64,000 nt of DNA from Arenicola marina (Eukaryota; Annelida; Polychaeta; Arenicolidae), in the NCBI GenBank assembly GCA_964019135.1, contig OZ025249.1:30517759-30581758 (forward strand), read 5' to 3'. The notes below the pieces were generated by a model. The model had not been told where the DNA came from. It did no database searches and was given only the letters and a program-made list of their open reading frames with translations. This document shows, in pieces, positions 1-64,000 of the stretch. Made by a program: the position numbers and the translations under genes. Positions within the stretch are counted from its first letter, which is position 1; each line of letters opens with the position of its first letter.

Positions 1-17
1 TAGGTCATCTCACTTAC

Positions 18-3000
18 CTTCAACAGGTTGTTGATCAATGAGATCTAAATGGTCCATATCGAAATAAAGAAAACACAAATATATAAAGAAATGTCACATT
101 GTTTTCTTAGTGTTATTCATTCAGAAATATTTCCTTAGCAAATACAAATCACGAACGATGGGCGATTTTAGTCGACTAGGCCCCGTAGCCGACTAAACCA
201 TGCATGTGAAATAGGCCACAGGCCTAAATGTCAATTAATATCGGTCTGTCTATGTTTGAAAAACATCGCACCTTTTCGCGGTTGTACATATATCAAAGGT
301 AATATCTGGGAATCAATAAAATGTTAACCGTTATTTCTGGACACAGGTACCTTAGTAAATTGCTAAAGTCTGGCACACTTACAGCCGGCATGGCATAGAT
401 GAATTTGAACAGGTGACTCCTAAAGAGACCCATATTCCTTCCGATGATGGCACTAGATTTAAGAAAAGGAAAATGGATAATCTATTAAGACAGTGTATGT
501 CTAATACCATTATTGATATTATATAACAAATTAATATTTATATAAATGCATAAATGTCGGAACATTAATACTGGCTACTTATGACAGAGATTTCACCTTG
601 GGATGTGTCGTAAACTTAAATGAAACATATTTCATCATGTCATCATGGTCATTTCAAATGTTAACAAACATAGTGTGCAGTTTGTTCCGTCATATATCTC
701 ACCTTTCGATTGCAGTGCCATTTTGGATCATCCATACGTCACAATATGTTCGGGCTGTTAGGGCTAAAGCCACCATAAGCACATACCATCCCTACAACGA
801 ATAAACCACGAATTATTTCAACTTCTATGCTACTTTAAAGGCCAGCATTCGGGTAAATGAATTCTTAAAATTAACATAATATACCCACAGAAGAGTAAAT
901 ATTGAAGCAATCTGGGAGGTTGTACAAATTATGTGGCTCATAATTTGGTAACTGTGGCACGTTTTAGTCTCTCTTTTAGAAACTCGTACAGACACAGGCA
1001 TCAGCTCTGGACGACCAAAGCCGTAATTTTCGCGCCAAGTGACGTAGATGCAGATGCAAATATTCAGAGTGTTTTTGAGAAAAGCGGTAACCAGTATCTG
1101 TTCTATGTGTACAAAGGGGAACCTACATTTACGTCACGAAACGTCGAATGATACCCTCTCACTATGTTTTGATGTTTTAACGCATCATATGGGATAATGG
1201 CCAAGATGTCTAATAGTGCTCCCGTTTAAAATTACCGGGTATTATGTTTTGATGGCGTAGTATATTGGGATTAATATCTTGAGTGTGCCTTTGGACCTAG
1301 GAGCTGGACTTTAATTTCCCATTGTTTCTATAATTGGTAATATATTATAATTGGGTCAGAAGGCCCAGTGTGCGACAACACTTTGGTGTTGGCAAACCAA
1401 TTAGTAAAGATACTGTTCGGTCATAGATTGGGACAAACAGCAGACAACTGGATTACCATTAGATGTTATGACTCATAACATAACTTATAAATAACGCAAG
1501 AATGAAAATCTGGTATATTTGGGGAGTAGACAGTCCCATACCTCTTGAGTAAACCATCCTGGTACAAGGATCTTCAGGATTTTGAGCAGACGCCTACAAA
1601 TAACAAACGTTTTTAAATCTGTAATACCAGTTTTCATGTCAGTATAAGTTAATAGATGACACAACTGGTGCGCAATGAGTCATGGTAAAAAATCATGATG
1701 AAAATACAGCAAAATAAATAAATGATAATTACTTACGTTATAATTAATATAACTAAGTTTGAACGATACATTAGTTAATTTTTATTACATCACGTTTCAT
1801 TTCAGTACCGGTATATGTTAATAGATGACACTACCGGTACTGCATGGTGAGAGATGAATCATGGTATAAAAATGATGGTGAAAATATCACAAAATAATGA
1901 TCATTAGTTTAATGAAGTATTGATAACCAAAGTACACAAACCGAAAGAAAACTAAATCCACAGCAGCACGATCTTTCCTCGTGGAGTTCTGGTAAGAGAT
2001 AAACATAACAATAGTAAAAAAGAGCAGCATAACATTAACCTAAACAATTTAAACTTATACTGATGAGGTGCATATTTGAGCCTTTGACAATTACCACTAA
2101 ACATTAGCCAGTTTATATACTGGCATATGGCTTCTGCTAAAAATTATGCCTACAATTAATAGAATGATTACCAGGTAACCAAAAGCACCCAAAACATGAA
2201 GTTAGCATTACAAAAACATTATATGTTATACACAGATCTGTAGAATAATTATATCACTACAAGGACACAGTTAAAACAGAAATATATACTGACCTCTCCT
2301 ACGACAAAGTCAACCTTGTCCTCTCTGGAATAATATCATATTAATAAATCATGTGTATATATTAGTTTATATATATTGGTATATATATATAAATCTTCAC
2401 ATTAATATTTTAAACTGCGACATTGTTTGTAAATAATGACTTGATATTTAATATGTAACTGGTTTACAGCGGGATTTTATTTCTATAGGAACCTAAATCA
2501 ACATTACCTCAGATGTGGATAAAACATGATTCACTGCAGTAAACATGGTAAAGAGGTCAAGCTATATGTAAAGCTGCTTAGTTGTATAAGCATTCATTTC
2601 TCCTGGTGTTTTCTTCATTAACAATGTAATTCATAAATAAAGTTACGGGCAATTATTTATTGCAAAGATATATCTTTTGGCATGCAACAACAAAAGTAAT
2701 TTATTTAACATACTTTTTCTTTTGTCGATTCAGTGCTCTATGGAAAAAGTTAACACATTAAGAAATTGCTACCGGGTACTTTGAACTTGATGCTGATGGG
2801 TATGTAATAGTAAAATATATACCAAACTATTTAAAATCAATCATTTGATATAATATGTAAACATTGATAGTAATTTCCTTTTACTAGTTTTAGAAGTTAT
2901 TTTGTATATAACACACATTGTGAAATATTTAGTTTAGAGAGATAATTTTTTTTTTATATAAAATAAAATTTGTTAATAAATATGGTTTAAGTTAAGTAAT

Positions 3001-5415
3001 TGTCATTATAAATATGTAAAATATTTTATTTAAACTGAAAGGCAGATCAGGTTCTCTAGTCTACTACAACACAACAACATAATTTAGATATTGCTTAATA
3101 TAGTGTTACAGTGTTATATAGTGATCAGAATTTACTCATGTGTAGATTCTATCATGCATATATATATTGATCTTGATCTCTAGACTTTCAGTGAGTCTAA
3201 GAAATTGACTGTCATTACTGAGATCAAAAGGTCAATACATATAGCATTTAGGTATAACACTAACACCATATAACTACAAACAGCTCTCAACAACATGCCA
3301 CAAAGTTGAAAACATTATTGTGCTGTTACACAACATATGTAGGGGTAAAAAAAGATGGGAATGCAGGAAAGGTACTTTTCCATGTCATTTATTTATCCTT
3401 TCTTATGTTTTTAGGTCACATTAAACCTCACGTCAGGCTTAGATGAAGCCCAGGTGTCTTTTGCGTTTGGTGTAAACACCATGCATGCTTAGTAATAGGA
3501 TCATTCAGTCCATACCTGATGCATCAGATATATGACCAGGATGCATACAAACTTTTGACAATGCTGACAACATAGCAGTACCTAACCAATGCCAGCTGTG
3601 CTTATCTATAGAGTCTGACTCAAAGGGTAAGCAGTGTTGATGCGATCATCATGCTCATTGCAAAGCTCATTTGTTTTTGGCATTACCAGTACTGCTAAAT
3701 TACTGGTAAGCCACATTTTGGAATATATTCTGTTTCATTGTATTTCAGTTAGTTTGGTTTGGTTATTGCAAGATTGAATGAATGAATGAATTTATTGCAG
3801 AAAACGACCACCAGCCAAAGTGCATACATGGTGATATTCTGTTGTGCGTGCTCATTGTGCGTAGGACAAATATAATATAAATACAATTCAGTTAGCTTCC
3901 CTGAATTTAAACATATTATACAAAAAAGCAGCCAGTTGACAGATCTTCATCTCTCGTCAACATAATTCGAACAAAGGAATATAGGAGTCTATACAGAAAG
4001 TTTTTGATTGACTGGCCCTGCTGGCCAGTTCATTATCAGATTAAATCTTAGATGAGGTCTAATACTTGTAGGACTCTAGTGCCCTCACATGACAGACTGT
4101 AGAGTAGGTGGCTGATTCTGTAAGCAGGGTTTTGAGTAGCCCTGTCCATGGCTGTTTATGTAGCAAAATCTGACAGGCCTCCAGCCCATATCCTCAGGAG
4201 CTGACAAGCCTGAAGGCCACAAACTGGGCTAGGTTTTGAGCAGGGGTGTATAAAAAATTGTGAAAGGTGTTTTAGTGGTTAGGAACACAATTAGTTGGTA
4301 AAGATGGCACACAAAGGATAAAATCTAAGAAATATGAAAGTAATAGAATAAAGAAGATTTGTAATATTCTAATTGGTAGGATGATTTAGCTTATTGGACA
4401 GATCTGTATTTAGAGAGCATTAATCATTTATTATTTGTATTAAATTATTAAACTACTGTATAATCATCTTACAAGGCTAATTACATTTTAGGTTACTGGT
4501 ACTACTAGCCTGAAAACAAGATGTTACTGTCATTAGACAGTTGGTAATGGATAGATCATCCATTACCAACTGTCTAACAATAACAGTAACATCTTGTTCA
4601 GGCTATGGTGCTATCTGAAGTTGCCAATAAATACAATATGTCAATACTGATTCCACCAAATGTGACAAGCCCTTGCATGCTTTCAGGTTATTCTATTTAT
4701 ACTGGGGGTACAGTCAGTGGTCCTTGCCCCAAGTTAACATGTCTATTCTCTGAAATAAACTTAGATAGTTATCAGTAAATATATTATGCTAGCTGTATCT
4801 ATAGGTAGTTATGGTAGTTATTACGGAAATAGTTTTAAGATCATAATAATAACTTGACTTATTAATATAGACGTATATTTTTGCAATAAGTACTTCAATA
4901 TATTATCTACACTTAGGCCTAACACTGAAGTGAAACAATAAACTATGCATCTAGGACTAAGTTCTAGGTTTTTTTCTACAATCTGAAAAGTGAAATGTGG
5001 ACTAGATCTAAGTCTTATCATTTAGAAGGAAAAATGCAGTAGATCTACATGCTATACAAAATGACAGACTTATATGACAACGGCACAAACACAAAATCAA
5101 TTATATATATGATTCTTTCGTGAAAATAACAATTATGTGAACTTTGAATCCGACCGCTGACTGGGTACAAAATGTACCCCCATCACGGCAACAGGCCATC
5201 TCGCCTACCCGCATATCTGCACAGCAGCGCGACACGCTTTGGGGTCGATAATTAGAAAGGAACAGACCGACATTCTAAGACAAAATGACAACAAACCTGC
5301 GCTTCTTCGCCGCACTTCTCTGCCTCGCTACTATCCATAATATTGCCGCAGATGTAGCGAAGAGGGCGGAGTTTCTTGGTGTGGCTAACGCGTACAGTTT
5401 ACTGAAGGCAGCCAT
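18..5415 (-). CDS. ABCD3: ABCD3/PMP70-type peroxisomal ABC half-transporter, N-terminal seven coding exons (partial)
   Basis: Peroxisomal membrane half-transporter that carries long-chain and branched acyl-CoAs. Seven exons read in order with compatible phases: 5415-5297, 2324-2294, 1988-1942, 1593-1542, 791-703, 452-383 and 44-18, together 435 nt or 145 codons. Exon 1 starts MAAFSKLYALATPRNS, close to the start of human PMP70 (MAAFSKYLTARNSS). Exon 3 gives DRAAVDLVFF, exon 4 RLLKILKILVPGWFTQE, exon 5 ARTYCDVWMIQNGTAIE, exon 6 AIIGRNMGLF to FKFIYAMPA, and exon 7 ISLINNLLK, in the same order as the human protein. This covers the peroxisome-targeting N-terminus and the first membrane segment; the rest of the membrane domain and the ATPase lie off the left edge. 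Exons 2 (31 nt) and 7 (27 nt) are very short. The donors of exons 1 and 3 are GTTTGT, weaker than consensus. Exon 2 has no clear human counterpart but its phase fits on both sides. Confidence 0.93.
3775..4250 (-). mobile_element. Candidate 3' end of a non-LTR retroposon (LINE/SINE-like)
   Basis: Read on the minus strand, a stretch without coding potential ends in GCAATAAATTCATTCATTCA followed by more ATTC units. A short ATTC-type microsatellite tail right after an AATAAA-like box is typical of several LINE and SINE 3' ends. No reverse transcriptase reading frame is visible, so this would be a severely 5'-truncated copy. The left limit is set by the tail; the right limit is a guess. Confidence 0.4.
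4507..4604. repeat. 98-bp near-perfect inverted repeat (foldback)
   Basis: Both arms begin AGCCTGAA when read inward. They pair over about 46 bp with two small bulges, around a loop of a few bases at the centre (GGATAGATCATCC). It lies in ABCD3 intron 1. It could be a small foldback transposon remnant, or a pre-miRNA-like hairpin because the length is in the right range. Confidence 0.75.
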
Positions 5416-5646
5416 CACTGTTACGTACCGGAAGAGGAAATCACCAGTTTGGGCGACTGAAGGGTCATGCGCAACACGTGCTTTTGTTTACATCGTAAAT
5501 AGAGATGCACGTGTTCAGATCCTTGGGAAGCCGGTTTTTAACGCAAACCTATATAAAATTATAGACCTTGTGTAGCGTTTAAGTCTTCTTGGCCGATAAG
5601 AGGAGCCATTCGAATTGATGAAAAACAACTTAGAAAATAGATCTAT

Positions 5647-5653
5647 AAAAAAA
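5647..5653 (-). terminator. RNA polymerase III terminator of tRNA-Tyr
   Basis: A run of seven T on the minus strand starts 4 nt past the 3' end of the tRNA gene, the usual Pol III stop signal. Confidence 0.8.
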
Positions 5654-5657
5654 CTGT

Positions 5658-5748
5658 TCCCGCGAGACGGAGTCGAACCGCCGACCTAAGGATACCAGCA
5701 CATATTTCACACTACAGTCCTCCGCTCTACCAACTGAGCTATCACGGG
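5658..5748 (-). tRNA. tRNA-Tyr (GTA) with an 18-nt intron
   Basis: The 5' acceptor strand CCCGTGA pairs over seven positions (one G-U) with TCGCGGG before discriminator A. Box A is TAGCTCAGTTGG and box B is GGTTCGACTCC. The anticodon stem-loop reads GGACTGTAG, an intron, then ATCCT, with GTA in the loop. The intron is 5694-5711 on the minus strand, one base 3' of the anticodon, the canonical position; nearly all eukaryotic tRNA-Tyr genes carry one. The mature length is 73 nt without CCA. It lies 243 bp upstream of the ABCD3 start in the same orientation. Confidence 0.96.
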
Positions 5749-6697
5749 TTGGATCATGGCAACGATGATGAAGATTGTGTAAAGGATGGATATTGGTGCC
5801 TCTGGTGCCACACCAACCCGCATTCCTATTTATCACTTTGTTCTATTTCAAAGAACACAACATAAATCAGCTTGAAGACCGTGACTGAGGTGAACAACGC
5901 GCAGCGGATCATAGCCCCAACCTTGCAAGTTGTGGCGTTGTTCGAGGGAAAAACGCCACAATTAAGTTCACATGTACTTTTCAATTCCGGTAAAATAAAA
6001 TTGATGGAGGGTGTCGGTAACATGACAAAAAGTGGAGAGAAGTGATTCTCACGACGTTTAACTTGACAAATTGGTACAACACGACTTTTTAATATCGTTA
6101 TCTGACTGTAACAAGGCTCTGTGACGGAGCTAACAGCAGATCAAAGAAATAAACTGTCTATAAACTGTTTTTATGCTTTGTAAATTATATATTTCGTGTC
6201 AAATTAGAAAACGAGGCCGCAAATATTTCCGTGTCGACCATATAGTCCCTATCTATGCGCATATTTATATATATCTTACTTCTCATTTTCACCAGTTAAT
6301 ATTTCTTTGTGCGGATCCACAATTTAGAACAGTTTGGTTCGAACAGTTTGATTCGAACGGTTTGGTTCGAACCCGGGCAAACTTTTATTTTTCTCATTCT
6401 TTAGCAGCTTGTGGGAACCCTTGCGAGGGTGCCCCGGCAGATACCTAACATGCGGCCATATATTGTTTTACGTGCAGGTCGTATATATGGATCGATCAAA
6501 TTCGGCGTCTACTTTTCTGTGGACTTCAACGGCTAACTATTTAGAAAAGGAGACTCAAAATGTGTGAATAACTTTATTGAGAATACCGTGGTGCAGCACA
6601 AAACGGATGGCATACAGAGCACTGTACAAATCAAAAGTACTGACAACTTAATTATGGCTGACAATACTGTATTGTACTTAATCACAGACATCATGCG
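5749..6697. other. Intergenic region between tRNA-Tyr and the DBF4 3' end
   Basis: No convincing gene. One small repeat is visible: three near copies of a 16-bp unit containing GGTTCGAAC at about 6330-6375. Confidence 0.6.
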
Positions 6698-6703
6698 TTT
6701 ATT
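6698..6703 (-). other. Putative DBF4 polyadenylation signal
   Basis: AATAAA on the minus strand about 146 bp past the DBF4 stop. A second AATAAA lies at 6573-6578. Which is used cannot be told from sequence. Confidence 0.5.
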
Positions 6704-6848
6704 CACTTATTTGTGCGAACCCACCCATGACGCTTCCGTTGCAATATCACAGTCGTTGAAAAAAAGTTTCTCGAATAGATGATATACTTCGCAAGGACCA
6801 GCTTCTTCACTGGCTCGTAGATGGCGTGCAAAAAATACGCACAACTTA

Positions 6849-9800
6849 TTACTGGAAGAGTTTGCGTCGTTTTGAACCCTGTTCCGACCCACTGTTATCC
6901 CCCAAAGTATCACAATAAGCGCTCGATTGGTCACTTTTCCTCTTTTTTCCGGAACTAAACCTGAGTTTGCAATCACCGGAGAGTTGAACTTTCCAAGGAG
7001 ACCCGGCATCAGCGGGTGCCACAGCGCGGCCCGCTCCGCCTGCAATTTGAGAAGGCGTTCGGATCACTTTGAACAGTTTCATTTTCAAGTCGCTTGATGG
7101 TATGAGTGTCCATGCTGCCCGGCGTGGGGTCAACGCGCGGCGTGGGGTCAGCGGGCGACGAGGAGTCAACGGGCGCGTTATAACTTGCAAGTCCGCCGAC
7201 TGTAAGGCGGACTGCAGTTGCGGCCCCATCGAGTGACAATCTGCGTCGGAGATGTTACGCGAGAGAGAGGCCTGGACGTTTTCAACATTGGAACTGCTGG
7301 ACAGTGTCTCCCATTCGAGGTTTTCACCAAAGTTCTCAATGTCAGAATCAGCGCAGTCTCGTCGAACGTCGCCCGCTGTATTACTCCCAACGGTCGACTC
7401 ATCCGAAAATACCGATTGCGGACTATTCCCAGCGGAACCCAGGTCGAGCCTCCCACAGTCCTTTCTCAGCTCGTCATCTTGATTGGACGAATTTTGGCAC
7501 GAACATACCTGACCTTCTAGATTAATATCATCCTGATCAGAGTCCCCACCCGCGGAATCGTCGTGCCTTTTCCGGATCCGGATCTTCGTTCCGCTGAGGA
7601 CGGAGCACGCCAGGGGTTCCGGTGGCTCCTCGATGACGGTGGGATCGCCAGAGATGGAACCACGCGATGACGGATTTGGCGATGACGATGTGTCACCGTC
7701 GACTAGGGTTCGGTCGTGTTCCGGTTGGGCACATACTCCCGATAGTAATCCAGGGTTGGAGATACTCTGTGTGCTATCTTTGGGTGTCCCCAACGCACAT
7801 CCCCTGTCTACACTTAGCGCAGTCGCCCGATCAGGGGAGATTGCTGATAATTGCGGGTGAGGGTGGGGTACGGCGGCGACAAAACCATCGGCTTGCTCTC
7901 GCTGATCACGTTCGTTGGCATACTGGCCGCTTGATGGAGCCACTGAGCAAGACCCAGCTGAAACAAATGAGTTGGGGACTGCTGATAATTGCGAAGGGTG
8001 GGGCACGGCAGCGGCATTACGGTCAGTGTGCTCTCCTCGGTCATGTTCCTTTACGTGTTGGCCGCCCAGTGGAGCCACTGAGCAAGGGCCCGTTGCGACA
8101 ACTGGAATAGACAGACTGCTGTCCGATTGAAGCATATCCAGAACCCGGGCACATGTTACGTTGAGGTCCATTCCCCAACGAGACCCACCTTCCTCATCGT
8201 CATCGCTAAATGCCGCAGAGTTTTGTTCTGGAACCAAGGACTCCAGGTGCCCGAGAGAAGCACCTTTTGCCGATGATGGAAAACTTGGGAATGATCTCCT
8301 TTCCTCCGACGCGATGGATTCACTTCGCCCGTTAATAACCCTTTCCGTAAGTTCATTTAACGCTGTTAAGGTATCATACGGGTTATCGGCACTGTCAGAC
8401 ACACACGAATCTCTACCAACCATGCTGTCTGTGGCAGTTTCCTTCGTATCACCTGTATTCTCATTTCGATGGCTTACGAAGTGAGAGTGGGAATTACTAT
8501 TTGTTGGTTCTTGCCAGTAAGGGGTCAGACACGGAGGCCCCTGGATATCCCCACGGGTTGGCCCGTTGCTGGGAGATGAAGTGGAAACGCCGTGCTGTCC
8601 ATGGATGAGGAGAGGCATGTCTGTGTTACGGCACGCGCCTATCGAATCGGCAAACGTCGTGATTGACATATCGACGGCGTTGTCACTGTTGTCGTGATGG
8701 GACCACGCGGTAGGCGTCACGGCAGATTCCCCGAGAGCCCCGAAACCGATGCCCGTATCCAACGTCAGTCGCCATGGTGACGGCTGGGGTTTGCTGTAAA
8801 CGTCCTCAGTGTCAAAAAACGAGAGGGAAGGAACGGGTGTGACAGTTTCACGAAAGGATAGCGGACCCTCACGCGAAGCCGAAACCTCGCTGAATGTACT
8901 TTGCGTTGTATTCATCGTGGAGTTCTCGATTCCTTGATTCCACGCACCAAATGTCGTCTGCTCAGACCACGTGAGCAGCGAACTCGCGTTGTCGTTCGTT
9001 GCAGAGTGGTTGGGACCGTGCAGTGAAGTATCATCCATGGACTCCACGGTCAAGCCTGGACTCCATGGGGTCGAATCCTGGCTATCCATATTGGATTCAT
9101 CCGGCATTCCAGAGATGATGCCTTCAAGCTGGTCCCAGGAGAAGGCAGTATTCCCCACAGATTGTTGGCCGATGTCCCCTTCATTCATGTATTCATCAAC
9201 CCAGGATTGACAGTTATCCGGCTTTGTATCTTGTTCATGGCTAAACGATGTGACATCTTTTAGCTTTATTATATCAATGGGAGATTCGTGGGTAGCCATC
9301 TTGGGCAGAGCGGTTGTCAGGTCCAGGCTGTGGGTATCGGCGCAGGCTGCCGCGGTTCCGGCTGACGCTCCACCCTCAAGCTTCTCCACGAAAAGTTCAT
9401 CAGCTTTACGTTTATTAACGGGGATATCGTTGCTCTCGTTATCTACAGGAATAGTTCCGCATGATACTTGAGCGTTGACACGTATGGCGACATTATTGTC
9501 ATCATGCACCCCTGCTGCTGACACTGATTCACGATTTGCCTGATCTGACGTCATTTCAACCACTTCAAATTCAGAGTTCTTGGCCGCATCGCCATGTTCT
9601 TTGGCTGGCCTAGGGCTGCTATGGAGAATTGGGACAGAGAGGTCACCAAGTTCTTCAGGCTGCGGCTCCAGTTCGGTTTTAGAACATGCATTTTTCTCGC
9701 CAGGTGGCGGCACAAGAGTAATTTCATGGCGCGGCGTGTCAACGGTTGAATCACAGGTTTCCATGGCAACATCCATCTTACATTCCAGTTTTACATGATC

Positions 9801-11030
9801 AGCGACTGACTGGTCAACGAGTGTGAGTCCATTTCCGGTGTCTATTATATCGCGACTTTGTGGATCGATGTCACAAATCGAAGGACATATGGCATTTTGA
9901 TTCGGATCCGTTTCGTGGGACTGCATCATGGCGCTGGTAAAGTCAGTCAGCGATGGCAAATGGCATATCAAGTCGTCTAAAGACGCGAAATTTTCTTTTT
10001 CTGACGCAAACTGTTTGTGCGCGTCGCTATTCAAATGTTCACTCAGACTGCGGTAGAAAATGTCACAACATTCACAGTAGCCGGAATACGTTTTCTTTTT
10101 GACTTCACCTTTGACAGGTTTTGATTTGGCTCCAGATTTCGTTACCGAAGGTGTTGTAAGCTTGACATCCGAAATATTCCTCCGGAGGGCTGTCGTGCTA
10201 TTTTTAGCCGGGACAGGCTTATCGAATGGACTATCCACTCCCTCGTTGTCCAAATACAGCAATGGAAATACTTTTAAATTTGTCCACAACGGCTTGAATT
10301 GTCTTTCAAGATCATGGAGCTTCAAGAAAGTACCTTGGAGTTTCTTTGCCTTTGGAGTCACTTCCTGTGGTAAACTGGACGGGGTTGAGTGAAGTTGCTC
10401 GCGTTTTAATATTTTCAATATATCCCGGTAAGGGACAAGACGAATATTCCACTGCTTGGCGAAGCCTACGGGGTCACACGACGGCGATGTGTCCCCTCCA
10501 ACTGACCCGCCCTTGACCCCTGACTTGAGCAAGAGGGCACGGCCCCGGGAGAGGTGAAGGGTGGAGGCCGGGGGCTTCGTTGTGAGGTTGGACGAGGCGC
10601 TGGTGCCCAGTGAACGGTTAGATGACTGCCCAGACGGACTAGTGGTGTCTGTTGTCTCCCCTCCATCTTTCCTCGCCAACTGCTTGTTTGTCACCACACA
10701 GGTTATATCCTTAGAGAGAAAGCGTTCAACTTGTCCCCCCAGCGCCACCAGTTGTTCTTCCAATACTCGCGTATTTCGCGTTCTCTGTGTCTTGACGTCT
10801 AAATAAAATTTCTGACCTTTGAACAAGTCTCTCCCCCTCGCAGCCTGGGAGTTTGTTGTGGGCGGTGTCGGCACTCGCCCCGTGGAGTTCGTATCACGCG
10901 CCCCGGAAGGGGCAGGCGCGGGGCCTGTGGGGCAGGCCGCGGGCTGAGCACTGGCCGGGCCAGCAGGCTTGGCTCGCCCGCTGGCAGGCGGGGGCCAACC
11001 CGACCCAATGCTAGGCCCAGGAGTTGCCAT
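6849..11030 (-). CDS. DBF4: DBF4-type activator subunit of CDC7 kinase, single-exon reading frame, 1393 aa
   Basis: Binds and activates CDC7 kinase, which phosphorylates the MCM helicase to fire replication origins. Residues about 68-115 (from GRDLFKGQKFYLDV, including LEEQLVALGGQVERFL) match the BRCT-like motif N. Residues about 191-210 (AKQWNIRLVPYRDILKIL) follow as in DBF4. Residues about 238-272 match motif M. Residues 317-355 are the DBF4 zinc finger: C319, C322, H332 and H338 in GYCECCDIFYRSLSEHLNSD, then FASLDDLI. The remaining ~1000 residues are Ser/Thr/Asp-rich and look disordered. Three copies of LTPRR lie near residue 1310 and a basic KRRKLFQ ends the protein. Human DBF4 is about half this length and has many introns; this frame has none. 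A 45-residue tandem duplication lies around residues 975-1065. Frame length, domain order and DBF4-specific motifs make the call firm. Whether it is the main DBF4 or a retrocopy is open. Confidence 0.93.
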   Translation of the reverse strand: MATPGPSIGSGWPPPASGRAKPAGPASAQPAACPTGPAPAPSGARDTNSTGRVPTPPTTNSQAARGRDLFKGQKFYLDVKTQRTRNTRVLEEQLVALGGQVERFLSKDITCVVTNKQLARKDGGETTDTTSPSGQSSNRSLGTSASSNLTTKPPASTLHLSRGRALLLKSGVKGGSVGGDTSPSCDPVGFAKQWNIRLVPYRDILKILKREQLHSTPSSLPQEVTPKAKKLQGTFLKLHDLERQFKPLWTNLKVFPLLYLDNEGVDSPFDKPVPAKNSTTALRRNISDVKLTTPSVTKSGAKSKPVKGEVKKKTYSGYCECCDIFYRSLSEHLNSDAHKQFASEKENFASLDDLICHLPSLTDFTSAMMQSHETDPNQNAICPSICDIDPQSRDIIDTGNGLTLVDQSVADHVKLECKMDVAMETCDSTVDTPRHEITLVPPPGEKNACSKTELEPQPEELGDLSVPILHSSPRPAKEHGDAAKNSEFEVVEMTSDQANRESVSAAGVHDDNNVAIRVNAQVSCGTIPVDNESNDIPVNKRKADELFVEKLEGGASAGTAAACADTHSLDLTTALPKMATHESPIDIIKLKDVTSFSHEQDTKPDNCQSWVDEYMNEGDIGQQSVGNTAFSWDQLEGIISGMPDESNMDSQDSTPWSPGLTVESMDDTSLHGPNHSATNDNASSLLTWSEQTTFGAWNQGIENSTMNTTQSTFSEVSASREGPLSFRETVTPVPSLSFFDTEDVYSKPQPSPWRLTLDTGIGFGALGESAVTPTAWSHHDNSDNAVDMSITTFADSIGACRNTDMPLLIHGQHGVSTSSPSNGPTRGDIQGPPCLTPYWQEPTNSNSHSHFVSHRNENTGDTKETATDSMVGRDSCVSDSADNPYDTLTALNELTERVINGRSESIASEERRSFPSFPSSAKGASLGHLESLVPEQNSAAFSDDDEEGGSRWGMDLNVTCARVLDMLQSDSSLSIPVVATGPCSVAPLGGQHVKEHDRGEHTDRNAAAVPHPSQLSAVPNSFVSAGSCSVAPSSGQYANERDQREQADGFVAAVPHPHPQLSAISPDRATALSVDRGCALGTPKDSTQSISNPGLLSGVCAQPEHDRTLVDGDTSSSPNPSSRGSISGDPTVIEEPPEPLACSVLSGTKIRIRKRHDDSAGGDSDQDDINLEGQVCSCQNSSNQDDELRKDCGRLDLGSAGNSPQSVFSDESTVGSNTAGDVRRDCADSDIENFGENLEWETLSSSSNVENVQASLSRNISDADCHSMGPQLQSALQSADLQVITRPLTPRRPLTPRRALTPRRAAWTLIPSSDLKMKLFKVIRTPSQIAGGAGRAVAPADAGSPWKVQLSGDCKLRFSSGKKRKSDQSSAYCDTLGDNSGSEQGSKRRKLFQ

Positions 11031-13740
11031 CAGGTAACTTCCATCAACGGATTTCTCGACAACTCAGCAACAATCGGTTGAGTTTTCTCCTTAGAAGTCA
11101 GATATCAGTGCGATTAATCCTTGGCACCACCATTTCCGTACGATTTCGCCCTAAATATACGGTACTCTGCCGAAATATTTCACAAAGTTTGCCTGTAAAC
11201 AATCTCGGCTGTTAGAAGTTTGCATTCGCCGGGCTTTTCCGTGCTGCGCGCGCACCCTCTGCCACGGTTGGCTGGAGAAACAGACACAGACTGACTCCCC
11301 TCCCTCCCCCATTCTGCATCAGTCCAAGTGCTGTCACTGGAGGTGCTGGGCTGGTGTTGGCTGCTGCTGCAGACAGGAGCTTGGTGATAGCGGGGTCGGG
11401 TGGCATGCTGGCATGTGTATGCGACCCGCAGAATAACGTACACCACTGACATGTGAACGGCGGTAAACGGTCTCGGCTTTTGTTTGATAGGAAAATACCT
11501 TTGCCTTTGGCTATATAGAGTGCTAATTAAGTGTTGACCAGGCATGTAGTGTGACTTTTCGTTAGCCCGCGGTAACAGCGTACGTGATCGTCATTTTATG
11601 TCTATTTACCTGTTACTATAGATTTGCCATTCTCTGGCGCTCTATGAATTGGGTGGTAAGGCAGCGTGATAGACCCAATTATGGACCCTTCCCTCGTGTT
11701 GCCAAATCACGAAGAATAAATTTCTTTAATCCCATGTCACGATGAATTAAAAGCAAACCTCTATGCATGCAATGGAAGGGCGAATACACGATACTAAATT
11801 GACGATTTCCCAATTCACGGTTATTTAATATTAAAATTCTCAGTTCACGATTAATGAAAATCCTTGATCACGACGGTCGGCTAATACCACAAACCCCATT
11901 CTCAGTTCACGAAGAATTATTTTCCTCATTCCCAGTTCACGGCGAAGCGAAAAGCCCAATCCCGAGAAACGCAAATAGCCCTTGCCCCCCCCCCCCCCCC
12001 CCCCCCCCACCACCACCACTAGGTTTATCCGGCACATCCCATAAGAGAGCATATCTCGTGCCTCATATCTGTTTAGTTTCATATTTTAACTAGGTAGTTA
12101 TAATGAAATATATAATTTCTTCCCTTCTCTCAGGTGTGTGTGTGTGTGTGCGGGCGCGCTTGATGCCATTATTTAATTCCATGACAAGTCAAACGTGAGA
12201 TATTGTTAGATGTTTCTCGTTGTATTGGGGCGTGGTCTCCGTAAAACTGACGATTGGGGCGGGGGGGGGGGGGGTAGGGCGAGACTGGAAGGAGTTGGAG
12301 GTGGGATGCGGGTCTACAACAATAGGTGGTTGACGGTTGGCTAAATTGGAGTACAATTTGCTTTGGAAGAAAACAAATTTCCACAAACTTGCAGCGACGT
12401 TATATTGTCATATATATCTTGATCTGAAATCTGAAATATAAACAACATTTTCGGCAACACTGCATGCCATCTATTTGGTATCACATAGTTGAATGGCGTG
12501 ACATCTCAGCATGTATGCGCCAGGATGGATTTTTACCCCGCGACAGTAGTTTTGGACTCGTTACCAAACACCTTTCACTGAAAAATTAGTATACAATGCT
12601 AACAGGCGCGACTGCATGGATCGTCCATGGAACTTGGTTCCAAGTGCGCGCATATGTAAGTCGGAAGCAACATAGCAAGTGACTCAAGTATTCAAGGTGG
12701 TTCAGTAGAAAAATGCTCTGACAATATATCTGTGTTCTGCCAGCTACATTCGGGACTGCTTCATCACACCACAGATATCAATAATATCTTTCATCATACG
12801 TCCAACGAGCTGACATGTAAAACGCTATATAATCATAATGTAAACATTCATGCCGAATTGATGTCGACGTCGAGCTTTGACACCTGGTTGGGTACCGGAG
12901 TACGATCGACCGCGGTCGATCGCGTCACCGAGATCAGTCCCGCCTCAAAAAGTAAAATCTGGACGACGATTCTTCTGAAATACGTGAGGATGACCCATCA
13001 ATATCGATGGATAATAATAATAATTTATTCATCAATATTTTACACTATTTAGAGTTTACTACTATTTCCAAATTAGGGTTACTTATTTAGTGGATATGCC
13101 CGCAACAAATTGTACGCGGCGGTCGATCGTGCTCCAGAACTCAACCCTGGTAAAATAATTCAAATTTTCTTGATTGACATGTGAAAATAATTAATTTTAT
13201 TTTCAATTAGACTTGACCAATGTATGACCGGAATTCGTCGTTTCGTTTATCTGATGTATACGCGTGTGACGCGAATCGATTTGTAATGACAACTTTTGTA
13301 GGGTTGAATTGTGGCAATTTCAACTGAAATAATGGTACAGTGGATAAAATGGGCAAATTAAAAAACCCTCGCGAAAATTTGAGAATATTTCTTTTTCTGA
13401 TGGATAAGTGAATACTTCTTATGCCAATGTATGTATTTAGATATGTATGAAGACCTTTTCATTGAATTCACTATCACACATTCATGCATCAGTATATGTA
13501 ATGTAGATGTAAATCTATCAAGGCATATTCACTATGGATATTGTAAGACCGATTCACATGCACATTTACATGTGAAATGTGGCATAGATTACGTGTATAT
13601 AGTTTTTCGACCGTTGTAATGAAATCTTGGAAGCAAATTTGATGAGACTGGTAAACGTTAAACAGACAATCGAAAGAAGTTAAACCGACCAAAGACATGC
13701 TGCCAAAACGTAAAGCATAGTTTCAAGGTTTTAGTGTTAT
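11031..13740. other. Intergenic region upstream of DBF4
   Basis: No gene recognised. It holds the presumed DBF4 promoter and 5'UTR next to 11030, a run of 25 C at about 11985-12009, a TG run at 12134-12150, a G run at about 12257-12274, and a dyad region at 12897-13135 (separate entry). Confidence 0.6.
12897..13135. repeat. Inverted-repeat element containing a perfect 20-bp palindrome
   Basis: CGATCGACCGCGGTCGATCG (12903-12922) is a perfect palindrome. Its flank (12897-12914) recurs in inverted orientation at 13115-13135, so an about 240-bp segment is bounded by ~20-bp inverted repeats. This could be a small MITE, but no clear target-site duplication is seen. Confidence 0.45.
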
Positions 13741-14670
13741 TTAACTGTGTTCTGTCGGATGGCGGCGGTTGGTAAAGTGCGACGCGGGGTTGGTCATCAA
13801 CCACAGGTTCTCCATAGATGACCTCGCCAGAGACACGATCCCAGGTCCGAGCTTACCCTTCGCAGGACTTGAAGAACACCCACCCGACTCGGCAAGTCTA
13901 TAGTAGTACATGCCGAGACGAATGTTGTCCCCCGTCCTTATCAGATCCTGTATAACATTGTCCAGGTACTGGTCCGTCTCTCGCCCGTGGATCAACTCCA
14001 TGGTTTCTTCTGAGGTCCTGACAAGAGAGTGTTGACAATCATCTACGCGCTGTTCCAGAGCGCGAGAATCTTCGAACAGCGCAGCCGTCTCTGTTCGTAG
14101 GTGGCACATATCTTCTTTGAGAAACGACAATTTCCTGTTGAGTCGGCGATGGAGACTGAGTATATCCCGGTTCAAATCGCGTTTTGATACGTTCCTTGTT
14201 TCCTCATCACTTTCGACTTCAACATCATTTTCGATATATGACTCCTTCTGTGCCTCATATTTCACCGTGTGTGACGATTGATTGAATCCTAGATTGGTAT
14301 TATCGCTATTAGATCCAGAAATCGGCCGATGTTTCAGCGGGGCAGACTTGGAACGACCAAGAGACTTTCCATTGTTTGACCTGACGGCGCTTTCCCGAAA
14401 ATAATTCCGGATCACATTTTCGCCATGGTCATCTTCGGAACTTGAGGCGTCATCATCAACGCCAAGGCTGAGTTCTATTTCGCTGTCCAAATCGCAATCT
14501 GTGGATGCCTCTTCGTCCACCGTAATGTCAGACAGTCGAGAACATGAAGTATAGAAACTGTCGTTCAAGTCATCCGATGGAGTCGACGGTAACACTGGTC
14601 TGAAGCAGAGTACTGGTGTTCGGCGGCCTTCCGCTTCTGAGGGCGGCATGATGAAATCTTCTTTTTCCAT
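13741..14670 (-). CDS. Unrecognised acidic coiled-coil protein, 309 aa
   Basis: Single uninterrupted frame. The start is supported by an in-frame TAG nine bases upstream of the ATG (TAG ACA TTC GAC ATG). Residues 50-85 are very acidic with serines, like a CK2-type segment. Residues 100-115 (GKSLGRSKSAPLKHRP) are basic. Residues 165-215 (DLNRDILSLHRRLNRKLSFL onward) look like a coiled coil. Residues 232-260 (QYLDNVIQDLIRTGDNIRLG) look helical. There is no signal peptide or membrane segment. It lies between ATG10 and DBF4, both on the same strand, 0.8 kb below ATG10. I do not recognise the family. The ordinary amino-acid mix, the size and the upstream stop argue for a real gene. Confidence 0.7.
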   Translation of the reverse strand: MEKEDFIMPPSEAEGRRTPVLCFRPVLPSTPSDDLNDSFYTSCSRLSDITVDEEASTDCDLDSEIELSLGVDDDASSSEDDHGENVIRNYFRESAVRSNNGKSLGRSKSAPLKHRPISGSNSDNTNLGFNQSSHTVKYEAQKESYIENDVEVESDEETRNVSKRDLNRDILSLHRRLNRKLSFLKEDMCHLRTETAALFEDSRALEQRVDDCQHSLVRTSEETMELIHGRETDQYLDNVIQDLIRTGDNIRLGMYYYRLAESGGCSSSPAKGKLGPGIVSLARSSMENLWLMTNPASHFTNRRHPTEHS

Positions 14671-15368
14671 GTCGAATGTCTAGATGGGGCCTCGTACAAC
14701 CCGGTATCTCTAATTGGCCTAAGTGGCGTGCGTTTATTTGAGTACAGTCAAACGAGTCAGGTCGCATGCGTTGCCTTGGTGATACATGTTGCTGCACGAC
14801 CACTGAATCAGGTGATGCCGTGTTGTACCGGATATAAACAACGGATCCTCTCAGCTATAGAATACGCGCCTCATATTATTCGACTGGTCTGAACTGATCC
14901 AGGATTTTGCAAAAGGGGAGAGAGGGTGTGACTGCATGTTTCCAGGGGCGCATCCGGGGGGGGGGGGGGGGGGTGGTATCCGATCCCCACTCCAATACCT
15001 TTTTTTTTTGCGGAAGCATGCCGTTTTCCAATACAAAGCTCAGGCCATCTGAGGCGTGGTTCCCCCACCCCCGGGGTGCACTTTTGTTCGCTTATAAAAT
15101 GCCTGTTTAATTAAACAAAAACGCAAAACACGGGCGGGGCCATCCTCCTTGCACCCCTAAATTGTTCGGAAAGTAATTTCGCGTACTGGGATACATCGAA
15201 CATAAGTTGAACACGTTATCCGATGCAGAACGTGTTAAATTAAGGTGTTATATAAACATGTAGATGTCAAGGAACTATATAAATCGTCGACGAGGAGTGT
15301 ATTTACTATAACACAACAACTAGCTTTACCATAATAAAACAATAACTTAACAAATCGTAATGGGTGAG
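14671..15368. other. Spacer between ATG10 and the 309-aa gene
   Basis: Presumed promoter and 5'UTR of the 309-aa gene. It contains a G17-type run at about 14957-14973. No further exon seen. Confidence 0.5.
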
Positions 15369-15374
15369 TTTATT
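15369..15374 (-). other. Putative ATG10 polyadenylation signal
   Basis: AATAAA on the minus strand about 100 bp past the ATG10 stop codon. Confidence 0.6.
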
Positions 15375-15474
15375 ATTATATTTAACAAATATGTTGTCAC
15401 AGTGACTGGAATCACAACAATAATACATATAGGCCCTAACTATAGTAGAATCCCATCAGTAAATAACCATGATC

Positions 15475-17906
15475 TCACAACGAGTCCAGTGCATATTTCA
15501 TGGGGATATGTAGGTGTACTACAGGCCCCACCGTACTCAGCCAGGTAATCAGGTAGCCGGGGTTGGAGAGACTGGAACAGAAAAGACATGTATATAATCG
15601 TATTTGGCTATGATATGTCAAACGCCTATATAATTAATGGCCGTTATACGTCTGCGATTCGATCGACCAATCTGTCTTTCGATGACAGGAAATGACGACG
15701 GATATTACCGTAACAAAACAAAGCGTAGGTTGTGAGCGTCAAGTATTGATGTGTATTCTATACAGTTACCATTCTGTTGACGGTGTACCAAACTGTATCT
15801 TCTCCATGAAATCTTGCGTATGGCAGGGATGTAATTGGAAGAAAGGCCGCATCAGAACGGGATGTTCCTGTAAAATCATTGTAATAGATGACGCGTGTGT
15901 TATATAACACCTTTTATTAAGGATACCTTTTAATTCATTTCAATTATCAGATCTGAAGAACAGTGACACGTATAATTTGTAAAAATAATTTCGAGAGCGA
16001 AGTAACTTCGGTTTACTTGTTGCGTGAGAAACGTCCATCGGTCCTCTCGAAGGCGATGCTGATACCACTCCGGTAGCGTATCCCATAGCATTTCCAGCTC
16101 CACTAACCCTCCATCTGGACACAAAAGCTGTACTTTGTAGGCAGTATTACAACACGATATCAAAGAGTACTTTAATTAATTGCCTACAAGTTTTATCGTC
16201 GTATAACAAGCAGGCTGACCATGTCATACGCTAATCACTGTCTATGCCATTAGCTTTTCCTTTACAAATAAAAGAATTTTGTTGTAGCTTTTGACACATA
16301 GTATAAATATAACTATGGTGGTTAGGGGGAGGTGAAGCTGATATACCTGGTTTATAAGCATTGAAGTAGAGGACGGGAACACCGAAGCTGGTGCTGTACA
16401 ATATATGATGCTCTATGGAACATACAACGCCGTCTGCCGGAGATTCAGTGGCCTCGTAATGATCATCATCTTCAGCCTTGACGTCAGCAATGACACAAAG
16501 AAATGGATGCGTCGATTAATGGATGTCTCCGTAGCATTCATAGTTATACCTACTTATTTTATGGATATTAACGGGTTTCGTGAGTTTCGAAGTAGGCGCA
16601 TTCCAACGCAACCCGTAGCATTCATAGTTATACCTATTTATTTTATGGATATTCACGGGTTTCCTGAGTTTCGAAGTAGGCGCATTCAAACGCCACCCGT
16701 CGATTTAAAGCCCACTAGGGGGGGGGGGGGAGGGGCGGGGGGGGGGGGGGCGGGGGCATTTACCGGGGCATTTACCGATGGCAACAACCTCTCTGGAACA
16801 CGTTGTTCGCCTCACGGTCGTCACTTTCTGAAGATCCGTTTTCGATCGTAGTGTGTAATTCTCAGACTAATCGAAAAATTAGTTCAGGCGGCCCCGCCGG
16901 TTCACGTACTTATATTTTGTTGAAATAGTAATGAAGTGTCAGTAATGAGGGGGGTCCAGGATCAGCTAGACCATTAAACCACAGAAACTTTTCACATAGA
17001 GTAGGTATCAATGAAATATAAAACAACTATAGTAGATATATTACACTTAATGTACAATTATATACTAATATTTGGTACTCAGCCGGTGTAATACATCATG
17101 ATAGTATTCTGTTTCCTTGAGTGTGGATGAGAGGTCGACTGGGGTCTTGCTCTGGGTGGTACGTAAGCGAACCACGCTCTTCTTCACCAAATACGGCAAC
17201 CACGTATCCTTAGTAGGAGAAACATTGTATCATGACTAACAGTGCAGTTTTCAGTGTATATCACAGGCACCGTATATCAGTGGAGGGAGGGGGGAGGGGG
17301 GAGGGCGGGGAGGTGACCTACCCCCACCCCCCCCCCTCCCATCCGCCCCCTTCCCTCCACTGATTTACTGTGCCTGTGGTTTATATCCCATTTTAAACCA
17401 ATTTCAAGACCGGGTAGTCATGTGTGCGACAAACTATAGAATCAAATTTAACATTATGACATAGCACGATTGTTTTTGGAAAAGAAGCCCTGAGCTGAGC
17501 TTATAGCTATCTAAACGATTTCTGAAAAAAAAACTGCTTAAACAAAACGAAAAAAGACACCAGACTATTGGCCTATACCACGAATTTGGGAATACTCCCC
17601 CAAAATTACGAATAAACACTTAAAACCTTGTTAGTTTTTACGACGAATATGCTCCCCACCACCCCGCCCCACTCTCTCTCTCTCCCTCCCTGGCCTAGCC
17701 CTTCACCGCAAAAGGGGCTTAGCATATGGAGCATCAACTCAATGAAATTAAAATGATGAACTTATTTAAATACTTTGGCACTGTTTAATACTTACACCAT
17801 CGCCTGGTTCTATAAGCTGCCATGTGTCACCGATTGTGCGTGATTTCTGCACTAACCGTGTGGCTTCTCGTAAAAACAGTTTTTCAGTAATTGAACCTGC
17901 CGCCAT
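15475..17906 (-). CDS. ATG10: ATG10, E2-like enzyme of ATG12 conjugation, complete, six exons
   Basis: Autophagy E2-like enzyme: takes ATG12 from ATG7 and attaches it to ATG5. Exons: 17906-17796, 17208-17095, 16410-16347, 16114-16017, 15867-15770 and 15571-15475, 582 nt in total, giving 193 aa plus stop (human about 220). Recognised segments in order: LVQKSRTIGDTWQL (human FIKHSQQIGDSWEW), FGVPVLYFNAYK (human YQVPVLYFRASF), DGGLVELEMLWDTL, the RWTFLTQQ end of exon 4, EHPVLMRPFFQLHPCHTQDF with the catalytic Cys in HPC, and YLITWLSTVGPVVHLHIPM (human YITSWLSIVGPVVGLNLPL). The start has an in-frame TGA 18 bases upstream. All junctions are GT-AG and phases agree. The exon 2/3 junction is the least certain, since EYYHD followed by HHILYS is slightly longer than expected. 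It is head to head with SSBP. Confidence 0.95.
16531..16698. repeat. Two tandem copies of an 84-bp unit, followed by G-rich tract
   Basis: The segment beginning GTAGCATTCATAGTTATACC recurs 84 bp later with few changes. Runs of G (about 16719-16752) follow. It lies inside ATG10 intron 2. Confidence 0.8.
17262..17378. repeat. 117-bp inverted repeat with purine/pyrimidine arms in ATG10 intron 1
   Basis: The left arm CACAGGCACCGTATATCAGT, then G-rich GGAGGGAGGGG, is mirrored by a C-rich stretch, then CCCTCCACTGATTTACTGTG and CCTGTG on the right. The transcript would fold into a long hairpin whose stem is mostly G:C. The G-rich strand also has several GGG or longer runs and so quadruplex potential. 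Confidence 0.7.
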
Positions 17907-20038
17907 AGGACTTTCAGAGGGAAGTCACGGTAACAGCGGATGTACGCCGGTTGAGTCCATTTCCACGTGGGTAAAGCCGGCCGATGTCAACACCGGACGA
18001 GAAACAGAATGTGAACTTTGTAAATATAAAGTAAAGCAAAGATCCAAGTACGTCTATATAGGTTCAATGTAATGCCAACGACAGCACCTATCCCGTGAAG
18101 ACGTGTAAAGCTTAGAACAGGTCACGCTCTTGCGTAAATTCACGATCAAAACATCCGGCAACAACAGAGTCTGCGAAAACCACGATGCCGTACATTCATC
18201 AATATTGCGCGGTTTCTACTGCCCCAGTATTGTTGCCGAGCCGGCGAATTAGGTCAGATAGCGCGCTTTATCATGCAAATGTGTACCGATGTACGTACAC
18301 ATACCAACTGCCCTGTGCGACTTGTCCTGAAGGAAGAGGTACTCTCTCTATGTATCGAGCTTGAGTTCAACAACTCACAAAAACCGTAGCAGGAACAAAT
18401 CAGCTCATACCATTATTTGATATACAGTATATATATATAGAGATCTATATGACGTAAACTTTCGTATGTTTCCTTTTGTTTCACGGTTTAATAATAATAG
18501 AATTAAACAATAAGATATTAGTTATGGTATGTAAAACGAGATACTGTAAATGTTTTATAGATTGATAAACATATAAGCCTAACGTTGATTAAGCTGTAAC
18601 TATATGTATGATGAACTTTTAAATAGTAAAAAAATACAACCCTAGCTATACCTTAACTGAAGACTGCACTCTATTATAACTGAACCAACGTAAAGTACAC
18701 TAGGCCTATATTATAATTGGTAGGAATATTAAGTGTTTTCTTTTTTATTAAACAGTGTAACAAATGTATGCCGATATATATTATATAAACTACCTTAATA
18801 TAATAAACATAATATAACCGTACGTTAGATCTAATTACCGACGCATAATTAATGTTCCAAGCAAACGTTTTAATTGTAAATATATTATGAGACTTGCTGA
18901 AAGACACCTATATACCTAAGCCGGAAGATTTATCGCATGTTCAGGCCTGTATAGACCGTCCCATGCGATCAGGTATGTGATCTGAGACTTGTATGGTGGC
19001 ATCGGACACTGTATAAAATAGTCTATGGCAAATTTAGTAAATATCAGCTCTGATTAATTCCTCTTTGATAGGCCTATCCCCCTAAAATACCGCATCGGGT
19101 AATTTCCGTTATTATATTAGCTAGATCGCTCGGCAAGAAACTGTTTACTAATAGAGTAGAGATGCGACGTGTAACGAATATACGCGTTTCCGAATCAGCG
19201 CGGTGGGCCAAATCTTCATGCGGACTATCGGAGTCAAGCATTGAACAGAAAAGCGAAAATAGCATCCGAAGCACACCACTAAGAAAACTACACTACGGGG
19301 AAGGGTGTATACGCGAAAAGATCGTTGGCGGATGTACCGGCGACGTGGGTTCCAGATATGACGAAACAAGACTTATTACTGGCGCGAATGTTAATCAGTT
19401 CAATGTATTTATAACGTTTGTTGTTATATTCGTGAAAACTAATTAACAATTAAGGCTTTATTAAAAAAATATATATATATATATTCATGGTACTTGATAT
19501 GCATCTGACTTATCGAAATAAAAGTTCTTGCATTATAATCCAGTTGTAACTAAAATGAAGCACGGCGACATTTCTGGTTCGCGATTTGATGGTTTTGTCG
19601 ACAATTGCAATTTTAAATTAAGCTTATTTGTCTTGAGCTTATCTCGAATTTAATTTGAAAAAAAAACGCGTCAATTTCATGAACAGTATGAAATAATGCT
19701 AAATTTCGTATTGTTCAGGCAATTGCAGCGATACGGGGAAATTATTTACCGCGACTATCTTTTAAAAAAATCAATGTACTTGAATAACGATTTCTTCATA
19801 CAGGCGGTACACCACCTCGTACTGGCAGAAAGCCAGGCAGTCTTAATCGCAGTCTCGGGCCGGGCCATGTGACACAGTTTGGGTCTGACGGTTTCTACAT
19901 CCCCGCTGAACACTATATTTAACTAGCCAATGGAAGAGCCTGGATTGACAGCTCTCTTTTGATGTCGTCATGGTGACGGGGGTCAGTGTCGTCCTTGATG
20001 GCTTGACAGGTGCGTGACAGACAGTTTCAGCTTCAAGC
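17907..20038. promoter_or_regulatory. Divergent intergenic region between ATG10 and SSBP
   Basis: 2.1 kb between the two start codons, which face away from each other. It must hold both promoters and both 5'UTRs. AT-rich in the middle (about 18420-18900), more mixed at both ends. A minus-strand frame at 19148-19369 has a possible splice donor but no recognisable homology, so I do not call it a gene. No individual factor site is claimed. Confidence 0.5.
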
Positions 20039-20094
20039 ATGTACGCCAAGGGTAAAGGATCTACGGTACCTTCAGACGCTCAAGCAAGGGAAAA
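20039..20094 (+). CDS. SSBP2: SSBP coding exon 1
   Basis: Start codon and residues 1-18 plus two bases of Lys19, followed by donor GTAAGT. Confidence 0.95.
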
Positions 20095-23000
20095 GTAAGT
20101 ATAAGATCTTTGCAAAATATTCATGGTATAATCTCTTGTAAAATGATGGTCACAAATTTACAAATGCCGCTAGAATTTGTGCCTGTTTCGATTTGCTCCT
20201 ACAAAATCTCCACCTGTGCTGTGGATGCCCATCTTCCTGCATGCTTTATAGTGGCTGTTCCGGTTATAGAACACACCCACGTGGGGAAACCCCCTACTAT
20301 GAAGTCTATTCTGAGGATTAACAAACTGATTTTGCTGCGTGTTTAGGGTACAATTGAATGCAGAATAAAGTAACTAACGTTGCTTGAGTTAATATGCCAT
20401 TGCTGCGTCCTGCAATACAAGTTGTTTGCCATAAAAAAAACATATTTGGCATAGTCTGCCATATGTGCCCATGTTGAACGACACCGGTCTGACCAACTGC
20501 AGATGTGTGTTGTTACTATTTGTTTACTATAGTATAAAACGCTGATGCTTTTGTTTTCAGATTAGCCTTGTACGTCTACGAATATTTATTACATTGTGGG
20601 GCTCAAAAAAGTGCACAGACATTTCTATCGGAGGTAAGTTTTTAATGCAGTGTCACTTGCAATACATATAAATTTGCTATTTGACATCTGTCATTTTTCT
20701 GGATTGTCCAGTTTCAGGGTTTTATTTATAACAATTTATAGTTGTACCAATGAGATTTACTATGGATCTGCACAAACTACTATGGTTCTACACAAACTCC
20801 TAACATCTACTTGTCCTCCAGGACAAGGACTTTCAATTTGACTTGTCCCACATACCTAATATTTACTTGTTCCCCTCAAGAAAACATTGTCACATCAAAG
20901 TATTTATGCCATAGCAGAAATAATATCTAATTGACCAATACATATGTAAGGTAAATATCTTACAATCAAGTAATTTTTAGCACTAAAATTCATGGAGAAT
21001 GACCTGTTCAAAAAGCACCACCCTCCCATTTATTTGGAAAATGTTGCATTTTTTTCTGGGCAAGCACTTGTTCTGTTGTACAAATACAGAGATGTGTTTA
21101 CTTATCAGACAAAATCACTTGTCCCGGACTAGCAGGTCAGCATTAATAATGAGCCCTGACTATACATGCAGAAACATATCCTTCATATGGTTGGCCTGTT
21201 ATGTCTTTGTCCTGCTCAACATCCCTCACCACAATGTTAAAAACATTGTATACATCGCAGTTCAAGTAGTCTAGAAGTTATCAGTCCATCTAAGTTTAGT
21301 TACTAACCTGCCATTCCCTTATTTTGAATATGAGCTTATATCAAAACCTAAATATCAATATTATCCTTCAGCACTCTAGTCAGAATACATGGTGCTTGCT
21401 AGATAGTTTCACACCATATACCTGTATATAAAATGGGGTTATTGTACATTTGATACAATTTCTTCACAAAAAGAAATCTATATCATCACATCTACTTCTT
21501 AAAGTTAATTACATGGTTACATATAGTGCATAGAAAATTTGTAGTAACCTCTGCAATATATTTGAAACTTACAGTAAGAATCCTGGTTTGACTGCAAGGG
21601 ATATGATTGCATTAATGGGAAGTGGGATGCTGTCATATTTGCTTAGATGATATGGCAAGGTTATAGTCATTAAGTAAGAACTGTTTGCTTTATTTGTAGA
21701 GCTTACTAAAGGCTTATCCTTGGTAAGCTGATAATGTAGCTCAATATTCATAGCTGGGCCTATGTGTACGCTGTGAAATCACATCGTAGAAATTTATATT
21801 TGTCATGCTTATACCAATCACAGAAGTACAGTAGAATCTTGTTTGTAGAATCTTACTTATCATTTATATGGCATATACATCAAGAACAAAATCTAGTAAC
21901 TGTGCAACATTTTAGACTTTTTAGAGAAAGTAGAGTACCAGTATATAAGAGTTGAAGTCTTCCTTTGATAAGTTCAAGTACATTATGTAGATTTCTCAAT
22001 CTGAATAATTTATATTTGTAGTTGAATTACTCCACTGTTGCATATATATTTGTAGTAAATATGTCTTGTTTTTCAACTTTCAGATACGATGGGAAAAAAA
22101 CATAACATTAGGAGAGCCTCCTGGGTTCCTTCACTCCTGGTGGTGGTGAGTAGACTTATCGGTCTTTGTCTGTACATATTACATATGTTTTGATGTATGT
22201 CATCCATCTTGGATGGTCAGTCAAGTCAGGGTTTCTTTGGTGACTTCAGTGTGTGACCTCAATGCACTGGCTAAGTCATCTAATGCATTCATCTTGGGCT
22301 TGAGGTTTTTGACAGGTTGGTTGTTGGTTGGTTGTCTATTCAGGACGCTTTAACCACTTTGGGTCATATCGCGTCAATGGGACAAGGAAGGGAGAGTGGA
22401 GCCATGTTCCTGGGGTAACACCCTACTCTTTACGAAGAAGGCCATGGTATCTTTATCCTGCAACGGCACAGACATGGCCACAGCGGGGCGCGAACCACCG
22501 ATCCACGTGCCATTAGGCTCTCAGGTGACCAGAACATTCAATGCAAGCGCTCTAGCCCACTGAGCTATCGGGCCGGCCCCGTTTTTGACAGGTATTAAAA
22601 ACCAAACGGGTGAGTCGCTATTGGGAACAACTGGTGATTTAAGTCTGGTATAAGCCTGTTATATTGCATCCGAAGTATGTTCCAAAATATCTGTAGGAAA
22701 CATTATGGTCCGATAAAACCTGTGAAAGCAGTTTTGTTCAAAGGGAAGTCATTTATTTGCTTGCTACTAATAGATGGATTGTTTTCTTCAGTGAGGGAAA
22801 ACAGTCAAAATTAACTAACACTGGGAGAAACTATGATGAAATTCTTTGAGCTCCTCCAGACTGACCATCATACCAGGTGTTTCTGGCCTCCCTGTGAGAT
22901 AGGTCTAGTGAGATATTGCTCTTCCAGACAAACCATCATGAAATCTAGTGTGCGAATGGTTGTGCCGAGGGGAAGTGTCAATGTCCTGTTACAAAAAGAG

Positions 23001-26000
23001 GAGAATGAAGCTACTGTACCCTTGACATATCTTCATTGGAACAACTGGTTTCATTATCCCTTATTCTCAAACAATGCTTATAGTGAATTGACACGCCTGG
23101 TTTAAGTTGCTCAGAGTGACATTGTTGTAGCACATGCAGAGCTGTGTAAATAATTCTGCAAATGATGCTTCTACAACGATGTCAATTATTGCAAATAGTT
23201 CATCTACATTGATGTGGAATTTGTTTGGTCATCGAGGGGGACGATTATTGAGGTGGTCGTCTTAGCGCCGAGCAGCTCTTCCGAGTAAAGTCTGAACCCT
23301 TATTAAAATGAGATTCCTGCTCTACAGGTACAACACCTGCATGCGCGCCAAAGCTCTCGTCAGCCATGTGGCCTAAATAAGGTCGATACCCGTAAATATT
23401 GTGGTCATCGGGATAACCTCGTAGCCATGGAAGCCTCGTAGGCGTTACTGCTTTGTCCTGTCAGAGCTCAATGTGTGTGTGTGTGTCTTCAGTAGGGACA
23501 TGCGTTGTCAGAGTCTAGCGCCATTAAATATGCCATAAACATACCGTAACATATTTGATTGCTAACAAGGTCACTTCGGATTTTGCTGACAATGCTACCT
23601 TTCGGAGACAGGTAGCTGGAAGGCAGCGCGAATTGCTACCTCGTTGGATTGTTTATATAGGGTTCTTGGTATGTGGCTGAGAAATCGTCGAATGTCTTAT
23701 TTATTAGCTTACAGAAATGTAACATGCATGACAGTATTGGTAGGCTTGCTTCCACATTTCCACATTTCTGTCCAGATATATTTATATATATATATATATG
23801 CGTTATGTGATGAACGCCCACAAACGTTTGGGAATTGGTCGGGTTTATGCATATGTGCATGGCTCGGCCGTCTTTGGTTTTGACCACTGATATATCTTAA
23901 CCACCTGTCTATTTGTTTACCCCGGGGTGTCTTTCCTTGGTTACCGTATGCCTTGTCGTATGACACTATAATTTTTTACTTCTAAGCACACAGTATGTTA
24001 TCTATAACGAGCATAACTTTACCTATTCCTCGGTATACATATGGGGTTACCATATATTGCGCAGATTGAACTATAATCTGGGAAATTATAGTTACTATGT
24101 ATCATCCAGTCCACGGCTGCATGGCCATCGGGTGGTGAGCTTGAGACTAACGGATCAGCCGGGTGCCATCCGCGGTGACGCTCGGAAGCATCTGGTGGGT
24201 GGCATCACGGTTGGTTCGCCGCATTGTCCCAGGAGGCTCCGAGGTCCGGTGGACCTGGCCCATGGGCGCACAGAGGGGGACGTAAAACACGCAAGTCATT
24301 CGGGAGGTTTATACATGTTGGATAACACCGGACGACAGGAATTGATGAACCATGCGATGAAAACTGTATTGAAGCGATGAAGAAATGTTTCGTTGATGGC
24401 TGTGATCGTGTGACCACCGTACTTCGCCAGTGTAATTTTCTCTAAGAACAAGATGCTGACGATGGCTCGGTGGTTGGCGCTTTCAGCGTGGTCGACTTGG
24501 ATTGGTCAGACCAGTCATCGTGACGCCGGTTGAGGGTTCGCGCCCTACCGTGCGAATGTATTTGTTTTTGCTAGGATGCCGTGAGTCCCTGTTTTGTTAA
24601 AATAATTGCGCGTCTTTTTATAAAAAAAAAGAGGCCACTTGTGCATATGATGGTTAAACTATGTCAATAAAACTGCAACAATGAAACGAAAAATGGTGAA
24701 TCGTGCCCCGAGATGAAGATGTGAGGGCGCGAACCCACGACCTGTTGATCTGCAGCTCAGCCTGCTTGCCATGTAATCTCTTCCGGTGAATCTCTTCCGG
24801 TCATATCTTCGCTAACCCATATAGCCATACACGTCAAAATGTCCCAATCCAACAAGAACTGTCCAGACCTATTGTTTAGACATTGTTCGAGGTTGTAGCG
24901 TAGGTTGTGGTCGTATTAAAGTCCCGATGGAGGTTGTCTCCAGCCATTCCCAGGGGGCATCACGTCCAGTAGGCGCGTTCGTGTCTGGTCGATTAAGATC
25001 GTGCGCCGCTCAGCAGGTCAGCCCAACAGCAGGGGTGTAGGTGCGAGCCCCATCGGTGCAAATGTCTTACGTTTATGTAGGCTGCAGGTAGCATTGCTTT
25101 CGTAACACAATATGTGGGGGTATACTCGAAGGCGTGCTTCACTTCTTATCTTAAAGGTAATGAGAAAGGAAACGTAAATGTAGTTGCCGCTCCTGCACTA
25201 ACATTCATCACGGTGGCAGCGGAGGAGACTGGCTTCAGTTATAGTTGCCGCTCCTGCACCGCCATTCACCACGGTGACAGCGAAGGAGATTGGCTCCAGC
25301 TATAGTTGCGGGGTCGGCGCGATAGCTCAGTAGGCTAGAGCACTCGCATTGCGTGCTCTGACCAACTGAGAGCCTAATGGCACGTGGATCGGTGGTTCGA
25401 GCCCTGCTGTGGCCTTTTTGTATGGTCGCAGGATAAAGATCCCATGTTTTTCTTCGTAAAGAGTAGGGGGTTACTCCCGTGACATGGCTCCACTCTCCCT
25501 TCTTTCTCCCATTGACGCGATATGACCAAAAGTAGTTAAAGCGTCCTGAATAGCCAACCAACCAACCAGCTATAGTTGCCGCTCCTGCACCGCCATTCAT
25601 CACGGTGACAACGGAGATGATTGGCTCCAGCTATGGTTGCCGCTCCTGCACCGCCTCGCGTCACGGTGGCAGCGGAGGAGACTGGCTCCAGCTATAGATG
25701 TCGCTCCTGCACCGCCATTCATCACGGTGGCGGCGGAGGAGATTGGCTCCAGCTATAGTTGCAGCTTCTGCATCGCCATTTATCACGATGACAGCAGAGA
25801 TGATTGGCCCCAGCTATGGTTGCCGCTCCTGCACCGCCTCTCGTCACGGTGATAGCGGAGGATACTGGCTCCAGCTATAGTTGCCGCTCCTGCACCGCCA
25901 TTCATCACGGAGGCAGCGGAGGAGATTGGCTCCAGCTGTAGTTGCCGTTCCTGCACCGCCACTCGTCACGGTGACAGCGGAGGAGACTGGCTCCAGCTAT

Positions 26001-29000
26001 AGTTGCCGCTCCTGCGCCGCCATTCATCACGGTGACAGCGGAGGAGACTGGCTCCAGCTATAGTTGCCGCTCCTGCACCGCCACTCGTCACGGTGACAGC
26101 GGAGGAGACTGGCTCCAGCTAAAGTTGCCGCTCCTGCACCGCCAGTCATCACGGTGACAGCGGAGGAGACTGGTTCCAGCTATAATTGCCGCTCCTGCAC
26201 CGCCACTCGTCACGGTGACAGCGGAGGAGACTGGCTCCAGCTATAGTTGCCGCTCCTGCACCGCCACTCGTCACGGTGACAGCGGAGGAGATTGGCTCCA
26301 GCTATAGTTGCCGCTCCTGTACCGCCATTCATCACGGAGGCAGCGGAGGAGATTGGCTCCAGCTGTAGTTGCCGTTCCTGCACCGCCACTCGTCACGGTG
26401 ACAGCGGAGGAGACTGGCTCCAGCTATAGTTGCCGCTCCTGCACCGCCATTCATCACGGTGACAGCGGAGGAGACTGGCTCCAGCTATAGTTGCCGCTCC
26501 TGCACCGCCACTCGTCACGGTGACAGCGGAGGAGACTGGCTCCAGCTAAAGTTGCCGCTCCTGCACCGCCAGTCATCACGGTGACAGCGGAGGAGACTGG
26601 TTCCAGCTATAATTGCCGCTCCTGCACCGCCACTCGTCACGGTGACAGCGGAGGAGACTGGCTCCAGCTATAGTTGCCGCTCCTGCACCGCCACTCGTCA
26701 CGGTGACAGCGGAGGAGATTGGCTCCAGCTATAGTTGCCGCTCCTGTACCGCCATTCATCACGGTGACAGCGGAGGAGACTGGCTCCAGCTATAGTTGCC
26801 GCTCCTGCACCGCCACTCGTCACGGTGACAGCGGAGGAGACTGGCTCCAGCTAAAGTTGCCGCTCCTGCACCGCCAGTCATCACGGTGACAGCGGAGGAG
26901 ACTGGTTCCAGCTATAATTGCCGCTCCTGCACCGCCACTCGTCACGGTGACAGCGGAGGAGACTGGCTCCAGCTATAGTTGCCGCTCCTGCACCGCCATT
27001 CATCACGGTGACAGCGGAGGAGACTGGCTCCAGCTATAGTTGCCGCTCCTGCACCGCCACTCGTCACGGTGACAGCGGAGGAGACTGGTTCCAGCTATAA
27101 TTGCCGCTCCTGCACCGCCACTCGTCACGGTGATAGCGGAGGAGACTGGGTTCAGCTATAGTTGCCGCTCGTGCACCGCCACTCGTCACTGTGACAGCGG
27201 AGAAGACTGGTTCCAGCTATAATTGCCGCTCCTGCACCGCCACTCGTCACGGTGACAGCGGAGGAGACTGGCTCCAGCTATAGTTGCCGCTCCTGCACCG
27301 CCACTCGTCACGGTGACAGCGGAGGAGATTGGCTCCAGCTATAGTTGCCGCTCCTGTACCGCCATTCATCACGGTGACAGCGGAGGAGACTGGCTCCAGC
27401 TATAGTTGCCGCTCCTGCACCGCCACTCGTCACGGTGACAGCGGAGGAGACTGGCTCCAGCTAAAGTTGCCGCTCCTGCACCGCCAGTCATCACGGTGAC
27501 AGCGGAGGAGACTGGTTCCAGCTATAATTGCCGCTCCTGCACCGCCACTCGTCACGGTGACAGCGGAGGAGACTGGCTCCAGCTATAGTTGCCGCTCCTG
27601 CACCGCCATTCATCACGGTGACAGCGGAGGAGACTGGCTCCAGCTTTAGTTGCCGCTCCTGCACCGCCACTCGTCACGGTGACAGCGGAGGAGATTGGCT
27701 CCAGCTATAGTTGCCGCTCCTGCACCGCCACTCGTCACGGTGACAGCGGAGGAGACTGGTTCCAGCTATAATTGCCGCTCCTGCACCGCCACTCGTCACG
27801 GTGATAGCGGAGGAGACTGGGTTCAGCTATAGTTGCCGCTCGTGCACCGCCACTCGTCACTGTGACAGCGGAGAAGACTGGTTCCAGCTATAATTGCCGC
27901 TCCTGCACCGCCACTCGTCACGGTGACAGCGGAGGAGACTGGCTCCAGCTATAGTTGCCGCTCCTGCACCGCCATTCACATTGGTGACAGCGGAGGAGAC
28001 TGATTCCAGCTATATTTACCGCTCCTGCACCGCCATTCACAATGGTGACAGCAGCGGAGACTTGTTCGAGCTATAGTTGCCTCTCTTGCGCCGCCAGAAT
28101 TCTTGCCAGTCTAATTGCAGCTACAGTCTGCGATGTGGCACAGCCACGCGCCACACCAGGGGTTGACGAAGACAGATGTCTCCTGTCATACTGGGTTGGA
28201 TGAACCGGTGTTCACTACACCATGTGTTTCCCGTATGCTTCAATGGAACCGGCCAACATCTAGCCACATTGTCCTAACTTATGTATGAAATAAACTATAG
28301 GCGTCAGGAAACGCACCACTTTGATACCTCCCCTTCATTCCTCTCTCCCTCTCACTCCGCCCCCTGCACCGGTTAGTGGATCTTTTGATATATATCGTAA
28401 TGCTACATTGTTAATATGCAGTTGTGGATTGCAAGCATTTCGAATATTAATATTTTCGACTTCTATTAAGACCAGTAGTTGACGGCTACGTATAATACAT
28501 AGAAGTAGCAGACACATCGAGTATATGTCACACATCACTATGTCGGCACCATAGGAGGACAGATGCGATATGCGTTTTGGATGAGTATAATTTGCGCATA
28601 ATTTCAATGTGTGCTGAGATAGACCATGGACAAAACTGAGCGTCAATTCAGGGGATCCGGTGTGCGGCCTGGGTTAGGAGACGCTCCTGTGGATGTTTGT
28701 CACCACTCGTCTCTCTGTGTCCTGAAAATCAGTGGAGACAACGGTTTAACTTTTCTACTGTACGCGGATGTTTCCTACAGGAATGTACGCATGCCCAGGT
28801 CACGTTGCGCGTTTGAATAACTAACAGCGAAACTAGCGGCGATAACGAGGATACACTGCACGGGTTATGAAACCAGTGTAAACTAGGTGTGTTGAGTATA
28901 GCCGATATGATAACCTAAGAGTGAACGGTAATTGAACTGGTATTGCAGCCTAAGCTTCAGGAGTCGTATTCATACACAACACATACCTTACGCACGAATC

Positions 29001-32000
29001 GCGCATTTTCGTCGTAGCCTCGTTGTGGTGGTGCTCATGATCAAGATATCATATGCAATATCGTTTTTAGCACTTTCTTATTTCCGAAACTTCTTGGATG
29101 AATCCTGTTCTATTTTGAACCAATACATCGCTCGACAAATGTTTCACTTAACGCCAAGTGTATTGGCGTGGCCTATGTGTCTTATGAATGCGGCCCCTGT
29201 AGTGTTGTGGAATGAGGCCGAATTTTAAAGAAGGCTTAGTGAAGTGGTGGAACAACATCAATTCGGCGGCTTGCCGTAGCCTGCATTGTGGTATGAGGGT
29301 CTATTCCGCATGCGCCTCTTCCAGTTCATACCATGGCGTACGGTCTGATCTTGCCCAGGTTATACTTTGGCATATAAAGTATGTCGTATCTGTCCCACAC
29401 AGCGGTCATGGGAATTTGGTGGGCGGGAGGTAGCATGTTACCAGTCCCTTCATCCATCCACCACTATGGTCAGGAGTGATATGACGCAAATTATGATCGC
29501 AATCTGGTCATGCTTGAAATGAATATCGTCTTTTAAGTACTAGTTAAAGAACGAGTTAAATCGTTGGAATAAAATAAAATTAGTTATAATTTGATTGGGA
29601 TTTTAGCATCGTGTCGTTCAGTATTTCAACAACGCGCTCTAATGTTCACGATGAACGACTGGCTAAGTAAAGAACTATTCATACCACGAAAGCATTTTTT
29701 TGGAGGCATTTGTATAAATAATGAACATTAAAGACAGAAGCGTGACGTCATAGACATTTTAATGCTGAAGCAACATCCTTGCAATTATATGTCAGGGTGA
29801 CGAGAGCGTGTCTCGGTGGGCGATAAGAAGGAGAATGAACTTATCTGGTTTGCTTTTTGTTTCCTGGTTACCCGATAGGTAAGATGAGTAACAGGCATCA
29901 ATAGAAGGCTTTGATTGGTTCATTGGGATATATTTATTCCTACTTATGTCTCATTTCTGTCTGTAGTGTTTCAGTTAAGTTCTAGGCGATGCGTGATCTT
30001 GTTAAAGGCGATGCCATCAGCTGTCTTTGTCTCCCTGTGGTCACGTGGTCTTGTTCATCACTCCGCCATCAGGCGTCTTTTTCTCCCTGCGGCCACGTGG
30101 TCTTGTTTCTCGATTCGCCGTCATGCGGCTTTCTCTCCCTGTTGTCACGTTGTCTTGTTCCTTGCTACGAATTCAGGGGTCTTTCTCTCCCTGTGACCAC
30201 GTGGTCTTGTTCCTCGCTACGAAATCAGGCGTCTTTCTGTCCCTGCGGCCACGTGGTCTTGTTTCTTGCTGAGAAATCAGGCGCCATCGTCTCCCTGTGG
30301 TCACGTGGTCTTGTTCCTCACTCCGCCATCATGCGGCTTTGTCTCCCTGTGGCCACGTGGTCTTGTTTCTCGATTCGCCGTCATGCGGCTTTCTCTCCCT
30401 GTTGTCACGTTGTCTTGTTTCTTGCTACGAAATCAGGCGTCTTTCTCTCCCTGCGGCCACGTGGTCTTGTTTCTTGCTGAGAAATCAGGCGCCATTGTCT
30501 CCCTGTGGTCACATGGTCTTGTTCCTCACTCCGTCATCATGCGGCTTTGTCTTCCTGTGGCCACGTGGTGTTGCTCCTCGCTACGAAATCAGGCGTCTTC
30601 CTCTCTGTGGTCACGTGGTCTTGTTCCTCACCCCACCATCATGCGCCTTTCTCTCCCTGTGGCCACGTGGTCTTGTTCCTCACTACGCCACCTGGCGTCT
30701 TTCTCTCCCTGTGGCCACATGGTCTTGTTCCTCGCTACGAAATCAGGCGTCTTTCTCTCCCTGTGGCCACGTGTTCTTGTTCCTCACTACGCCACGCGGC
30801 GTCTCTCTCTCCCTGTGACCACGTGGTCTTGTTAAAGGCGATGCCATCAGCTGTCGTTGTCTCCCTGTGGTTACGTGGTCTTGTTCACCACTCCGCCATC
30901 ATGCGGCTTTGTCTCCCTGTGGCCACCTGGTCTTGTTGCTCGATTCGCCGTCATGCGGCTTTCTCTCCCTGTTGTCACGTGGTCTTGTTTCTCGCTACGA
31001 AATCAGGCGTCTTTCTCTCCCTGCGGCCACGTGGTCTTGTTTCTTTCTGAGAAATCAGGCGCCTTTGTCTCCCTGTGGTCACGTGGTCTTGTTCCTCACT
31101 CCGCCATCATGCGGCTTTCTCTCCCTGTGGCCACGTGGTCTTGTTCCTCGCTACAAAATCAGGCGTCTTCCTCTCTCTGTGGTCACGTGATCTTGTTCCT
31201 CACCCCACCATCATGCGCCTTTCTCTCCCTGTGGCCACGTGGTCTTGTTCCTTACTACGCCACGCGGCGTCTTTCTCTCCCTGTGGCCGCGTGGTCTTGT
31301 TCCTCGCTACGAAATGAGGCGTCTCTCTCTCCCTGTGGCCACGTGGTCTTGTACCTCGCTACGAAATCAGGCGTCTTTCTCTCCCTGTGGCCACGGGGTC
31401 TTGTTTTTCGCTACGAAATCAGGCGTCTTTCTCTCCTAGTGGCCACGTGGTCTTGTTCCTCGCTACGAAATCAGGCGTCTTTCTCTCCCTGTGGCCACGG
31501 GGTTTTGTTTTTCGCTACGAAATCAGGCGTCTTTCTCTCCCTGTGGCCACGTGGTCTTGTTCTTCGCTACGAAATCAGGCATCTTTCTCTCCCTGTGGCC
31601 ACGTGGTCTTGTTTCTCGCTACGAAATCAGGCGTCTTTCTCTCCCTATGGCCACGTGGTCTTGTTCCTCGCTACGAAATGAGGCGTCTTTCTCTCCCTGT
31701 GGCCACGTGGTCTTGTTCCTCGCTACGAAATCAAGCGTCTTTTTCTCCCTGTGGCCACGTGGCCTTGTTCCTCGCTACGAAATCAGGCGTCTTTCTCTTC
31801 CTGTGGCCACGTGGTCTTGTTCCTCGCTACGAAATCAGGCGTCTTTCTCTCCCTGTGGCCACGTGGTCTTGTTCCTCACTCCGCCATCAGGCGTCTTTCT
31901 CTCCCTGTGGCCACGTGGTCTTGTTTCTCGCTACGGAATTAGGCGTCTTTCTCTTCCTGTGGCCACGTGTTCGTGTTCCTCACTACGAAATGAGGCGTCT

Positions 32001-35000
32001 TTCTCTCCCTGTGGCCACGTGGTCTTGTTCCTCGCTACGAAATCAGGCGTCTTTCTCTCCCTGTGGCCACGTGGTCTTGTTCCTCACTCCGCCATCAGGC
32101 GTCTTTCTCTCCCTGTGACCACGTGGTCTTGTTCCTCACTCCCCCGTCAGGCGTCTTTGCCTCCCTGTGACCACGTGGTCTTGTTCCTCGCTACGAAATC
32201 AGGCGTCGTCTTTGTCTGCTTGTGGCCACGTGGTCTTGATCCGCGCTACGAAATCAGGCATCTTTGTCTCCCTGTGGCCACGTGGTCTTGTTCCTCGCTA
32301 CGAAATCAGGCGTCGTCTTTGTCTGCTTGTGGCCACGTGGTCTTGATCCGCGCTACGAAATCAGGCGTCTTTGTCTCCCTGTGGCCACGTGGTCTTGTTC
32401 CTCGCTACGAAATCAGGCGTCTTTCTCTTCCTGTGGCCACGTGGTCTTGTTCCTCGCTACGAAATCAGGCGTCTTTCTCTTCCTGTGGCCACGTGTTCGT
32501 GTTCCTCACTACGAAATGAGGCGTCTTTCTCTCCCTGTGGCCACGTGGTCTTGTTCCTCGCTACGAAATCAGGCGTCTTTCTCTCCCTGTGGCCACGTGG
32601 TCTTGTTCTTCACTCCGCCATCAGGCGTCTTTCTCTCCCTGTGACCACGTGGTCTTGTTCCTCGCTACGAAATCAGGCGTCGTCTTTGTCTGCTTGTGGC
32701 CACGTGGTCTTGATCCGCGCTACGAAATCAGGCGTCTTTGTCTCCCTGTGGCCACGTGGTCTTGTTCCTCGCTACGAAATCAGGCGTCTTTGTCTGCTTG
32801 TGGCCACGTGGTCTTGTTCCTCTCTACGAAATGAGGCGTCTTTGTCTCCCTGTGGCCACGTGGTCTTGTTCCTCGCTACTTAATCAGGCGTCTCTCTCTC
32901 CCTGTGACGACGTGGTCTTGTTCCTCGCTACGAAATCAGGCGTCTCTCTCTCCCTGTGACCACGTGGTCTTGTTTCTCGCTACGAAATCAGGCGTCTTTC
33001 TCTCCCTGTGACCACGTGGTCTTGTTTCTCGCTACGAAATCAGGCGTCTTTCTCTCCCTGTGGCCACGCGGTCTTGTTCCGCGCTACGAAATCAGGCGTC
33101 TTTCTCTCCCTGTGGCCACGTGGTCTTGTTCCTCGCTACGAAATCAGGCGTCTCTGTCTCCCTGTGGCCACGCGGTCTTGTTCCGCGCTACGAAATCAGG
33201 CGTCTTTCTCTCCCTGTGGCCACGTGGTCTTGTTCCTCGCTACGAAATCAGGCGTCTTTGTCTCCCTGTGGCCACGTGGTCTTGTTCCTCACTCCCCCGT
33301 CAGGCGTCTTTGCCTCTCTGGGGCCACGTGGTCTTGTTCCTCGCTACGAAATCAGGCGTCTTTTTCTCCCTGTGACCACGTGGTCTTGTTCCTCGCTACG
33401 AAATCAGGCGTCTCTCTCTCCCTGTGACGACGTGGTCTTGTTCCTCGCTACGAAATCAGGCGTCTTTCTCTCCCTGTGGCCACGTGGTCTTGTTCCTCGC
33501 TGCGCCACCCGGCGTCTTTCTCTCCCTGTGGCCACGTGGTCTTGTTCCTCGCTACGAAATCAGGCGTCTCTCTCTCCCTGTGACCACGTAGTCTTGTTCC
33601 TCGCTACGAAATCAGGCGTCTCTCTCTCCCTGTGACCACGTGGTCTTGTTTCTCGCTACGAAATCAGACGTCTTTCTCTCCCTGTGGCCACGCGGTCTTG
33701 TTCCGCGCTACGAAATCAGGCGTCTTTCTCTCCCTGTGGCCACGTGGTCTTGTTCCTCGCTACGAAATCAGGCGTCTTTCTCTCCCTGTGGCCACGTGGT
33801 CTTGTTCCTCGCTACGAAAGGAGGCGTCTTTGTCTCCCTGTGGCCACGTGGTCTTGTTCCTCGCTACGAAATCAGGCGTCTTTCTCCTCCTGTGGCCACG
33901 TGGTCTTGTTCCTCGCTGCGAAATCAAGCGTCTTGCTCTCCCTGTGGCCACGTGGTCTTGTTCCTCACTCCCCCGTCAGGCCTCTTTGCCTCTCTGGGGC
34001 CACGTGGTCTTGTTCCTCGCTACGAAATCAGGCGTTTTTGTCTCCCTGTGACCACGTGGTCTTGTTCCTCGCTACGAAATCAGGCGTCGTCTGTGTCTGC
34101 TTGTGGCCGCGTGGTCTTGTTCCTCGCTACGAAATCAGGCGTGTTTGTCTCCGTGTGGCCACGTGGTCTTGTTCCTCGCTACGAAATCAGGCGTCTTTCT
34201 CTCCCTGTGACCACGTGGTCTTGTTCCTCGCTACGAAATCAGGCGTCTCTCTCTCCCTGTGGCCACGTAGTCTTGTTCCTCGCTACGAAATCAGGCGTCT
34301 TTCTCTCCCTGTGACCACGTGGTCTTGTTCCTCGCTACGAAATCAGGCGTCGTCTTTGTCTGCTTGTGGCCACGTGGTCTTGATCCGCGCTACGAAATCA
34401 GGCGTCTTTGTCTCCCTGTGGCCACGTGGTCTTGTTCCTCGCTACGAAATGAGGCGTCTTTCTCTTCCTGTGGCCACGTGGTCTTGTTCCTCGCTACGAA
34501 ATCAGGCGTCTTTCTCTTCCTGTGGCCACGTGTTCGTGTTCCTCACTACGAAATGAGGCGTCTTTCTCTCCCTGTGGCCACGTGGTCTTGTTCCTCGCTA
34601 CGAAATCAGGCGTCTTTCTCTCCCTGTGGCCACGTGGTCTTGTTCTTCACTCCGCCATCAGGCGTCTTTCTCTCCCTGTGACCACGTGGTCTTGTTCCTC
34701 GCTACGAAATCAGGCGTCGTCTTTGTCTGCTTGTGGCCACGTGGTCTTGATCCGCGCTACGAAATCAGGCGTCTTTGTCTCCCTGTGGCCACGTGGTCTT
34801 GTTCCTCGCTACGAAATCAGGCGTCTTTGTCTGCTTGTGGCCACGTGGTCTTGTTCCTCGCTACGAAATGAGGCGTCTTTGTCTCCCTGTGGCCACGTGG
34901 TCTTGTTCCTCGCTACGAAATCAGGCGTCTTTCTCTCCCTGTGACCACGTGGTCTTGTTCCTCGCTACTTAATCAGGCGTCTCTCTCTCCCTGTGACGAC

Positions 35001-38000
35001 GTGGTCTTGTTCCTCGCTACGAAATCAGGCGTCTCTCTCTCCCTGTGACCACGTGGTCTTGTTCCTCGCTACGAAATCAGGCGTCTTTCTTTTCCTGTGG
35101 CCACGTGGTCTTGTTCCTCGCTACGAAATCAAGCGTCTTGCTCTCCCTGTGGCCACGTGGTCTTGTTCCTCACTCCCCCGTCAGGCGTCTTTGCCTCTCT
35201 GGGGCCACGTGGTCTTGTTCCTCGCTACGAAATCAGGCGTCTTTGTCTCCCTGTGACCACGTGGTCTTGTTCCTCGCTACGAAATCAGGCGTCGTCTGTG
35301 TCTGCTTGTGGCCGCGTGGTCTTGTTCCTCGCTACGAAATCAGGCGTGTTTGTCTCCGTGTGACCACGTGGTCTTGTTCCTCGCTACGAAATCAGGCGTC
35401 TTTCTCTCCCTGTGACCACGTGGTCTTGTTCCTCGCTACGAAATCAGGCGTCTCTCTCTCCCTGTGGCCACGTGGTCTTGTTCCTCGCTACGAAATCAGG
35501 CGTGTTTCTCTCCCTGTGACCACGTGGTCTTGTTCCTCGCTACGAAATCAGGCGTCGTCTTTGTCTGCTTGTGGCCACGTGGTCTTGATCCGCGCTACGA
35601 AATCAGGCGTCTTTCTCTCCCTGTCGCCACGTCGTCTTGTTCCTCGCTACGAAATCAGGCGTCTTTGTCTGCTTGTGGCCACGTGGTCTTGTTCCTCGCT
35701 ACGAAATCAGGCGTCTTTGTTTCCCTGTGGCCACGTGGTCTTGTTCCTCGCTACGAAATCAGGCGTCTTTCTCTCTCTGTGACCACGTGGTCTTGTTCCT
35801 CGCTACGAAATCAGGCGTCTCTCTCTTCCTGTGACGACGTGGTCTTGTTCCTCGCTACGAAATCAGGCGTCTTTCTCTCCCTGTGGCCACGTGGTCTTGT
35901 TCCTCGTTGCGCCACCCGGCGTCTTTCTCTCCCTGTGGCCACGTGGTCTTGTTCCTCGCTACGAAATCAGGCGTCTTCTTTTCCTGTGACCACGTAGTCT
36001 TGTTCCACGCTACGAAATCAGGCGTCTCTCTCTCCCTGTGACCACGTGGTCTTGTTTCTCGCTACGAAATCAGGCGTCTTTCTCTCCCTGTGGCCACGCG
36101 GTCTTGTTCCGCGCTACGAAATCAGGCGTCTTTCTCTCCCTGTGGCCACGCGGTCTTGTTCCTCGCTACGAAATCAGGCGTCGTCTGTGTCTGCTTGTGG
36201 CCGCGTGGTCTTGTTCCTCGCTACGAAATCAGGCGTGTTTGTCTCCGTGTGACCACGTGGTCTTGTTCCTCGCTACGAAATCAGGCGTCTTTCTCTCCCT
36301 GTGACCACGTGGTCTTGTTCCTCGCTACGAAATCAGGCGTCTCTCTCTCCCTGTGGCCACGTGGTCTTGTTCCTCGCTACGAAATCAGGCGTGTTTCTCT
36401 CCCTGTGACCACGTGGTCTTGTTCCTCGCTACGAAATCAGGCGTCGTCTTTGTCTGCTTGTGGCCACGTGGTCTTGATCCGCGCTACGAAATCAGGCGTC
36501 TTTCTCTCCCTGTCGCCACGTCGTCTTGTTCCTCGCTACGAAATCAGGCGTCTTTGTCTGCTTGTGGCCACGTGGTCTTGTTCCTCGCTACGAAATCAGG
36601 CGTCTTTGTTTCCCTGTGGCCACGTGGTCTTGTTCCTCGCTACGAAATCAGGCGTCTTTCTCTCTCTGTGACCACGTGGTCTTGTTCCTCGCTACGAAAT
36701 CAGGCGTCTCTCTCTTCCTGTGACGACGTGGTCTTGTTCCTCGCTACGAAATCAGGCGTCTTTCTCTCCCTGTGGCCACGTGGTCTTGTTCCTCGTTGCG
36801 CCACCCGGCGTCTTTCTCTCCCTGTGGCCACGTGGTCTTGTTCCTCGCTACGAAATCAGGCGTCTTCTTTTCCTGTGACCACGTAGTCTTGTTCCTCGCT
36901 ACGAAATCAGGCGTCTCTCTCTCCCTGTGACCACGTGGTCTTGTTTCTCGCTACGAAATCAGGCGTCTTTCTCTCCCTGTGGCCACGCGGTCTTGTTCCG
37001 CGCTACGAAATCAGGCGTCTTTCTCTCCCTGTGGCCGCGTGGTCTTGTTCCTCGCTACGAAATCAGGCGTCTTTCTCTCCCTGTGGCCACGTGGTCTTGT
37101 TCCTCACCCCGCCATCACGCGCCTTTGTCTCCCTGTGGCCACGTGGTCTTGCTTCTCGCTATGCCGTCAGGCGTCTTTGCCTCTCTGGGGCCACGTGGTC
37201 TTGTTCGTCTAGGTTGGCCGTCGTTGTCGCTGTGCGGTCGCGCTGTTAGGGTCTTAGCCTCTCGCAATACCGTCATACGTCTTTACATGTGGCAGTGGCC
37301 TTGCTTTGTGTGCTGCTCATCGAAGTGCCATCCAACATCTTCACCGCTATGCTATCGCGCGTCGTGATGCTTCTAGCAACGTACAGTGATATTCACCTAA
37401 CCACGGGGTCTCTGCCTCGCTGTGGTCACGTGGTCCTCCTCTTTGCTCTTAGCTATGACGTGTGTGTCGCTGGTCACGTGGTATCGCTCCCCACAAGGAC
37501 AGCAGACGTCTCTATTTCTCAATGACCACGTGGCTGCGTTCGATGTTCCTCGCAGACAGACTTGTTTGTCTCTCTGTGGTCACGTGGTCTTACCACACCA
37601 TGTGTATCGCAGCCCTGTTCGATGGCCGGCTTCACGCTCCCCACGTCACAGACGCTGCATACGTCACAGACGCCGTTCGCAGACAGCCGCGCGGGAAAAG
37701 GAATAAAATGTCTTCGTTTTGCTCTCGGCAACTGAAGTTGGTCGGGAGCGCGAAATGTGTATAATATGGTGGTCGCGGAAAAGAAAAAGAAGGTAGTACT
37801 TGGTTGAGGCGTACAGGGCTCGACGCCCCGTCCGTCCCTCCCTCCCTCCCTCGCTCCTCCACCCCCCGGCTTCCGTCACCACTCGCCCCACCCTCTTCCT
37901 GGCGTTCGCTGGCTGCTCGCCGCGGCAAAAGAGCAGAGTCAGCGTAGGGAAAAGAACAGGAAAGAGACCGATGAAGAGCTATGTATGGTAAAGGTGGCGA

Positions 38001-39188
38001 GCGGTAGGGTGGTACGGGGTAGAGGCGGAGTTGATGTGGGGGTGGGCTGGGTGAGTCTGGGCTGGGTGGATGTCTGTGGGGAGTGAGTCAGGGTTGTGCG
38101 AGTGTTGTGCAGGATGGGGGAGTGGAGAGAGGGGCGGAGGAGAGCGGGAGGAAGGGAGATCTAGGGTGACGGAGTTGCAGAGAACGTTCCACCCCCTCCT
38201 TTCCCATTGCCTTCGGCTGTGACGGTGGTTGGCGTTCTCTGTTCCAGTCTCCGTTCTCTGCCGGTGCGTTCTGCTTCCCCCTCCGACCCGGCGATAGCCT
38301 TCTCCAACTGCCCCTCCCCCTCCACCTTGCTCCCTGTCTCCCCAGCCCGCCCCCGCCACCCGCTACTGTCCACCACGCTGCTGCCCTACCATAACCCCCC
38401 CTTCCTTTCTCCCTCCCTCTCCCCCCGCCACCGCATTCACCCGCCAGTGCGCCTTCACCCTGCTGGTCGCTGTCGGTACGCATGACTCCCCTCCTCCTCC
38501 TCCTCCTCTCCTCCCCTCCCCTCCCTCCTCCTCCCCTCCCCGCTATGCCCGCCACTACTCCCCACCCTCCCTCCTTCCCTCTCCGGGGCCTCCGATTATT
38601 CCGGTGTCCATCGGTCGTTGTTGCCAGTCTCCCAGTCTGTGACCCCTCCCACTCCTCACCCACGCCCACCCCTCGTCTATCCTTCCCGATAACCCCTACC
38701 CCCAATGCATTCCCCTCACCCCACCCCCCTCCTCCACCACCAACTGCCCCACCTTACTCCCCACCCTGCACAACGCGCTCCGACACAGTGTTCATCGCCA
38801 CCTGCCCCCCTCCCTCCTTTCAGCCCCCCCCCCCCCACACCACCACCCCCACCTTCCCGAACCTCCCGTCCCCAACACCACCACGCCCACGGGTTTCTGG
38901 CGCCGATGGAAAAGGGTAGGACTGATAGTCCTAGTTGATGTGAAGTTGCTGGGGAGGGGAGGGGGAGGGGGGGGGGGGTGACGATGGGAACGAAGGGTGG
39001 GGGGGGTGAGGGCAGTGTGAGTGTGGCGAATCTCGATAGGGTGGTGGACCACGCGGCGGCTCCCCTTCCAACCTCGGCCTCTGATATATGGACTATTGAT
39101 TTTCCGCAGAGCATCGCTCTGGTGTAAGACAATTCAACTTACACGGCCGTTGATGTATGCCCGGCCAGTCGACGTCATTGGCCGGCTC

Positions 39189-39220
<32 letters not shown>

Positions 39221-42200
39221 CTCTCCACCTCTGCATCTCGCCGCATCTCTTTCCCGCTCTCTCTCCCTGTCTGTCTCGTTCTCTCTCCACATATATAGAT
39301 ATGTCGCCCTCATCCCATCGCATGTCCCGCAAACGCGCATGCTGCACCGACATTGTGACTGCGACATAGGAGGGAGGGTCGGGGGTTCGATCCTGCAGCG
39401 CTCTTCTCGCATTACCCTCTCTACTGCCATATCATCGTGCCTTCCGCGCGTGTGGCATGGAGAACGTTACGTCGACCCCTTCTCGCCCCTCCCCCGTCCT
39501 GTCCCTTCACCCCTCCCCCATCCTCCCCCATCACCCACTCCCCAATCTCTCCCCCATCTCTCCCCATCCTCCCCCATCACCCACTCCCCCATCTCCCACT
39601 ACCACATCCCCCACTCCCCCATCTCTCCCCATCTGTCTCCCTTCACCCTTTCCCCATTACCCACTCCCACATCCCCCACTCCCCCATATCTCCCCCATCG
39701 TCCCCCATCACCCACTCCCCCATCTCCCACATCCCCCACTCCCCCATCCCCCACCTACATCTTTCCCCCACCCTCTCCCTTCACCCCTTCACCACCCCCC
39801 ACTCCCCCATTCCCCACCTACATCTCTCCCCCATCCTCCTCCTTCACTCCTCCCGCATCACCCACTCCCACATCCCCCACTCCCTATTCCCCACCTGCGT
39901 CTCTCCCCCATCCTCTCCCTTCACCCCTTCACCATCACCCACTCCCTATTCCCCACCTGCATCTCTCCCCCATCCCCTCCCTTCACCCCTTCACCATCAT
40001 CCCTACTCCCCTCCCCCATCTGCCCCCATCGTCAACCCTTTAGGCTATTCCGTTCTAGATCGATCACCCCCGCCCCCCACCCCCTCCGATGTCAGGGCCG
40101 GGGACATGTGTGTTCTCAGATACCTAAGTCACGTTCAACACATCCCTTTTCAACGTTGAGACCAAGTGAAAATTTGCACCTTATACAGTTGTGAACGACA
40201 CAACCGTGAAATACATATAATCCGCGAAAACAATGATCACTGTGAGCCGACAGCTCATCTGTAAACTAAATATAGTGAAATAGTTTATGTGGAAGTCGCT
40301 AAGCTCTCAAGGTTATATGTAATCCAACGTTAGTGATGTGGGGATTGCTGCTTCCAATACACACAGCTATATCCCAGCCACAGTGGTGACGTCACCAGTC
40401 TCAGTCGCGCTGTTTCCATATGGACAAATATGGAAACTAACCGAAGACTACGGTAGTTCCATACTAGGGTATTGCTGATTTGTCTTTGTTTGTGGTCAGG
40501 GGTAGCGCTATGGATATGGTTGTTTAAACCTGGCTGTGCATCTCTACAAAACTGCGGTGTCAGTTAGTTGTAGCCGAAGATCCAAATTTATCGATTGTTT
40601 GTGTAGAAGACATAAATACGCCCGTCGCTCATTTGGCTTTAAGACAAGGTCGTGACGTGCGCTGCCTGTATAACGCCCGCTTTAATTAGCTGCCGAATAT
40701 TGTGTGGAAATATTCTTTAAAGAAAATTATAAGTGTGAAGAGTTTCGGGTTCTTGTGATTCCACTTTGACGGCATACAATAACTCACTCACTGTATGATC
40801 GAACAGGATACCCGGGGGTGGGGGTGGAAGCGTCGGGGGATGGGGGGGGGGGCGGGAGTAAGGACTGGGATCGACATGGTTTTCAAATATTTCTAGTGAG
40901 CGGGATTGAGACAGGTTGCACTTTTTGTTTTCGTCCAAGAATGTGGAAACGCGGCTCGAGGGTAAGGAAGGTGTAACTAAGGGGCAGAGGGAGTTAGAGG
41001 CGAGCCAGAGACAGCACTGGGAATCTGGAAAAAAAAGAATAGGGAGGTGAAACGTTGGTGGAGCGTATGGGAGGGGGGGGGGGTGTCTGAAATATGTAGG
41101 CTGAAACACCACGGAGTGTTCGCCAAGAAGAGAGAAATGAGGGAAGACGGGAGGGAGGGAGGGAGGAAGAATGATTATGAAGAAACGAGACATTGAAGCT
41201 AAGGCAAATTAGGCCATGGCAATGGATCTGTTGTTCTGTCTCCCCGATCACGACGGTCCGCCCCCGTGACTACGGCGCTTAGCTGTGTCACGACTGTAAC
41301 TAGCGGCGTCACGAACGCCCCGATTGCCTCATGGTGACGCGGCGGCGTCCTTGGTAGCTATGGCGACGGTGAGGACGAGGAGCCAGCACCCAGGGGCGAC
41401 GTGCGCAAAGTGAAGCCGCTCGACCGAAGAACGAGGGATTTCTCTTGGTGGAACCGCGGCCTTCCGCCATACTCTTGCATCGCCGCCACCTTCCCCTCCC
41501 TCCCTCCCTCTCTCCCTTAAACCCAACATTCCATCCCTCCCTCCCTCCTCCATACCCCACCTTCCCTCCCTCCCTCCCTCCCCCACACCCCACCTCCCCT
41601 CCCTCCCTTGCTCCCTTTCCTCCCCGTACCCCACCGTCCGTTCGTCCCTCCGGCCAATACCGCGCTCCCTCCAACCCCCTCCCTCCTCCGCCTTCCTCGC
41701 CCCCCCCCCTCCCCCATCCCACCCTCCGAGTCGCCCCACCCTCCACTCCTCCACGCCAACCTGCCTTGATCAGAGACGCGATGAGGTGCTTGGGCAGGGC
41801 AGGCTGGGAGGGGAAGGCGGTCGGGGTTATCGGGAAGGGGTGGTTGGTCGGGCGCGTGGGAAGGCTGAGGGAGGGAGGAAGGGAGGGAGGGGTGGGGAAG
41901 CTGGTATGGCCAGCAGACTGTGGTGCTATATCCACGCGGGCTCACCACGGGGTCGGCCACGGCACAAGGGCAGGGGAGTGGAGTGGGAGGGGGCTGCCGC
42001 GGCGCTTAATAGAGGTGGATGGGGTTGGGTGCGGGTGGCGGTGTGTGTGAGGCGCGTCCGGGCCAGCAGAAGGGAGGGGTTATTAAGGTAAGGTGGGGTG
42101 TTTGTCGGGGGGTGGGGGTGAGAGGCGGGGAGGCGGGCGAGGGGTAGCACAGTGGGTATTGGGAGCAGTGGTTTGACGGCCGAGGGCGCGCGGAAAAGGG

Positions 42201-45200
42201 AAAGCGAGGGACGGCACTGCGGCTGGGAGGGGAGCCGGGGAGGAGGAGAGGAGCAGCCGGAGGAGGGTTGGAGTTGGGGGGAGGGTCCAAGGCGGAGGAG
42301 AGGGAGGGGCACAGGCGGCAGCGGCGAGGGGGTAAAGGATGGTAAGTACGAATCGGGGTAGTATGTGTGTAGGGGAGAGGGGCGGAGAAGGGGTATGTGT
42401 CCACACTAGGGTGCTATTCTCGAAGTGGATGACTGACTACCACCACCCTGTTTACCTCAGTCTCACCTCTGCCCCCTCTCCCTTTATACCCACCCTCCCT
42501 CATCCACCCCCTCCTTTTACGCCCCCTCCCTCTTTCCCTCCTGCCTCCACTATCCACCCCCCCCCCCTTCCTAGCTCTCCCGGGAGGGTGAGCTTCGTCC
42601 TCAGCGGGACCACTGCCGGGCTGTATGCTACCATACTTACCTCGCTGCCACTCAATACAGCGCGGAGCCCAGCTCGGGCGACAGGCGGGAGGAGGCCGCC
42701 AAGCCCCAGCCCCCTCCCTCCCTCACCCTTCCCTTCCCCTCTCCTCCCCCCTCTACCTCCCTGAATCATTTCCCACCTCACCCCCTCACTCCCGATCTCC
42801 TTACCCGTCTCCCTCCCTCTCTCTCCGCCTCTCCCTCCATCACTCTCCCCTTCTCGATCCCCTACTCCCCCTCACCCATAAGCCACCCGGCGGGGATGAG
42901 CAGTCAGTCCCTGGCTCCCCTCTCAGAAGATCTGTTCATGCAACTTACCATCAGCTGTTTGCGTTAACCTTCCGCTATACAGTTATACACCTATACTTCC
43001 ATTCCTATATCTTTCCCATTATAATAACTTGACGAATTGGTCTTGTTAACTGTTAATGTAACGATTAACATATGGGTTACAACTTTTTCATCGAGATCTT
43101 TATTGGAAGAAGACCTAATTTCATTTCGGGATGGATTTTTATATTCGCTTCATTAAAATAACACAACTGATGAATAATGCAAACGATATATTTTGTCATC
43201 TTTTCAGGAAAAAAAAACGTTTACACCATGATCCTACTACACCTGTTAAAATGCTTAATTAGTTTCTTTTTTGAAAGGGGTTAAATTTTGGGTTCACTTT
43301 TAACTTTAATACCATGGCTAAGAAATAGAGGGATGGAGGGATGGACGGTGCGCAATCAGGGTCGGCGGACGAGTGCGGACAGATCGACAGATCTCGAGCA
43401 GTGGCAGAGGAGTTAATCAATATTTGACACACCGCCTCTCCCCTGGCTCCACCCCTTTCCATTCCCTCCCTCCTCTCCGCTTCTCTGCGCCCTTCTGGAT
43501 TCCATAGCGGGCCGTGCTGGAGAAACAAAGAGTTGTTGCTGTGGACAGTCTGCTAGTCCTTCTTATCTTACCTCGTTCCCCCTCTCCCCTCTCCCCCTCT
43601 CTCTCTCTCTCTGACGATGCCCCCCTCTCCCCCTCACACCCTCGCCCTTGTCACCTCCCGCCTCCACCCTCTACCCCACCTTTCCGGCCATCGTTTTCCT
43701 GAGTCCGCGGCGCCAAGTCTCTGCCCATTGCTGGACGACCATCCCACCCTTCCCCTCTCCCCACCCGCATTCTTCAGGGCTCTATACACTAGCCCTCCAC
43801 CCACCCACCCCACCCCCAGCTCTCCCTTCCCGCTGCTACCTACCCCTCACCCCGTCGTCCCACAGAGCCCCGCCCGTTCTGTCGTCGGCCTGTCCCCAAT
43901 GATTAGGCCACCACTGTACACAGGGGAATATTGACTTTGTGTTGTGATAGAGATTCAACTCATCCCTCCGTCTCTCAATCCCTCCGTCGCGGTCGACTCC
44001 TCCAGGCCATTGCGACCTCCACCCCCCCCCCCCCTCCACCCCACCCTACCCCACACACCCCCCAGCTACCCCCACCCCCCAACTCACCCCCACCCTGCCT
44101 CACCACGGTCCTCCTGTTCGACCGCTACTTTCACCCCTTCTCCCCGGCGCCCTCTTCTACACCCGGCCCTCTTTTTTTCACCCCTCCTGCTCCTCCCAGG
44201 CCCTACAGCGTCGGCGACTCTACCTACACCAACATCTGCTGGTGCAGGTCCCATGCGCTCGGCCAAATTTCCAGTCTCGTGGCGCCCTTCTGTATACGGA
44301 AGCGCATTAATTAAGAGACGACATTGGATGCGAGGGCGCCCTCTGGCGACGAGATTGCTTCGTACCTGACTCGATCCGTTGTCTACCGGTCCCTCCCCTT
44401 ATGTCTGTTCCTGTATTTTCTATGTATCTGGTCCATTGTCATGTCTCGTTCCCGTTTTGCTCTTCCACTTCTCAGATAAATGTTCTTATTTCTCATCCTT
44501 TCTTTACCCTCGGTCCGTGTCCCATCTGTCTTTCCCTTTCTAATTTTATTCTCGGCTTTTCCCCCCTCTGTCCACACGTTCTCGTTCTCCCTCTTATTTT
44601 CTGTGTTCCCCTCGACCCATCTTTTTTTGTTATCTTCCTATTTCTCCCTCTGTCCATTTTCTACTTCTATTCCTCCCTTTTTTTCTGTTCCTGTCTTCTC
44701 CTTCGGTCGTTTTTTTTCTTTTATCCCTCCTTTCTATTATACTCGTCCCCGCCGTCTGTTTCTCCGTCACTTCCTCTCATTTCTCTTCAGTTCATTTGAT
44801 CGGTTTTGGGGTTTGTCTTTCTTTTATTTCTGTTCATATCCTTCCCCTCGGTTTGTTTTTTCATTGGTCCCAATTATTTCTCATCCTATCTGTTTCTCTC
44901 CGTCTTTCACCCTAACGCGCCTCCTGCTTGCCTCGCCGCTGTATGTCGCTGACATCGGGGCTCCATCCTTTCCCGGTCCCTCCACCCACAGCCCCTCCGC
45001 GGTCCTCGCCTCTCCCTCACCCTCCCGAAGGACTCGCTCTTCACGCCTTAATGCTACCTCCCCCATCTCCCTTCCCATCCCCACCGCCACCTCCCCCATC
45101 TCCCTTCCCATCCCCACCGCCACCTCACCCTCTCCGTCCCTATTCTAACCGCCACCGCCACCTCACCCCTCTCCACCCCCATCCCTACCACCACCTCACC

Positions 45201-46777
45201 CTCTCCGTCCCCGTCCCCATCCCCATCCCCATCGCCACCTCCGCCCTCTCCGCCCCCATCCCCACCAGCCCCCCACCCCCACGCCTCGTCTCTCCCTGTC
45301 TCTGACCTGCCCGGAGGCAGCAGCCCTTGAGCCCACAGCGAGGGGAGGAAGAGGGGAAGACGGGTGCTGGGGCGAGTGGGGGATGGGGTGGGGGGGGGGG
45401 GGTACGGAGGTAGGAGACTAGATCGGGTGAGGGAGGGTCGAGGTGGTGGCAGTATCGGCGCTTCCAATCAATGCCTACACTCCCCCTGTTCGTGGCCACC
45501 TCTTGAAAACGCCAGTATTCTTCATATAAGGTTTCTCTATTCTAAAAACTAAAATATTGCCGGTGATATTTAAGGGTCCCTTTGATATTGACAATTGTCA
45601 GATAATAGAAAGTGTCACGTGTGTGGAATATATATGTAAAACCGACTTCGAATTATGTATGTTACAGTGTACATGATTCAATTTTCGAATCATATATGAT
45701 GCAGCGTCAATGATTATATTTCCAAATTATGTATTTGAATCGGTGGGCGCTTTTTGGGACACGGGAAGAAGTTTACTTTGACGTGTGTTGTGAGACACAC
45801 TCGACAGACGTCGCTTCGGTATAGGGCAGTAAGCCTATCCGTGCCGCCACCTAGCGGGGTATAGTAAAGACATCGTGTCGCCTGCTTCACATGGCAGACT
45901 ACCATATAACAATTATGACCGCTCTCGTGGTTCGAAAACTTCGAACATTTTCTAAATTGTCTTCGCTCTTAATGGGTAGTACTCCTGAATTCACTGTTGA
46001 GTGTTAATGGGTACCAGTAGGGTGTTGGTCCGGCGATATGGCTTTACTCCTACCCTTTGACCTGCTCCATTGTCACCAAGTGTAGAGTTTTGGTCCGGCG
46101 ATATGGCTTTACTCCTACCCTTTGACCTGCTCCATTGTCACCAAGTGTAGAGTTTTGGTCCGGCGATGTGGCTTTACTCCTACCCTTTGACCTGTTCCAT
46201 GTCACAAACAGCAATGGCTTCGCTGTGACTTTTGTCACGAAGAGGAGGGGTTCGTCCGCAGACATGGCTCTTTCTCATACCACATCACACGTTAACGCAT
46301 CCTGCACGTTGGTTGGAGCAAAAAAAACACAAAAAACCTCTTCAGATCATGTCAGATTATGGAAACAATATTTTGTAACGCGTCATTATTTTCGCATATT
46401 ATAGAAGCCGCCCGATAGCTCAGTGAGTTAGAAAACTGGCATCCCGAGAGCCTAACGGCACGTGGATCGGGGGTTCGAGCCTCGCTGTAGTCATGTGTGG
46501 GTGGTTGCATGATAGAGATCCTATGTTTTCGCAAAGAGTAGGGGGTTATCTCTTCGCTTCCTTCTACCATTGACACGATATGACCGTAATTGGATATAGC
46601 GCCCTGAATATGGAACTAAAAACCATCGTATATTATGTATCGTGTTACATGCATGTATGTGTGTCTTGACGTCGCTTTTCCTCTGGTTTCAGCGTGTTTT
46701 GGGACTTGTACTGCGCCGCTCCGGAGCGAAGAGACACATGTGAACATTCTAGCGAGGCCAAAGCCTTTCACGACTAC
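20039..46777 (+). CDS. SSBP2: SSBP2/3/4 (Ssdp) gene, first four coding exons, continues off the right edge
   Basis: Single-stranded-DNA-binding-protein family adaptor that joins LDB1/Chip in LIM-homeodomain transcription complexes and protects LDB from turnover. Exons: 20039-20094, 20561-20633, 22084-22145 and 46693-46777, 276 nt or 92 codons, phases consistent. The product begins [19 protein letters not shown], then [20 protein letters not shown] (LisH helix pair), [20 protein letters not shown] and [20 protein letters not shown], nearly identical to fly and human members. The usual Val in LLHVGAQ is Cys here. This is the LUFS domain that contacts LDB. The next segment expected from the family (Ala-rich, then the Pro/Gly-rich tail) was not found by 64000, so intron 4 exceeds 17 kb. 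Intron 3 is 24.5 kb. The symbol follows the ATG10 linkage, which in human belongs to SSBP2; an invertebrate gene would be pro-ortholog of SSBP2, 3 and 4. Confidence 0.96.
20561..20633 (+). CDS. SSBP2: SSBP coding exon 2 (LisH motif)
   Basis: Acceptor TTGTTTTCAG, donor GTAAGT. Encodes [20 protein letters not shown] and the end of the LisH motif; ends in phase 0. Confidence 0.97.
22084..22145 (+). CDS. SSBP2: SSBP coding exon 3
   Basis: Acceptor CAACTTTCAG, donor GTGAGT. Encodes [20 protein letters not shown] plus two bases of a Cys codon. Confidence 0.97.
22318..22580 (-). mobile_element. tRNA-derived SINE, copy 1, with target-site duplication
   Basis: Read on the minus strand it starts GGGGCCGGCCCGATAGCTCA (box A), has box B GGTTCGCGCCCC, a conserved 3' part containing GACGCGATATGACC and TTAAAGCGTCCTGAATAG, and a CCAA-type tail. 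GTTTTTGACAGGT flanks it on both sides (22305-22317 and 22581-22593), a 13-bp target-site duplication, so the copy is complete. The tRNA-like head is followed by an unrelated body. Confidence 0.92.
23106..24440. other. Intronic stretch without a recognised gene
   Basis: Single-copy looking intron sequence with a short TG run near 23474 and a TA run near 23786. A plus-strand open stretch at 24057-24380 is GC-richer than its surroundings but matches nothing I know. Confidence 0.5.
24455..24570 (+). repeat. tRNA-like SINE head (second family)
   Basis: TGGCTCGGTGGTTGGCGC resembles a Pol III box A, and GAGGGTTCGCGCCCTACC about 75 bp later resembles box B. A related box-B segment (GGTGCGAGCCCCATC) lies at about 25040-25060. 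No target-site duplications were identified, so limits are approximate. Confidence 0.4.
24718..24776 (-). repeat. tRNA-like fragment
   Basis: On the minus strand, TGGCAAGCAGG (box A-like) is followed by CTGCAGATCAACAGGTC and GGGTTCGCGCCC (box B). It looks like the head of a tRNA-derived SINE or a tRNA pseudogene. The acceptor stem does not close well. Confidence 0.4.
25180..28095. repeat. 61-bp minisatellite array, about 43 copies, interrupted by a SINE
   Basis: The unit runs TTGCCGCTCCTGCACCGCCA through GTCACGGTGAC to CTCCAGCTATAG, 61 bp. Copies differ by a few shared variants (CTAAAG, CTATAATTG, TGGGTTCAG). Variant positions recur at multiples of 61: the CTAAAG variant at 26121, 26548, 26853 and 27463 (steps of 427, 305 and 610), and TGGGTTCAG copies 671 bp apart. 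This is a higher-order pattern made by unequal exchange. Outer copies on both sides are more diverged. A SINE sits at 25310-25565. Confidence 0.97.
25310..25565 (+). mobile_element. tRNA-derived SINE, copy 2, inserted in the 61-bp array
   Basis: Same family as copy 1: GCGATAGCTCAGTAGGCTAG (box A), GGTTCGAGCCC (box B), GACGCGATATGACC and CAACCAACCAACC tail. CCAGCTATAGTTGC from the array unit is duplicated at 25296-25309 and 25566-25579. The array therefore existed when the SINE landed. Confidence 0.94.
28096..30017. other. Intron sequence between the 61-bp and 52-bp arrays
   Basis: Single-copy looking, mixed composition. No exon, RNA gene or clear transposon recognised. Confidence 0.5.
30018..37205. 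repeat. 52-bp minisatellite array, about 135-140 copies, each with a CACGTG E-box
   Basis: The unit runs CGTCTTTCTCTCCCTGTGGC, CACGTGGTCTTGTTCCTCGC, TACGAAATCAGG, 52 bp. Variants include a 3-bp longer unit (CGTCGTC), TCACTCCGCCATC in place of TCGCTACGAAATC, and ACGACGTGG or CCACGCGG instead of CCACGTGG. Large blocks are themselves duplicated: a block at about 32260-33010 recurs 2037 bp downstream, and one at about 35200-36000 recurs 889 bp downstream with virtually no change. Because 52 is 3n+1 and the unit has no stop in forward frames, open frames up to 342 codons appear by chance. Confidence 0.97.
37206..37610. repeat. Degenerate right edge of the 52-bp array
   Basis: Spacing and sequence decay, but GGTCACGTGG or GACCACGTGG cores are still recognisable at about 37424, 37473, 37523 and 37577. 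Confidence 0.75.
37790..45460. repeat. Low-complexity C/T-rich and G-rich tract
   Basis: About 7.7 kb dominated by CCCTCCC, CCCCATC and GGGAGGG motifs. The C-rich strand switches several times: G-rich at about 37990-38170, C-rich 38230-38870, C-rich 39470-40060, G-rich 40805-41170, C-rich 41480-41760, G-rich 41780-42340, C-rich 42440-42900, C-rich 43560-44200, T/C-rich 44390-45300, G-rich 45340-45460. Internal near-repeats of about 62 bp occur at 39760-40010. TC runs lie at 39205-39222 and 43600-43612. Only short frames of extreme composition occur. Ordinary sequence at about 40090-40790 and 42930-43320 breaks the tract. Confidence 0.85.
46027..46205. repeat. 65-bp tandem repeat, about 2.7 copies
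   Basis: The unit starts GGTCCGGCGATATGGCTTTA and ends AAGTGTAGAGTTTT. Copies are almost identical, so the duplication is recent. Confidence 0.9.
46407..46612 (+). mobile_element. tRNA-derived SINE, copy 3 (older, diverged)
   Basis: GCCCGATAGCTCAGTGAGTT, GGGGGTTCGAGCCTCGCTG and a degraded GACACGATATGACC body show the same family as copies 1 and 2. Internal gaps and the lack of a clear CCAA tail suggest greater age. It ends about 80 bp before the acceptor of SSBP exon 4. Confidence 0.8.
46693..46777 (+). CDS. SSBP2: SSBP coding exon 4
   Basis: Acceptor CTCTGGTTTCAG, donor GTGAGT. Encodes [20 protein letters not shown] and EAKAFHDY. Phase fits exon 3 across the 24.5-kb intron. Confidence 0.96.
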
Positions 46778-47279
46778 GTGAGTACACCTTCTTTCTTAGC
46801 ACAACTTCTCTTGTGTGTCTCTTTCATAACTCTTCTCTGTTGGCGATCAGGGGACGTACATGTAGTTATGTAGATATTATATGTTGCATTCATTCGGGTT
46901 CAACCACATATGTAGAATGATGAATTGTTACTGTAATGGTGTCTGTGTCGTCCCGGGTCATGAACTCAAGCTTGGAGCCATGACTCTCGGGGGGTTGCTA
47001 CATATTTCCACAGATATATGGTTTTCAATCTGCCATTTCTTCGTTGAAATCATCGTCTGCGAGGAGAGGAAAACTGGCTCATGTGCTGTATTGTTTTGTG
47101 AACTCGAGGTTCGCTCAATGACGATTAAATATTGTGGTCAGTATTTGTTGGATGATCGGTTGTTGGGTGGATAAACTCCGTTGTGGTTAACCATTGTTGA
47201 CTCAATTGTTTGCTTCGTCCGTCATTCATCAATATTAAATCGATCGGTGTTGACTTAATCTTTGCCCGGTAACCCTCAA

Positions 47280-48400
47280 TTCAATGTGGTGGCTATTCAA
47301 GGTTTAGCTCAACGACCTACAGCGTAGTAATATACCTAATGTCGTTTTGTTTCTTTGACGACCTTTACACAATAAAGTGTCGGTCTTTGTGGACATAATT
47401 TTCCCTCGGCAGATTTCAAGCATTGATATCATTTTCCTCTGACCTGATGTTGGTTGCCGAATACTCATTGTTATCGGTCTTTGGTGACTTAATCTGGACT
47501 CGACCGCCTTAAAACGTTTGTTAGCTTTGACTTAATGTCTGCTGGGATGTCTGTTCAAATTGTTGTCGGGCATTGTTGATTTGGTCGACGATCTTCAAAT
47601 ATTGAAGATATAAGACTTGGCCCGATAAATTCGGTTTTGTGGACATATTCGCTCGACGACATTCAAATATCAAAGGGTCCAGTTTAGCATTCATGTGCAC
47701 AAAACCGGTCGAAAAAAACAACATTTCATTCTTGTTCGCGTATTGATAGTGCCTATCTCATTTAACCTGTTTTGTTCAAAGGACGCCAACAGTAATACTT
47801 TGTCCATGTTGATTTGATGTTTTCTCGAGCCTGGAGGTTTTGCTCAAAGATTATTGTCTGTGTTTGTTAACATGTTGTTTGCTCGATGGCCTTCAAATGT
47901 TAAATGGTTTAGGCACTACGTGTGGACTTGATGAAGTCTTATCGTCTTTTTTAGTCAATCCATGTTGAATTGTTGAGAGTGTTCATCCAGTGATCTTCGT
48001 ATGTCTTGTCAGCCCATCTAGACTTGATTTTCATCCAATGACCTTCGTAGGTTTTAGTCAGTCCACGCCGTCTTGATCTTCGACCAATGACCAGTATGTT
48101 TGGTCAATCCACGTTGACTTGACCTTCACCAAATGACCTTCATATGTTTAGTCAATGCACGTCGGCCTGATCTTCACCCATTGACCTTCATATGTATAGT
48201 CGGTCCGTGTTTACTTGATCTTCGTCCAATCACTATTGACTTCTTACCCAGTGACCTGCGTATGTTTTGGTCAATCTACTTGAACGTCATCTTCGTCCAA
48301 GGATCTTCATAATGTGTAGTCAATCCAGGTTGACTTGATATTCGCCCTGTGACCGTCATGACTTTCATATGTTTTAGCAATGCCCTCTTGACGTACGACA
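47280..48400. repeat. Strongly decayed tandem repeat of about 50 bp
   Basis: Between about 47970 and 48400 diverged units of the form TGACCTTCATATGTTTAGTC, AATCCACGTTGACTTGATCT, TC(A/G)CCCA recur with irregular spacing. Fainter copies (GTTGACTTAATC) extend left to about 47280. It reads as an old array losing its periodicity. Confidence 0.7.
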
Positions 48401-49880
48401 TTTGGATGACGTGGTTGACAACGTTCACACCATGATCTTGAATCGTTATATACTTAGTCGCTCTTGGTCAGCCACTGGAGAGAAATAATAATCACGCGAC
48501 GACCTTCGGTGACATTCACATGATGTGGTCAGACAGTATCTACTGGCTGGCCACTCAATGTTCTCCGGGTATCTATGGACAGCTGAGACGAGCATCAAGC
48601 CGATCGCAATAGCATGGTCATTGCTGAACATGTGACTTTGGAATTTACATAAGGGGGGAAGCTTGAATAGATGTCATTAAGCGGCATATATAGATGACAT
48701 CTTGCCGTTTTAGAATGGATCTATTCAAGTACGAGTGTTCAGCATGAAAGTGTTTGACCCTCTCTTTGAAGTCTGGCTTTGATACTGCTGCTGTTCATGA
48801 AGAGTTTGGCCTGACCATATGGATTTCGTTAGTATCATCGGTTCTATTGTGTCAAATTGGATGAGCCGATGGCAATCGATTTTTGCGTTTTACCACTCGA
48901 ATGAACATGAAGGCTCCGCATACAACGTGTGTCCACCTTTTCCATATGTTTTTTTCTTTACGAGTTACTCGACTGAACACATTGATTGTTAATGTGAATT
49001 CTTTAGAAATATATGCGTGGTCATCGTCAAATTTTGTTAAAGGGCGACACTAGCCCCATTTTTAGAAATTTGCAAGACGTAGTAAGCAAGACAATTGCGT
49101 TTATGGCATATTATATGCTGGGGTTATGCAATGAAAAACTGAATGATTGACTTCCTTGCAATATATTTCTAAACGTTTCTCGTGTTAAAAAAAGTGACGT
49201 AACCAACCATTAACACATAGTCTCCAGTAGTATATTGAAAACAAAAACGAAAGAGTATTAACACAAATATGTTAAGAAATGGGCATGGAAGGACAAGAAA
49301 TATCTTGACTCTCAGCCGTAAAAGGTGGACGTTAGTAACTGGTTGGCACGAGGAGGAGCATGGTAGTCTCATGTACGTTCAGTTAACCACAATAGATAAT
49401 AGAACCAATCCTTATATAATTCCATCATAATGTTTGGCGCTAAACCAAGTCATGCTTAGTGCTATATATGAGCGTTTTATCTCTACAGTTATGTGAGAAA
49501 ATTGTTTATTTTTGTTACTACTGGTCTGGATCCAAAAATCGTCGTCTATTTTATGAACTGCACTGAATGGGTAAGTCAGTTAGTGCACGGTTACGAAACT
49601 ATGCGAGCGATATGAGGTTGTGCATCACAGCGCGACCGGCCTACTTCCTCCCAATGGTTCCTCGCAATGAGGTATGGCTTAGTCCGATGCACATACGTAT
49701 AAATGTTGCATCATTGCGGTTATGGCGCCGTGGGTGTCGCGTAGGGTGTCAGAAATTGGATTGCTTGCAAGACATGGTAGATATCTTTCTTCGCCTTTTA
49801 TTTTGACCATCAAGCGGTTGTTTGGTGACATAGGTACTTAAATTGCGGTTTATTGGGGACTGCTGGTTACAAATGCACTT
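48401..49880. other. Intron sequence without recognised features
   Basis: AT-rich, single-copy looking. No exon or RNA gene recognised. Confidence 0.5.
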
Positions 49881-49889
49881 AATTGGGTT

Positions 49890-51065
49890 TTACTGGGTGG
49901 GACCTGTTGGATACAAGTATTCCAGTAATGAGGATTGCTAGACACAATTGTATTTCAGTTGGGTGGTGATGGGGACTGTTTGGACAATTGTACTTCAGTT
50001 GGGTGGTAATGGGGACAGTTTGGACAATTGTACTTCAGTTGGATGGTAATGGGGACTGTTTGGATAATTGTACTTTAGTTGGGTGGTAATGGGGACTGTT
50101 TGGATAATTGTACTTCAGTTGGGTGGTAATGGGGACTGTTTGGATAATTGTACTTCAGTTGGATGGTAATGGGGACTGTTTAGATAATTGTACTTCAGTT
50201 GAGTGGTAAGGGGGACTGTTTGGACACAATTGTACTTCAGTTGAGTGGTAATGGGGACTGTTTGGACACAATTGTACTTTAGTTGGGTGGTAATGGGGAC
50301 CGTTCGGATAATTGTACTTCAGTTGGGTGGTAATGGGGATTGTTTGGATAATTGTACTTCAGTTGGATGGTAATGGGGACTGTTTGGACACAATTGTACT
50401 TTAGTTGGGTGGTAATGGGGATTGTTTGGAGATTGTACTTCAGTTGGATGGTAATGGGGACTGTTTGGACACAATTGTACTTCAGTTGGGTGGTAATGGG
50501 GACTGTTTGGATAATTGTACTTCAGTTGGGTGGTAATGGGGACTGTTTGGATAATTGTACTTCAGTTGGATGGTAATGGGGACTGTTTGGACACAATTGT
50601 ACTTTAGTTGGGTGGTAATGGGGATTGTTTGGAGAATTGTACTTTAGTTGGGTGGTAATGGGGAATGTTTGGACACAATTGTACTTCAGTTGGGTGGTAA
50701 CGAGGATTGTTTGGACAATTGTACTTTAGTTGGGTGGTAATGAGGACTGTTTGGACACAATTGTACTTCAGTTGGATGGTAATGGGGACTGTTTGGACAC
50801 AATTGTACTTCAGTTGGGTGGTAATGGGGACTGTTTGGACACAATTGTACTTCAGTTGGGTGGTAATGGGGACTGTTTGGACACAATTGTACTTCAATTG
50901 GGTGGTAATGGGGACTGTTTGGACACAATTGTACTTCAGTTGGGTGGTAACGAGGATTGTTTGGACAATTGTACTTTAGTTGGGTGGTAATGGGGACTGT
51001 TTGGACACAATTGTACTTTAGTTGGGTGGTAATGGGACTGTTTGGAGACAACTGTACTTCAGTTG
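49890..51065. repeat. 40-42-bp minisatellite array, about 28 copies
   Basis: The unit runs TTGTACTTCAGTTGGGTGGT, AATGGGGACTGTTTGGA, then TAA, CAA or CACAA, giving 40- and 42-bp forms. Units are joined through ACAATTGT or ATAATTGT. Copies become less regular toward the left end. Confidence 0.95.
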
Positions 51066-54000
51066 GTGATAAGGATATATAGATCGTCTACCTGCTGTCC
51101 AGTTGGTTCGATAACTCGTCTACCTGTTGTCCAGTTGGTCCGATATATCGTCTACCTGATGTCCAGTTGGTCCGATACATCGTCTACCTCATGTCCAGTC
51201 GGTCCAATATATCGTCTATCTGTTGTCCAGTTGGTCCGATATATCGTCTACCTGCTGTCCAGTTGGTCCGATAACTCGTCTACCTGTTGTCCAGTTGGTC
51301 CGATATATCGTCTACCCGTTGTCCAGTTGGTCCGATATATCGTCTACCCGTTGTCCAGTTGGTCCGATATTTCGTCTACCTGTTGTCCAGTTGGTCCGAT
51401 ATAACGTCTACCTGGTGTCCAGTTGGTCCGATATGTCGTCTACCTGCTGTCCAGTTGGTCCGATATATGGTCTACCTGCTGTCCAGTTGGTCCGATATAT
51501 CGTTTACCTGTTGTCCAGTTGGTCCGATATCTCGTCTACCTCTGGTCCAGTTGGTCCGATATTTCGTCTACCTGTTGTCCAGTTGGTCCGATATATCGTC
51601 TACCTGTTGTCCAGTTGGTCCGATATGTCGTCTACCTGTTGTCCTGTTGGTCCGATATATCGTCTACCTGCTGTCCAGTTGGTCCGATATATTGTCTACC
51701 TGATGTCCAGTTGGTCCGATATATCGTCTACCTGCTGTCCAGTTGGCCTGATATATCGTCTACCTGATGTCCATGTTGGTCCGATATATCGTCCACCTGA
51801 TGTCCTGTTGGTCCGATATATCGTCTACCTGATGTCCATGTTGGTCCGATATATCGTCTACCTGCTGTCCAGTTGGTCCGATAACTCGTCTACCTGTTGT
51901 CCAGTTGGTCCGACATATCGTCTACCTGCTGTCCAGTTGGCCTGATATATCGTCTACCTGATGTCCATGTTGGTCCGATATATCGTCTACCTGATGTCCT
52001 GTTGGTCCGATATATCGTCTACCTGATGTCCATGTTGGTCCGATATATCGTCTACCTGCTGTCCAGTTGGTCCGATAACTCGTCTACCTGTTGTCCAGTT
52101 GGTCCGACATATCGTCTACCTGCTGTCCAGTTGGCCTGATATATCGTCTACCTGATGTCCATGTTGGTCCGATATATCGTCTACCTGATGTCCTGTTGGT
52201 CCGATATATCGTCTACCTGATGTCCATGTTGGTCCGATATATCGTCTACCTGCTGTCCAGTTGGTCCGATATGTCGTCTACCTGCTGTCCAGTTGGTCCG
52301 ATATGTCGTCTACCTGCTGTCCAGTTGGTCCGATATGTCGTCTACCTGTTGTCCAGTTGGTCCGATATGTCGTCTACCTGTTGTCCAGTTGGTCCGACAT
52401 ATCGTCTACCTGCTGTCCAGTTGGCCTGATATATCGTCTACCTGATGTCCATGTTGGTCCGATATGTCGTCTACCTGCTGTCTAGTTGGCATGATATATC
52501 GTCTACCTGATGTCCATGTTGGTCCGATATATCGTCTACCTGATGTCCTGTTGGTCCGATATGTCGTCTACCTGCTGTCCAGTTGGTCCGATATGTCGTC
52601 TACCTGCTGTCCAGTTGGTCCGATATATCGTCTACCTGATGTCCATGTTGGTCCGATATGTCGTCTACCTGATGTCCTGTTGGTCCGATTTGTCGTCTAC
52701 CTGTTGTGCAGTTGGTCCGATATGTCGTCTACCTGTTGTGCAGTTGGTCCGATATGTCGTCTACCTGCTGTCCAGTTGGTCCGATATATCGTCTACCTGA
52801 TGTCCATGTTGGTCCGATATGTCGTCTACCTGATGTCCATGTTGGTCCGATATGTCGTCTACCTGATGTCCTGTTGGTCCGATATGTCGTCTACCTGTTG
52901 TTCAGTTGGTCTGATATGTCGTTAACCTGCTGTCCAGTTGGTCCGATATATCGTCTACCTGTTGTCCAGTTGGTCCGATATGTCGTCTACCTGTTGTGCA
53001 GTTGGTCCGATATGTCGTCTACCTGCTGTCCAGTTGGTCCGATATATCGTCTACCTGTTGTCCAGTTGGTCCGATATGTCGTCTACCTGCTGTCCAGTTG
53101 GTCCGATATGTCGTCTACCTGCTGTCCAGTTGGTCCGATATATCGTCTACCTGCTGTCCAGTTGGTCCGATATGTCGTCTACCTGTTGTGCAGTTGGTCC
53201 GATATGTCGTCTACCTGCTGTCCAGTTGGTCCGATATATCGTCTACCTGTTGTCCAGTTGGTCCGATATGTCGTCTACCTGCTGTCCAGTTGGTCCGATA
53301 TGTCGTCTACCTGCTGTCCAGTTGGTCCGATATATCGTCTACCTGTTGTCCAGTTGGTCCGATATGTCGTCTACCTGCTGTCCAGTTGGTCCGATATGTC
53401 GTCTACCTGCTGTCCAGTTGGTCCGATATATCGTCTACCTGATGTCCATGTTGGTCCGATATGTCGTCTACCTGATGTCCTGTTGGTCCGATATGTCGTC
53501 TACCTGTTGTCCAGTTGGTCCGATATGTCGTCTACCTGTTGTGCAGTTGGTCCGATATGTCGTCTACCTGCTGTCCAGTTGGTCCGATATATCGTCTACC
53601 TGATGTCCATGTTGGTCCGATATGTCGTCTACCTGATGTCCTGTTGGTCCGATATGTCGTCTACCTGTTGTGCAGTTGGTCCGATATGTCGTCTACCTGT
53701 TGTGCAGTTGGTCCGATATGTCGTCTACCTGCTGTCCAGTTGGTCCGATATATCGTCTACCTGTTGTCCAGTTGGTCCGATATGTCGTCTACCTGCTGTC
53801 CAGTTGGTCCGATATATCGTCTACCTGTTGTCCAGTTGGTCCGATATGTCGTCTACCTGTTGTGCAGTTGGTCCGATATGTCGTCTACCTGCTGTCCAGT
53901 TGGTCCGATATATCGTCTACCTGTTGTCCAGTTGGTCCGATATGTCGTCTACCTGCTGTCCAGTTGGTCCGATATGTCGTCTACCTGCTGTCCAGTTGGT

Positions 54001-54540
54001 CCGATATATCGTCTACCTGCTGTCCAGTTGGTCCGATATGTCGTCTACCTGTTGTGCAGTTGGTCCGATATGTCGTCTACCTGCTGTCCAGTTGGTCCGA
54101 TATATCGTCTACCTGTTGTCCAGTTGGTCCGATATGTCGTCTACCTGCTGTCCAGTTGGTCCGATATGTCGTCTACCTGCTGTCCAGTTGGTCCGATATA
54201 TCGTCTACCTGTTGTCCAGTTGGTCCGATATGTCGTCTACCTGCTGTCCAGTTGGTCCGATATGTCGTCTACCTGCTGTCCAGTTGGTCCGATATATCGT
54301 CTACCTGCTGTCCAGTTGGTCCGATATGTCGTCTACCTGCTGTCCAGTTGGTCCGATATATCGTCTACCTGCTGTCCAGTTGGTCCGATATGTCGTCTAC
54401 CTGCTGTCTAGTTGGTCCGATATATCGTCTACCTGATGTCCAGTCGATCCAATATATCGTCTACCTACTGTCCGGTTGGTCCGATATATCTTTTGTCTGA
54501 TGTCCAGTTGGTCCGATATATCGCCTACCCGTTGTCCACG
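51066..54540. repeat. 32-bp minisatellite array, about 108 copies
   Basis: The unit runs GTCCAGTTGGTCCGATATAT, CGTCTACCTGCT, 32 bp. Two main forms alternate, with CGATATATCG (a perfect palindrome) or CGATATGTCG. GATGTCCATGTTGG and GTGCAGTTGG variants mark higher-order blocks. Three units make 96 bp, so every forward frame encodes the same 32-residue repeat; the longest open stretch is 576 codons. The left end is more varied, including ATAACTCG and CGTTGTCC forms. Confidence 0.97.
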
Positions 54541-54767
54541 TAGGTAATCTGAAGATTTCTTTCTTTCTGACAGTTGCTTACATTATGATTTACCATCGGA
54601 TTTCCACCTTACATTTATTGACGTTTTGATAAAAACTAACCCTTGACTTGTCCATGATTATTGCCCCAGTTTGAACACAACTGGTTACTTTTCTGTTTAG
54701 CCGGAAGAGAGGACGGACGCTGCGGAACGTGAGAATTCCGCTTTATTGCTCTATACAGACTCGCACG

Positions 54768-55130
54768 GTGGCCCTGGAAGTACCCCATGTGTTTCACATT
54801 GTGGCCCTGGAAGTACCCCATGTGTTTCACATTGTGGCCCTGGAAGTACCCCACGTGTTTCACATTGTGGCCCTGGAAGTACCCCATGTGTTTCACATTG
54901 TGGCCCTGGAAGTACCCCATGTGTTTCACATTGTGGCCCTGGAAGTACCCCATGTGTTTTACATGGTGGCCCTGGAAGTACCCCATGTGTTTCACATTGT
55001 GGCCCTGGAAGTACCCCATGTGTTCCACATTGTGGCCCTGGAAGTACCCCATGTGTTTCACATTTTGGCCCTGGAAGTACCCCATGTGTTTTCCATTGTG
55101 GCCCTGGAAGTACCCCATGTGTTTCACATG
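54768..55130. repeat. 33-bp minisatellite array, 11 copies
   Basis: The unit runs GGCCCTGGAAGTACCCCATG, TGTTTCACATTGT. Unit length is 3 x 11 and the unit has no stop in most frames, so several frames on both strands stay open. The minus strand would give an 11-residue repeat (HNVKHMGYFQG). Confidence 0.96.
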
Positions 55131-55383
55131 ATAGGCTAAGACACCCACCAATCCGATACTCGCATTGTTGTGACAGGGATTGTGTGTAAGAGTTCTTTAT
55201 TCGTTTGTCGCCGTGGGTTGGAGTGCTTGGTCGCGGTCGCACTGAAGTTTGTACGAGTCGAATACGGCTGACAAACAGTTCACTATACCGACCAATGGCA
55301 AGTGTCTTTCTCTACAGTTGGTTGTTGTTTTTCTCTTGACAAATTAAGATAGATTATAAAAGAATCGCAATAATATCCCTGGT

Positions 55384-55415
<32 letters not shown>

Positions 55416-57750
55416 GGGGTTTGAGAAAAACATTGTCCTTCGTTTTTTGAAGCGAGGAATTATTTATTGTTAGAAATATCTCTCTTTTTGAATGTTATGC
55501 GGTAATATTGTCTCCGCGCGTAGGTAGGGACACGGCGACCGGCTTCCAGGTTTGGTGCGGGTTTTAACACGAGCGTCTGCTTGGAAGGCTGCAGACAATA
55601 TTGCAACCGGGGGTAGAGTGGGTGGGTGGGTGGGTGGCTGGGTCACGTTGAAGAAGCGGGTGGTGGGGGTTGGTTGGGGGGTGGGGTGGGGCGGGTCTCC
55701 ATAAATGTACATGTATTTATGTCAGCAGCCGCTGAGCTCGGCTATGGGATAGCACTGCATGGGTTCGGCATGGTGGTGATAAGGTATGAGGCAGGCAAGG
55801 GGTTAGAGTGGTGGGGGGGGGGGAGTAGAGGCGTGTACGGATTGGGGGGGGGGTTAGATGGGGGTGGGGGTGGGCGGATGAGTGTGGGAGGTGGAGGAGA
55901 GGGGGGTATGGTGTGCCTTGCAGTCGGAGGTTCTACGAAGCTAAGCCACTAGAGGTAAAGACAAGCGTGGGTTGGTGGTGATGGTGAGGGGAAGGGGCGG
56001 TGGGACGGAGGTTGGTGGTTGGGGCAGGGCATGGGTGGGGGCGGGGGACGTCGGGTTGCGGCGATAGCGATGGCGATGGTAAGGGGGGTGAGGTAAGGTG
56101 GACTGGAGGGTGATCACCGACGCAGGTAGTTATAGAACTACCATAGAGAGAATGAAGGACGGAACGAAGGAGAGATACGGTAACGATACAGTGCAAATTT
56201 CATTGTCTTCAGGCACCGCTGAAATTATTTTACCGGCAGAAAAATAAAATCTCGAAAATAACGACAGCTTTAGCGCCGTGTCCCTCTATGTATTCGAGAT
56301 CATTTGCGGTGATGTAAGATACGACATTGTGAGGTGGTTACGGTTGGGAGATGACATCGCATTGTCTCCTCCCTATCGCCGGTTCACTGTACTCACCTCG
56401 GTCGGCATGCCAAGTCGGAACCCGCCTCTTCGCGCTGCACCAGCGGGGAGGATGTGTCTCGGTGAGATATGGGGCGCGGAGAGATGCGATTTGGTCTTCA
56501 TCGTGCGCCAAACGTAAAACATTAGATATCTAATACGCACACAAAAGAGAGCAATCTTTTGTATTCTTAATTACATAGGCAGTGTTTGTGTTTATTATCC
56601 TAATGTGTAATATGTCTCTAAAACAAGGGCAACTGAACATGTTCTCTCGTATAAGCCTTTATTTTCGATTAAACGGTTACTATAGTTTACACATTTTAAC
56701 GTGGTAGTTCAGTATAATTGGCATGATTATTTATCCCGGAGTATTTAACTCCATTTACCCCCATATTTGATTTTAAACCGTTAGTATTATCAAGAATGGC
56801 TGCGTCTTACAATATTATTCTCTCTAAATGTGCGAAAATGGGATTTGCTTGACGTTACACCATTTGTTGCCCGTGAGGCCTTCTGAAATGGACGCGTTTC
56901 TTGTGTCTGGTTGTGTGATGGGTACACTTGGCGGCCGCCGAAGTGTCTACGGCACTGCTCGGCCCCTGTGACGGGCGCAGTGTTGTGGCGGCTGACTGGT
57001 GGCGCGTCGTAGGCTTTGTTGACTGTGCTGGACTTTTCTCTGGACCGGTCCATTATACTGTGGCCATAAGGGTGGCCAGGTTGTTCCTCACCGGTTTCAC
57101 TGCGTTGGCTATGCTTGGAGATAGAGAGAGACAAGGCATGGGGCGGGGAGGGGCTGTAAGTGAACAAATTGCGGGTGATAAAAAAATGGAAAAAGAAAAC
57201 AGGCGTACATATAGTCGTGTATAGTCGCTCTGCCAATGCAGTAAACAGTATGCAATTCCCCGCTTTCCTTTAACCAAAAAAACTGCAGTCTGCCAGTTCT
57301 GAACTACACTGAATGTCTCGACGTGAATGTTGTATATAGATACATATGTCATACATACTTCATATAGTACGTACAATTGCAAAAAAATAAGTCGTTGTAC
57401 AGACAGAATTATTATTTAATATTTCGGTATCAAAGCGATGAATAAAAGTGCCTGACTAACAATGGCTTCCTACGTGCAAACATTCGCTGTAACCAAGGTA
57501 GCAGGCCTATTAAATATAATATAAGGGCTGTTTCCTATCAACAGCCAGGGTGGTCTTTGCCTTTCACGAAAACCAAGATTATGTGGTGTAATTCTAATAG
57601 ACCTACTTCAAAATGACTCTTATTATTTTCTTTAACCATTAATTATTAATCCGTCATATTAAACAATACAATAACGACATGTTAATCGTAATTCAATGTA
57701 TCTGCAACAATTGATTAGAGTGGAGATGAACGGTGTCTTCCGCCTGTGAG
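55131..57750. other. Intron sequence between the 33-bp and 16-bp arrays
   Basis: Includes a TA run at about 55388-55415, G-rich low-complexity stretches at about 55616-55700 and 55805-56110, and otherwise plain AT-rich sequence. No exon recognised. Confidence 0.55.
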
Positions 57751-57774
57751 GTTATATCGTGTCCGGGAGACCCC

Positions 57775-58650
57775 GCTAACATTCCACCCCGCTAACATTC
57801 CACCCCGCCAACGTTCCGCCCCGCCAACATTCCACCCCGCCAACCCTCCACCCTGCCAAACTTCCACCCAGCCAACCTTTCACCCCGCCAACCTTCCACG
57901 TCGCCAACCTTCCACCCCACCAACCTGCCACCCCGCCAAACTTCCAGCCCGCCAAACTTCCAGCCCGCCAACATTCCACCCCGCCAACATTCCACCCCCG
58001 CCAACCCTCCACCCCGCCAAACTTCCACCCAGCCAACCTTCCACCCCGCCAACCTTCCACCCCGCCAACCTTCCACCCCGCCAACCTTCCAGCCCGCCAA
58101 CCTTTCATCCCGCCAACTTCCACCCCGCCAACATTCCACCCCTCCAACCTTCCACCCCGCCAACCTTCCACCCCGCCAACCTTCAAGCCCGCCAACCTTT
58201 CATCCCGCCAACTTCCACCCCGCCAACATTCCACCCCGCCAACATTCCACCCCGCCAACATTCCACCCCCGCCAACCCTCCACCCCGCCAAACTTCCACC
58301 CAGCCAACCTTCCACCCCGCCAACCGTCCACCCCGCCAACCTTCCACCCCGCCAACCTTCCAGCCCGCCAACCTTTCATCCCGCCAACTTCCACCCCGCC
58401 AACATTCCACCCCTCCAACCTTCCACCCCGCCAACCTTCCACCCCGCCAACCTTCAAGCCCGCCAACCTTTCATCCCGCCAACTTCCACCCCGCCAACCT
58501 TCCACCCCGCCAACATTCCACCCCGCCAACATTCCACCCCGCCAACATTCCACCCCGCCAACATTCCACCCCCGCCAACCCTCCACCCCGCCAAACTTCC
58601 ACCCAGCCAACCTTCCACCCCGCCAACCTTCCATACCGCCAACATTGCAC
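57775..58650. repeat. 16-bp minisatellite array, about 54 copies
   Basis: The unit is close to AACATTCCACCCCGCC, with AACCTTCC, AAACTTCC and 15- or 17-bp forms. A longer block with ACCCCCGCCAACCCTCCACC occurs at about 57991, 58262 and 58565, i.e. every 271-303 bp, showing higher-order repetition. Confidence 0.95.
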
Positions 58651-58654
58651 CCCG

Positions 58655-61600
58655 CCCACCACGCCACACCACGCCACCCCACTCGACATCACTACGCCAC
58701 CCACCACGCCACCCCACTCGACATCACTAGGCCACCCACCATGCCACGCCCCCCCCCCCGACGCCACGACGCCACCCCACCCGACGCCGTTACCCTGCAC
58801 GACACCACCACGCCACCTTACAACGCCAGCCCACGCGACGCCACCACCCTACGACTCCACGCCACCCCCACCCGACTCCACCCCACCCCACGACGCCACG
58901 ACGCCACGACGCCGCGCCAACCGACGCCACGACACCATTCGACGCCGCTAGGCCACGACGTCACCACGCCACCCACCACGCCACCCCACTCGACGTCACT
59001 ATGCCACCCACCACCCCACCCCACTCGACGTCACTATGCCATCCACCACGCCACCCCACTCGACGTCACTACGCAACCCACCACACCACCCCACTCGACG
59101 TCACTATGCCGCCCACCACGCCACCCCACTCGACGTCACTATGCCGCCCACCACACCACCCCACTCGACGTCACTACGCAACCCACCACACCACCCCACT
59201 CGACGTCACTACGCCACCCACCACGCCACCCCACTCGACGTCACTGCCATCCACCATGCCACCCCACTAGACGTCACTATGCCGCCCACCACGCCACCCC
59301 ACTCGACGTCACTATGCCATTCACCACGCCACCCCAGTCGACGTCACTACGCCACCCACCACGCCACCCCACTAGACGTCACTATGCCGCCCACCACGCC
59401 ACCCCACTCGACGTCACTATGCCGCCCACCACGCCACCCCACTCGACGTCACTACGCCACCCACCACGCCACCCCACTCGACGTCACTATGCCGCCCACC
59501 ACGCCACCCCACTCGACGTCACTATGCCACCCACCACGCCACCCCACTCGACGTCACTGCCATCCACCATGCCACCCCACTAGACGTCACTATGCCGCCC
59601 ACCACGCCACCCCACTCGACGTCACTATGCCATTCACCACGCCACCCCAGTCGACGTCACTACGCCACCCACCACGCCACCCCACTAGACGTCACTATGC
59701 CGCCCACCACGCCACCCCACTCGACGTCACTATGCCGCCCACCACGCCACCCCACTCGACGTCACTACGCCACCCACCACGCCACCCCACTCGACGTCAC
59801 TATGCCGCCCACCACGCCACCCCACTCGACGTCACTATGCCACCCACCACGCCACCCCACTCGACGTCACTATGCCGCCCACCACGCCACCCCACTCGAC
59901 GTCACTATGCCACCCACCACGCCACCCCACTCGACGTCACTATGCCGCCCACCACGCCACCCCACTCGACGTCACTATGCCGCCCACCACGCCACCCCAC
60001 TCGACGTCACTGCCACCCACCACGCCACCCCACTCGACGTCACTATGCCGCCCACCACGCCACCCCACTCGACGTCACTATGCCATTCACCACGCCACCC
60101 CAGTCGACGTCACTACGCCACCCACCACGCCACCCCACTAGACGTCACTATGCCGCCCACCATGCCACCACACTCGACGTCACTATGCCGCCCACCACGC
60201 CACCCCACTCGACGTCACTATGCGCCCACCACACCACCCGACTCGACGTCACTACGCCACCCACCACGCCACCCCACTCGACGTCACTATGCCGCCCACC
60301 ACGCCACCCCACTCGACGTCACTATGCCACCCACCACGCCACCCCACTCGACGTCACTATGCCGCCCACCACGCCACCCCACTCGACGTCACTATGCCAC
60401 CCACCACGCCACCCCACTCGACGTCACTATGCCGCCCACCACGCCACCCCACTCGACGTCACTATGCCACCCACCACGCCACCCCACTCGACCTCACTAT
60501 GCCGCCCACCACGCCACCCCACTCCACGTCACTATGCCACCCACCACGCCACCCCACTCGACGTCACTATGTCGCCCACCACGCCACCCCACTCGACGTC
60601 ACTATGCCATTCACCCCGGCGACGTCACTACGCCACCCACCACACCACCCCACTCGACGTCACTATGCCATTCACCACGCCACCCCAGTCGACGTCACTA
60701 CGCCACCCACCACACCACCCCAGTCGACGTCACTATTCCACCCACCACACCACCCCACTTGACGTCACTATACTACCCACCACACCACGCCCCCCCCCCC
60801 CCGACGCCACGACGCCACCCCACCCGACGCCGTTACCCTGCACGACACCACCACGCCACCTTACAACGCCAGCCCACGCGACGCCACCACCCTACGACTC
60901 CACGCCACCCCCATCCGACTCCACCCCACCCCACGACGCCACGACGCCGCGCCTACCGACGCCACGACACCGCGCCTACCGACGCCACGACACCATTGGA
61001 CGCCGCTAGGCCACGACGTCACTACGCCACCCACCACGCCACCCCACTCGACGTCACTATGCCGCCCACCACGCCACCCCACTCGACGTCACTATGCCAT
61101 CCACCATGCCACCCCACTCGACGTCACTATGCCATCCACCACGCCACCCCACTCGACGTCACTATGCCATCCACCACCCCACGCCACGACGCCGCGCCAA
61201 CCGACGCCACGACACCATTCGACGCCGCTAGGCCACGACGTCACTACGCAACCCACCACGCCACCCCACTCGACGTCACTATGCCGCCCACCACGCCACC
61301 CCACTCGACGTCACTATGCCATCCACCATGCCACCCCACTAGACGTCACTATGCCGCCCACCACGCCACCCCACTCGACGTCACTATGCCATCCACCATG
61401 CCACCCCACTAGACGTCACTATGCCATTCACCACGCCACCCCAATCGACGTCACTACGCCACCCACCACGCCACCCCACTCGACGTCACTATGCCGCCCA
61501 CCATGCCACCCCACTCGACGTCACTATGCCACCCACCACGCCACCCCACTCGACGTCACTATGCCGCCCACCACGCCACCCCACTCGACGTCACTACGCC

Positions 61601-64000
61601 ACCCACCACGCCACCCCACTCGACGTCACTATGCCACCCACCACGCCACCCCACTCGACGTCACTATGCCGCCCACCACGCCACCCCACTCGACGTCACT
61701 ATGCCGCCCACCACGCCACCCCACTCGACGTCACTATGCCATTCACCACGCCACCCCAGTCGACGTCACTACGCCACCCACCACACCACCCCACTCGACG
61801 TCACTACGCAACCCACCACGCCACCCCACTCGACGTCACTATGCCGCCCACCACGCCACCCCACTCGACGTCACTATGCCGCCCATCACGCCACCCCACT
61901 CGACGTCACTATGCCGCCCACCACGCCACCCCACTAGACGTCACTATGCCGCCCACCACGCCACCCCACTCGACGTCACTATGCCATTCACCACGCCACC
62001 CCACTTGACGTCACTACGCAACCCACCACACCACCCCACTCGACGTCACTACGCCACCCACCACACCACCCCGCTCGACGTCACTACGCCACCCACCATG
62101 CCACCCCAATCGACGTCACTACGCCACCCACCACGCTACCCCACTCGACGTCACTATGCCATCTACCACGCCACCCCAATCGACGTCACTACGCAACCCA
62201 CCACACCACCCCACTCGACGTCACTACGCAACCCACCACACCACCCCACTCGACGTCACTACGCCACCCACCACGCCACCCCAGTCGACGTCACTATTCC
62301 ACCCACCACACCACCCCACTTGACGTCACTATGCTACCCACCACACCACGCGCCCCCTTCCCACCCCCGACGCCACGACGCCACCCCACCCGACGCCGTT
62401 ACCCTGCACGACACCACCACGCCACCTTACAACGCCAGCCCACGCGACGCCACCACCCTACGACTCCACCCTACCCCACGACGCCACGACGCCGCGCCAG
62501 CCGACGCCACGACGCCATTCGACGCCACTACGCCACGACGCCGCCACGCCACAACACCTCCCCACCCGACGCCACGACGCTGACGCCACCCCCGGCGCCA
62601 CGACGCCACCCGACGCAACGACGCCACCCGACTCCACGCCACGACGCTCACAAGGCAACCCCAACCGACGCCCCGCCACGCCACGCCGCTACGCCACCCC
62701 ACCTGACGCCACCCCACCCCACCCGAGGCCACCCCCGGCGCCCCCCCCCGGCGCCCCCCACCAGACGCCACTACGCCACGACGCCACGCCGCAACACCTC
62801 CCCAACCGACGCCACACCCCCGACGCCACTCCCGGCGCCACGACGCCACCCGACGCCACGACGCCACCTCACCCGACGCTACGACGCCACCTCACACGAC
62901 GCCGCGCCAACAGACGCCACGACGCCACTACGCCACGACGCTACTACCCTACGACGCCACCCCCGACGCCACCCCCGGCGCCACCCCACCCGACGCCACT
63001 ACGCCACGCCACAACACCTCTCCACCCGACGCCACACCCCCGACGCCACCCCCGGCGCCACCCCACCCGACCCCACCCCACCCCCCGACGCCACGACGCC
63101 ACCCCACCCGACGCCGTTACCCTGCACGACACCACCACGCCACCTTACAACGCCAGCCCACGCGACGCCACCACCCTACGACTCCACGCCACCCCCATCC
63201 GACTCCACCCCACCCCACGACGCCACGACGCCGCGCCTACCGACGCCACGACACCGCGCCTACCGACGCCACGACACCATTGGACGCCGCTAGGCCACGA
63301 CGTCACTACGCCACCCACCACGCCACCCCACTCGACGTCACTATGCCGCCCACCACGCCACCCCACTCGACGTCACTATGCCATCCACCATGCCACCCCA
63401 CTCGACGTCACTATGCCATCCACCACGCCACCCCACTCGACGTCACTATGCCATCCACCACCCCACGCCACGACGCCGCGCCAACCGACGCCACGACACC
63501 ATTCGACGCCGCTAGGCCACGACGTCACTACGCAACCCACCACGCCACCCCACTCGACGTCACTATGCCGCCCACCACGCCACCCCACTTGACGTCACTA
63601 TGCCATCCACCATGCAACCCCACTAGACGTCACTATGCCGCCCACCACGCCACCCTACTCGACGTCACTATGCCATCCACCATGCCACCCCACTAGACGT
63701 CACTATGCCATTCACCACGCCACCCCACTCGACGTCACTACGCCACCCACCACGCCACCCCACTCGACGTCACTATGCCGCCCACCATGCCACCCCACTC
63801 GACGTCACTATGCCACCCACCACGCCACCCCACTCGACGTCACTATGCCGCCCACCACGCCACCCCACTCGACGTCACTACGCCACCCACCACGCCACCC
63901 CACTCGACGTCACTATGCCACCCACCACGCCACCCCACTCGACGTCACTATGCCGCCCACCACGCCACCCCACTCGACGTCACTATGCCGCCCACCACGC
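58655..64000. repeat. 35-bp minisatellite array with GACGTCA cores, over 5.3 kb, runs off the right edge
   Basis: The unit runs ACCACGCCACCCCACTCGAC, GTCACTATGCCGCCC, 35 bp, with ACGCCACCC, ATGCCATTC and CAGTCGACGTC variants. The GACGTC core is kept in most units. Irregular blocks rich in CGACGCCAC interrupt it at about 58740-58985, 60786-61020, 61175-61250, 62345-63300 and 63460-63530. A segment of about 0.9 kb from 60812 recurs almost unchanged 2284 bp downstream, to the window end. The long forward open frames (up to 657 codons) follow from the C-rich unit and are not called as genes. Confidence 0.97.

Follow-up and report, generated by a model that had tools for sequence, protein, structure and literature searches.

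An SSBP/SSDP gene model in Arenicola marina and the minisatellite arrays of its large introns

The right two thirds of the window, by which we mean the whole stretch of 64,000 nucleotides of Arenicola marina DNA that was analysed, is rich in tandem arrays, and the earlier note attributed all of it to one SSBP (Ssdp) gene with giant introns. The locus raises the question of whether such a gene does run through the arrays, and whether the arrays are a peculiarity of this gene or of its genome. Vertebrate SSBP genes have large introns. We consider it very probable that the locus is an SSBP gene of 16 coding exons spread over 137.8 kb, with introns filled by local minisatellites at the usual density and carried as passengers that are spliced out. 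Positions above 64000 continue the window numbering along the same chromosome-sized contig (C2, 61.5 Mb), and the genome searched comprised 867 Mb in 762 contigs.

Exon chain and predicted protein

The four short exons of 56, 73, 62 and 85 nt proposed in the earlier note were recovered at exactly these sizes and positions, and when joined they gave 276 nt that form a single frame of 92 codons, with GT-AG introns. When the 92-aa peptide was compared with PDB sequences by phmmer, the best of four SSBP2/Ssdp structure sequences was SSBP2 (8hib_A, E 4.6e-58), with 86 of 92 aligned residues identical, and the Ssdp chain 6s9r_A gave 1e-52. Judged by sequence, the likeness of this LUFS peptide to SSBP2 is far beyond chance, and the assignment of the four exons to the LisH/LUFS domain holds. 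Searched by itself, the 92-aa peptide matched no Pfam family (E 0.001), and Pfam LisH alone scored 16.8 bits on the SSBP model, under its cut-off of 21.6.

Downstream of these four, twelve more exons were found, all in order and in phase and sharing one strand with the first four, which bears out the claim that one SSBP gene runs from 20039 past 64000. The earlier note had suggested looking for a continuation, with an Ala-rich exon 5 in the next tens of kb; since the chain does continue beyond exon 4, this test is favourable at the DNA level. Exon 5 is present 16.8 kb past the window, and it is Pro/Gly-rich, not Ala-rich. The chain is as follows.

20039-20094, + strand: exon 1, coding part (ATG), 56 nt
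20561-20633, + strand: exon 2, LisH part of the LUFS domain, 73 nt
22084-22145, + strand: exon 3, 62 nt
46693-46777, + strand: exon 4, where the LUFS domain ends, 85 nt
80784-80873, + strand: exon 5, by likeness to the SSBP tail
105477-105545, + strand: exon 6, by likeness to the SSBP tail
106512-106569, + strand: exon 7, by a search requiring splice signals and phase
147748-147833, + strand: exon 8, by likeness to the SSBP tail
148215-148294, + strand: exon 9, by a search requiring splice signals and phase
148639-148681, + strand: exon 10, by likeness to the SSBP tail
149563-149598, + strand: exon 11, by a search requiring splice signals and phase
150862-150919, + strand: exon 12, by likeness to the SSBP tail
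153682-153752, + strand: exon 13, by likeness to the SSBP tail
154178-154244, + strand: exon 14, by a search requiring splice signals and phase
156220-156356, + strand: exon 15, by likeness to the SSBP tail
157756-157872, + strand: exon 16, provisional last exon, with phase, acceptor and peptide judged by eye

The full chain of 16 coding exons contains 1188 nt (395 aa plus stop) and spans 137,834 bp. GT-AG borders were found at 15 of the 15 introns, those of exons 7, 9, 11, 14 and 16 not being independent evidence because the searches required splice signals and phase. Exon 16 is provisional because it was picked by eye among dozens of candidates and its peptide had no match among PDB sequences. 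Like SSBP2, SSBP3, SSBP4 and Drosophila Ssdp (PF04503), the model has the N-terminal LUFS domain, and its Pro/Gly/Met tail matches Pfam SSDP (166.6 bits for the 395-aa model against a cut-off of 27, best stretch residues 123-333). It differs from them in the lack of an Ala-rich exon 5, in a Pfam match that stops at residue 333 of 395, and in the usual C-terminal ending, which was sought downstream by motif and by similarity and was not found, the provisional last exon encoding a different peptide.

When the whole genome was searched in six frames with the 92 aa, three matches came back, namely exons 2, 3 and 4 of the present chain, and no second SSBP locus was found. The six-frame genome search with the Pfam SSDP family, whose controls were silent as well, and the genome search with the tail of human SSBP3 found nothing; short exons are below the sensitivity of these searches. 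On the extended locus, tblastn of the SSBP3 tail was swamped by Pro-rich array frames, and worked when the tail was cut into pieces.

SSDP is described, in the excerpted text of PMC6800368, as binding Chip/LDB and associating with itself. By analogy, the product of this gene most likely shares the role that SSDP has elsewhere, with self-association through LisH/LUFS and Chip/LDB as its partner in enhancer complexes, and its long Pro/Gly/Met tail is probably disordered.

Several other features were observed around the chain and in the assembly. An open frame at 19806-19924 (+) lies after a possible splice acceptor, and its stop codon, TAA, is 114 bases ahead of the SSBP ATG; it had no match in PDB sequences, and is possibly either the SSBP 5′ leader or the last exon of a gene upstream. 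Farther to the left, a 1404-aa open frame at 6849-11063 (-) belongs to a DBF4-like gene (DBF zinc finger, E 1e-13; BRCT match just under the cut-off), and an Rfam tRNA match at 5658-5748 (-) scored 57.1 bits over 91 bases, where ARAGORN reported none. A dense tandem cluster with homeobox matches, several of them with internal stop codons, lies at 21.61-21.83 Mb of contig C17. On the mitochondrial contig (C762), the COX1 frame has 13 internal TGA codons, and its neighbours, read by eye and presumably the genes named here, give the order nad3-nad2-cox1-cox2-atp8-cox3 on one strand, which is the annelid mitochondrial order. A lancelet origin, suggested by the minisatellites and the 19 large contigs, was set aside: a weak search, whose controls were silent as well, gave no GFP-family match, and the mitochondrial order points to an annelid.

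Tandem arrays in the introns and in the genome

Eight arrays of at least 300 bp, together with smaller ones, lie or begin in 20039-64000, and 8 of 8 fall within intron 3 or intron 4, where the earlier note had placed them. They consist of head-to-tail units of about 10-100 bp, as minisatellites do, and their best periods are 61, 52, 201 (C-rich), 82, 32, 33, 271 (16-bp unit) and 35. The two introns and the arrays in them are listed below.

22146-46692, + strand: intron 3, 24,547 bp, 45.6% tandem repeats
25566-28096: 61-bp array, 41.5 copies, preceded at 25181-25309 by a smaller block with the same unit
30013-37206: 52-bp array, 137.8 copies
39489-40030: C-rich irregular array, periods 7-201
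46778-80783 (window part 46778-64000), + strand: intron 4, 34,006 bp, 54.9% tandem repeats
49941-51066: 40/82-bp array
51079-54538: 32-bp array, 107.7 copies
54768-55129: 33-bp array, 11 copies
57770-58747: 16/271-bp C-rich array
58838-64000, on to 64633: 35-bp C-rich array

Introns 5 and 7, of 24,603 and 41,178 bp, have tandem-repeat shares of 21.7% and 21.1%. The skews of the arrays are mixed, and the idea of a strand bias, with C enriched on the sense strand, was therefore dropped. Two SINE-like copies, tRNA-derived by their look, flank intron 3 on the inside (22310-22600, - strand; 46395-46640, + strand), with a mean column identity of 81%.

The array load was counted on 2-kb chunks for tandem units of at least 10 bp, and the background sample consisted of 40 random places out of 80 drawn, each shortened to 2 kb; the draw covered the contigs up to C19 except C15 and C16. 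The load was 31.7% in the SSBP gene (69 chunks) against 28.6% at random (40 places; bootstrap 95% 19-39%; permutation 0.32), and the 106 kb after the gene carried more than the gene itself, 41.6% (53 chunks). The mononucleotide-shuffled control gave 0.0%. When the arrays were divided by unit length, the best-scoring period of 10-99 bp covered 29.0% of the gene and 19.0% of the random places (permutation 0.05), units of 1-9 bp covered 2.8% and 0.0% (0 of 20,000 permutations), and for units of at least 100 bp the order was reversed (4.1% and 11.2%); all these gene-versus-random tests overstate differences, because the chunks within one gene are neighbours and not independent. The sequence before the gene, window positions 1-20038, is nearly without tandem repeats (1.8%, 10 chunks), unlike the gene itself and the sequence that follows.

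The array load of the SSBP gene is not clearly different from the genome background, with the narrower measures somewhat higher. Since the rest of the genome carries arrays at a similar frequency, the striking part is the repeat-rich genome and not the SSBP gene. The earlier note had called at least eight distinct tandem families in one gene striking; the eight arrays are there, but at a load near the background, and the scale of the claim is corrected to a well-conserved SSBP gene whose introns mostly sample a repeat-rich genome.

Origin of the arrays and alternative readings

Two of the eight window arrays were searched for in the whole 867 Mb. Pieces of the 52-bp array gave 32 matches, all in the array itself, and pieces of the 61-bp array gave 11, in the array itself and in the small block just before it; this confinement does not prove rarity, because the search skips very common words. 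Neither array had copies at other places of the genome that would suggest a dispersed satellite or a transposon-borne family. When 62 unit consensuses were compared (E 1e-5), every match joined two arrays of this stretch that lie no more than about 22 kb apart, and the random places matched neither these arrays nor one another. Because the matches in both comparisons stay local, the arrays look locally born, which we infer from the sequences of the units. Farther along, a 57-bp array at 256260-261410 has frames that read as long Ser/Pro/Leu repeats, and its 57-bp unit appears again at 252147-252700.

In the reading that we prefer, a single SSBP/SSDP gene, the sole copy found in the genome, would run on the + strand from 20039 for 137.8 kb. 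Its introns 3, 4, 5 and 7 would have been filled by minisatellites that arose locally, by slippage or unequal exchange, to about the density usual for the genome. The arrays would be transcribed in the pre-mRNA as passengers and removed by normal splicing. A reading in which the chain is not one working gene, either because the scaffold is misjoined or because exons 1-4 end in another transcript, could appeal to two 200-N gaps, probably scaffold joins, at 76124-76323 (intron 4) and 113323-113522 (intron 7). We regard it as very improbable, since no N interrupts the window sequence that carries exons 1-4, the exons flanking both gaps agree in order, strand and phase and jointly score as a single SSDP protein, and the six-frame genome search found no second SSBP locus. 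It is just as improbable, in our estimate, that the arrays are functional parts of SSBP, such as enhancers, splicing or chromatin elements, retained by need. The higher density of introns 3 and 4 than of introns 5 and 7, and the excess of the gene over random places at periods of 10-99 bp and 1-9 bp, would fit such a role, but the total load is near the background and is exceeded after the gene, and the 52-bp and 61-bp arrays occur nowhere else; as these two are private, no shared element was seen.

The open frames of the arrays bear on a further reading, that they are translated repeat proteins. The segment 20039-64000 holds 106 stop-to-stop frames of at least 110 aa, 68 of them with half or more of their length in arrays, so the warning in the earlier note that an open-frame annotation would report dozens of false repeat proteins was fair. 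Fourteen frames reach at least 300 aa, each at least 57% within arrays, which would favour this reading; against it, several frames overlap in different registers of one array, and with periods such as 61, 52, 32, 35 and 16, none of them divisible by three, reading through any one array passes from one register to the next until all three have been used. Translation of these frames is accordingly given hardly any weight. No nested gene emerged either, as none of the 11 frames tested, from 38 intron frames mostly outside arrays, matched a Pfam family.

A load of private minisatellites is a real trap for open-frame gene finding, and a genome with such a locus-private load would be a good system for studying array birth. 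We would tentatively extend this, with a little less than even confidence, to the genome as a whole: about a quarter of the 867 Mb may consist of minisatellites that arise and grow locally, each with a private unit, and their birth and growth, rather than transposons, may be a main cause of intron and genome size.

Comparison with known minisatellite systems

Narrow literature searches found no report of such a minisatellite-rich genome, and the nearest systems are compared here as the excerpted texts of three reports describe them. Tandem minisatellites in the intron of an annelid gene are known from earthworm metallothionein genes, where they lie in the first intron and are reported to be conserved between two species (PMC12783039, in excerpt), whereas the two arrays searched here are private to their locus. 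Minisatellites within genes are also found in amphioxus, where the ‘mirage’ minisatellites span exon-intron borders and do not stop normal splicing (PMC3087553, in excerpt). At the present locus, in contrast, none of the 364 TRF rows touches any of the 16 SSBP exons, the nearest being 78 bases away, and the arrays of at least 300 bp keep at least 699 bp from them. At the level of the genome, another annelid, the earthworm Amynthas aspergillum, has been scanned with Tandem Repeats Finder, and its minisatellites amount to 2.65% (PMC12130307, in excerpt). With the same TRF settings, the 40 random 2-kb places of the present genome gave 18.0% (bootstrap 11-26%), a difference to be read with the reservation that the counting rules may otherwise differ.
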